Assembly (NCBI RefSeq): GCF_964355755.1
Contig: NC_092677.1
Coordinates: 3,353,001-3,417,000, forward strand
Source: Antedon mediterranea
Lineage: Eukaryota; Echinodermata; Crinoidea; Comatulida; Antedonidae
DNA length: 64,000 bases
Reading direction: 5' to 3'
Below, in pieces: positions 1 to 64,000 of the stretch. The position numbers and the translations under genes are program-made. The notes beneath the pieces are model-generated. The model saw only the letters and a list, made by a program, of their open reading frames with translations. It searched no databases and had not been told where the DNA came from. How positions within the stretch are numbered: the stretch's first letter is position 1; the number at the start of each line of letters is the position of its first letter.

Positions 1-2358
1 GACCCGTTTTTTTTTTTTATCATCAAAATATTTTAATTTAAATAAAACATTTAACAATCAATCACAACTAATGTAATTAATCATTAAAAACATTACTGTA
101 CTTTCATTACGAATAACATTAATTTAAAACAAAAACATATGGAAGCATCGAAATAACCAAGATTAGTTTTAATTGTTTGAAATTAACACTTAATAACAAT
201 TGATGAGTCACCAATATGTATGACTGTACAGTAACTGTGATTGCTAAAAATAAAATATAGTTAAATTGAATACATAATAAAAACTACCCATATTTAATTA
301 AATTCTACTACAGTACAGTAGTATGTTTTCTCATGGGCTTTTATCTGCCGCCAGTCTACAGTAGCAATACAGTCATCTCTCAGTTTGTCCCATTTTCAAA
401 ATCTCTCGAGTCCGTTTTTGGTTAATTTTTAAATAAACTTTCGAATTACATTTGAATTTTTACATTATACTACATTACACAAAGTCTGAGTATATAAATA
501 GAATTCAATAAAAATAACACTATGTAAAAATACTCATATTTAATTTCTTCATTCATACAGTACAAGTACAACTGTATCATAATTATCGAAACTAATAAAG
601 ATGAATTTATAAAATCTTGTCGTGCTACAACAGAAAAAAAATAATACAAAACCAAAAAATACAATCGTAACTTAATTTTCATTTTTAATCATTGATTTTA
701 TCTTGTTTTTGTTGATAATTAATAGTTTCCTTCTCAATTCAAAACAAGCTATACTTTCTAATTCAAAAGGTTCTTCTGCTGAGCGCTTTGTTCAATTAGT
801 TTATAATCTAATTATTATACAAGTTATTATGGCGAGACGACGATGACAACCAATGGATGTGATTTGATTATTGAATGAAAATGAAAAAAAAAACAACCAA
901 ACACTGATTTAATTTTAACTTAATGTCACGGTTTCTGAGTAATAATACGATGTACACAAAATCTAAATTAAAAAGCATACTTTTGTATTTTTGTTTTGTT
1001 AACTATACAAAAAGAGATTTTTCACTATTACTACTGTCAGTAGCTGTACTTTTAATTAAATAAGGACGAAACTGTGAAATATTCTTAATGAGAACTTTGG
1101 TAATTTTTAAGATAACAAAGATCATTGTATTCTCGCCGAGAAGAGAGTTTTTAAAGTAATTATTTTTACAAATTTACAGTTAAATTGTAGTATTTTATTT
1201 CTATATTTATTTCTATTGGCAGTAGTTATCGCTGTCGGGTTTTATGAATAAATAAAATTAAAAATACCACTGTCTACTAGGAATTGTTTCCAGTTTAAAA
1301 TAAAATTAATGGTAGAAAATCTCAGTTGTTAATGGAAGGCTACCAGTATAATAGCAAGATGCGTTGGGGTATACATAAACACAAGTTCCTTGATTGGGCG
1401 ACATCAAAATCCCTGACATAGACCAATATACAAGAGGGAATATCATCAACGATAGATTTTTGGCTGATCCTATTACCTACACTAGACTAGTAGTAGTACG
1501 GCATGCATAATATCGATCAGAAAATATATTCATAAATGTGAAAGGTTTACTAAATTTAAATATTTTTGTTATCGAGGAATAAGGTATTACACTGTAAGTG
1601 TATAGTAACTAACTTTGGCAGTGATATTTTACAGAGTTTTGTTAACAGGATAAAATCCTTCTTTGGGACATACATCCGAGGACACTTAGCTGGGTCAACC
1701 CCAACGTGTCCCTTTAATACAGGTAGGTGTAAGGGGTGTACTGTATGTACTTTTATAATACTGCTGAATGGTAAAAGGCCTTTTTCCCATCAGTGTCAGT
1801 CAGTTATTAATTCGTTCAATAAACAACATTTCTCCAGACTTCATTAAATTATATTTCCAATTTCCTTATATGACCTTTGACCCTTCTCTCTTTCGATCAT
1901 AATATAAAGTATTCTATTTCAATAATAATTATTATTCATAACTCTTCAGAATGTATATTATTACCTAGTTAGTAGTAATTGTACACTTTATACAGCAAGA
2001 ATCATCATATCCCTTAGTAACAGTAGTTCATTTCCTTCTAAGTGTTATATTCTGAACATTAACAAGGTAGTTTTTTTTAAAAAATATTGATTATTTCTTG
2101 TACGAACGCAACATGAATATTGATTTACTTGTTCTAATAATCTAAATAATAATTAAATATAAAATATACATATTAATATAATACTTTAATATTGTGTTAC
2201 CGGTATATCAAAAAAGGATTACTGTACATTAGGTTTAGGTAGATGTTGTTATGGTATACGGTAGGCCTGTCAACTCAGCATACATGGTATCGCAAAACGT
2301 TTATTGTCGCTAGTCTATGATAATACAAGAATTGGCTGAACATTGAAATCTTCCTGAC
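1..2358. other. AT-rich non-coding stretch, probably cadherin intron
   Basis: No exon with recognisable homology and good splice signals was found. Cadherin exon 2 ends at 2568 with a good donor, so this stretch is most simply a cadherin intron. Open frames here are short and low in complexity. Confidence 0.5.
1650..1755. repeat. degenerate GGGACAC-type pogo-like repeat fragment
   Basis: Contains GGACACTTAGCTGGGTC followed by GTGTCCCTTTAATA and ends near TGTACTGTA. This matches the inner and right-end pattern of the elements at 23340-23455 and 26041-26118. A 93-codon open frame across it is an accident of the repeat. Confidence 0.45.
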
Positions 2359-2546
2359 TAAAGCTCTGTCTACATTATCAAACTTTATGTGAAAAAAAAA
2401 AGTGATGTGCCCATAATAATATGGACACGATTAATAGTAGTAATATCACTACCATCATATTTGGGCATATCAGTACCATATTATTTTAAGCATCATCACA
2501 CTTTTTTGTCAAACTAGTTTGATAGTGTACAATAGACAGAGTTTTA
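2359..2546 (+). mobile_element. MITE family A, copy 1
   Basis: This is the reference entry for the family. The element is about 140-190 bp and nearly palindromic. Its terminus is TAAAGCTCTGTCTACACTAT, inverted at the other end as GATAGTGTAGACAGAGCTTTA. Inside are AAGTGTGATGTGCCC and repeats of AAATATGGTAGTGATATG. One arm continues CAAACTTTATGTGAC and the other CAAACTAGTTTGAC; strand + here means the TTTATGTGAC arm comes first. It has no coding capacity. This copy lies 21 bases inside the intron after cadherin exon 2 (intron starts at 2567). Confidence 0.85.
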
Positions 2547-2567
2547 CATTATCAAAAAAATACTCAC

Positions 2568-5500
2568 CTATGAAAAATCCATATGTGATGTCGGTACTAG
2601 AATCATCCGGGTCAACGGCTGAGAGCTGATAAACTGACACGCCATTGGACACTTCAGGAGTGAGCTTGGCAATATACGGTACGTATTCCATAGTCCAGAC
2701 TGGGGGCTCATCTACATCACCGATTGTTATTGTTAAGGTAGTTGAGTTGTATGTCACTAAAAACAAAACAAATACGTAGTTATAATACTTTAAAATGTGC
2801 ATTGTCAAGAAACGGTTTATAGCGATAAAGTATCATGTACAAACATTAAATGAAATTTATCGTGACTTCCAAATCATAATACTGTACATAGCAGTATACA
2901 GATAGTACAGATTTTTTTGTCCCACGGGCCTGGTGGTATTATAAGAAAAAAATGTCTATATTTTGTGATCGTTATGAGTATTTACTAGGCAACCAGCTAT
3001 AAATATCTAATGTCTTTTACTATTGTATGTGTCGCATAAAAGCGATAGGTGCGTATTTACTTTCTCTTAATATATTCTTCGGCAAATTCTATGTGAAACA
3101 TTAAACCAGCATGGCTACTGGTAGAGACACACAATAGCTATATTCATTAATTAAAGCAGCAACCAACAGCCATAAGCTGTCTGGTGCACTTGGATAAACA
3201 GTCATTGTCAAGGAATTTGTATGCCTCAGCATACAAAGGACAGATTAGCATAAAATTAACTGCATGGATATGTGGTTTTTGCTGGCATAAGGTCATCAAA
3301 CCATAACTCCATACTCTTCAGTGACAAAGAAAATGTTAGTGAAGTTTATATTTTTTATAAAGTAATTGAAAATTTGTTGAGGAATTCAATCTAAGGCTGA
3401 AAATTCTGGAAACAATTTAATGATTAACTTTAGGGCAAGACACAATGAGAATACCTTATGATTGAATACAAATGTTACTGTTGTTGATAAAATCGGCTCA
3501 TGCACTAGCAGGGTCAGCCTCTTGAAAATGGATTATCATTAAATTATTATTATTGTTATAACCCTACTATTCTATGGACCAATTCTGACTGACAACCCAC
3601 CACATTTAATGATACCTTCAACTCAATGTAAAGCCAACTTATATAGCCACAAGAAATAAAGTGGTGCGGTTTTCGCATAAAAAGGGAACAATCTCTGTTC
3701 AAGTCAATGGGTTGTCAAAGGCCTGTGAAAAAGTGGTCAGGTTAAAACCTTACCAACCACACTGGTGGCTACGGCCCTGAAATAACGTAAGACTGAGCTC
3801 ATTACTGTAATCCAAGGTTAATTACCAATAAGGATCTCTTTCATAGAAAGTTTAAAGTATTTTGCCGAACATAATTACAGATTTGTTTGTAACAAACAGG
3901 ACATAAAGACCAATAGTACAAATAACAGGTAGTAAACAAGGCTATATTACAACAATCAGTTAAATTATAGCAATTTAGTTTAATTCCAGTCATTGTATGT
4001 TTGGGTTAACTTGTAAAACTAACTTGTTCAGGGTTAAATGAAAATGTTAAAATGTTTCAAATCCCTTACAAGCAGACTTATCGCGCGACGTCCATCTATA
4101 ATATGAGCAACAGTGACAGTATCGGCTAAGTTTATTTAAATGTCTCATATTCATTGGAATACTGTACAGTACAGTAAATACAAACCGAGGGTCCACTAAA
4201 ATAAGTCTGATAAAACAGTATTAAATTAAAAACAGACTCATAAAAATGGGGCAATTCCATTCTTTTTTTAGTTTAATATTTAATGTGCTAGAATTCTTAA
4301 TGGCAGTCTTTGTTTTATACAGTACTTTTTAAAAATATACAGTCAACAGCCAATACTGGACTCCCTAAAAACTGGAAACTCTCCAAATACCAGACTTTTC
4401 TTGGGGACCAAAAGGTCCCAAATTCATTTTTTACCTTTAAAAACAATGTCCAAATATCCACTAAGGTGCAGGAAACTCCAAAATGACCAATCCTGCGCTT
4501 TACTCCAAATATCAGACTATCGAGAAAACCAGACATGTTTGGCCAGCCCAAAAGTGTCCAGTATTGGGACAGTTTATTGTTCTATGAATGAAGATGCTAG
4601 AAGGAAATAAACAAATTGGCAGGAACCTCATAAAGACCAGGAACATTTTTTTTAAAGACTGAATCTGCTTAACAGATTTCGTAGTGGTAAAGGAATCATT
4701 AAGACAGGAAATTGTTTACAATTCTGGTTTAGCTGAACATCCGAAAATCATCGCCGGTATTGAAAAAAATTTAATCTTACACCACGAAATGGAAATATAA
4801 ATAAAACGTACAGTACTGTACTTATTGATGAAGAAAGTATTCATTCAAACAAATTGAAGTTTGTTTATTAATGAATTAATTATGGCTATTAATTAGTACA
4901 ATTACAGTATGCTCTGTCTACACTATCAAACTCAATGTGACAACAAAATGTGATGTGCCCATATATGAACATGATGATGTCATATCACTACCATATTTAA
5001 CCATATCACTACCATATTTGGGCACATCAGGCTTTTTTTTCAATCAAACGACTGTGATATTGTAGACAGAGCTTTATGTCCATGAACATTGACTTTACAC
5101 AGTTACACCTCACAAAATGTTTCTGTTGGTCCGATTTCGGTTCAGTATGACATAAAATAACAAACAGAATGCTGAGCGTATAAATATCAGAATGTTGTTT
5201 TTAAAGCAACTACTAGTACTACATTAAATTCTATCAGTCACGCACACCAAATACCAGCAAGTTAGACTATACTTACAGTAGTCTAAATATAACGTCACCT
5301 TCAAATTGTCCTGTGTCTACACTTTTTTACTTTAATCTCTCCCATCCAAATACTGTACTACTGCTACAATACAGTTACCTGGTAACTGGTCTTATGTTTG
5401 TATTGTTTTAAAAAGGCCATACTAAAATCTGGAAATTTGCAGGAATTTCTTAGTTACTCAAATTATCTTAATATCTTTATTATTAGACTTATAATATACA

Positions 5501-8500
5501 GTGTACCAATCATATTTATTATGTAAAAACATTTAAACAGTATTGGAAACATGAAAATGTTAATGATATTGATAAACAGAGCTTTACTACAACAAAACAA
5601 CCTTCTAAAAGTGAACTGTACTGTACATATGGTAATAACCAAATTCAATTGGTACTTGAATACAGTATCTCCATTCTGTGTCAAAACCTCAAGATGCTAT
5701 TATGTATGCATTGCCTTGGTATGATAATTTTCTGTAATTAAAATGCGAAGACGAGTCAAGTATTTTTAACAGTATTACTCGTCGTCGTACTGTATCATGT
5801 TCTTCTAGGCATAATAGAATGCTTCGTTTACCAAATAAATTCAATTATCCAACAGGCTCATGCAAAACAAATCAATTGTTTTTAAATTATTCTACTAATT
5901 GCTATGCAAATAACGGCTCAGTAAAATGGATCACGAATATTCGATTAGCAAAAATTACCACATAAATCCCTTGCTTTGTAAATTTGTAATTTTCATAATA
6001 GTGTAGTATACTCATTTATAATGTCTATGGAATAATTTAATTTTAAAGTATGCAGAATAATCATTTAAATGCAAGTTTAATGACTGACAAGGTTTATTAA
6101 TTATTAAATAAATACTATAATAATAAAGCCTATTTTAGTATTACTATTACTTCAGAAACATTGAATCATAATATGCAGTCATAGTAAAGTACTGTAGTTT
6201 ATGCCATTGCCAACAAAAAGAAAAACAAATTCTATCTGGAAAAATAATTATATGGATGGTAACTAGAGTATTAAAAATAAAAATTCCAAAATTACCTGTG
6301 CAATAGGTACAGTAGTTATTAACACATTTAATTTTTTTTAATTTTTGTTCTAATCGGCATACATACAAAATGGAGTAGTACACTACAATACAATGTACTG
6401 TAGATTATTTAATTATTTTTGTTGGATTTTTTATGAGGTTAGATGATATTTTAGGTAATTGCAGTGTTTACAGTAGTACAATTAACTGGACACAATTTTT
6501 TTTTTATGACATTGTATTGTAAAGAAAAACTAAATATCGCAACATTGATAATGATATTATAGTGCAATCTAGTACCGCTCCAATGATGTAATTTATCTCA
6601 ATGGTTCGCACAACTGACATTTTATATAGTTCCTGTCGCCAATTAAAATATGTTAAGTACCTATATAGAAAAGCAAATAGTGTATTGGAAGAGAGAAAAG
6701 CTATACAATACGTTGACATAGTAATCTAATCAAATTTATAGTTTACATTGGTTGAGCTGGTTAGATCTATGCTAATGGCTAGGAAGAAGTCTTGTCAATG
6801 AGATGCTGCACAATGCAAGGTCATGACTTGATCATGAGGAGAAATGAAGAATTACTAATGAACAAGTTCTATTATAGATATGGGAATAATTATAAATATT
6901 GGAAAGGTTGTCATAGTACAATCATGGGAAAGGAATTAGTCACTGGATAAATTAAATTTATTGCGATAGTATAATGGCTGCGGAGAAAACATTTAAAATT
7001 AGATTTATAGTTACATTGGAAATACAGTAAATATAAAATACCACAATTTGAAAAAGGGGGATTTAATTGAAGGAAAAATTACAATTTGTGTCTGAACAAT
7101 GAGGAGTGATTTGGTTAACGACAAGTTTAATCATGGCCTTAAAGAATCGGAGTTCACACAGTCTGGCACTGAGATGAATTATTATAAACATGTGCAGAGG
7201 AGGACAGCTAGTAGTGTAGAGAAAATATATTATAATATACAAGTGTAAACTGACTTTAGATATTACTGTATTATAATATAACAAGCAGTATACATTTGTG
7301 CTACAGACAATAGTCATATTTGAACACTTATTATATTTAATTTACACTTTCGATTGTTAGCATTAAAATTAAGTAGAATTTAATAACTTCTAAATATATT
7401 TGTTTATTGATAGTTTATCTATAGAAACATTATTTCTATAGACACAGGATATCAAGCATTTCAATAAGGGTTAAATGCTTTACAACTAAAGTATGTGGTT
7501 TGTTGTGGTTAATATTAATTATTGTTACATTACAAACATACTGCAGCAGTATGGGTATGTCTAGTAGCATAGTAAAGCTGTGTTTACATTTAGTTATTCT
7601 GTTATTTGTTAAGCTATGTCTACACTATAACATTTTAGGTGACAAAAAAATGTGATGTGCCAACATTATGGACATGATGTCATACCACTACCATATTTGG
7701 GCACATTACTACCACATTTGGGCACATCACACTATTTGTTAAACTAGTTTGATAGTGTAGACAGAGCTTTACATTATGTATGCTGATCCGAATCCTAATC
7801 CGAGGTGTATATCCACAATAAGTGCTTGAATGATCGGTTAACTCTCTATACCTTCGTTTCATTGACCGTAATATAAATCTGATTTACCTCTGAACTCTGA
7901 TAGGTTTCAGACAGGTACTATATTTAATATAGGTTGTACTATGATACTAACTCTGGTGGTAGGTCTCAGAATGTAACATTACAAATGCTCCACATGGGGT
8001 AATATCAGATGTTTTAAACAACCATGTATTTTCTTGCATTTTAACTCGGAACAAGCAAAACCGCAACACTCCTGAGAATCTTTAATTCTCACTCAGAGAG
8101 AAGATGGTGTAAACACATATCTTAAAGTTAGCCCACACCTTATCTGGAACAATTTACAGATGGTGATTTTATGACAAATTATGCTAACTTTATTGATAAC
8201 AGGACTGAATTTGATTGAGTGGATGTTAAGTATGTGGATAAGGAGATAAATTCAGTGTGTTCACTGATGACACATTCCAGTAACGAGTACTGGAATAGGG
8301 CATGCTCCCTTCCATCTTGAAATCCTAGATATAACTATACCCACTGCTCTAACGGTAAATTTTATCAACTGCAAATTAAACGATAATAACAACAATAATA
8401 TTGCAACCAATCCATACAGAACAAAAAACTATTTTCATATCAAACAATTGCTTTGTTTTGCGTCCTGGTTTCGTTAACACATGGCTGGCAGCTGTGAGGG

Positions 8501-11500
8501 ATAATAAGCCTTAATCATTTCACCCTTAACTTAACATGAATAGATGACTCAGGTGAGGCCAATCAGACATCTCAATACTATACCAGATTTTACAAAGATA
8601 CTGTAGCGTCATGGTTTTATTTTTGAAGAATCACACACTGTGAACAATTATTTTAATTATATTACAACCTCTCATAGTCAAAACTCAAAATTTGAAAAAA
8701 ATGCTGTAAAATACGTAAATTAATATTACAGCACAGTTACAGCTACTGTACAGTATGTTGGCATTACTGTAGATTTGACAAAGTATAATAGATGATATAC
8801 AAAACCCAAATAAGGTGCTGAACAACCACTAAACCTACAGTACAGTACTGTAGGAAAGATTTTCTACTGTCTGTAGAAAAAAGCTGTAAAAATATACAGT
8901 ATGTTGGCATAGATTTGACAAAATACACCCTTGTATTCAAAACCCAAATACTGACTCTGTGATGAAGAACCACTAAGCTGTAAGCTAGGAGAATTGTGAT
9001 CCAAACAGGTGTAAAGTACATTCTCTCAGCAATTCATTAATGTTTGTTAAATGTGGAACCTTGGTGCTGTGTGAAATACTGTAGTGCAGCATAATAGTCC
9101 ATTCAACAGAAAGCAAATAAATTAAGACACTGTTCAAGTTTCATTGCCATTATTCCTAAAGCTCTACTTATCTCGGAATGATAAACTGAGTTCTTCTATC
9201 TACACTATCAAACTAGTTTGAAAATAAAAGTGTGATGTGCCCAAGTATGGTAGTGATATGTTCAAATATGGTAGTGGTATGATATCATCATGTCCATATA
9301 TGAGCACATCACATTTGTTTTTGTCATATAAATTTTGATAGTATAGACAGTGTTGTATAGATTTGTTTACTATAAATTCTTGTATGGGATTATACTGGAG
9401 TACTCTATGGGATTATATTTGAATATTATCATGGGATTTTTTCTTTAATACTGTACAGTATTTGTATAATAATAGTCACTCTATCCAACTATAGTATGCA
9501 TCATTTACAGTACAGGACAGAATTATTGCAAAAATCCCAACGCATTCAACACGTTGTCGTTGCGTTGTGTTTGCGTTGCGTTGAACGGCTTTCAACGTTT
9601 TAGTTGTTTATTCAACGAAAGTCATTATCAGCATGTCAAGTAAACAATTAGTTATTTCAACGCTAGCTGCTGCAGCACTAGACTGGCCGATTGCACGCCT
9701 GAACGATCAGTAACAACAACAGGCAAAATACCTATCGGCAGTCACTACCAGATATTTTAAATATAAATAAAAAATATATATGAAGCTTAGATATATTTTT
9801 AAGTATTGAACGGACAGTTACCAAGTAAAACACACAGTGATATTTCCCAGTGTTTAGTGAAGGAAAACATCGAATAATAAGGTCGATGCCAAGTCTAACA
9901 GTTAACACTGTACTGTAGGCCTTCCGGGGGAAAACACGATCTCACGTCGTAAAATCAAACAACGTGGAAATTACTGACATCAACACACGAGGCCGCCACC
10001 CTGGTTTCCTCAAGAAAAACACCACGTGTGTTATGACGTATTTAACGATCGTTAATGACGACGAAGTAATTAATTTTATTTAGGCCTACATTTTTTAGCT
10101 GTTTCGAGATTCAAGAGATAAAGTTAAAATATTGTTTCTCTATTTTGGTTTTTATTTTATAATTGTCCCATTGTTTGTTGTAATGTAATTTGAAAGAACT
10201 AAAAAATTTGACGTGTCCGACACCCATGAACCAATTTAAATCTTTATAAATCAAACAACATTACATTTTTAAGTACAAAAAGCGTTTTGAATACGTTAAC
10301 AATAGAGCGTGTTGAATGTGTTGAACCCGTTGACCGTTCATTGACGACGTTAAACAATTGAATCCCATAGCGTTGAACGCGTTGAAAACGTTGCGCGTTT
10401 TGAAAAGCATCACACTGTAAACTGATTTAAATGTTGGCTGTTCGCTCGCATATTCTCGCAACTCCCATCCCATTCATACAGTTTCAGGAGGAGGCCAATA
10501 TAATTATATTAAGAAACAAAACAATAGTATGTTACAGAGAAAACGCCTAAACCTCGCCTGTAATAATATATTGTCTTGCATCAGAATAAAGTGGTTCTTT
10601 ATTCTGAATTGTTTGGTTATTCAAATATTTGTGGGTTACACCTTGGCGTGAATAATATGGTATGGCACAGGTTTTGATTTTAAAGAAAACGCCTAAAATT
10701 GCCTATTGTCATCAAATTGGTCATTCCTATTTCTTGGTTATTATATTTAACGCTTTTCTCTGCATGGGTTACGTTAGGCATCACAATAATTAATTTATAA
10801 TATAATACATGATAATGATATATTTATGGATAATAATAAAACTAAACGATTTTTTCCCTTTTAATTACGCGTTATTTCATAATGAATGAACTCTTCACCT
10901 TTCGATCAGTTCGTCCCTCACGTCACGAAAAGCATGCGTGAAAAAGACGACGACCATGCTGGATCGTTATGTTGGTGGTGTATTGTTGCCTTCCATGGCG
11001 GCGGGTGTAGGCTACGTTGTTTTTATAAATAATCGAGAAAAATGTAGTACAGTACTGCGAAGTTTTTAGTTTGGAAATAATTAATTACGATGTGACCTAG
11101 CCTCCAAGATTCACCGCCGCCTTAACTTTGGTATTTAATACTCCAGTTAATATAGGCACACAGTAATTAAGGACATGACCACTACTTTTAACTGCGATGG
11201 CAGACGCGGCTCATATACACACGGGGCCTACTCGTTAGTAGTAGGCCTAGCCTAGTGTAATATATTAAGCTAGGTTTCCGCGGAAAAATACACATTATGT
11301 TTGTTTTCTTAAATATTTGTAATACTGTATTTTATACTATTACTACTACTACTAATACACACTGGCAATCTGTAAATACCATACGAATCCGATTGTTCGT
11401 TATTTCAACGCAAACTCAACGCAACACATTGTGTTGGTTGAATAAACAGTTCAACGAACTCAACACTTTCAACGCCAACGGACAACGCAGTTTCAACGCG

Positions 11501-13307
11501 TTGTCAACACTTTAACAATGCGTTGAATGCGTTCAAAATCTGCAATAATTCTGTCCGGTACTGTATGTAAATCAATGGTGGTAGGAGGGTATGTTTGTTA
11601 ATCTGGGTCGTTATTCTCACACTTTTGGATTACGCTAGGATTGGAAATCAAAGAGTTTAAACTGGCTAACCTTGATGGCTGTGTGCTTTTTGTGTGATTA
11701 TTATGTTGTGTTAAGCAATTTCTACAATTTACAAAGATAATTATAATACAGTAGAACAACCTCAGAACCCCCAACAAATTTTCCCTGTTTTTGTGTCTCC
11801 TAAAAAGCGATTGGCCGTAGTGTTAACTGTGTTTCCCAAAAGTGTGCTCTACTTATTCTATACTTGATATAACAATTTAACAATATAATACATTTTATGA
11901 TTTTGTTATATTTTATTTACTATTTTATTTGTCTAATTATAAAAGAAAGAAATTTGTATAATCTGAAAATCATAGTTACTGTAGTAGATAAACAATAGGT
12001 TTTCTTTTACTGTACTGTACGGCTACTTTCAACAATATAGACCATTTTTTTGTATAACAAAAATAGTCTATAGTGACTGGTATTATATATGTAGTTTGTA
12101 TGGTTAGTTTTTTTGATAGATTGAAAACAAAAAAATGCACACCACCGTGTAATTTTAACAAATTACAATTTTGCTGCAATGAAAGAAATTAGACAAACAC
12201 ACAAACAAAAATAACAAATTCACATCATATTACAATCTTATACTTACTTGATGCTTGCGAGTCCCATGTCACGACCGTTATCGTCTCTTCATTAACCATC
12301 TCGTAATCCAACGGACTATTTACGGTAACGACACCATCATCGTTACTAACGGCAAATCTGGGGTTAACGTCGGTCATCATAAACTTATGGTTTGGAGAAA
12401 CAGCATCGAACGTATAAACAACGTACCCAATCGAAGCGCTTTCATTAACTGATACCGTATCACCTGGTAAGACATCTCTGCGTCTACGCAAATGTGTTTC
12501 AGGGACAATCATATCATTTAGGTAAGGTCTAAATATTAGCGAATCGTCGGAAACGGTTATTCTTATTGCGGCTTTGACACCTTCTACGGGCAGATTTCCA
12601 GCATCCACCACACGCGTGATTAAGTTATATATTCCACTAGGGACAGGTTTAACCACGGAAATAGCACCGGTTGCGCAATCCATTTGAAAATATTCATTTT
12701 TGTCAACGGAATAAGAAATAAGACCGTTATTATTGCCTGTATCTGCATGAACCGATCCAATTATCATATCTACTGGGGTGGATGTTGATATTTCCAGTTC
12801 ATAAACAGACTGCGTAAATGTTGGCTTCTCCTCGTTTTGATCGTTAACGACGAGGATGTGAACTTCCGTCGACAATCCGATTTTTGGCGCGGTCAGCGTA
12901 AATTGATAACTACTCTGTAATTTACTGTCAAGAAGTTTTGTTGTAAGAAAATTAATTTTCATACCAGTTTCGCTAAGAGTATTTGACAATATGAAATGTT
13001 CACTTCCATCTCCGGAAAGTGAAAGGTCGGCAGTGTCTCTTGCCTGCCAAATAAATGGTAACGAAAGATCGTCCAATCCAAACACACTACTGCCTACTTT
13101 TGAATTTTCTAGGATGTACCCATAATAAACATCTTTGGAAAATTCTAAATTTGACTTAATTTTTATATCAAGATTTTCTAAATTGTTCGTATCATCTTCA
13201 AAATACGTTTGTCTAGGCAGAGCTAAAGAAATAACTCCAGTAAATAACAAGCACGACAGAATGAAAAGGCGAAACACTCGGTCTGCCGAAATACAAGTGT
13301 CCGCCAT
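2568..13307 (-). CDS. cadherin-repeat membrane protein, 5' part
   Basis: Two exons are supported: exon 1 at 13307-12248 (353 codons plus 1 base, donor GTAAGT) and exon 2 at 2756-2568 (acceptor TTTTTAG, donor GTGAGT). They join in frame within a cadherin repeat. The start is the ATG in AAACATGGCGG at 13307; codons upstream lack an ATG. Residues 1-30 are a signal peptide (hydrophobic LFILSCLLFTG). About three and a half cadherin-type repeats follow. Motifs seen include FTQSVYELEI near 164, LDYE at 333 and IGDVDEPPVW near the exon 2 start, the Ca-binding linker pattern. AVDPDD occurs in the next repeat. RRRRD at 274-278 is a possible furin-type site. The rest of the ectodomain, the membrane segment and the tail lie beyond the left edge. 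I infer cell adhesion at the surface; the cadherin subfamily is not recognised. Confidence 0.85.
4340..4577. mobile_element. TA-flanked MITE with CCAATACTGGAC inverted ends
   Basis: The left end CAGTCAACAGCCAATACTGG follows TA. The right end carries the complement, GTCCAGTATTGGGACAG. The interior is simple and non-coding. The CAGTCAAC end is shared with the element at 53822-53994, so at least two relatives are in the window. The right boundary is approximate. Confidence 0.6.
4909..5076 (+). mobile_element. MITE family A, copy 2
   Basis: Starts GCTCTGTCTACACTATCAAA and ends TGTAGACAGAGCTTTA, with GATGTGCCCATATATG inside. It lies in cadherin intron 1. Confidence 0.8.
7610..7771 (+). mobile_element. 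MITE family A, copy 3
   Basis: The left end is diverged (TAAGCTATGTCTACACTATA). The right end is intact (GATAGTGTAGACAGAGCTTT). It lies in cadherin intron 1. Confidence 0.8.
9191..9356 (-). mobile_element. MITE family A, copy 4
   Basis: The CAAACTAGTTTGA arm comes first. The interior has GTGATGTGCCCAAGTATGG, and the right terminus is decayed (GATAGTATAGACAGTGTT). It lies in cadherin intron 1. Confidence 0.75.
9508..11563. mobile_element. 2.1 kb TA-flanked DNA transposon relic packed with CAACG/CGTTG
   Basis: The left end reads TA then CAGTACAGGACAGAATTATT. The right end is its complement, AATAATTCTGTCCGGTACTG then TA. The TIR core GGACAGAATTATTGCA is perfect. A TA target duplication with CAGT termini points to the Tc1/mariner-pogo group. 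Subterminal DNA on both sides (9538-9660, 11400-11530) and a central block (10270-10400) are dense in CAACG, CGTTG and GTTGAA, mostly in inverted orientation between the ends. No transposase frame is visible, so it is non-autonomous. Confidence 0.75.
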
Positions 13308-14670
13308 GTTTGTTCTTCGTTTGCTCCCCGTAAATATCACAATCTTCAATCCGTCGTTCTTGTTTATGTTAAATAGATGCTAATATAATATATAATTCCT
13401 GTTTTCTTTTTACTGCACCATAGTTGAAAGCTTAGCATTCATAGAATTTGTACAAAAGCAGAGAGCACTTCCTTATTTCGTTGGTTACGCTCTCAGCAGA
13501 CAGGTAAAGATGAGGGCTCTTCCGGTCGTATTTGACGAGTGTATGAGTAAACAGTTTGAGAGCTAAACACTTCACTTATCAGTTTTTTAAATCTCGTCAA
13601 TTTTTGCGTGACGAACCCAAATCTTTGTCAAATCTATAAAAATGTCAACAATAAAAAATTAATCTGACGATCTGACAAGATAAAATTAACAATTCACTAA
13701 CCATCCATTGCAAATACATTCAAAATTGAAGCGGTTGAAATTATCACTACCTTCTCGCAAACTTCAAATAAACCGTCGATCAGGTTTTTAACCACGAACG
13801 GTGAGTATAGCTTTAGCTACTCCCCCCGTTGCAAATTGATTACTAACTTAACTATTTTTAACCTAAAAATGACAAAAATAATATACTGTATTTTAAATAA
13901 AATTATAAAACAAAATTATTAAATAAATTTGTGGATATACAAATACCTATATGATGTACGTATGGTGAAAAAATTACAATAGAATAGTAAATATCGGGAG
14001 GAAGAACTAACATTGGAACAGCGCGTCTTTCTTAGGCGTGTGCTGTTGTTCACATCTGTCAATCAAATAGGACCGGATGACATCATCCAGTATTTTGCAT
14101 AATACATCTTTTGTCATAAAAAGCAATACAATTAAGATCCAATAAATGATTCAGACTCAGTGCTATGTATATATTCAAAATTCTAAAAACATCTCTATAT
14201 AACAAAAACCAGCACTTGTTAGATATCAAAAAGCATTGTTTTCCGCAACACCGCGTATCAAGCGTTCCTAATTGAATATTTAAATATGAAGGCGGTACGT
14301 ATACCCGTATATGGAAAATGACGTTTGCATTTTTAAATGATACGTCATCAATGGGTACGATTAGTTCCTCTTCCGGGGGAGATAACTCGCAAAGAAAGGA
14401 CAGGGTAGGGAAGTTATAACAACTATTGTATGTTTAGTTATTTGAAATAACAATTTCCGCCGTTTTTAGCACTTTTTAACACAATAATAAACATTTGTCA
14501 ACCATCAAATCTAATCATTTTTTCGAATCAATTTTGCAATATCTCATATCTTCATATTACAACCATCGTCAATAGTATATTGACGACGAAACACCAAATT
14601 CTGTTTCGTTCTCACATCCCATCACACCGTGATATATATTTTTGTGTTTTGTGAATCGACTATATATCGC

Positions 14671-14680
14671 GTCACGTGAC
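14671..14680. promoter_or_regulatory. GTCACGTGAC palindrome, E-box/CLEAR-type site
   Basis: A perfect 10-bp palindrome with a CACGTG core. GTCACGTGAC is the consensus bound by TFEB/MITF and USF-type bHLH factors in animals. It lies 1.36 kb upstream of the cadherin start and 4.1 kb upstream of C/EBP. Function is inferred from the motif only. Confidence 0.35.
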
Positions 14681-15622
14681 ACGATCGAATTTCTCTTTCC
14701 TTCGACTATTAATTTGGTGTTAGCTCGTTAACGACTTGTTCAATATTGACAAGAATAATTCTCCGAACAGTAGTTAAATTCATGTCGAATTATCTATACA
14801 AACAGGCTAAACCACGATACCATTGTGTCCCTAATATAAATATCTCTTATGCAGTTATTGTTGTTTACGTATAGCAAATAAGAGATTTAGCATTTCTTAT
14901 GACAGAGAGCCTATACCACCAGGGAACTCCCTCTCCTGGTATCACGAACGTCACCCACCTTGGGGATTCCCCAGCACAATTTTACGCAACAACAGTTTAC
15001 AGTTTACAAAAAAGGTGATTTTGGTTTTTAGGACGTCGTAGTTAGTGCTAACGATGAAATCATTATTTTCTTCGTTTTGTTGTCTTTTAATTTTAATAGT
15101 TTTTCCTGCCGTGACCTTTGGGGCTTTGTACTGTTCATTTGTTCTTCCGAAGCGTCGATCTTTTTTGTCAAAAAAGTTTTCTACTTTCACCATTTTTATT
15201 TCAAACTTCCCTTTAGATATTTCTTAGTTTTGCAACTATTGTTGATGCATGAATATTATATATTATTTATATACCACAGATTAAAATAAAATGTTATTTA
15301 TAAAGATGTATACCCCAAAGGCCATGAACAATGAATATTAATCTGACTTTGAATTGGTTATTTTGTAGTTTTAATACTGTTTATCACTTTCGTGGGAAAA
15401 AACGAAAACAATAATGTTTTCACTTATAAAATGACAAAATTAAGAAACGGTTAAATTCAACAAAAACTCATTGGCTGGCAGCCAATTTGACTACTTTTAG
15501 GGTTTTTTTTTTTTTTTTCAGGTAAATACATTTTTTTCGATCTAATTTTTGGTCAAAGGGGTAACATTAAAATTACATATTCCAAAAACAAATTTTAAAG
15601 AATTATTTATTCAGGGAGACAA

Positions 15623-15851
15623 TTGTCGTATTCGATTTAGACTTTCACCGTTGAGTACAGTTTTTACGTTGAGTACCGGCTTCTTTAACGGAGCATATTG
15701 AGCGTTGAGATTGTTCTTAACGAAAAAGCTTTCGTTGTCAACGTTTTCTATTCGAATGACTTTCTGTTGAGGACAAATTTACAATTCGAATACAAAAAGT
15801 ACTCAACGAATCTTTACGTTGAAAACGAAAGTTCCCAATCGAATACGACAA
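15623..15851. mobile_element. 229-bp inverted-repeat element (TTGTCGTATTCGATT)
   Basis: TTGTCGTATTCGATT at the left is repeated as AATCGAATACGACAA at the right. The interior has further inverted GTTGAGTAC / GTACTCAAC and AACGAAA / TTTCGTT pairs, so the whole element can fold back on itself. It has no coding capacity and no clear target duplication. Confidence 0.6.
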
Positions 15852-18139
15852 ATATCTTTAAAAAAAATTAGGTCGGTGTTGAAGATGTGTTCAACTATAG
15901 AGGGCGCACTATACATCTGGTTGATTTTCTTCTTCTACTACAAACTTCGTGTCCATGTTATGTATTGATTATGTAATATACTGTATACTCATTAAAAAAG
16001 GCGTATCTACTCTATATTCGATTTTTATGAATACCTAAAGCAGTTACTATATTATTACTCATAATATTCTAATGGTATTAATTTAGTTGCATTATTGTTA
16101 TCAACATAATATGATTATAATTAATACAATCAATATCATATATATTATAATTATAGTAATAAAGAATAAATACGTTCAATAATGCACTTAAATGTGAAAT
16201 AAAAGAAACACTACTAATTAATGCTAGCTTGATAGACGATTGATTAGATTTAACAATTCACACTTCCTCAAAACAAATATACAATAGTATTGTATACCTC
16301 AGAATACGCGAGGTGACGGTGCATAGGGTGCAACGTGTGCGCGCGCGGGTTTACAAAATATATATGCCCGGTATCGCCTGGTAGGGTTTTATGATATAAA
16401 GTACATTTTAGTGGTAAATTTAACTTATATATTTTCCTTTCCAGAAACAAATTCAAATCAGTTAAAATAACGTGACAACGCATTCAGTTTAAGAATAAAC
16501 CTAAAGTTTTTACATCAGAAATGTATAAAACGTACAATTAAATATCACAATGAATAATTCAATATAATTTTAGCATGTACTTGATAACCCTACCGGGCGT
16601 TACCGGGCCCTACCGGGCGTAGATTAGAATCGCGACTCTCTCTCCCGATTGTAGTATTGCTGACTTTGTGAGGTCGATATAATTTTGCAGTGAGCCCTCT
16701 ATAGTGTAAATGTTTATGAACTTATATAGGAGCAGTAGTTATACACATTGTATATAAGCCAATTTACAACTTTTCCACTTTATAAGAGCCACTTTAAAAT
16801 GTTACATAAGTCAAAAATTAATATTAAATTAAAAATTCATTTATTTTTTGTATTTTATTGTTTATGTACTGTAATTATCAATTATTGTACTGTATAATGA
16901 CATCGCGTAAATAATGAAGTGAGCCCTCTATATTTACACAACTTTAAATGAGATTCACTGAAAAACGGATTAATTCATCTACTAGTAGGTCTAAAACATT
17001 ATTGTTTCGTTAAAACGGAATCATAAGAATCATAGAATATGATTAACATCAATTAAATTAAATATAATATTGTTTACGAACACATTAACAAATAGTGGTT
17101 GTAAATTAGGGACTTTTTTTAATTGTTTAAAAGTGACATTTTTATCATCTTTTGGATTTAGACCAATTAAGATCTTAAATTATAATGAATTTTGATGTGA
17201 ACTTTTTGATTTGTGAATTATCTTTATTAGTATTACTGCAATTTCAATTTGAGATAAAATTAAAACTTAAAATTAAAATATTGCTCTTTCAGTGGTGGGT
17301 CCTATACTAATTTTTTTTTTCAATTCAACTGTTAATAATATAATTTCAAATTAAATATTAACAATTATTCTCTCTAGCGTGTCAATGTCAAATGATTAGT
17401 AAATCTCAAGGTCAATTAGTTTTGAACATTTCAATTCAGTCAACGACCTTTCACCTATTAGTACAGTTTTGATAAATCGAAAACGAAACTAGGAGAAATG
17501 CACGGAATTTGAATAATGTAAATTTTACCGTCACGTGCTTTTGACACAATCGAGGTATTCCCTCAACTTTAGACACGCTCATAATTGCACTTTCGTTCGA
17601 ATCGAAAGAAAAAAAAAATGATGATGATGATGATATGAACATGCATCATCTTTTGTATGAATGCATGCACTCAACCACGAAACCATGAATATTTCTCACG
17701 GAATTATTTCGTTATTTTATTACGGGTTTTTATTCTCATTAATTTGAAATAGCTGCAAAATTATTATTTTTTGAGTATCTGACCTAAAAAGAAGGTGTAT
17801 ACTAATAATTATAGACAGGCATGTTTTATTTTGACTTTTATATCATATATGTACTTGTCTCTGCTTGGTTTTAAAACCCAGCCTACCCGGCCTAACATAT
17901 TTTATTTTAAAATATGGAATAGACCTTCTGAAAAAAATACAAATATAAAATAGGGCCTAGATCGATTTAAAATCATTTTGTTTGCTCAGCTATGAATAAT
18001 TGCAACAAAAAATTAATAACATTGTAGTTTATTAAACATTTTCACAGTTCACACGAAGTAAGATCATGTGCTACGATCCGCCGAACCAGTTCTAGCCGGT
18101 GTGTCCTCATTTACAACGTGGGGATTTCGTTGGCAACCG

Positions 18140-18149
18140 ATTGCGCAAT
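18140..18149. promoter_or_regulatory. ATTGCGCAAT, consensus C/EBP palindrome
   Basis: A perfect match to the optimal C/EBP dimer site, 619 bases upstream of the C/EBP start codon. It suggests autoregulation, which is known for vertebrate CEBP genes. Occupancy is not shown by sequence. Confidence 0.5.
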
Positions 18150-18188
18150 ACCAATAGCGAAATGCATTGGAAAACCCCTTTTGCCGCG

Positions 18189-18195
18189 TATAAAT
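18189..18195 (+). promoter_or_regulatory. candidate TATA box upstream of C/EBP
   Basis: TATAAAT sits between the C/EBP palindrome and the CRE. If used, transcription would start near 18220 and leave a leader of about 540 bases. In AT-rich DNA this match could be chance. Confidence 0.3.
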
Positions 18196-18230
18196 ATCGA
18201 CGTTGTTAAACCAATTAAAACCGGTTTCAG

Positions 18231-18238
18231 TGACGTCA
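18231..18238. promoter_or_regulatory. TGACGTCA, perfect cAMP response element
   Basis: The full CRE palindrome for CREB/ATF dimers, 82 bases from the ATTGCGCAAT site and 521 bases before the C/EBP start. Vertebrate CEBPB is induced by CREB through promoter CREs, so the pairing fits this gene. Confidence 0.5.
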
Positions 18239-18736
18239 AACCTATTTTTAGAAAAATCTTCTTCAAAGCCCAAGCCTAGTCACTACTGTAAAATATACGC
18301 CGATATTTTAAAGTTCCTAATGTAATTTAATAAGTTACAAAAACATGCAATAGAATACAATTAAAGCACAATATATTGTTTATTTAATATTTATGTATAT
18401 TTTTAATGTTCAATTGATACGTTTTTAATTTTTTTTAAACACAAAATTGTGGGGAATCGTCCGCGGATTGATATTTCACGTTAACATATTGCGAACAGGC
18501 CATAGGTCAAACATTGAATTTGAGGAAGATAGAAAAGCCCTTTTCGACAGGGAATCTCTTCATTCTGAAACGAGCTAAACATACGGAACAACGAAATATA
18601 AAATAACTTATCGTTTCGTTTGTTTTACATATATACGAATTACACCAGACTAAACTGTGGTTTTTATTTGTTGAAATCACTATTGTTTTGAGTTTGTACG
18701 ATCAACGAATTTCTACATTTTGACTTTAGATAAAAT

Positions 18737-18787
18737 ATGTTGAAGAATTGCATCGGCCATGGATCATACACTTGGGTTCTACGATGA
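18737..18787 (+). promoter_or_regulatory. upstream ORF overlapping the C/EBP start codon
   Basis: An ATG 22 bases before the C/EBP ATG opens a 16-codon frame ending in TGA at 18785-18787, out of frame with and overlapping the main start. The uORF ATG has A at -3. The main ATG is in the stronger context GGCCATGG. Vertebrate C/EBP alpha and beta mRNAs have a short out-of-frame uORF that sets the choice of start site and so the ratio of long to truncated protein. A similar role here is inferred. Confidence 0.5.
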
Positions 18788-19547
18788 AAACGATTTCTGT
18801 CAAAAATTGCAATTTAGCACCGAAGAAGAATACTTTGATGGTTTTGGAGGACTAAACGGAGTAGAAGACTCCATTGACTTATCAGCATTTCTTTCTCAAA
18901 GTCAAAACGAACCAATAAATTCAGTGTCAAATACTGGTAATACTGGTGGACAAGAGGGCTTCCCAACATTGGGAAACCTAGATCATTTATTTGGAGCACA
19001 ACCTCAAATTCAGAACAATTATTCATTATTACCAGCTGTGAAACAAGAACCAGCAGAAATCAACTACGGTGAGTGCGAATCAACCGTTACTAGTCCAACA
19101 ATTCAATCCGATATGCCGCAACAAACATTTTTCACGAACACTTTACCGCAGCCCTCGACGGGGATGATGCCAATGGCAAACGATACAACTCAATCGCCAT
19201 ATTCTACGCCGGTTTCATCGCCAACAAGCACGACAATGTCTTACAAATCTTCTCCAGCCAGCAAATCTTTAAACAAATCGAGCTCGGGGAAGAGACAAAG
19301 ACCGGTTCCCGAGAAGGGTACGCAAGAATATGTGGCGAAGAGACAGAAAAATAATGTTGCGGTACGGAAGAGCAGAGAAAAGAGCAAGGCGAAGGCGATG
19401 CAACTGCAAGACACGGTCAGTCAGCTGACCGACGAAAATGACCGTTTGAACAAAAAAGTTGAACTACTTACCAAAGAGTTGTCTGTGTTAAAGCAACTGT
19501 TTACGAATGTTGGGAAACATGTTCCGCAAGAACTTCAAAACTGTTGA
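18759..19547 (+). CDS. C/EBP-family bZIP transcription factor, intronless
   Basis: 262 residues in one uninterrupted frame; vertebrate CEBP genes are also intronless. The C-terminal bZIP spans about 189-250. The basic region contains KNNVAVRKSREKSK (197-210), the C/EBP signature, where N199, V202, S205 and R206 fall at the DNA-contact positions. A regular zipper follows with L216, L223, L230, L237 and L244. EDSIDLSAFL at 36-45 resembles the conserved activation box of vertebrate C/EBPs. VKQEP at 94-98 matches the conserved regulatory, potentially sumoylated motif. The middle (100-185) is rich in Ser, Thr, Pro and Gln. It should bind TTGCGCAA-type sites as a dimer in the nucleus. Family assignment is firm. 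The paralogue class is not; position next to SPIDR suggests kinship with CEBPD, but the invertebrate gene probably predates the split. Confidence 0.93.
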   Translation: MDHTLGFYDENDFCQKLQFSTEEEYFDGFGGLNGVEDSIDLSAFLSQSQNEPINSVSNTGNTGGQEGFPTLGNLDHLFGAQPQIQNNYSLLPAVKQEPAEINYGECESTVTSPTIQSDMPQQTFFTNTLPQPSTGMMPMANDTTQSPYSTPVSSPTSTTMSYKSSPASKSLNKSSSGKRQRPVPEKGTQEYVAKRQKNNVAVRKSREKSKAKAMQLQDTVSQLTDENDRLNKKVELLTKELSVLKQLFTNVGKHVPQELQNC

Positions 19548-22295
19548 ACGGTCTCTTTTAACAAACAATTGATAACGAAGAAGCCGCTCCGGCAAAATGG
19601 GAGGCATCAACATAAGAACCAAAACTTGGGGACACTTTTTAAGTGATTTACCAAACAGAAGAACCTTTAAAACTGTCGAAAGGTTGTCTAAGCATCAGAT
19701 TGTCTGCCGTCGAGTATGGAGCAGTATCGCTAGCATTCCAGTACGACTTATGAACCAACCAGGAAAATTGGAATAAACTAAAAAAAAAAGGATTGTTTTC
19801 GTGAACTAAACACAGATTGTTGTACTGTAGTTGTACTGAATATAATTGTATTTTTGCAGTTTTACTTAATAGAATAGAAAGATGGTTTCCTTATAAGTTA
19901 TTGTATTACTTTTTCAGTTTTGTGTTCATTTTGATATTGTATTGTACTTAGGCTAGTAGCCTAATTAAAAATTGTTAAACAACATACAAAATAACTGTAG
20001 TGCTAAATATTTAAATAAAATAATAATTTTGTTGAAACCATTACTAATAATACTATGTACAGTAGCAAGTTAAAAAGTTCAAAATACAATGAATAAAAAA
20101 AAAATGAATGTATAATTAATTGAAACTACATTTTTAAAGAAACAAAAAACCATTTGCCTTGTATGTAGTGGTGTGTTGGGTACGATAAAAACATTTTTAA
20201 AAAAAATTGCAATATTATTGATAAATCCATCGTATAAGAAATATAAAAAACATGCAATTGTATTTGCACTTGTGGATATTTTTAAAGTTGTTTAAGGCAT
20301 GCCGCGTAGCATGACATATTTTTATAATGACGCTGCTCACATATGTTTTTAATGCAGTGAAGCCGCCAAACTAGAGACGAGACTGCGTACATATGTTTCC
20401 AAGCAGTTAATGAGTACTCCTGTAGATAGTATAGTATTAAATGATCAGGCTTTACTATGTTGATTAGAGAGCAATTATGGCGATGATATAAATATTAAAA
20501 ACAAATAAAATTTAAATTTTATTGCATTTTCCAGATCATATATGTTACAAAGTTTAGTGATATGAAATAAAAATTCACTATTTTATGATAATCAGTTGCT
20601 TTTTGAGTTTGTTTTAAATACTGTTTGACTCTTATAATTTAGAAATCATTGCGAGATTTAAAGAATTCTACCGACTTTTTGACAGAAATAAGTGGCAATA
20701 TTTCACCGATAGATACGCTCACGGACAAAACTTAGTAAAACGACTATCCGTAGTGTATATTATAATATTCTATCGTTGTAACTGCTAGATATCTCACAAC
20801 GACCGACACCAATGAAACGACTCAAACTGATCACAACAGACTCAAACTGATCACAACAGACTCAAACTGATCACAACAGACTCAAAGTTGAAACGACGAT
20901 CTTAACATCAGACTATTTACTGATAGATACGCCCAAGGACAAACATTTTGGTGAAACAACCAACACTGATCACACGCGGACAAAAACGTTAACTTCGATC
21001 AGTATTTCATTAGACGACAAACTACTCACTATGTATACTATTTTACATATAAAATTCAACCATTAACCGATAGATATGCACACAAACGAACATTTTCATA
21101 AACATCATTTGATACCATTAAAAATTATATTATATTTGACACCAATATGAAACAATATTTTGCCGTATCAAGGCATAAAAATAATTATTAATATTAACAT
21201 GAGAGATGCTGGTACAGTGAATAGCTGATGCAATGTGGATAATATATTTCAGTAGACTACAGACACAATACAGTACTATGATAGTTATACTGTAATATAT
21301 AAACAAATTGAACATACTAATATAGCTATTGTAGCAGCAATATAAAAACACCTAGACAAGTAATAGGTATGTTAATTATACTGTAATAACCAAAACGTTA
21401 ACAAAATGACATACATAAGTTAATTTATAAAAATAAATACTAAAAAAAATATTAATCTTTTATCTATCACTGACAAAACAATCATGCTAAAATATTGGTG
21501 CCAAAATATTGGTAATAAATTTACAATACACAATTTTACTATACAGTGGTAATAAAATATAGTATAATAATATATAATCGATATTTCAATTTACTGTACA
21601 ATTTACATAATAATTAAATGTATGAATATTGAATTTTTGAATTGGTGGGTGTAGGGTGGTTTTCGATTAAGTGGTGGAGGAAACAAATCGGTTTGGAGCA
21701 ATTTGCAAATGCATACGTTAGTTATTATAATTGTGGCATGTGGGTGGAGTGGTGAACTTACAATAGGACGAACCATAATGAAATAAAAGCGTGAAGAATG
21801 TGTTTTTTAATACTAAATGGTGGATAATTATCCATTCGATAAAATTGTGGATATTTCCGCTGGCATTGGCAAAAACTGAATTTAAATTTATTCACATATG
21901 TAACCAGTTATTTCTTCCCCAATGATAGGACAACCACGGTTGTATTCAGGGACTAAAACCGCTAAAAATAAAAACTGTACACCATCATATAATAACTAAT
22001 TTAACTACACGCAATAATTGTAAATTAATACTAATTTATTTTACATATTTAATTAATAATATTGTCTCCAGAATTTGGCAGTCTAAAAGGACCTGGTTCT
22101 GGTAGACCAAATCTAAGGTGGGTATCCTCTCCCCCTCAATAATGAAATAAAAATACAGATATTTCTGTTTTATTTAATAAAACATTGAATCATCGCTAAA
22201 TCTAACCGCAGACAATTTTATTACCCGGAAACCGATTTTTATTAATTGAATCAAAAATCAGTAATCAGAATATCAAACTTGCTTCAACTCTACTC
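19548..22295. other. 3' flank of C/EBP, AT-rich
   Basis: AATAAA at 20014-20019 and again at 20092-20097 are candidate polyadenylation signals about 470 and 550 bases after the stop. Beyond the small repeats at 20700-21100 nothing coding was found. Confidence 0.5.
20700..21100 (+). repeat. three diverged GATAGATACGC...GGACAAAC repeats plus a 20-bp tandem
   Basis: Blocks starting near 20707, 20921 and 21066 share GATAGATAYGC followed by CAAGGACAAAC-like sequence, spaced about 214 and 145 bases. Between the first two, CTCAAACTGATCACAACAGA is repeated exactly three times at 20821-20880. This looks like an old tandem array of a roughly 150-200 bp unit. Confidence 0.5.
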
Positions 22296-22441
22296 TAAAG
22301 CTCACTCTTCACTATCAAACTTTATGTGACACAAAAATGTGATGTGCGCATATATGGACATGATGTCATATCACTACCATATTTGGGCATATCACTACCA
22401 TATTTGAGCACATCACACTAGTTTGATAGTGTACACAGAGC
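22296..22441 (+). mobile_element. MITE family A, copy 5
   Basis: TAAAGCTCACTCTTCACTAT at the left and GATAGTGTACACAGAGC at the right, with two CATATTTGGGCA/TTTGAGCA repeats inside. Confidence 0.8.
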
Positions 22442-23084
22442 AATAACTCTATTCACTTATTGATTTTGTAGGAAAACACCTCTGATCATCAGCAGATACA
22501 ATCATTCGATATCCAGTATGATATTTCACACAGGTGTTAATACATCCATGTTTAAATTACTGGGGTTCCTAGAATAGGGTAACATATTTGACACTTAAAC
22601 TTAAGGTGGAATATTAAATTCTGATGTTAAACTTTGCAGGAGTAGAAGAGAGAGGGAGCTGTGTGTTTGTGTGGGGGTTGTGTGTCGATAAGAGGGGTAA
22701 TTAAAAAGGAAGGGGCTAGCAGTATGGAATAGTTTTCAAGTATGGTAATAGTTAAAAATAGATATGAAAATTCAAATGAATATTTTTAGAAAGTACGTCG
22801 GGAAAAAACTGGTATTTCCAAAAACCAACTATCTATGAAAATCAACCCATCTATTTTTGTCGATTATTATATACACAAGTAGGGATTTTCCAGAATAACT
22901 ATTGACTATGAAAACACAACATACAATACAGGTGTATTTCAAACTCAATTTTGAAAATAGGGATTTCCAAGATGGTAACTCAGCATAACACATAGGCCTA
23001 CATGATGGTAAACTTAAATATCAATTTATTTGTGTTTAATTTACTTTAAATACAATATTTGGAATTATTGCAAATTGTTTTAAT
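22442..23084. other. non-coding stretch
   Basis: Simple AT-rich DNA with a GT-rich patch near 22660-22690. No gene or clear element was seen. Confidence 0.4.
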
Positions 23085-23458
23085 ATACATACTGCATATT
23101 CAGGGGGACAACTATATTCAGGGGGACAACTATATTCAGGGAGACAACTATATTCAGGGAGACAACTATATTCAGGGAGACAACTATATTCAGGGAGACA
23201 ACTATATTCAGGGGGACAACTATATTCAGGGGGACAACTATATTCAGGGGGACAACTATATTCAGGGGGACAACTATATTCAGGGGGACAACTATATTCA
23301 GGGGACATTTTCTCAAGAACAAACAAGAGTAAATATATGTTCAACACTACAGCCATACCTATATGCAGGGACACCCTGTACCTCTATTAAAGGGACATTT
23401 AGCTGGGTCTGGTTGGTGTCCCCTTAATAATAAGAGTACTACTGTATTACTTATTTAG
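23085..23458. repeat. 18-bp minisatellite in a pogo-like element
   Basis: About 11-12 tandem copies of an 18-bp unit (ATTCAGGGGGACAACTAT, with a GGGAGACAAC variant in a central block) cover 23097-23311. The tract runs into GGGACACCCTGTACCTCTATTAAAGGGACATTTAGC-like sequence and ends GTACTACTGTA near 23448, the right-end pattern of the CAGTAGAACC elements. Because 18 is divisible by three, both strands stay open (IQGDNY on plus), but this is not coding evidence. Confidence 0.8.
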
Positions 23459-23509
23459 ATTTTCTCAATTTCCAGCAGTGAAAATATGTAGGCATGGCAT
23501 ATTAAAAGG

Positions 23510-23605
23510 AAACAGCCAACCCATATAGTGGACACCCCTATCAAGGGGACACTTTGCAGGATCCTGAAGGTGTCAATTAATAGAGGTTTTATTGTACAGT
23601 ATTAC
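23510..23605. repeat. GGGACAC pogo-like repeat fragment
   Basis: GGACACCCCTATCAAGGGGACACTTT, then GTGTCAATTAATAGAGGTTTTATTGTA, gives the arms and right end typical of the CAGTAGAACC family. The left end is not defined. Confidence 0.55.
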
Positions 23606-23999
23606 CTATTTATACGTTTTGAATGGTTTTCATCATTGAGAGTACTGCATAGCTATATATTATGTATGTATACCTCCATGGTTATATGCATTGACAATGT
23701 TGTTTTGCATTCAACAACATTCTTGCCAGCTGTTCCCAGTGATGTGTGCACTTTTTAGTTTCAAGTCAACTAGAGGCCAATGAGATTCCAGGAAATTCAT
23801 CCTGTTAATAGGGTCAGTAAACGCAGCGAACAGCGAGCCTGCCTGCCTGCCGGCCTGCCTCCAGTCAACATGAGTTCATACTTGTTTTTGGCAAGCTTAG
23901 TGGCATTGTCTTTGCGTCAAGTCAAACCTGGGGATGAACAAAAACATTTGATATGATTTATGATGGAGAAATAAGAGTTATAATAGAATAAATAAGTTT

Positions 24000-25530
24000 A
24001 TCAACCCAATACAAACATATGATAATAATTGTATGATGGTCAGCTAAAGCCAGCTGGCATCGCTACATTTGACCGGGAAACCCAGCAGTTTATAAGGACA
24101 TTTATATTCTTATTGTCTTCCGATTAAAACAAAATATCTATTTAGGAAATTTAATAATTAATCAGTTATGCACAGTATTTGCAATATACATACTGTATTT
24201 CTTAAGTTAGGTTGGTACAAAATTACAATTTAAAGACAATGTTTGGGGCTTTGGATGGTTGGATCAGAGGGGATATTTTCTAGTACTCTTATACCCACCC
24301 TTGATAATCTTAAGTAAACCATCAGGAAACTGTAATAACAAGTAATATACAAACTCAGGTAAAATCTATTCAATTTAATATGCATCACATTAAATAATAT
24401 ATTAATATATTTTATACAACACAAGAAGATAATTATGATTTTTTTTTTTTTTAATTTGGTTGAGCGAGGGGTGGGGGTAGGAAAGATTGGGATAGGCGAC
24501 CCTGTGCTTGGATATTAAATTGCTGACATTTTTACTAGTGTAATAACTGTATACATACTACTGGTAGTTTTTTTTCGGAAAGGGGATGGTGTGAGGGGGT
24601 AGCTGTGGGGGTGTGGGGTGCGGGGGTTTGGGCGCAAGGGAGAAGAAGGAAAGAAAAACAAAGAGAAGGGGACATCTATGAATTCAAATGGTCAAACAAT
24701 GAATGGACATGGGCATATACAATGATATACTGTATTAAACTATGTTACAATGGTAGGGAACAAGAATATATTTAATTTTAAATTAACAAGGGCAGTATTT
24801 ATATAGTGACACGTCAGCCTTTAATTGCACACTAAAGTAATAGCTTGTCATCAAATCAGAAAAATCTTAACATGAATACTAATAAAATGTGAGTAGGCTG
24901 TTGAACTTATTTAGACAAGCAAGTCGCTGATCACAAGAATATGAGTCACGAGAAAAAATAGTTCACAGTGACAGTATTATGATGAAAGCTGTACAATAAA
25001 GGAAAATTCTAGGCTCATGAATATTCGTGACATCACAATAGCTTCTATTCAAGCCTATTAAACGCGTGGGCGACTCACAGCAAACAGGATTTTCCACTGC
25101 AGAGGTCACAGCATGAAAGAAAATGTTTAAATATTTTAATTTCGTGGGTAGAGTGACGCTTAATTCAAAAGTACCCAACTCCAATTTTTTTTATTTTAAA
25201 AGAGCAAAGGTTGTGGAAACGTAATTAATTTAACAGACAAATTATATTTAATCCTAGCTTGACCTTTTTTAAATAATGTAATACTATAGTAACAAACTTA
25301 TAGGATAACCGTATCATTTTTATTTAATAGTAGTAAATATTTCCAAACTACAAATATTAATTGAGTTAAACATTATTTCATAGAAGCATGTGATGAGAAG
25401 TTATTGTTTGCTGCAAAACGAGGGAATACCATTTTGATATTGTGTGTCAATCAGGGTTTGTGTCAATCTGAATTTTAACTAAACTGATTAATTAAGAAAG
25501 TATACATTTAAATCTAGATAATTATAATAT
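24000..25530. other. non-coding stretch with a G-rich patch
   Basis: 24455-24665 is strongly G-rich on the plus strand (GGGGTGGGGGTAGG, GGTGTGGGGTGCGGGGG) and could form G-quadruplex structures. No exon was recognised in the rest. Confidence 0.45.
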
Positions 25531-25534
25531 TATA

Positions 25535-26118
25535 GCACAGTAGAACCCCTATTAAGGGGACACCTTTTGGACCAAGAGCATGCAATAGTACCAATGCTCA
25601 ATCATTAAAATAGAAGAAACTAATGCATGGCGTGAAATCAACCAGTAAAATAGCAAGGATAATCAATGCTTGCTATGTGACAGGGAGAGGGGGGGGGGGG
25701 GAATCATTATGTGCTTCCCTTTTAACAGGCAAAATTAAATTATTAACTATACCTTTCAATCTATTTAACACTGACAGATTATTAATATTATATATCCACC
25801 ATTTAAAAAATCTGATATACATAATATATTTAGGCCTACAGTACTTCTATCTATGATAATTTTGCTTTATACACAAACTTTATTAATTTTATAAAATTCA
25901 TATAAATACTGTATTACTTCATTTTAGTAATAATACTAATCATAGAACATAAACTTTGGAACACCCCTTATATCTAGGGGACACCGCTATTAAGGGGAAA
26001 CTTTCCTGTGCAAAACAGTATATCTTTTAATACTACAGCCAACCTTATTCAAGGGACACCTCTATTAAAGGTACATTTGTTGGGTCCTGAAGTTGTCCCT
26101 TTAATAGAGGTTCTATCT
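25535..26118. mobile_element. pogo-like MITE (CAGTAGAACCCC ... GGTTCTA), degenerate
   Basis: The left end ACAGTAGAACCCCTATTAAG and the internal GGGGACACC match the family. Inner GGGGACACCGCTATTAAGG and GGGACACCTCTATTAAAG lie at 25977-26068. The right part GTCCCTTTAATAGAGGTTCTA ends near 26116. A run of 13 G lies at 25689-25701. It may be one element with unrelated filler or two neighbouring fragments. Confidence 0.5.
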
Positions 26119-26153
26119 ACTGTACACTATTTGTTATTGTACAACACACAGTG

Positions 26154-26341
26154 TAAAGAGTGGTTCCCACTAGCGACGCAACGCAAGGACGTAACGCAGC
26201 GCAAGTGAATTCATGACCAATCACAAGCGATGGCTTATTCGCTTGTGATTGCTAACTGTCTATAACTTCGCTTGTCATTGGTTAAAGCGCTTGCGTTGCG
26301 TTTACGTCCTTGCGTTACGTTCTAGTGGGAACCAAGCTTCA
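26154..26341. mobile_element. MITE family B, copy 1 (GGTTCCCACTAG)
   Basis: This is the best copy of the family. The left arm has GTGGTTCCCACTAG and GACGCAACGCAAGGACGTAA. The right arm is the complement, TACGTCCTTGCGTTACG then CTAGTGGGAACCAAGC. The centre has GACCAATCACAAGCGA and inverted TCGCTTGTGATTG, so the element is one long hairpin. It is non-coding. Confidence 0.8.
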
Positions 26342-27048
26342 GTAGTATCCACAGATATGCTGTATTTGCTTATTTGATACCATAACAACTCTATAAATAC
26401 AAGAAAATGAATGATGGCATTTGTATTTACTCATCAAATCATTTTATAAACTGGTATCCAACAATACAAATACATTTATTATCTCTCTATTAATACCTTT
26501 GGAAGTTTCCATCATACAATGCTGATTAACATTCATGTGACCTTTGAACCTGTTGACAAAAACTCCTACCAATAAATTGACTTTCAATACCACCTCAATG
26601 TCATTTTTTTTATGGATTATGATTTTCATATTGTTATCAGCTGGTGAAAACAGGAAAAACAAATTCTGTGTATGATTTTTTAAAACGGCAAATAAAATTT
26701 ATAGGGATCGAATAATGTGTGAGGTCGGAGATTCTTGTGTATATCGGCAAATCAAATGAATTCAGTATGTTTGCATTTTTAAGGATGAATAACGTGTGAT
26801 GTCAGAGATTTTTTGTACAGTATATCAGTCAAAATCAATTCCATTTTTAGGAATGACTGATCATCTTAATAATACAAGCCAACAAGGGCATACATTACTA
26901 AATACACAGTCTTATATTTATGTGAAATTTAAATAACATTTGACATGCAGTTAATTGTTAGTGGGCATACAGAAGGTTATAGTTGGCATTCATGTTCGAT
27001 ATTAGACACGCCACTAATTGTTTTCTCAAAAAGATGCCTTAATCTGCT

Positions 27049-27322
27049 TAAGCTCTGTCTACTCTATAGTATCAAATTAGTTTGACAAAAAAAGTGTGAT
27101 GTGTCCAAATATGGTAGTGATATGCCTAAATATGGTAGTGATATGCCTAAATATGGTAGTGATATGCCTAAATATGGTAGTGATATGCCTAAATATGGTA
27201 GTGATATGCCTAAATATGGTAGTAGTACTATAACATCATGATGTCAATATATGGGCACATCACATGTTTTTGTCACATCATGGAGTAAAGACATAAAGTT
27301 TGCTAGTGTGGACAGAGCTTTA
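27049..27322 (-). mobile_element. MITE family A, copy 6, with 21-bp internal expansion
   Basis: TAAGCTCTGTCTACTCTATA at the left and GTGTGGACAGAGCTTTA at the right. Inside, CCTAAATATGGTAGTGATATG is repeated in tandem five to six times (27124-27222), where other copies have one or two. The family's inner motif has therefore expanded into a small tandem array. Confidence 0.85.
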
Positions 27323-27679
27323 GACTACACGTAAATAAGGTACAGCAATTAATCAAATTATATGACTTATATATGATTGAAGTTTAATCTACACTATATT
27401 TTGTATAACAAATGTTCAAAGTGATTCAAGTACATACAATTCTACTGCAACATCACTAAAAATATAAATGTGCCAAGCTTAAGGTAGCATGCACGTCAAT
27501 GAACACATTTAAGTACAACAAATATATAAGCTGGTATCTATGTTGTTTATTTAATCTTGAATAACTAATCTATGATAAGATGACGAGATGATGAAAAACA
27601 TTACAGTAAACAGGTAAAAACAGCAAATTTAAAGGGGAATTAAATCAATGAAATATTTTAATATATTAGGCCTACTAAA

Positions 27680-27960
27680 CAGTAGACCCCTTCTTTGGTA
27701 CATCCCTAATAGGGAACACCCCTAATAGGGAACACCCCTAATAGGGAACACCTCTAATAGGGAACACCCCTAATAGGGAACACCCCTAATAGGGAACACC
27801 CCTAATAGGGAACACCCCTAATAGGGAACACCCCTAATAGGGAACACCCCTAATAGGGAACACCCCTAATAGGGAACACCCCTATTAAGGGAACACTCCT
27901 ATTAAGGGAACACCCCTATTAACCGCCAGGCATTCAATAAAGGAAGTACCCCTCACCGCC
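27680..27960. repeat. 18-bp minisatellite behind a CAGTAGACCCC end
   Basis: CAGTAGACCCCTTCTTTGG resembles the pogo-like left terminus. It is followed by about 12 tandem copies of an 18-bp unit (ACCCCTAATAGGGAACAC) at 27703-27915. The last copies change to CCCCTATTAAGGGAACAC. No matching right terminus was found. The unit contains the inverted repeat CCCTAATAGGG. Confidence 0.75.
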
Positions 27961-28267
27961 AGCCATTTTAGACAAAATTTACCTGTTTTTCAAAGCTCAT
28001 AGCAAAGGTGTTTGTAATCAGAATAACATGCAATATACACTCAAATAATGAGATAGAAATAAACTTTCCAATGGTACCAAACACTTTATTGAAATAAAAC
28101 TATAATACCACATAATTGTACAAAGAACTTGGCTCACTTTTAGCACTTTAGGCTCAATCGGAGAACGGGGATACTTTCCAATAAAATGAACAAGGGGGCT
28201 GGGTAACATACATTATGGATACCCCTTAAAGGAGTCATCTTATGAAAACATTTCTTTTTAAAATTTA

Positions 28268-28442
28268 TTCAGAGTACAATAGAACCCTTATAAGGATATC
28301 TTCAGGTTGCTAATAGGGGTGTGAGTGTCCCCAACTGAATATAGTGGGGGCGGGGGGGAGAGGGGTTGAGTATGTATCAGCTGTTTATTTCCTGGGAAGG
28401 TTTCCACTTAATAGGGTGTCCGAAAGGATTCTACTATAGTAG
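28268..28442. mobile_element. pogo-like MITE (CAATAGAACCC ... GGATTCTACTATAG)
   Basis: CAATAGAACCCTTATAAGG at the left and AATAGGGTGTCCGAAAGGATTCTACTATAG at the right are recognisable relatives of CAGTAGAACC / GGTTCTACTG. The centre holds GTGTCCCC and a G-rich run. It is degenerate. Confidence 0.5.
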
Positions 28443-28836
28443 GGCTAGACAAGAAAAAAAAAAATTACTGTAGGACTCTCTGTCAACATGTGTTTATATC
28501 TACAGTATCGTCCCTGTGATTCTAATAATTTAATTCCATAAATCATAATTGAGTAATTTAATAAGGCCTATAAAATGATCAGAACTGCTATTTTAACCAC
28601 GGTGAGTCAGAAGATTTCACAGATTTCCACCCTAGTGCCACATCACTGCTAAAATGGTTGGATGGATTTGAATGTGGTTTGGCAGATTCCACTAAAAAAC
28701 CTTCAAAATCAATATTTGAACACGGACTATAATACCGGCAAATATAGATACAGTAAGCTATGGCAAGACAAGTGTGCCAAACGATATATATGTTCAAGAA
28801 TGATAGACTCATTGCTGGTTCTAGTATTTGTACGTA

Positions 28837-31800
28837 ACTAGAACCCCCATTAGGAGGACACATTTAAACCCCCATTAGGGGGACACCTTTAGGATCTAAC
28901 AAAGTGTCCCCTTAATAAACCCCCATTAGGGGGACACCTTTAGGATCTAACAAAGTGTTCCCTTAATAAACCCCCATTAGGGGGACACATTTAGGATCTA
29001 ACAAAGTGTCCCCTTAATAAACCCCCATTAGGGGGACACCTTTAGGATCTAACAAAGTGTCCCCTTAATAAACCCCCATTAGGGGGACACATTTAGGATC
29101 TAACAAAGTGTCCCCTTAATAAACCCCCATTAGGGGGACACATTTAGGATCTAACAAAGTGTCTCCTTAATAAACCCCCATTAGGGGGACACCTTTAGGA
29201 TCTAACAAAGTGTCCCCTTAATAAACCCCCATTAGGGGGACACATTTAGGATCTAACAAAGTGTCCCCTTAATAAACCCCCATTAGGGGGACACATTTAG
29301 GACAGTGTCCCCTTAATAAACCCCCATTAGGGGGACACATTTAGGATCTAACAAAGTGTCCCCTTAATAAACCCCCATTAGGGGGACACATTTAGGATCT
29401 AACAAAGTGTCTCCTTAATAAACCCCCATTAGGGGGACACATTTAGGATCTAACAAAGTGTCCCCTTAATAAACCCCCATTAGGGGGACACATTTAGGAT
29501 CTAACAAAGTGTCTCCTTAATAAACCCCCATTAGGGGGACACATTTAGGATCTAACAAAGTGTCTCCTTAATAAACCCCCATTAGGGGGACACATTTAGG
29601 ATCTAACAAAGTGTCTCCTTAATAAACCCCCATTAGGGGGACACATTTAGGATCTAACAAAGTGTCCCCTTAATAAACCCCCATTAGGGGGACACATTTA
29701 GGATCTAACAAAGTGTCCCCTTAATAAACCCCCATTAGGGGGACACATTTAGGATCTAACAAAGTGTCCCCTTAATAAACCTCCAGTAGGGGGACACATT
29801 TAGGATCTAACAAAGTGTCTCCTTAATAAACCCCCATTAGGGGGACACATTTAGGATCTAACAAAGTGTCCCATTAATAAACCCCCATTAGGGGGACACA
29901 TTTAGGATCTAACAAAGTGTCTCCTTAATAAACCCCCATTAGGGGGACACATTTAGGATCTAACAAAGTGTCCCCTTAATAAACCCCCATTAGGGGGACA
30001 CATTTAGGATCTAACAAAGTGTCCCCTTAATAAACCCCCATTAGGGGGACACATTTAGGATCTAACAAAGTGTCTCCTTAATAAACCCCCATTAGGGGGA
30101 CACATTTAGGATCTAACAAAGTGTCTCCTTAATAAACCCCCATTAGGGGGACACATTTAGGATCTAACAAAGTGTCTCCTTAATAAACCCCCATTAGGGG
30201 GACACATTTAGGATCTAACAAAGTGTCTCCTTAATAAACCCCCATTAGGGGGACACATTTAGGATCTAACAAAGTGTCTCCTTAATAAACCCCCATTAGG
30301 GGGACACATTTAGGATCTAACAAAGTGTCCCCTTAATAAACCCCCATTAGGGGGACACATTTAGGATCTAACAAAGTGTCCCATTAATAAACCCCCATTA
30401 GGGGGACACATTTAGGATCTAACAAAGTGTCCCCTTAATAAACCCCCATTAGGGGACACATTTAGGATCTAACAAAGTGTCCCCTTAATAAACCCCCATT
30501 AGGGGGACACATTTAGGATCTAACAAAGTGTCCCATTAATAAACCCCCATTAGGGGGACACATTTAGGATCTAACAAAGTGTCTCCTTAATAAACCCCCA
30601 TTAGGGGGACACATTTAGGATCTAACAAAGTGTCTCCTTAATAAACCCCCATTAGGGGGACACATTTAGGATCTAACAAAGTGTCTCCTTAATAAACCCC
30701 CATTAGGGGGACACATTTAGGATCTAACAAAGTGTCTCCTTAATAAACCCCCATTAGGGGGACACATTTAGGATCTAACAAAGTGTCTCCTTAACACTTT
30801 GACTGCCAAACACGAAGATCTTCGTTTTTGGAAACACAACGCTTGACTGCCAAACACGAAGATCTTCGTTTTTCGCGTTTTTTTACGAAATCCGGTAGAT
30901 AGGTTAATTATTGGTATATCATATAAATATGGACACTATATTCGGTCTGGACCGTGATTATTTTACTTTTTGAAAGTAACTAATCTGGTTACGAACGATT
31001 GTCAAAATGGTACCTGTCGAAATAACATACACCGCGCATCACAGTAGCGCGTACAGCGATGGTTTTTGGCGCATTGTGTATCGGTCGCGCGCTAGCTATG
31101 CCGCCGAAGCATTACAAAGGTTTATGTGGATTGGAATGTTTGTTTGTTATCTGAATGAAAAATAATGGATGAATTTTCAATATGAAGTCTTTAATTTTAT
31201 TATTGTATGTATACCCTAATTGTTATGGTGCTTCACTGTAAGTGGCCGAGTTCACGCAACAAATTTGTTTAGAAATGGTATGAATATTATCATCATTTTA
31301 CTAGCTAGGCTAGTAGTACTAGGCTATAGCCTAGGCCTAGTCGTAAAACGGTTCTGGACCAACTTTAGGCATAGTTAACTAGGCCTGGTGTCTTTACTAT
31401 GTGGATTTTGGCGAAACATTGATGTAAGATTTATGATTTATAAAATGTAATACATTTTTCGATATTGATAACTTGTTTTTATAGGCCTACCGGTGCCGTG
31501 TAAGTAATTTTTTGTTGTTTGTTGATCTCACCGGGCGATATTTTCATATTGCGATGTCTTGCACAAAATAGCGTATATCTCGACTTTCTTGCGCAAAACT
31601 ACGAAAAACTCAAAAAGTGGGTTACTTTCATTTTACTATTACGATTTACATATTGCGATTTGAAAATCGTTCTTGGTACCATTGTAAAGCTAAAATCTTT
31701 TTGATTATTTTAGTCTAAATTAAATGTAAATCAGATCAAATACATAGTTTCAATCAGCTTTGATAAAAACATCGAATTGGGCTATAAACGCTGGCGGTGG

Positions 31801-34800
31801 CAGTTTCTAACTGGAAAAACCTCTGGCAGTCAAAGTGTTAATAAACCCCCATTAGGGGGACACATTTAGGATCTAACAAAGTGTCCCCTTAATAAACCCC
31901 CATTAGGGGGACACATTTAGGATCTAACAAAGTGTCCCATTAATAAACCCCCATTAGGGGGACACATTTAGGATCTAACAAAGTGTCCCCTTAATAAACC
32001 CCCATTAGGGGGACACATTTAGGATCTAACAAAGTGTCCCCTTAATAAACCCCCATTAGGGGGACACATTTAGGATCTAACAAAGTGTCCCATTAATAAA
32101 CCCCCATTAGGGGGACACATTTAGGATCTAACAAAGTGTCTCCTTAATAAACCCCCATTAGGAAGACACATTTAGGATCTAACAAAGTGTCTCCTTAATA
32201 AACCCCCATTAGGGGGACACATTTAGGATCTAACAAAGTGTCTCCTTAATAAACCCCCATTAGGGGGACACATTTAGGATCTAACAAAGTGTCCCCTTAA
32301 TAAACCCCCATTAGGGGGACACATTTAGGATCTAACAAAGTGTCCCATTAATAAACCCCCATTAGGGGGACACATTTAGGATCTAACAAAGTGTCCCCTT
32401 AATAAACCCCCATTAGGGGGACACATTTAGGATCTAACAAAGTGTCTCCTTAATAAACCCCCATTAGGGGGACACATTTAGGATCTAACAAAGTGTCCCA
32501 TTAATAAACCCCCATTAGGGGGACACATTTAGGATCTAACAAAGTGTCTCCTTAATAAACCCCCATTAGGGAGACACATTTAGGATCTAACAAAGTGTCT
32601 CCTTAATAAACCCCCATTAGGGGGACACATTTAGGATCTAACAAAGTGTCCCCTTAATAAACCCCCATTAGGGGGACACATTTAGGATCTAACAAAGTGT
32701 CCCATTAATAAACCTCCATTAGGGGGACACATTTAGGATCTAACAAAGTGTCCCATTAATAAACCCCCATTAGGGGGACACATTTAGGATCTAACAAAGT
32801 GTCCCCTAAATAAACCCCCATTAGGGGGACACATTTAGGATCTAACAAAGTGTCCCCTTAATAAACCCCCATTAGGGGGACACATTTAGGATCTAACAAA
32901 GTGTCCCATTAATAAACCCCCATTAGGGGGACACATTTAGGATCTAACAAAGTGTCTCCTTAATAAACCCCCATTAGGGGGACACATTTAGGATCTAACA
33001 AAGTGTCCCCTTAATAAACAACCATTAGGGGGACACATTTAGGATCTAACAAAGTGTCTCCTTAATAAACCCCCATTAGGGGGACACATTTAGGATCTAA
33101 CAAAGTGTCTCCTTAATAAACCCCCATTAGGGGGACACATTTAGGATCTAACAAAGTGTCCCCTTAATAAACCCCCATTAGGGGGACACATTTAGGATCT
33201 AACAAAGTGTCTCCTTAATAAACCCCCATTAGGGGGACACATTTAGGATCTAACAAAGTGTCCCATTAATAAACCCCCATTAGAGGGACACATTTAGGAT
33301 CTAACAAAGTGTCTCCTTAATAAACCCCCATTAGGGGGACACATTTAGGATCTAACAAAGTGTCCCATTAATAAACCCCCATTAGGGGGACACATTTAGG
33401 ATCTAACAAAGTGTCTCCTTAATAAACCTCCAGTAGGGGGACACATTTAGGATCTAACAAAGTGTCCCCTTAATAAACCCCCATTAGGGGGACACATTTA
33501 GGATCTAACAAAGTGTCTCCTTAATAAACCTCCATTAGGGGGACACATTTAGGATCTAACAAAGTGTCCCCTTAATAAACCCCCATTAGGGGGACACATT
33601 TAGGATCTAACAAAGTGTCTCCTTAATAAACCCCCATTAGGGGGACACATTTAGGATCTAACAAAGTGTCCCATTAATAAACCCCCATTAGGGGGACACA
33701 TTTAGGATCTAACAAAGTGTCTCCTTAATAAACCCCATTAGGGGGACACATTTAGGATCTAACAAAGTGTCCCATTAATAAACCCCCCATTAGGGGGACA
33801 CATTTAGGATCTAACAAAGTGTCCCCTTAATAAACCTCCAGTAGGGGGACACATTTAGGATCTAACAAAGTGTCTCCTTAATAAACCCCCATTAGGGGGA
33901 CACATTTAGGATCTAACAAAGTGTCCCATTAATAAACCCCCATTAGGGGGACACATTTAGGATCTAACAAAGTGTCTCCTTAATAAACCCCCATTAGGGG
34001 GACACATTTAGGATCTAACAAAGTGTCTCCTTAATAAACCCCCATTAGGGGGACACATTTAGGATCTAACAAAGTGTCCCATTAATAAACCCCCATTAGG
34101 GGGACACATTTAGGATCTAACAAAGTGTCCCCTTAATAAACCCCCATTAGGGTGTACACATTTAGGATCTAACAAAGTGTCTCCTTAATAAACCCCCATT
34201 AGGGGGACACATTTAGGATCTAACAAAGTGTCCCCTTAATAAACCCCCATTAGGGGGACACATTTAGGATCTAACAAAGTGTCCCCTTAATAAACCCCCA
34301 TTAGGGGGACACATTTAGGATCTAACAAAGTGTCTCCTTAATAAACCCCCATTAGGGGGACACATTTAGGATCTAACAAAGTGTCCCCTTAATAAACCCC
34401 CATTAGGGGGACACCTTTAGGATCTAACAAAGTGTCCCCTTAATAAACCCCCATTAGGGGGACACCTTTAGGATCTAACAAAGTGTCCCCTTAATAAACC
34501 CCCATTAGGGGGACACATTTAGGATCTAACAAAGTGTCCCCTTAATAAACCCCCATTAGGGGGACACATTTAGGATCTAACAAAGTGTCCCCTTAATAAA
34601 CCCCCATTAGGGGGACACATTTAGGATCTAACAAAGTGTCCCCTTAATAAACCCCCATTAGGGGGACACATTTAGGATCTAACAAAGTGTCCCCTTAATA
34701 AACCCCCATTAGGGGGACACATTTAGGATCTAACAAAGTGTCCCCTTAATAAACCCCCATTAGGGGGACACATTTAGGATCTAAAAAGTGTCTCCTTAAT

Positions 34801-35508
34801 AAACCTCCAGTAGGGGGACACCTTTAGGATTTAGCAAAGTGTCTCCTTAATAAACCCCTATTAGGGGGACACCTTTAGGACAGTGTCCCCTTAATAAACC
34901 CCCATTAGGGGGACACCTTTAGGATCTAACAAAGTGTCTCCTTAATAAACCCCCATTAGGGGGACACCTTTAGGACAGTGTCCCCTTAATAAACCCCCAT
35001 TAGGGGGACACCTTTAGGACAGTGTCCCCTTAATAAACCCCCATTAGGGGGACACATTTAGGATCTAACAAAGTGTCTCCTTAATAAACCCCCATTAGGG
35101 GGACACATTTAGGATCTAACAAAGTGTCTCCTTAATAAACCCCTATTAGGGGGACACCTTTAGGACAGTGTCCCCTTAATAAACCCCCATTAGGGGGACA
35201 CCTTTAGGACAGTGTCCCCTTAATAAACCCCCATTAGGGGGACACATTTAGGATCTAACAAAGTGTCTCCTTAATAAACCCCCATTAAGGGGACACCTTT
35301 AGGACAGTGTCCCCTTAATAAACCCCCATTAGGGGGACACCTTTAGGACAGTGTCCCCTTAATAAACCCCCATTAGGGGGACACCTTTAGGACAGTGTCC
35401 CCTTAATAAACCCCCATTAGGGGGACACCTTTAGGACAGTGTCCCCTTAATAAACCCCCATTAGGGGGACACCTTTAGGACAGTGTCCCCTTAATAGATG
35501 TTCTACTG
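28837..35508 (+). repeat. 6.7 kb minisatellite of a 51-bp unit inside pogo-like ends
   Basis: The left boundary is TA then ACTAGAACCCCCATTAGG at 28837. The right boundary is GTCCCCTTAATAGATGTTCT with ACTG then TA at 35509. These ends match the CAGTAGAACC ... GGTTCTACTG elements elsewhere in the window. Between them lie about 110 tandem units of 51 bp. Each has CCCCCATTAGGGGG (a 5-bp stem hairpin), ACACATTTAGGATCTAAC and GTGTCCCCTTAATAA. GGGGACAC and GTGTCCCC within a unit are also inverted. Variants include GTGTCTCC, GTGTCCCATT, ACACCTTT and a 44-bp short form lacking TCTAACA. ACACCTTT units dominate both edges and the short form clusters near 34870-35500. A piggyBac-type element interrupts it at 30795-31837. 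Confidence 0.93.
30795..31837. mobile_element. 1043-bp non-autonomous piggyBac-type element
   Basis: It begins CACTTTGACTGCCA and ends with the exact complement TGGCAGTCAAAGTG, flanked on both sides by TTAA (30791-30794, 31838-31841). Removing the element and one TTAA restores an intact satellite unit, GTGTCTCCTTAATAAACC. TTAA targeting and this terminus fit the piggyBac superfamily. GACTGCCAAACACGAAGATC occurs twice near the left end, and CGAAGATCTTCG is itself a palindrome. The interior has no transposase-like frame; the 61-codon frame at 31519 starts at TTG and is unremarkable. Confidence 0.9.
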
Positions 35509-36094
35509 TATAACATTTAAAAGCAAATTTATATATTTGAGAATCCATGTCACAAAATTGTGGTCTTAATTTGGAGGTCTAATTTTAATAATTGTATAAT
35601 TATTTCATTATTAATGTTTCAAAACCATGTAACTTTTTTGAATCCAGAGTTTTTTTTCATTGTCTAATTTTATTCTTAGAATAAACCAACATTTTTTTTT
35701 CAATTTCAATTCAATTCATCGACATTTTTATTCCATAATCAAAATAAAAACATATACAAATACAATACAAATAATAAGATAATGGAATGGGATACAAAAT
35801 AAGCACAAGTGCTTTAAGCATGTAACCCTAACAAAAAGATCAAACAATTTTTAACAATTAGTTACCATAATTTCTTAGTACTGTATTTCTGGGTCAGAAT
35901 ATTTACCTGTTAGACTTAATACGTCTCCTTGACTTTAGTACCAGTGTGTGCTCATTAAAAGAACGGATCTTACTTGATTACTTAAGTACACCACTACTAG
36001 AGAAAGGTGGGGATGTCTACGTGTGGTTTTGCACTTCCTAAATAGTTTTCTTTTTATAGAGTATGTTGTATACAACAAGTTATTAATTAGAACT
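35509..36094. other. flank of the satellite with a LINE 3' end
   Basis: AT-rich. A likely LINE tail is listed separately at 35695-35845. Nothing else was recognised. Confidence 0.4.
35695..35845 (-). mobile_element. 3' end of a LINE (TGAAT-type tail)
   Basis: On the minus strand the segment reads GGAATAAAAATGTCGATGAA then TTGAATTGAAATTGAAA. This AATAAA-like signal followed by a short tandem tail is typical of non-LTR retrotransposon 3' ends. No coding part is left. Confidence 0.45.
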
Positions 36095-36244
36095 TAAGCT
36101 CTGTCTACACTATCAAACTTTATGTGAAAAAAAAATGGGCATGATGATGTCATATTATCACCACCATATTTAGGCATAATACTACCATATTTGAGCACAT
36201 CACACTTTTTTTGTCAAACTAGTTTGATAGTGCAGACATCTTTA
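36095..36244 (+). mobile_element. MITE family A, copy 7
   Basis: TAAGCTCTGTCTACACTATC at the left; the right terminus is decayed (GATAGTGCAGACATCTTTA). Confidence 0.8.
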
Positions 36245-36521
36245 GTGTTAGGTGGTGATTGGTACTCAGTGTGTGTATGGTGCTACAGATGTTGTATTTA
36301 ATATAACACTGGTAAATTAATAAAGTACAGAACATATTGTAAATTGTCACGTACAATACAGAAAGCAATGATGTCATTCATACAGTAGTAGTAAATTATA
36401 CACCAAATGTTATCAGGATCACATGAATATTAAATCATTTTATTAAAAATTGTAAAAAAAAAACATATTAGAAAATGAATTTTTATGTAATAAATGAATC
36501 AAAATGTTAAAAATAACTCTC

Positions 36522-36661
36522 TAAAGCTCTGTCTACACTATCAAACTTTGTGACAAAAAATGTAATGTGCTTACAGATTACTATGATGATGTCATATCAC
36601 AACCGTATTTGGGCAAATCACACTTTTTTGTCAACTTAGTTTGATAGTGTAGACAGTCTTA
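36522..36661 (+). mobile_element. MITE family A, copy 8
   Basis: TAAAGCTCTGTCTACACTAT at the left and GATAGTGTAGACAGTCTTA at the right. At 140 bp it is one of the shorter copies. Confidence 0.85.
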
Positions 36662-36689
36662 AGCGACATCATCTTACAAGTTACATCGA

Positions 36690-36905
36690 ACCCCTTTTTA
36701 AAAACTTTTTTGGAAACATGGCACCAAAATAGAGGGAGGCTTAGAATACCTCATTTGGGACACGTCTATCTAGGGAAAACTTTTCTGTGAAGTGAAGTGG
36801 AAATGTTTAAACACTACTGACAACACCTATTCAGGGGACACCCATATAAAGGGACACTTTATTGGGTCACAAAGGTGTCTTCTTAATAGGAGTTTTATTG
36901 TAAAT
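36690..36905. repeat. degenerate GGGACAC pogo-like element
   Basis: Contains GGGACACGTCTATCTAGGG, then GGGGACACCCATATAAAGGGACAC, and ends GTGTCTTCTTAATAGGAGTTTTATTGTA. The left end resembles CGAACCCC. The block order matches 25930-26118 (a GTGAAGTG / TGTGCAAAAC spacer between two GGGACAC pairs), so these are copies of one longer element. Confidence 0.5.
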
Positions 36906-37250
36906 AGTAAAATATCGAATTATTATATTCTTTCAGTTATGAGCTGGGTTGCTGTTTATGAAGGGCAAAGTTAATAGAAGGAAGAAACTACTAGAAAACA
37001 CTACAAACCAACTTCCTCAATGATTGATTGTTTGCAAGAAACAATTATAACAACAATATTCACTATTGTTCTATTGTTCTTTTTCTGACAGATAAATTAA
37101 GCATAAACAATTTGTTTGTTTGCTGTCAAAAAAAACACCAAAATACAACTCAGCAGTGTGTGAGCATCCGCTATTGTTTATGCTAACATTTATAAACAAT
37201 ATTTAACAGGATTCCAATATCATGTGTATATCACATTACCTAATTTACAA

Positions 37251-37403
37251 TGCTCTGTCTACACTATCAAACTAGTTTGACAAAAAAAGTGTGATATGCC
37301 AAAATATGGTAGTGGTATGCCCACAGATGGACATCATCATTTCCATATATGGACACATCACATTTTTCTGTCATATAAAGTTTGGTAGTGTAGACAGAGC
37401 TTT
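37251..37403 (-). mobile_element. MITE family A, copy 9
   Basis: TGCTCTGTCTACACTATCAA with the TAGTTTGAC arm at the left; GTAGTGTAGACAGAGCTTT at the right. Confidence 0.85.
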
Positions 37404-38176
37404 CAACAAAGAGTTTGATTTTATATACTGGTATGCTGGCCAATAAAACACATGTGATGTTGAACTCCCAGTCAAATATACCTCAAAAAATGTGTTAAAT
37501 TTATGATAACCAGTATAATTTAGTTCAGGCTAATTAAATTTAAGAACTGGGTTAAAATAATTTTCTATAATTCTCTTTCATAACCTGAACAATCAAAATT
37601 TCTCCCACACCTCATCAAGCTAACCAGGATCTTGATACCTAACTAAAATATTTCCTCTTTGTTTGAGTGATTGATAGGAAAAAGACTACTTCCACCACTG
37701 TTTCAATTGTTATACAGTAGTACAAAACGAAAGCAAACACAAAACACGCACGCACGGAATCTCCACAAACAAGCCATCCAGGAAATCCATCACAAAACAA
37801 GGAATTACCTTGAAAAAGCATGTGACTTGTATTGTAGAAGGTCACATGACTTTAAGTAGAGTCACATGGCATCTTTATAGGTGTCGGCTAAGATTTTAAG
37901 TCTGTTCCCATAAGCAACACAATGGTACAGTGATAAACGATCTATCTAAAACTATTTTTTATTTCTGGAATTGACCATTGGAATAACAATTTATGTCTGG
38001 TTATATTGAGTTGGATCCTGTTTGCCAGGGTGTTTCTGGCTTATAAATAAATAATGGACAAGTATATAGGAAGTGATATAAAAATATATGAAAGGGTATA
38101 GCTTGCTTGGGTAGATAAAAAAACAAACTGCCAATAATATTCTATACAAGATACTCTATGGGAATCCCAATCAATT

Positions 38177-38328
38177 TAAAGCTCTGTCTACACTATCAAA
38201 CTAGTTTGACAAAAAATAAAAATGGTATTCATATGCCCAAATATGGTAGTGATATGACATCATCATGTCCATTATATGGGCACATCATATTTTTTTGGTC
38301 ACATAAAGTTTAATAGTGTAGAGCTTTA
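38177..38328 (-). mobile_element. MITE family A, copy 10
   Basis: TAAAGCTCTGTCTACACTAT at the left. The right terminus has lost the GACA of GTAGACAGAG (AATAGTGTAGAGCTTTA). Confidence 0.85.
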
Positions 38329-38329
38329 A

Positions 38330-39700
38330 GTGGGGCTTGGGCTGAAGGGATAATATGCCACAACTCTACAGATCACATAGGCCAATATAATGCGCATAAT
38401 TTTATTTTATTAATTTTGATGACTCTTAATAATAACCCAATACAACAACATAGAAATCGTACCAACCAATGAACAAACATCGCCAGCAAAAGAGGGCGCA
38501 CTACTGGCGCTAGAAGAAATTCAGTAGCATGACTTGAACCCAGGATAATGGTTTAGTAAGCAAGCCTAATATTATATTCCACAAAGTTTAAATAATTGTC
38601 AAACAAGGCGACTGTCCGGTCTTAACCTTTTTTATCTATTGATTTCTTCTTCATATCTGATTGGGAAGGACCCCACTTACTATTTAATTTGTATGTTATA
38701 AGATAACGATACAGATAGGTGAATAGTATAATACCATATTTGGTTTGGCTAACAGCAGCCTATCTGGAAATCAAATATATCCATTATATTGAATAAATAA
38801 AGATGTACTATATCAAATATATCCATTTAAAATGAATGAAAGATGTGCCATTTGTCAGTGACACCACAAAATGGCCGTAACTGCGTAGTATTTAGCGAAT
38901 ATCGGTTGAAAAAAAAAAACGGTTATGGACATAGTGTCTTTCACAAAACACACAATTTAGCTTAAAGATATTGTGTCCCCCTAAAAAAATTAATTATTTA
39001 CCTAAACAATTTGTAATTGAAAGCAAAAAAATAGTAAAAGTTTTACCAGTTTTTTAAGACAGTATTTAATTTAAACCATTAGTTTTTTTCACTTTTTTAT
39101 TACGGAAGTGAAAACCTTGATTAAAACTACAAAATGGTGTATTTAAAGTCTGATTTTATTAATCTTCATTTTTCATGTTTTAGGAGGACAAAGTACATAA
39201 TTATAACTGTAGATAGTCTCAAGGTAGTCTTTTGTGGGTACAAACTGCTGATATCGCACATAAGAGTCTCCCCACTCCCTGATCGTACCTTAGAACAAAT
39301 TTTAAACCCAATTTATATCACTATTATAGATAATCGTTAATGTATTTCTGATCCAGAAATGATCACTATATGCCAACATATACATGCTGACTAAACAGAA
39401 ATGTCACTCAAAACAAGACTTTCTTAAATCAATTAAATGATGTGGTTGTTCCAATTACTTATACAGGGTAGGGTCACGTCGTCCTAGACTTACTAAGCAA
39501 TGGATATTTTAAGATTTCCAAGAATATAAAATATGGAGTGGATTACGAAGGTGTTGTGTCAAGTTATACTCAAAGTGCAAAAGAAAAAACAAAGTTTATA
39601 AAAAAAAACAAAATTGGAGATCCCCACTATTAAGGTGGAGACATCCCTCATGAGTCATAAAGGACCCTCTAACAGGAATTCCCCTGTAATTATTCTTTTC
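38330..39700. other. non-coding stretch
   Basis: No exon or complete element was found. At 38516-38560 the minus strand has GGGTTCAAGTC, a B-box-like motif, but no cloverleaf. At 39615-39690 a GACATCCCTCATGAGTCATAAAGGACCC-like piece resembles the GGGACAC repeats. Confidence 0.4.
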
Positions 39701-39856
39701 AATCTCTGTCTAACACTATCAAACCTTATGTGACAAAAATGTGTCCATATATGGACATGATGTCATATCACTACCATATTTGGACGTATCATTACTATAT
39801 TTGGGTACATCACACTTGTTTTTGTCAAACTAGTTTGATAGTGTAGACAGAGCTTA
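39701..39856 (+). mobile_element. MITE family A, copy 11
   Basis: AATCTCTGTCTAACACTATC at the left; GATAGTGTAGACAGAGCTTA at the right. Confidence 0.8.
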
Positions 39857-40167
39857 ATATTTCTCAGTTGCTTTATGATGCTAGTGTACTTTCACTCTTG
39901 GTCCATTGTTCCTCGTGTTGATTGTTATATTATAACCGTATATCTGGAAAATGATAAACAATCTGCTGCCGATAAAATGACTACTAAGTGTGTGTCACAA
40001 TCACGATAAAACGTAGTTCAATAACCGCAGGAGAATTTAAAGATACAATTACTTACGCCAAAGCACAGTTGAAATAATTCAATCAGGATTTATTTATGTA
40101 TATGGTTATATCAATTAATATAAATCGATTTTGTTGTAAACACTTGAAATTCAATGTTATTGTTTAA

Positions 40168-40314
40168 TAAACTTCCCACTAGGATGCAAAGCAAGGACGC
40201 AACACAATGGCAATAAGAAACGACAGATCGTCAACATTTCTGTTTGTCAATGTCATTGGTCAAATTAACTATTTACTCCTTTCAATGTGTTTTAGTGCGA
40301 ACAAAGATTGAAGC
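40168..40314. mobile_element. MITE family B, copy 2 (degenerate)
   Basis: CTTCCCACTAGGATGCAAAG and CAAGGACGCAACACAATGG at the left; the right end is weak (GTGTTTTAGTGCGAACAAAG). CATTGGTCAAATTAAC lies in the centre, as in copies 1 and 3. Confidence 0.55.
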
Positions 40315-40342
40315 ATTCACATTTTTGGAATAAAGATTGTTC

Positions 40343-40494
40343 TAAAGCTCTGTCTACACTATTAAACTAAAATGTGATGTTCCCAAATATGGTAGTGATA
40401 TGCCCAAATATGGTAGTGATATGACATCATCATGTCCATATATGGGCACATCACATTTTTTGTCACATAAAGTTTGATAGTGTAGACAGCTTTT
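40343..40494 (-). mobile_element. MITE family A, copy 12
   Basis: TAAAGCTCTGTCTACACTAT at the left; GATAGTGTAGACAGCTTTT at the right. Two AAATATGGTAGTGATATG repeats lie inside. Confidence 0.85.
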
Positions 40495-40576
40495 GTTAGA
40501 TCATGGAGCAAATGTGTTGCTAAGGTCAGATTTGCTTTTGTATACTGTAGGTACCTAAAACTATATCACAAAAATT

Positions 40577-40640
40577 TGAGCATATTTGGGCACATCACAC
40601 TTTTTTTGTCAAACTAGTTTGATAGTGTAGACAGAGCTTA
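40577..40640 (+). mobile_element. MITE family A, copy 13, right half only
   Basis: Starts inside the element at TTGAGCATATTTGGGCACAT and ends with an intact GATAGTGTAGACAGAGCTTA. The left half is missing. Confidence 0.75.
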
Positions 40641-41154
40641 ATAATAAACCTAATATAGATGATGGCTAAAATGATTATACTTTTTATATAATAAATAACA
40701 GCAATTATTAATTATAAGTCATATTATTATTATTATAAAATTCAAAGTATCTGAAGAATTCAAAGTTATTAATATACTGTACTGTACTTAAAATTCCATT
40801 TCTGTCACCTTAGGTATAAAAAAAAATTTAGTAATTCTGTGAACTGCCTCTTTTACTACCGTATGTAAAACAGGACTAACAACAGTAGAGAAAGTATTTG
40901 GATTTGCCTGGGTTGTCTCGTGACTGTATTATTACTAGCATAATAGATTAATAGAAGTGATACTTCCTGGTGTTATGGGCATTCCTGTTATGCACGGCAC
41001 AAGTCACATGCTTCAGCCAACAAGTGTTTGAGGCTCTATTGTTTCATACTGGTTCCTGTTTGTTCACTTGACAGAAGTGACTTTGACGATCAAGGTCATT
41101 GAAACCAAATCTGACAGCAGTATAGAAAGAATGAGTAGGGAATGGAATATGTAA

Positions 41155-41650
41155 GGAGATATAGGGTGGGTGGGTGGGTGGTGTGGAAAAAGAAGTGAGG
41201 GGTTGTTGGAAAGATTAGATAAAATAGGGAGGTATTCTTGGGAAGTGGTAGAGTGTTGAGGAGATGTGGACAAAGGTGAAAATGATTTGGTGATAGATAG
41301 GGAGGAGTGGGGTTGGAAAAAGAAGTGAGGGATGTTGGAATGGTAATATAATAGAGAGGGGTAGAGTGTGATTAGGGAAGGGGTAGAGTGTTGGGGAGGG
41401 GTGAAACAAGATGGAAAAGGGCTTGATGATGGAAAGGAGTGGGGTTGGAAAAGGATGTGGAAAGAGTGAGGGATGCAAATGCAAAAAGATTAGATATAAT
41501 AAGGGGAGTATTGGGGACAGATGTAGAAGGTGGAAAGGGATTAGGAGGTGAGGTATTTTCGTTAGGGGCGGGGGGGGGGGGAGATGTTGAAGAAAGAGGA
41601 AAAAAGAGTTGACAATAGAAGATTTGAAGGGTGTGAAAGGGGAGAACAAA
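41155..41650 (+). repeat. purine-rich tract with GGGT runs
   Basis: The plus strand is almost all G, A and T, with repeats such as GGGTGGGTGGGTGGTG (41165-41180), GGAAAAAGAAGTGAGGG twice and a run of 11 G near 41570. AAGTGAGGG/GGTTGGAAAA modules recur, hinting at old tandem growth. Long minus-strand open frames (Pro/Leu/Phe-rich) are composition artefacts. Confidence 0.6.
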
Positions 41651-42041
41651 ATTGGGAAAGTTCACTTTAAATATATTATTTTTTATTTCATTTTTATAAA
41701 ACATTTGAAACGTTAGCACGTTTAGACTTTCAAACTACTGTACAGAATGTATTCTAAATATTAATTAAACAGTGATGAGTCACCACCGGCATTGTTATAA
41801 CACTGATTCAGGCAATACCTCTACTTGAATAATATTTACCAGCTGATACATTGTTTACAGTGTATCAATGTTTACTCAAGGAGCTCATTAATATTTGACA
41901 GGTAGGAATTAGCATACAATCACCAGGCTAGATTGTTTAAACCATCAATCAAATATATTGTTAGTTTCCAACTCAGTTCACATAAACAGCTGGTTGGTCC
42001 AGGTGTACTTTCTTGTATTGGTATCAAAAACAATGTTTGGA

Positions 42042-42232
42042 AAGGGGACAAAAGAGGGGGAAGATGAGGGATGAAGGGAGAGAAGGATGGATGGAGAGAG
42101 AGGAGGGGAGAGAAGAGGGAGAGAGAGGAGGAGAGGAGGAAATGGAGAGGAAGGGGATGGGGGAAAGGGATGGAGAGGAGAGGATGGAGAAAGAGGAAGG
42201 GATGGAGACAGAGGAAGGGATAGAGGATTTTG
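42042..42232 (+). repeat. GA-rich homopurine tract
   Basis: About 190 bases of nearly pure A and G with scattered T (GGAGAGAGAGGAGGGGAGAG and similar). Such mirror-like purine runs can form triplex DNA. It is followed by GTTGGGTCGCAAAGGTGTTG, the tail pattern of the GGGACAC repeats, so it may have grown inside one. Confidence 0.6.
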
Positions 42233-42657
42233 TTGGGTCGCAAAGGTGTTGAACTATCGTAATACTAAAAAATATATCCCGACTGAATTTAGCCAAGTTA
42301 TTGACAATTTTGTATTGGATGACGACTAACAAAATAATACTTGAATGGAGTGCGACACTAGGTACTATTAATTTAATACGTGAATTTAATACGTGAATTA
42401 ATACCGCAAATAATAGTTCTGTATTAAGATTATATAAACTCTCTATGCGGACATTGAGCGGAACTGCCTCACTATAATTACAAATAAAATACTTTAATAA
42501 TAGTCTAAAGTAAATCGGTTCAAGTGGAATGTCACTATCATTAACTGTTTTACTTACTAATGTTACTTTTAGTTTGAGTTTCTAGTTAGAAGCAATTATT
42601 TTGTGACTAATGGGTGACAAGAATTTATTATGTAAAACATATACCACCAATAACTAT

Positions 42658-43466
42658 GGCCCTGTTTCTGCTGCCAACTAAATACCGTATATTATACGGT
42701 ATTTTTTGAATACCGTATATATACGGTATATTTTTGGCAGCAGAAACTGCACTCATAAAAAATATACCGTATTTTGTATACCGTATTTTCCCCACAAAAT
42801 TTGTGGATAAAATACGGTATTTACAAATTTATACCGTATCTTTTGTACCCGTTTCTGCTGCCAATAAAAAATACCGTATTTTTTTTTTACATGACAAAAG
42901 GTCAACATTCGTGTTTTTATTTTCTGTCGCTGTCAGCTGCTTTACACACGTGTATAGATATATTCGGCGAAAATGTGGAGCGAAGACGTCACAGTTTTAC
43001 TAAATAAATGTGTGTGGGGAAGCTTAAATGTCTGGCCAACTAAAAGGTAATAAAAGGGACAACCACATTTATAAAGACATTTCTAAAAAAATAAAGCAGG
43101 AGTATGGAATAGACTTGTCTCCAAAGCAAGTAAACTGAAAGCTGAAGAGCCTGCGAAAGCAGTACAACATTGCAAAATACAATAACTCGGGGAGGGAACG
43201 AATTATTGTCCCCATTACGATGTTTTCTGTGCTCTCACAACATCTCTATCACTAGGGCTATGCTGTTGAATGTGAGACGTAAAACTTCCTTTATTGCGAC
43301 TTTTAATTATCGATCAAATAAATGAATGGCAATTTGGGTAAAAAAGATGAAATTTAACACGACCACCCAAGAAGTATTGTTAGCAGAAACGGGGTACTAA
43401 AAAATACGGTATAAAAAATACCGTATTTTATACCGTATTTTGACCAGTTGCAGCAGAAACAGGCCC
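42658..43466 (+). mobile_element. 809-bp Harbinger-like element with ATACCGTAT hairpins
   Basis: The left end GGCCCTGTTTCTGCTGCC and right end GCAGCAGAAACAGGCCC are inverted, flanked by TAT on both sides (42655-42657, 43467-43469). Both ends are dense in ATACCGTAT/ATACGGTAT, and CTGTTTCTGCTGCC also recurs internally inverted (near 42735 and 42845). A 3-bp target duplication and GGGCC-type ends fit PIF/Harbinger. The interior carries a broken Myb/SANT-like gene, the usual second gene of that superfamily. Confidence 0.7.
42973..43255 (+). pseudogene. broken Myb/SANT-like DNA-binding protein of a Harbinger element
   Basis: The frame from the ATG at 42973 begins MWSEDVTVLLNKCV, a typical Myb/SANT helix start, and stops after 24 residues. 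A different frame then continues with HIYKDISKKIKQEYG, SPKQVN, an in-frame TGA, then KLKSLRKQYNIAKYNNSG and further residues until TAG at 43253. The pattern of K, Y and W positions matches the trihelix/MADF-like proteins that accompany Harbinger transposases. One frameshift and one stop show it is dead. Assignment is from motif recognition. Confidence 0.6.
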
Positions 43467-44078
43467 TATGACAAACTCGGTCTCTTAATAATAAATAGGT
43501 CGAGTAAATGACATCAACATTGTCACATGTATTTGTCATTAAAATTGTCACATTTTGTCATTAATGTCATTTTAGTAACGTAATTATCACAACAGGAGTT
43601 TCAAATGACGTCTCTATGTAAAAACAAATCCTAGTGGAAATTGTCCCTTTTAAATTGTCCTTTTTAAATTGTCACTTTACACTTATCACGATCAATGGGT
43701 TTAAAAAAATAAAATAAAGCTAAGTGACAATTAAGTGTTTTAATAAGGAAATGTTAAAATTGTCACAGATAATTATGGTGTCAAGTTACAGCGATTATCA
43801 CAATGAGTGACAATAACACACTACAATGCGAAACAAAACAACAAACAGTATTTTATTAAGTAAAGTGTCAAGTAAAATGTTAAAATTGTCACAAAAGTCA
43901 CAAATAGTTATGGTTGTTCCCTTAAAGCAATTATCACAGATGACTAATAAGTGACAATTAGCTACAAATCTTTTGTTCAAATTCCAGGGGTAATTATCTG
44001 TAAACCCTGTTCCTAAATACTGATAGTTGCGATTAACTAAACTATGAAAGTAGGAAAGTACGATGTCTTTGTTTGGCT

Positions 44079-44511
44079 TAAGCTTTGTCCACACTAACAA
44101 ACTAGTTTGACAAAAAAAGTGCGATGTGCCCAAATATGGTAGTAATACCAGGGAACATTTTCGCCAGTGTAGCATAGCAAAAAGCTATACAAAACAACCT
44201 TATTGCTACACATTTCTAAAATTGTGTAGCAAAAAATACAATACAAAACTATGTTTCTCGACTTAAAAATCAGTTTGAATATTGCTAAACAAAATTTGTT
44301 AATGAAATTTTCCCCTGAATACGCCCAAATATGGTAGTGATATGCCCAAATATGATAGTGATATGACATCATCATATCCAATGAAAACCAGTTTAAACTG
44401 TTTGGGCTACCCTGGGTAAAGAAATTTAATAATAACAATATATTAATTATGTCCATTAATATATATACATTTTTTTTTCACATAACGTTTGATAGTGTGG
44501 ACAGAGCTTTA
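44079..44511 (-). mobile_element. MITE family A, copy 14, interrupted
   Basis: TAAGCTTTGTCCACACTAAC at the left; GATAGTGTGGACAGAGCTTTA at the right. It is 433 bp because it contains a nested 169-bp insertion (44149-44317) and a further unexplained segment at about 44379-44455. Confidence 0.8.
44149..44317. mobile_element. 169-bp element nested in a family A MITE
   Basis: Starts CAGGGAACATTTTC and ends GAAATTTTCCCCTG, imperfect inverted ends. AATAC is duplicated on both sides (44144-44148, 44318-44322). Removing it rejoins GGTAGTAATAC to GCCCAAATATGG, which restores the family A interior. The CAGGG-type end recalls hAT elements, but the 5-base duplication does not, so the superfamily is open. 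Confidence 0.65.
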
Positions 44512-44702
44512 GCAGCAGTTTTTTTTTTGTAGAAATAAAGTTCATATATAGCAAAGTTGATAACAATACTTGAACAAAATATCTTTTTGTTTTGTGTGAT
44601 AATGTAAAGTCAAAAGTACAGTGGTATAAACTTGAACCTACTGACCAAGTCAAGGAACTATTATAACTCACGGATGTCTGTGGCTGTATTTACCGTTCAC
44701 AC

Positions 44703-44850
44703 TAAGGCTCTGTCTACACTATCAAACTTTATGAGACAAAAAAATGTGATGTGCCCATATATGGACATGATGATGTCATATCACTACCATATTTGGGTAC
44801 ATCATATTTTTTTGTCGTCAAACTTGTTAGATAGTGTAGACAGAGCTTTA
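44703..44850 (+). mobile_element. MITE family A, copy 15
   Basis: TAAGGCTCTGTCTACACTAT at the left; GATAGTGTAGACAGAGCTTT at the right. Confidence 0.85.
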
Positions 44851-45270
44851 GGTTAAGGAAAACCATTGATCTAATAAACAACACTAAATGAAAACCCTTA
44901 AATATTTATCGACTCAAGTAAAAAACTAGGTATATTATGTGAAATAATATGAGCATTGGGCCTTTAACTACTATGGCATGTGGTATATTCCATTATACAT
45001 AAAGCCTCAAATATTAACTTGATCACAAATAAACAACAATATTGTCCCATAGCTGACTTAAAACTGCCATTATCAACCTTTTCACTTCTTCTTTTTTCAT
45101 TCTTAAGCAAAAACTTAAAGCTTAACAATATTGATTATCTTATTTATATTTTCCAAGGTGGGTAATTAGTTGATATAACAATAATAATAAATAAAAATAA
45201 GGGGTGGGATTATACTTAAATTTCAAATTTAGCTTAAAATACAGGGTGGGATTTATTTGTTATAAATATT

Positions 45271-45276
45271 TTTATT
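45271..45276 (-). terminator. candidate polyadenylation signal of SPIDR
   Basis: AATAAA on the minus strand, 39 bases after the SPIDR stop codon; a second lies at 45252-45257. A very short 3' UTR would result. Confidence 0.45.
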
Positions 45277-45314
45277 CTTTTGATAAATGAAATTTAAAAA
45301 TCTGTGTGGCTTAC

Positions 45315-48300
45315 CTAAATTTTAATTTCTTCCAAAATAAACTGATTTGGATGTTCCGAAGTATTTCTAACAATTGCACTGATTGGTCCAAGCTGTTTAC
45401 CCATGATGCTTTGCATGTCAAATCCTTGTGACCTTACCTCTGGTGTGATTGGTGGTAAGATCTTTTCAATAGACGACTGTAATAACTATAAAAAAAGAAT
45501 ATTTATTTTTGAACTAAAATATAAAAAATATCGATTCACTATTAAAAACAACCAAAAAAAAAAAGAACACTTTGAATTTGCTAAGAATAAGTTATGTAAT
45601 GTTAAATCATTTTGTCGTTGCAGCGACATTTCGACATGTTTCCTCTTTCGATTTCCTAACAAATTTTTGGTGGAGAAGCATTTAAATGCAGTAGGTCTTA
45701 GGTCTTTGAAAGCTCCATATTGTAATTAGCTGTACAACAACCTACCTGAACTTTGACCTGGGCTTGTTTTACTGCTGCACATCGTATATACACTTCTAAG
45801 TACATCTTTAAATCAGTCGAGGTGATGTTCATTTTACATGTTTGGCAATAAAACTGATCATTTCTGTAAGATATGATATTCTATAGCATTAAACTGTACA
45901 GCATATACTGTGCAATTGCATAGAATAGTAGATTCAGTAATAAAGCTCTGTCTACATTATGAAAATAATTTGACAAAAAAGTGTGATGAGCCAAAATATG
46001 GTAGTGGTATGCCCAAATATGATAGTGATATGATATCATTATGTCCATATATGGGCATGATAGTGTAAACAGAGCTTTACACTAATATATTACTATATTT
46101 CGGTTAGAAAATTGGAATAATCCCACACAAAATACACCGTTAATTCTAGTTAATAACTGTACAGTATAAATTTCATTTTAATTCTTACATTGATGAAGAT
46201 GAGGCACATAGTTTATCAGATCCACACTGACCACACACTGACCACTGGTAAGCACTGGACTCGTCAGCTCCAATAACTTCACCTAAAACAGAAATAATTG
46301 CATAACTTGATAGAATTAGTTACAGTGGTAACCCTCCTTCGGGACTTGCATATTCAGGAGACACCACCTATATATACAGGAGACACTTTTATGTGACATA
46401 AACATGAGGAAGTTAATGTTTTAACACTACGATCAACCCGACACTTCTTTAAAAAAAAAAACACATTTTTTTTTGGGTTGAGAGGTAAAGCATATTGCTT
46501 ATAAGCCTTTCAAAGATATTATATTGTTCCCATCCCATCCTTCCCACCTCTACCCCTTCCCACCTCTACCCCTTCCCATGGTGCATAATCAACCTCAGTT
46601 ACCTTGTATCAATACAAGCTCAAACTGATTAGTATCAGCATGTAATGGTTGTAGATGTACATCAACGTTCTCATATTCTTCATACACACATGGATTGTCA
46701 ACCCTCACAATCCTGCTATACTTGTCTGCATAAAGTTCACCTAATAAATCAATTATTAATATTATATATAATAGATAAATATATATATAATTATAAAATA
46801 ATGCCTGAAAATATTATAAAATATATATACTATGATACGAGTTATGTGTTTTATTTAATTTACTCTTTGTAACATAAACATAATGTTAATAATTTATACA
46901 GGGTACCCTTCCTGAACAAAATATGCCAGTTATTCTGTCTACACTATCAAACTGTATGTGACAACAAATGTGACTATTTCATATAACTACTATATTTGGG
47001 CATATCAGTAGCATATATTTGTTGGGCATATCACACTTATTTATTTTATTTATGTTTATAAGGATGGTGATGATAATGATACAGATTACAATGAAAATTA
47101 TGATAATGATTAGAACATTGATGAAGAAGTGATGACATCTGTGAAAATGATAATGATGATGTAATAATGAGATCACAATCACACTTACCATTTTCTAAAA
47201 ACACATCTTTAAACATAAACACATGGCCTATCAGATTAGATTCCACAACACATGATGCATCCAATAACAGACACCTGTATGCAAAACAGTTAATGTCGGC
47301 GGTATCACACTCTGACCTGTGACCTTTGCCCAGTGAAAGGTCAGTAAGGTAAATTCTTTTCAAAACATGTTTGTCCGTTGAAGTACATGTGCTGTACAAC
47401 ACTTTTGAATAAAGGCTTATTCTTGGTGATAAACTCTGTAAGAAAGAAAATATTCAAATATGTTTTTTAACAGAAATCAAACTACGTTAGAAACTATTAA
47501 AGATGTAGGCCTACTTCCCCCCAAAAAACATGAAGATCAATAAAATCAGACTTTAAATAGGTCATTTTGAAGTTTCAATAAAGTTATTCACTTCTGTAAA
47601 AAAAAAACCAACAAAAAATAATTTCATTTAATTTGAACTAAAAATCATTGTCTGACAAGAATTTTTTGATTAAAATTTTTTTTGATTAATACATTTTTTT
47701 CCAATCCAAAGTTTATCAAAGTGAATAACTATTATGTGACATCAAAATAGCATATTCAACAACAAGGAACACACTCTCCCTTTAATGTTTAAACACATAT
47801 TTCCGCTCAATCGTTTCAAGAAAGTGTCCCCTGAATAGGAGTGTCCAAATTATTGATAATTTTTCAATTTTGAAATCTACACCTCCTCCATCTCAACCCC
47901 ACCCCAAAATATCAGCCTCATCATGCATGCATCCATAAAACGTTGCCAATACTTACACTGACTGTGTTTAGATTGCATTCTGTTGAACTTCTATATATGA
48001 CATGTTGTTTATTACTCTTGGTGATGATGTCACTGTCTAGTTTCAACACATAACAGAATGAAGGTGCTGGCATGATATGAGACGCTTGTTCACTCTGTGT
48101 AAATATATTTATAACAAAATAAAAAATATAATTTAAAAAACACTTCATTAATATGTTGCACAGCCAAAAAAAACCAAAGTTATATGTAACCTTACATCTG
48201 ATTGGCTGTTAAAACTTGCTGGGAGAATTTTGTCACTTGGAGGCCACATGGAATCAAGCATACTAAACAATCTAGAAGACCTAAATAAAAAACAAACAAA

Positions 48301-51300
48301 TTGTAATGAAAAAATATGTATCATGTGCTATACATGGTACGAATCAATTGTGGTCTTTAACATTATGTATAACATCAGGTTCATGAACTTTTATGAACCC
48401 CAAAAGACAGAAAAAAAAGGCACCAATGACCTTAGTTGACCCAAGGCTATCAAACAACAGACTTGAACCAGGAGTACTACAACAATAATATTCCTCACCT
48501 TGAACGTTTTGTTCTTTGTAGTACTTTTGCTCCCTTGAATATCAACGTCTCACCCTCAGCATTCAAATATTCCTTCCATGAATCACTGTGATGACAGTCG
48601 TCTGGCAAATACATCTCACAAAATACTCCTCTGATATCTTGAAGTAACATAAACCACTGTATATTAAATGTACAATCAGGTCTAAAAGATCAAAGACAGT
48701 TTCAACTTATCACTATCATATTTGGGCAGATCACTACCATATATGGGCAGATCACACTTTCTTTTGTGAAACTAGTTTGATAGTGTAGACAGAGCTTTAG
48801 GCTTTTATCAGGGGTAATAAAGGCTCGATTTATTTATTATCTTTGAATGGTGAGAGGTTATGTGGTGGTTTGCGTGTGTTTGTTTTTTTCTATACTTGCA
48901 GCAGGACTACTCAAAAAGTTATTGCCCATTTTAAAGTATGGTTTCATAGCTGTATGGAAACATGCCATTAAATATTCATATGCCTAGGTGGAGGTTTGCA
49001 CTCTCTGAGAGCCTTTCTAGTTTAGATATACAACACTTTAAAAACATTTCTTATTTCTTTTTTTTTTAAAAATGGGACAAAAATTGATTTAATTTGAAAC
49101 TTCTTACTTGTCATTTGTTGGTGAATTATAACAACATACTCTCTGTACTGTTGCCCTAATACACATCCCTTTTGTGCTATGTCCACTACTGTCCGCAATA
49201 CTGTCCAGTATCGAGTCCGAGGCTTGGTCATCCTCATTAAGGGATTTAACTGGTTGAATGGTAACCTCTTCCAGAACAGGTCTTACTGCCGATTTGTCAT
49301 CAGAAGGCCATGTGTCAAAGGTCATCTTTCTTCTTGTAGTCTATACAATATTATTTTTAAAATGGTTTATACAACTGATGTAGTTTTAAGTTTAGTAAAA
49401 ATATATTTGTTTGACTTTTCCTCTTTGATTTCAGTATATTAAACTTTGTCTAAACTATCAAATGTGATGTGCCCATATATGGACATGTTGATGTCATATC
49501 ACTACCATAGCATATTACTATGTACCATATTTAGACACATCACATTTTTTTTAATGAAACTAGTTTGATAGTGTAGACGGAGCTTTAGGCTTTTATCAAA
49601 ATGCCTGTTTATCCTACATGTTTGCCATTATTCATAATAATAACAAACACACTATAAGGTAATCTGTTCTTCTAGGACATTATTAAGGGGACACCCCTAT
49701 TAAAGGAACACTTTTTGTGAAATGAATGAAGGAAAAATATTTTTGACAAACCACTATTCAGGGGACACCTCTAATAAAGGAACACTTTCTTATGAATATC
49801 TTTTTCAACACTGACAAAACAATATTCAGTAGACACCTCTATTAAGTAGACACCTCTATTAAGTAGACACCTCTATTAAGTAGACACCTCTATTAAGGTG
49901 ACACCTCTATTAAGGTGATAAGGTGACACTTTGATGGGTCCTGAAGGGTTCCCCTTAATAGGGGGCCTACTGTAATTTGTTTACTACTATTACTTACTTG
50001 TGTTGAGGTGCTTGGTACATTGGTAGAGTCTTGCCCCACAAGTTGACAGTAATGAGTGCATAGCAGAATGGGTTCACTGTGCGTTGGCAAGTTCAACCGC
50101 TGCCTACAATATGAAACAATATTAGGGTGAATAAGAGAAGGGGAAACATCAACATTTAACAGTTGGGCTCACAACATAATTATAACATAATAATGTATAA
50201 ATTTAGATTGGCATTTGTATCTACTGTGTAATAACATTATTTTGCAGCAGATTTTAGAGAGAATCTCCTCCTCCACAACCAACCCTCTCCTCCACCCCCT
50301 AAAAAATAATATGATTTTAAAAAGTTTATAAATCACATTTTAGTTAGGAATGTTTACACATATTATTTCTTTCTTATACATATGCCAATGATCTCCCTCG
50401 TTTCTCCCATAACCCACTCTATGCGTTCCTTTAAAATATGCAGAAGTTCCCCTTGAATATTCCCCCATTATTTCATTTTTTCATTTCTTTATTCGACAAC
50501 AAGCGGTCCAGGGATTGCGACAGCAACAGAGCACCATAACACATTTGTGTCCGCAATCCCTGTAACATACAACTTAATACAAGTTAAAAATGAATATAAA
50601 GTATACAGAATATATAAAAAATTTAATTAATTTGTATTACTGTGTTACACCATTTAAAATACTCCTATACAATTAAAATAAATTTAGCGTTGATCAAGCA
50701 GATATTTTTTCAATTTCGACAGGAAATTTTTCAAAGGAAGAGTAACTGCTTGATCTTTGATTATGGAGGGTAGTGATGACCATATAACAGGAAAATTGTT
50801 GATAGACGAATATTTTAAAGTATCGGTACGTGCAAAAGGGTGGACAAATGTGAGTAATTCAGGATGGCGTTGATTGATATGGATATTGTTATTTACAGTA
50901 CTACAAAAAGTTACATTATAAAAACAACGAAATATAAAGGAAATTAAAATCATTAAACGTCTATCACGTAAGGATAACCAACCCAAAGTTATTAAACGTT
51001 CGTCGTATGATATAGGTCCGCAGTGGGGTCCCAGAATACGTCTAGAGGCCCGTCGCTGAACCTGTTCGAGGCGTTTTATGTGTCCTCCATTTCTGGGGCC
51101 CCACGCCGGCAAACCATACTCTAGAATAGGTAGCACCAAAGTTTTGTATCTTACCATGGTGGGTATATTGTGACGATGGAGCCTTCAGCTATGCATAACT
51201 GTCTAGCAGTTGAGGTTGAGAATAACACATGTAGGACTGCATGGTCACTGTCACTTGTATCTATGCATTCACTGACGTATATTCCACGGCTAATGTTTAT

Positions 51301-53388
51301 CTTTTGTACACAAACCGTCAGAGCAGTGCCGCTGGCCTTAGCTTTGTCTGCAACATGGTGATTCCACATGGCTACTGAGGACCTCTCCCTAGAAATTAAC
51401 TTCTGTAACCTTTCAGCAAGACCACCTCTAATGGAACAAAAGCAACAAGAAGTCACTACTATAATCTTCTACTTTAAAATAAAGGCCTGTTCACACTGAG
51501 CAAAAAAACTCCCAATCAGTTCAAATTTATTTTATGAAAATTCTAATTTATTTTAATTTTGTTTCTCACCTTAGATATTTACTTTTCTTTTTGGCTGAAT
51601 CCAGTGGTTCAATTTCGTCGGTCTCTGTTTGAGGTGATTTTATTTGTTGCTTCATTAGGTTGATAAGGTTTGACCCTTTCTTTGACATCGCCGTTTTATT
51701 CTCTCCACTAGAGGTCACAGAACTTGAAGGCAAGGATGACGATATGGATCCTATGCTGTATGTTTCGGATACCTGTGTGGAAAAAAGTTATTATAAAACA
51801 TGCTGTCTTAAGCTTGGTTCCCACTAGGACACGACATAGTAACGTTTAAGTATTTTGACCAATCATGACACAATGGATATCTGAATTGTCTCTTGTTATT
51901 GGTCAACTTGCTTGGGTCTTACGTCCCTACGTTGCGTCCTGGTGGGAACCATACCTAACCTGCTTTTATGAAATGATTTTATAAAGAAAGTTTTATACAT
52001 ACTATACCTGTGGCGTGTTGCTAATTTGTTTAAATTCCTCAACTTCTTCACTAGCATCAGATTCCTCTGTAGATTCATAATCTGATATTAAAAGCTCAGA
52101 AGCCTAAACATAAACAAAATAATGTTAGCCATAATCAATGGAACATACAGATGCACAATAATAAATAAAAGTTAAGCATATGTCTATGAATATGGTAGTG
52201 ATATGCCCAAATATGGTAGTGATATGACATCATCATGTCCATATAGGATGTGAACATCACATTTTTTTTGTCACATAAAGTTTGATAGTGTAAACAGAGC
52301 TTTAGAATACACCAAAATTGGGTCAAAGACTAAAGTGGGGGTCAATATTACAAGTACCTGGGATGCCTGTGAACTTTGAACTTTGACCATAACAACTTGT
52401 TTAGGAGGTTGATCTTCACTGGAGATCTCATCATGACATGTGCTTCTAAATGACGTCTTTGGACGTTCAGGTGATTCAAACACTAGAGGGAGTGCATCTG
52501 CTGAGTCGCTGTCATCTTCACTTGAGCTCCAACTTATATCGACATCTTGTTGGTTCCCTATTCTTGCATTAGAAAGTAATTTACCTAAAGTTTTAAAGAT
52601 AATTTTGTTTAGAAACATGTCATGAAATAAAAAGCATTTATCATAAAATATTAAATAAGAGAACTTAAAAATTATTTAAGTAAACATAATATCAATTAAA
52701 CACCCACTTTTTAAACCTTTTTTACTGCCAACTGATTTCCGGGCAGAAGACCTTTGACCTTCAAGAATGATGTCCGGATCAAAACCATCTTGACAACGAT
52801 CCCAACTGTCATCGGCGGACAAACAATTCTGTTTACTGCGTAACTTGGTAACGCAATCAGATCTCTGCCAAACAAACAAAAAAGATCCAAAATGTTTATT
52901 AGTTTACGTTAGGCCGCCAGCCTTAATAAATAGGCCTACTACTCTAGGAGGCTGCCTACTTACTTTTCCAATTTACACATTTATAATTACAAACTTAACC
53001 TAGCTAGGCCTAGGTGGCCCTAGCCTAGCCAAGGCCTAGACTTATTACAAGCTAGGCCTAGTAGGCTATATATATATCATTCTAGACCATACCTAGCAGA
53101 AATAACCTACCTAAGTAACCTAGTAGCCTAGTTATTCTTAGCCTCTAGCTAGGCCTAGTCAGCTAGCCTGGATGACTTAGGCCTAGGTAGCCAAATCACC
53201 TGATAAAGGTGAACTCACACGCCTGGTGGTGGGTGTGAGCGAATACCGGTGTGAGCTGGCTAGCCTACGACTTTTGAGAGCAATATAATGGTTAATAAAC
53301 GACCACATTTCTTAATAAAATATGTAGCAAACCAAAATAAAATGCTTATTTTGTCATCAGATAATGTTAGCAGTACCTTACGCTTCAT
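45315..53388 (-). CDS. SPIDR: SPIDR, scaffold protein of homologous recombination
   Basis: Sixteen exons, all with GT-AG borders and matching phases: 53388-53377, 52864-52708, 52584-52358, 52103-52008, 51772-51570, 51427-51155, 50103-49998, 49340-49108, 48681-48499, 48280-48196, 48094-47957, 47435-47189, 46740-46603, 46282-46189, 45863-45746, 45476-45315. They give 823 residues; human SPIDR is about 915. Matching blocks include DISWSSSEDD, RGGLAERL...RERSSVAMW (232 on), IYPPWQRL, ATVQRV, FSMLDSMWPP, HVFMFKDV, GADESSAYQW (704-713) and the C-terminal LEEIKI. C716/C719 with C737/C740 form a zinc-ribbon-like pair. In human cells SPIDR links BLM helicase and RAD51 in the nucleus. Exon 1 codes only MKRK. 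The exon 2 donor GTGGGT is weak. The exon 8 start is uncertain by 12-15 bases because of a second in-frame AG. Introns hold many MITEs and a LINE. Confidence 0.9.
45941..46079 (-). mobile_element. MITE family A, copy 16
   Basis: TAAAGCTCTGTCTACATTAT at the left; GATAGTGTAAACAGAGCTTT at the right. It lies in SPIDR intron 14. Confidence 0.8.
46318..46460. repeat. degenerate GGGACAC/GGAGACAC repeat in SPIDR intron 13
   Basis: TACAGTGGTAACCCTCCTTC resembles CAGTAGAACC with changes. GGAGACACCACC and GGAGACACTTTTATG follow. It is a decayed member of the pogo-like group with no right end. Confidence 0.4.
46931..47040 (+). mobile_element. MITE family A, copy 17, truncated
   Basis: TATTCTGTCTACACTATCAA at the left, then GGGCATATCAGTAGCATAT and GGGCATATCACACTTA. 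The right terminus is missing. It lies in SPIDR intron 12. Confidence 0.65.
48711..48799 (+). mobile_element. MITE family A, copy 18, right half
   Basis: Inner CTACCATATATGGGCAGATC and an intact GATAGTGTAGACAGAGCTTT. It begins only 30 bases upstream of the SPIDR exon 9 border, so it lies in or next to the branch-point region of intron 8. Confidence 0.75.
49439..49587 (+). mobile_element. MITE family A, copy 19
   Basis: TTAAACTTTGTCTAAACTATC at the left; GATAGTGTAGACGGAGCTTT at the right. It lies in SPIDR intron 7. Confidence 0.8.
49661..49972. mobile_element. pogo-like MITE with 17-bp tandem, SPIDR intron 7
   Basis: GGGGACACCCCTATTAAAGG and GGGGACACCTCTAATAAAGG precede about four tandem copies of TAGACACCTCTATTAAG (17 bp). 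The end is GGTTCCCCTTAATAGGGGGCC then TACTG and TA. The right terminus is 25 bases from the donor of SPIDR exon 7 (intron starts 49997). It is another case of tandem growth inside this family. Confidence 0.65.
50470..51154 (-). mobile_element. 5'-truncated LINE, 3' part of reverse transcriptase and 3' UTR
   Basis: On the minus strand an open frame (51154 to 50684, 157 residues with the preceding ATG) reads VRYKTLVLPILEYGLPAWGP, then LEQVQRRASRRILG and LGWLSLRDRR. This is the region after the catalytic core of CR1/Jockey-like reverse transcriptases. It ends at a stop. The 3' UTR follows, with an inverted GGGATTGCG repeat pair and a GAATAAAGAAATGAAAAAAT tail near 50470-50495. The frame is intact, so insertion may be fairly recent. 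The 5' break coincides with the donor of SPIDR exon 6. Confidence 0.8.
51809..51957. mobile_element. MITE family B, copy 3
   Basis: TTAAGCTTGGTTCCCACTAG at the left; CGTTGCGTCCTGGTGGGAACC at the right. Central TTGACCAATCATGAC and TTATTGGTCAA are inverted. It lies in SPIDR intron 4. Confidence 0.75.
52172..52304 (-). mobile_element. MITE family A, copy 20, left end damaged
   Basis: AAATATGGTAGTGATATG repeats and an intact right end (GATAGTGTAAACAGAGCTTTA). The left terminus survives only as TAAGCATATGTCTATG. It lies in SPIDR intron 3. Confidence 0.7.
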
Positions 53389-54205
53389 AATTTCTAGTTT
53401 TTAATGTCATTCACGCACATTATTTTTTTGTCGTCTGCTGCTATAAGTTTGTCGCCCTCTCTTGAAACCAACGACGCATGTCCACAAAAACAAAAATTGT
53501 TTTTTTTTGCGTAATTTTGTAGTAAGTTCTATAAATTTGTAATTCATTTTAAATAAGTTTTATAAATTATTTTAAGTTTGTAATAAAATCAACTCAATAC
53601 AAAAAGACTATTATTTTTTTTTATTATTTTACTTTGATATACCTTGCTAAAATAGAAAAATGTATTTTGGAATGAAATATTTAAAATTTGCTATAAACAA
53701 AAAATATTCAGTTTTTGTTTTTCGACCTCAACTGGAATTTGCTTCTACGCACTTGGCTGTAGCTTTGATTGGTTGGTTAGACAATATTTTAAATTCTTGG
53801 CAGGTTCATAAAAGAATGCATAGTCAACTCTCTCAATGCCAGACCCCTGTATACCGGAGACTCTCCTCTTTTCTCAAGGTGCAAAATGTCCCCAGTTCAT
53901 TTTAACATTCAAAACACATTTAGAATACCAGACTTTCCAGAAAATCAGACATATTTTCCAGCCCAAAGGTGTCCATTTTTGGGAAAGTTGACTGTACAGT
54001 AGTTACAATTATAAAAGAGTAAACAGCAGTATATATATAGTCCTTTGTGACACCCTTATTCATGGACACCCTTTAATGGTAACACTTTTCCGTGAAATTA
54101 ACTAGACATAATACATATTTTAACAATACAGTCAACTCCTATTCAGGGTCATCCTAAGATGGCGCTACTCTATTAACATAAATTGTTCAATATCATAAAC
54201 CACTG
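53389..54205. other. gap between SPIDR start and DUS2 stop
   Basis: Both genes run on the minus strand, so this 0.8 kb holds the DUS2 3' UTR and the SPIDR promoter. The element at 53822-53994 and GGGACAC-type fragments at about 54040-54160 lie in it. No TATA box stands out. Confidence 0.5.
53822..53994. mobile_element. TA-flanked MITE with GTCAAC ends
   Basis: TA then GTCAACTCTCTCAATGCC at the left; TTTGGGAAAGTTGACTG then TA at the right. ATACCGGAGACTCTCC and CCAGCCCAAAGGTGTCC inside match the interior of the element at 4340-4577, so it is the same family. Confidence 0.6.
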
Positions 54206-59143
<4,938 letters not shown>

Positions 59144-59236
59144 TTATCTACTGAAATACAAATGTTATACATACAACTTACATGATGGGTGATTAGCACT
59201 GTGTAATAGTTAATAAATTAGTCTTTTTACTGTGTA

Positions 59237-60032
59237 TGTTATGCGCGATTTGAACGATTTGCGCAATTTGAAATTGCGCAAAAAAAATCCTTGCGCAATT
59301 TGAATTGAAACATGTGTTTCAAATTGCGCAAGCAACGTATTAAATTGCGCAAGTAATCTGCAAATTGCGCAAGGTTTTTCGACAGATTGTGAAATCATGC
59401 ACACCCATATTTTTATAGTATTTAATTTCTAAGAATGATTCAAAATTAAAGATAAATATCACATTTCCTTATTTTAGTAGTGCAAATATTGTTATAAGTT
59501 AGCATACCGTCGAAGAACCGACGAAGGAAAACGAAGCGGTGGTGTTCCACCAGGCGGGCGCGGCGCGGGCGGCCGGCTATACTAGGCCTACTCTAGCCTA
59601 GCTAGGGTCTGGACTGCTGATACTGACTAGGTTACATGGCCTAGCTTAAACTAATATTAAAAACTTAAAAAGTGAGTATTAAACATTATCTTCATTGAAA
59701 TGGTCTTATTTATATAATAAAATACTAAATTTTAAACTCCTCTGCCTAGGCCTAGCCTAGCCATGTATGGGAAAATTTACAGTTCGTTTTCAAATTGCGC
59801 AAAGGTGTCATATTGCGCAAGAACTATCTTGCGCAATTTACAAATTGTGCAGCGCAATTTAAAATTGCGCAAAGATTTTCTTGCGCAATTTGAAATTGCG
59901 CAAGTTGATTGCGCAATTTGAAATTGCGCAAAAAAATCCTTGCGCAATTTTAAATTGCGCAAGAATTCTTTGCGCAATTTCAAATTGCGCAAGGATTTTT
60001 AATTGCGCAAATCGTTCAAATCGCGCATAACA
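59237..60032. mobile_element. 796-bp inverted-repeat element with 19 TTGCGCAA sites
   Basis: Left TGTTATGCGCGATTTGAACG and right CGTTCAAATCGCGCATAACA are perfect inverted ends. TGTA lies on both outer sides (59233-59236, 60033-60036) and may be a target duplication. Both arms are chains of AAATTGCGCAA/TTGCGCAATTT: six copies of TTGCGCAA on the left (59250-59370) and 13 on the right (59790-60010), including one full ATTGCGCAAT. The centre has a GC-rich patch (GGCGGGCGCGGCGCGGG). It has no coding capacity. It sits between DUS2 and LPCAT, possibly in a DUS2 leader intron. Confidence 0.8.
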
Positions 60033-60713
60033 TGTATACTCTGTAAGTCTAGGCTAGGAGGTCTAGTTTGTTTCCCTATTTAATTAAGTTAATTAAAATT
60101 AAATATTCTGAATAAATCACGCCTATATTCATTATTGAGGGTGATTTTATTTTGATGTCATTGACACATGCTAGGCCGGTAGCCTCAGTATCATATTTTA
60201 TAGGTCCGGCCGGGCCCTCCTCTATCCGGGCTTCTCCTCTCCTAACTACTACTAGCTAGCTACTAGCTAGGCCGGCCGCCTACCTACCTACCTAGTTAGT
60301 TAGTAGGAGGGTCATTTAGCTAGCTAGCTTACCTAGCCTATAAGTATATATAGAGAGGAATAGCTTTCCCTAATAATATATGACCACCTAGTAGAACCAC
60401 ATTTGTTAAATGTATTGTTATTAACTTTTTATTTACTTTTTAGTTAGGATTCCAAGAACAACACTCTTCAATTTTTAGCGCAACGTGACCGAACCAATGA
60501 AGCGGAACCAAGTACTTTCATCTGCTGCCCTCTAGAATGAATCCAAACGTCAAAAAACAACAACAAACTGCTGCTGAGATTGTCGAAGGAGGAAGGATTT
60601 GTTTTAAATTAGGGATAGGAAAAGCATTTCTTGATCCCTCGGATGTTTTTCAGTTGTATTTTTTATAAAATACAGTATAATACACTCTTTACTAACAGCA
60701 ATAATATTTAAAA
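60033..60713 (+). promoter_or_regulatory. 5' region between DUS2 and LPCAT-like gene
   Basis: Divergent genes share this side. CTAGC/GCTAG-rich DNA occupies 60180-60340. GCGCAACGTGACCGAACCAATGAAGCGG at 60479-60506 contains a CCAAT box and is the best promoter-like patch before the LPCAT start. No TATA box was assigned. Confidence 0.4.
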
Positions 60714-62109
60714 ATGAGTTCTGCGTCGAGCAGGAAAGATAGGCTGAAAAGAGCCGAGTCGCTAATCCACCCGGAGATTCGCAATCCGTTTGTCCACGAA
60801 CTGAATTTAACTACAACCGATAAAATCAGAGTAAGTATGGCAGAGGTGCGGCCTAGCCAGGCTCTGGTGGTATTATGGTGATACTGTATAGTTGCATGTT
60901 TTTCACAATCAATTAAATTGACTGATTCAAATTTCCAAATTAACAGATAACTGTGACAAGAATTGAACTTCTTGATTTGATTTAAGGGCACTTTTCCTAT
61001 CCAGCATTGAAAAAAACAAACAAAACCACCGGACAGAGACAATCATTGAATACAACAGGAGATATATAATGAATAGCTACTTTTATACCCCCATCTGCAT
61101 CATCATACAGTACAGTACATCTGCAGTAGACAATATTTTGTAGCGCTTTTAGATTTTCCCTGACACAGGTCAAGCAGCGCGCAATGAACGATGATATACG
61201 CCACGTTGACAACATATGGATATTCTTGTAGGAATTGGAATAAAACCTGTATGTGATTGGTCAGTTGTTAATGATTCGTTATGTCAGTTTAATTCGGCAA
61301 AGTTAAATCAATAAATAAAGTTTCCATTTCTGGCGAAAAAACGCTCTAGATTGCATCAGTATGGTCAAATTTTATAAAAACCAGGCTTTAGAATAAGACA
61401 AATAAACATTGTATCTTCTCTCTTAATACTATAGATTGCCTTAATGTCGGTAACGGTGGCTCCTATCCGTCTGTTACTTGTTTTAGTGTTAATACTGGTG
61501 GATTGTTTACTTGCCAACATTGCTATAGCAGGACTTACGCAACAGCAACTAGAAAGTGAACCCCTTAAAGGGTGGAGAAGGTAAAGTTTATATATAGAAA
61601 ACTAAAGCCTCTAATTTTACACCCCTTACAAATATAAAATAAACAAAATTTAAACAAAAGTTCATCAATTACAGGTAGGTTTTTTTTTCTGTTAAAGAGT
61701 GAAAACTCATCAAGAGCTAGGCTAGAACCCTCAAACCGTTGGCTATGGGCTTGATGATAAAACTGCCTGGTAGTTTACCATGGCCTAGTAACCCCCTACC
61801 CCAAAAATGTAGTTTGGCTCAATTTAGTTTTTCTTGGCAATATTATAATTACAACAATGCCTTATTTAAGTTATTGACTTTTACTTTCCAGGTCTCTTTT
61901 AAATTTTGCAAAATATTTATATCGTGGTGCTTTTCTAGCCAGCGGCTATCATTGGGTAAAGGTCAAAGGTCAGAAGTTGTCAGTTCATGAAGCCCCAATA
62001 CTTGTTGTTGGGCCTCACTCGTCGTTTGTCGACGCCATTTTGTTTGGCATGTACTTCGACATAAGTGTGGTGTCCAAACACGAATTACAATCAATACCGG
62101 TCTTAAGGA
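60714..62109 (+). CDS. lysophospholipid acyltransferase, LPCAT1/2/4 family, 5' part
   Basis: Three exons: 60714-60830 (39 codons), 61435-61580, 61892-62109, with donors GTAAGT, GTAAAG and GTACGT and phases 0, 2 and 1. Residues 1-160 are recovered. NPFVHELNL at 24-32 matches the family N-terminus. A long hydrophobic segment at about 40-70 (VAPIRLLLVLVLILVDCLL) is the membrane anchor. PLKGWRR at 82-88 and GPHSSFVDA follow, with H130 and D135 forming the HX4D catalytic motif. The enzyme transfers an acyl group from acyl-CoA to lysophospholipids at the ER or lipid droplets. GLTQQQL ahead of GWRR is closest to LPCAT4 in my recollection, so LPCAT4-like is suggested but not certain. Later motifs and any EF-hands lie beyond 64000. 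Reading through the exon 3 donor gives residues unlike the family. Confidence 0.85.
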
Positions 62110-62437
62110 GTACGTCAGATTTTAGTTTGATTCTAGCTTTGCATGCAATTTCAAAATACGAATTAAAACAACTTGCATATCTAAATGGAGCTTTCGATTT
62201 TGTGTTGACCAGCACCTATCACTGCAAGTGCCAAAATTATTCTTATACAATTAAGAATTCATATTTGAATTTGTCAAAATTCAAAGATAATACGCTTTTG
62301 ATCATTATTAGGTTTGACCAAGGCAATTTAACCACAGGATGCTGAGCTCCGGGAGCATTTATCTGTGGCTGCGACATCATCAGATCCATGCCCCTTAAAA
62401 GACACTGCACCTCGCGAAGAACATGTATAGTACAGTA

Positions 62438-62939
62438 CAGTAGAACCTCCATTTTACGTACGGTACGGGACCGAAAGGCGTACGTAAAACAAAGGATTCG
62501 TAAAATCAAGGTTGACCTTCTTAAATTGACCCCAAATACGTAGAGATCGTAGCTATAAAGGCTACCCTGTTTGTCTACTTTATTGAACAGCATGCAGGTT
62601 GTCACTAGCTAGGCCTTGCCTAGACTATTCAGGCCAGGCTAGCAAGATGTCAGGCCTAACTAGAAAAGTACAGTACTGTACAGTATATACAGGCTGTGAG
62701 ATGTTTAAATAAAGTGTAAAATATCAATGTTCTTGTATTTTCTATCAATAAAAACAGTTGCTGCTTAAATGCACGTGCGTAGCTTGACTCAAACACACAG
62801 CAGAATTCCACACACAGCCATGATTGTGGCTTTGTGTGCTTTGTTGTTAAATTGCGCCCTCAATGTAAGAAAATGATGACGTCATCGGTTATTTTAAGCG
62901 TACGTAAAATCAAGGGAACGTAAAACACAGGTTCTACTG
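62438..62939. mobile_element. 502-bp pogo-like MITE, intact TIRs and TA
   Basis: TA then CAGTAGAACCTCCATTTTAC at the left; AACACAGGTTCTACTG then TA at the right. ACGTACG and CGTAAAA(T)CAAGG occur inverted in both arms (62455-62520, 62895-62935). CAGTAGAACCTC with TA duplication is the classic pogo/Tigger terminus. This is the cleanest member and helps define the ends of the large satellite at 28837-35508. It has no transposase frame. Confidence 0.8.
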
Positions 62940-63050
62940 TACTGTTGGTATTTGTCGCAGCCAGACATAAGATCAAAGGATTGTTACGCGCTCCTATCTT
63001 GGCAAGGCGAGCTCAGCCCTGTTAGATTGCCTTGGTTCGACCTAGACCAC

Positions 63051-63190
63051 TAAAGATTGGTTACCACTAGATGCAACGCAAGAATTTAAGCCACAATGCA
63101 AGTGAATTGATCAATCCCAAGCAACAGTTGGACCAAACCATCGCTTGTGATTGGTCATGGCTTACTTCCTACAGTGGGAACCAAGCTTTA
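63051..63190. mobile_element. MITE family B, copy 4
   Basis: TAAAGATTGGTTACCACTAG with ATGCAACGCAAG at the left; CAGTGGGAACCAAGCTTTA at the right. The centre has TCGCTTGTGATTGGTCATGG, as in copy 1. Confidence 0.7.
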
Positions 63191-64000
63191 GAATCAAAAC
63201 TGTGTCAATGAGTGAGAAAGCATGTCCCAATATCCCAGCATGCAAAATGAATTAACATTACATCATAACCAGTTCCTACTGTAGGTCATAGGTCGTCAAA
63301 AGCTCCCTATATTAATAATATCAATTGAATACAAAACTATTTTTAAGATTGTTTTCATTAACACATACAGTAGGACCTGGTCCACAAAATAAAAGCTCCA
63401 TCTATATATTTTATGTTATTTTGTCTGAGCATAGCATGCATATGAATATATAATTCATTTTTATAGAGCATTACTTTATAATTTAAAATTAATAATTATA
63501 TTATAGATACTTAGCGTAATGTCACAATGCTAGGTCTGCTGCAATGCTAATCAAATCGGTGGCGCTGTTTACAATCAATTTAACTTAACAAATCTCTGTA
63601 ACGTTTCTTTGTCACACTGTGACTTGGTTTTCTTACATTACGTAAAATAAAGGCAGAAAAATGTTAAATGTGTATAAAACTTTTCAAACCCTACACATGT
63701 GCTAAATTAGATTTCAATACAATATTTGAAGATACAATAAAAAAAGTTTTAACAAAGTTACCATGTTAACAATTGTCTATAGGACACTAATGAACCTATG
63801 GGATTCTGCAATTCATGGTTTTAATACTTCAAAATAACTTTGTGTCAAGTTAATTGGTTAGATTTCTTGAGGTATAAATGCCACCGTAATGATCTGGAGG
63901 TTGTAGATTCGAATCTCATTTGAGAATTACTTGCAAATTTTAGCAAAGTAATTTGTCATAATTGCATCTGGGAGATATAAAAATAAGTGTTATACCTCCC

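Follow-up and report, generated by a model that had tools for sequence, protein, structure and literature searches.

A convergent C/EBP–SPIDR gene pair in the crinoid Antedon mediterranea, arranged as CEBPD and SPIDR are in human

The window analysed here, a stretch of 64,000 nucleotides from the crinoid Antedon mediterranea (NC_092677.1, positions 3,353,001 to 3,417,000 of the forward strand), belongs to chromosome C8 of a chromosome-scale assembly (GCF_964355755.1), of which this chromosome makes up 8.06%. It contains the following features, with positions counted from the first nucleotide of the window:

12225..13337, minus strand: exon of a cadherin-domain gene (Cadherin, E 7.9e-11), the left neighbour found, divergent from C/EBP
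18759..19547, plus strand: C/EBP gene, single coding exon (ATG at 18,759, 262 amino acids plus stop)
19548..45314: interval (the gap) of 25.8 kb separating the C/EBP and SPIDR coding ends, with no intact Pfam gene and with satellite and apparent transposon debris
28865..35480: tandem satellite with a unit of 51 bp, repeated about 131 times at 84% matches
42658..43466, plus strand: inverted-repeat element with termini at 42,658-42,674 and 43,450-43,466 and a Myb/SANT-like fragment inside
45315..53388, minus strand: SPIDR gene, 16-exon model, 823 amino acids followed by a stop
56857..58225, minus strand: pieces of a DUS2-type dihydrouridine synthase gene, the right neighbour found
61878..62345, plus strand: acyltransferase-like open frame (Acyltransferase, E 0.016, below the cut-off), weakly LPCAT-like by eye and with no match in PDB

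The left neighbour comes from a Pfam scan of the minus strand to the left of 14.4 kb.

The C/EBP gene encodes a bZIP domain at 19,323-19,478 (bZIP_2 profile, E 7.6e-14), in which a C/EBP-type basic region (NNVAVRKSR) and a leucine zipper together place the protein in the C/EBP family. C/EBP beta accounts for 10 and C/EBP alpha for 2 of the 12 PDB matches with E < 0.001. The N-terminus contains the motif SIDLSAFL, which we take to be the C/EBP activation box, and the protein has a terminal cysteine, presumably a trait of the classical members. Across the whole genome there are 15 bZIP_2 matches (38 of 38 candidates scored); all 14 besides the window gene were read, and a C/EBP basic region is present in just one, at C8:28.40 Mb. 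This frame is short (135 codons), begins almost directly with the bZIP and shares 56% identity with human CEBPG; for both genes the best PDB match is C/EBP beta, a comparison that does not tell classical from gamma type. In a 12-row tree built from the bZIP only, the six other C/EBPs group to the exclusion of the window gene (95/97). Among human sequences its bZIP is closest to CEBPG (55% identity), followed by CEBPB (50%) and CEBPD (41%). Most probably the window gene is the sole canonical-type C/EBP of an invertebrate whose lineage did not pass through the vertebrate genome duplications.

The SPIDR model spans 8.07 kb, and its introns, 15 of 15 bounded by GT-AG, range from 101 to 1,051 bp:

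Exons 1-6, minus strand: 53388-53377, 52864-52717, 52584-52358, 52103-52008, 51772-51570, 51427-51155
Exons 7-12, minus strand: 50103-49998, 49340-49108, 48681-48499, 48280-48196, 48094-47957, 47435-47189
Exons 13-16, minus strand: 46740-46603, 46282-46189, 45863-45746, 45485-45315

The predicted protein matches DUF4503 (E 8.6e-60, profile positions 1-390 of 392) and DUF4502 (E 2.6e-22, positions 26-376 of 376), and the presence of both domains, near full length, in a single protein identifies it as SPIDR. The frame is complete, with start, stop and splice sites, the sole backing for the start codon being a KRKRS match to human SPIDR. When a human SPIDR sequence was used as a tblastn query and minus-strand pieces above 20 bits were kept (n = 13), 10 were collinear; the other three (at 46.3, 30.9 and 25.2 kb; E 6.5-8.6) were dropped, and with them an extension of the gene to 25 kb. 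A genome-wide search with DUF4503, and not DUF4502, matched three places, all at exons of this gene. Comparison of the whole protein with PDB gave no matches at E up to 1.

From the C/EBP stop to the SPIDR stop the distance is 25,767 bp, about one quarter of which is occupied by the satellite (about 6.6 kb). A Pfam scan covering 19,548 to about 53,600, with three frames per strand and E up to 0.1 or up to 1, found no intact gene between the two, a result that applies to families within Pfam, as others would escape, and Rfam had no matches in the whole window. The Myb/SANT-like match (43,004-43,201, plus strand, E 2.1e-7) was rejected as a gene because it contains two in-frame stops and sits within the inverted-repeat element; we read the element with its fragment as a putative transposon remnant. 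Extensin matches in the interval (E 0.5 and 2.5e-5) lie far below the family cut-off, and the scan also returned a DUF4215 match with E 0.44. A codon-usage scan has little power here: the C/EBP gene and the cadherin exon rank at the top, but both were training sequences, and among the 45 rows listed the held-out SPIDR gene contributes 4 (15.9-21.4) versus 8 that fall in the gap (12.9-37.4), of which the top three are purine-rich low complexity. The sequence-only reading, which had an intronless C/EBP on the plus strand converging on a complete SPIDR on the minus strand with no other supported gene between them, is thus upheld by the single-exon frame, by the 16-exon model with both DUFs, and by scans in which the one candidate was a broken Myb/SANT fragment.

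The same reading gave a tail-to-tail arrangement for CEBPD and SPIDR in human, and the published coordinates bear this out (PMC4741589, PMC6884523, PMC9388493). KIAA0146 (SPIDR) occupies 48,336,094-48,811,028 and CEBPD 48,812,028-48,813,279, so that a 475-kb SPIDR is separated from CEBPD by 1.0 kb, and the order listed at 8q11.21 is KIAA0146 (SPIDR), CEBPD, PRKDC, MCM4, UBE2V2 (PMC4741589). In leukaemia, SPIDR-intron breakpoints are reported at 7.8 and 53 kb from the CEBPD 3' end and a relapse breakpoint at 257 kb downstream, with coordinates falling; by these positions the CEBPD 3' end faces SPIDR (PMC6884523). The distances given for one CpG are 92,751 bp to the SPIDR TSS and 385,731 bp to the CEBPD TSS, from which it follows that SPIDR starts at the end far from CEBPD (PMC9388493); with the assemblies shifted by the CEBPD end, the SPIDR TSS lies 1.3 kb from SPIDR's low-coordinate end. 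By these coordinates, human SPIDR and CEBPD are confirmed as convergent neighbours.

In both genomes, therefore, SPIDR adjoins a C/EBP gene tail-to-tail, and in Antedon too MCM4 and UBE2V are on the chromosome of the pair. The two loci differ in the gap (1.0 kb in human, 25.8 kb here), in the length of SPIDR (475 kb in human, 8 kb here), in the location of PRKDC, listed next to CEBPD in human but on another chromosome here, and in MCM4 and UBE2V, which lie 7.5 and 9.6 Mb from the pair in Antedon. A CEBPD–SPIDR linkage outside vertebrates went unmentioned among the titles and abstract openings listed, and the text seen of a paper on vertebrate C/EBP genes says nothing about SPIDR (PMC7717901). 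On this search we do not present the linkage as unpublished.

The wider setting was explored with markers of the human CEBP-bearing regions. These regions are 8q, 20q13, 16q12, 14q11 and 19q13. Ten markers were sought, C/EBPgamma through the bZIP_2 scan and the other nine by targeted genome searches, and seven of the nine that were located are on C8:

C8, 7.17 Mb: Snail
C8, 10.86 Mb: MCM4
C8, 11.14 Mb: PEPD
C8, 13.01 Mb: UBE2V
C8, 24.77 Mb: TOX
C8, 25.02 Mb: CHD6-9-like gene with two BRK domains
C8, 28.40 Mb: C/EBPgamma-like gene

PRKDC is on C1 and ARFGEF on C11, while SULF (SULF1/2) gave no match in the genome search, by which its absence is not shown. The markers were taken from the human map in rounds, some of them when the first C8 matches had already been seen; being non-independent, they make the binomial values a guide only (6.9e-7 for seven of nine located, 2.1e-6 for seven of ten sought, 1.9e-5 for six of nine sought without C/EBPgamma). 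Because seven of the nine located markers share C8, the window looks to be on the ancestral C/EBP linkage group. C8 resembles the chordate and bilaterian ancestral linkage groups in that it gathers genes spread in human over the CEBP-bearing regions, a comparison made here with ten markers only. The Hox complement of the assembly reads as ambulacrarian, which supports the deuterostome setting. Membership of PRKDC in the old block is not supported, given its place on C1, and the shared block is reduced to two genes. With this restriction, the earlier proposals of a very old linkage and of an ancestral C/EBP locus both gain support, from the tail-to-tail order common to human and from the C8 markers.

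On these grounds we consider it highly probable that the Antedon pair and human CEBPD–SPIDR are one and the same neighbourhood, inherited from the common deuterostome ancestor, the adjacency being compared in two lineages only, this genome and human. The window locus would belong to the linkage group that gave rise to the human CEBP regions; the locus would have multiplied in vertebrates, with CEBPD as the copy that retained SPIDR, and one ancestral adjacency would have been passed down rather than the genes meeting a second time. Descent is favoured by SPIDR adjoining C/EBP in both lineages while Snail, the nearest of the three at 3.8 Mb, MCM4 and UBE2V lie megabases off here. Against it count the positions of PRKDC and ARFGEF, the failure to find SULF, the unequal gaps, and the bZIP tree, in which the window gene does not group with the other C/EBPs, with human CEBPG rather than CEBPB or CEBPD the closest.

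As to why the pair persisted, retention may be mostly chance survival without a break, on a chromosome with shuffled gene order; C/EBP enhancers located in the gap or within SPIDR could have contributed, though less likely than not. A stronger version, compatible with descent as its mechanism, is that selection holds the pair: breaks would be harmful because putative C/EBP enhancers lie in the gap or SPIDR, making SPIDR the bystander of a genomic regulatory block. This we regard as rather doubtful. The pair has stayed adjacent while other neighbours scattered, and regulatory blocks that include bystander genes are well established (PMC2745767). Two leukaemia patients had IGH joined at breakpoints within SPIDR introns, and at relapse 257 kb downstream; the authors scored the events as CEBPD-IGH fusions, so regulatory DNA placed in SPIDR may reach CEBPD (PMC6884523). 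On the other side, SPIDR is compact here (8.07 kb against 475 kb in human, with introns of at most 1,051 bp), one satellite fills some 6.6 kb of the gap, and no CEBPD enhancer in SPIDR is described in passages of some papers naming CEBPD, SPIDR and enhancers. Like genomic regulatory blocks and ancient microsyntenic pairs, the present case joins a transcription factor to an unrelated gene across deep divergence; it differs in being known from gene order alone, in two genomes. Still a little more doubtful is the fullest form: elements of the gap or of SPIDR would drive C/EBP in a block dating back to the deuterostome ancestor or earlier, CEBPD would have inherited its position directly from the one C/EBP gene present before the duplications, and the other three classical CEBP genes would be copies without SPIDR, having lost it.

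It is improbable that the adjacency arose twice, both genes residing on one ancient linkage group and being paired independently by within-chromosome shuffling. Within conserved linkage units, gene order is described as mostly not shared between amphioxus and other animals because of scrambling (PMC7269912), as the megabase distances on C8 also illustrate, and shuffled chromosomes share some neighbour pairs by chance, this one having been chosen because it was noticed. Yet if the linkage group is taken to contain about 1,500 genes, with a single SPIDR and the four classical CEBP genes of human, a rough estimate for a convergent CEBP at the SPIDR 3' side is about 0.0013; taken across all four neighbour pairs recognised in the window, similarly rough arithmetic gives about 0.005. 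Slightly less probable again is that the window gene is the C/EBPgamma orthologue and the C8:28.4 Mb gene the other one: although identity to human CEBPG is highest and the bZIP-only tree does not settle the subfamily, the window gene has a long N-terminus with the C/EBP-type activation motif and a classical-like terminal cysteine, and it is the short 28.4 Mb frame, scarcely preceded by any N-terminus, that itself resembles CEBPG.

Inheritance of a deuterostome gene pair, another example of an already known kind, therefore remains the best reading. The interval between SPIDR and CEBPD is medically relevant through the leukaemia breakpoints in SPIDR. The pair offers a small test case, a transcription factor beside an unrelated DNA-repair gene, for weighing enhancer constraint against chance. 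If the neighbourhood is older than the vertebrate genome duplications and has persisted, it would mark which human CEBP locus retained the ancestral surroundings, and the Antedon locus would serve as an outgroup for studying how regulation was divided among the CEBP genes.

The C/EBP gene lies on the plus strand and SPIDR on the minus strand as convergent neighbours, as the sequence-only reading had proposed and as an open frame, an exon model and Pfam matches now confirm. The features of the window are as follows.

18,759–19,547, plus strand: C/EBP, ATG to end of stop codon, one uninterrupted open frame
28,865–35,480: satellite array inside the C/EBP–SPIDR gap, 51-bp unit, about 131 copies
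43,004–43,201, plus strand: Myb/SANT-like match (Pfam E 2.1e-7), the sole such match between the two genes
53,388–45,315, minus strand: SPIDR, 16-exon model, 15 of 15 introns GT-AG, 823 residues open and then a stop

Initial Pfam scans gave DUF4502 and DUF4503 fragments on the minus strand. With an approximate human SPIDR sequence as the tblastn query, 13 minus-strand pieces exceeded 20 bits; ten are collinear (query residues 36–905, 52.8 to 45.3 kb) and three are out of order, with E-values of 6.5–8.6. The 16-exon model aligns with this approximate human protein over residues 205–823 at 27% identity (E 2.9e-57), and its start codon is presumed from a shared KRKRS match. Independently of that query, Pfam places DUF4502 (profile 26–376 of 376, E 2.6e-22) and DUF4503 (1–390 of 392, E 8.6e-60) on the product, which together span it nearly end to end; all three DUF4503 matches in the assembly fall at exons of this gene. 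A 166-codon open frame (50687–51184, minus strand), mostly in intron 6 and beginning at the exon 6 donor site, looks by eye like the terminal part of a LINE reverse transcriptase and had no match in the initial Pfam scans.

The C/EBP product carries a bZIP_2 domain (E 7.6e-14), and each of the 12 PDB sequences matched with an E-value below 0.001 is a C/EBP beta or alpha. The assembly searched comprises 354.4 Mb in 18 contigs, with the window at 3,353,001–3,417,000 of chromosome C8 and free of Ns. A genome-wide bZIP_2 search in which all 38 candidates were scored found 15 matches; among the 14 outside the window, all of them read, a C/EBP basic region occurs only at C8:28.40 Mb, in a short gene whose sequence reads as C/EBPgamma-like. 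That gene (C8:28400381–28400536) lies 25 Mb from C/EBP, towards the opposite end of the chromosome; human CEBPA and CEBPG are adjacent. On C6, one 586-residue open frame (29171726–29173048) encodes two PAR/E4BP4-type bZIP domains, an unusual double-bZIP protein. A tree of 12 bZIP rows (the two C/EBP-type genes, five approximate human C/EBP sequences and five further bZIPs of this genome; 64 columns) groups the C/EBPs with support of 100/99 and puts the window gene outside the remaining six (95/97); its bZIP identity to these human sequences is 55% for CEBPG, 50% for CEBPB and 41% for CEBPD. A C/EBP predating the vertebrate duplications is expected to be co-orthologous to CEBP alpha, beta, delta and epsilon; the tree does not demonstrate CEBPD orthology, 64 columns being too few for a co-orthology test.

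From stop to stop the two genes are 25,767 bp apart. Pfam scanning of three frames on each strand, from 19,548 to about 53,600, found no intact gene between them. The Myb/SANT-like stretch contains two in-frame stops and is enclosed by inverted termini (42,658–42,674 and 43,450–43,466), and is therefore taken as a probable transposon remnant. The Extensin matches (E 0.5 and 2.5e-5) are low-complexity sequence, and a DUF4215 match has E 0.44. A codon-usage scan of low power (3,338 training codons, with C/EBP and a cadherin exon included and SPIDR held out) ranked those two training members highest; among the 45 rows listed, four belong to SPIDR and eight to the gap, three of the latter being purine-rich low complexity. 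Rfam gave no match over the whole window. Repeats resembling the satellite occur at 27700–27918 and, by eye, in a SPIDR intron near 49.7–50.0 kb. Several places in the window (22367–22416, 27096–27223, 40374–40423 and 44319–44365) contain a 21-bp unit that reads GTGATATGCCCAAATATGGTA or the reverse; by eye it is also present at further genome loci, and it is perhaps part of a widespread small transposable element.

The human arrangement, given in the earlier reading as tail-to-tail, proved right on the coordinates and orientations in three sources. A gene list places KIAA0146 (SPIDR) at 48,336,094–48,811,028 and CEBPD at 48,812,028–48,813,279, followed by PRKDC, MCM4 and UBE2V2 (PMC4741589). 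SPIDR introns are described as downstream of the CEBPD 3' end, at falling coordinates (PMC6884523), so that CEBPD is transcribed down the chromosome. For one CpG, the tabulated distance is 92,751 bp to the SPIDR TSS and 385,731 bp to the CEBPD TSS (PMC9388493); with the assemblies aligned by a shift at the CEBPD end, the SPIDR TSS is computed to be 1.3 kb away from the low-coordinate end of SPIDR, which is therefore transcribed up the chromosome.

Linkage was explored with markers, genes that in human flank a CEBP gene or belong to the corresponding duplicated regions, their 8q11.21 map positions following the gene list above. They were picked in rounds, MCM4, UBE2V and TOX once Snail and a CHD-like gene were known on C8. 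Besides the C/EBPgamma-like gene, C8 carries the following.

C8:7.17 Mb: Snail, 85% identical (150 of 1,762 candidates scored)
C8:10.86 Mb: MCM4, one of the MCM loci in the genome
C8:11.14 Mb: PEPD, best PDB match Xaa-Pro dipeptidase
C8:13.01 Mb: UBE2V
C8:24.77 Mb: TOX
C8:25.02 Mb: two-BRK-domain gene, the second BRK matching CHD7 best and the first BRG1

The AMP_N match other than PEPD, on C5, is XPNPEP3-like by eye, and SULF was not found in the genome search. C8 makes up 8.06% of the assembly, and the binomial probabilities, a guide only for a non-independent set that was not predefined, are 6.9e-7 for seven of nine markers located, 2.1e-6 for seven of ten sought and, without C/EBPgamma, 1.9e-5 for six of nine sought. 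The top three Snail/Scratch-type zinc-finger matches among the 150 scored are all on C8 (7174984, 22333141 and 27963043). The matched exons of TOX and the CHD6-9-like gene are about 245 kb apart at most (C8:24770805–25015757). In human, TOX and CHD6-9 genes occur together on four chromosomes, so that another ancient neighbourhood may be represented here.

Elsewhere in the genome, a homeodomain query gave 37 matches, 12 of them consecutive in a 378-kb Hox cluster (C2:7827797–8206135, at 7.83–8.21 Mb), 11 on plus and one (7.848 Mb) on minus. Ten we take, by inspection, to be Hox1, 2, 3, 4, 5, 6, 7, 8, 9/10 and 11/13a, and the other two are presumably posterior genes. On these assignments, sequences of Hox7 and Hox8 type, together with the absence of protostome Lox signatures, would point to Ambulacraria.

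The earlier interpretation is supported in part. The seven of nine located markers on C8 and the shared tail-to-tail order favour an old linkage at the ancestral C/EBP locus, and PRKDC on C1 and ARFGEF on C11 speak against it. Gene order inside chromosomes is reported to be largely scrambled across such time spans (PMC7269912), and order within C8 is scrambled too, Snail, MCM4 and UBE2V lying 3.8, 7.5 and 9.6 Mb from C/EBP. A convergent CEBP gene at the SPIDR 3' side would arise by chance with a probability of about 0.0013, or 0.005 across the four neighbour pairs recognised in the window, on a rough estimate that assumes 1,500 genes in the linkage group and four classical CEBP genes. The tail-to-tail pair is best read as a survivor of the ancestral adjacency. 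As to its retention, enhancers in human SPIDR acting on CEBPD are plausible because of leukaemia breakpoints; in the window, the short SPIDR introns and the gap satellite give no positive sign of an enhancer-held pair. The C/EBP–SPIDR pair itself is confirmed, and on the partly supported interpretation it would be a further instance of an already known phenomenon, deeply conserved microsynteny within an ancestral linkage group.
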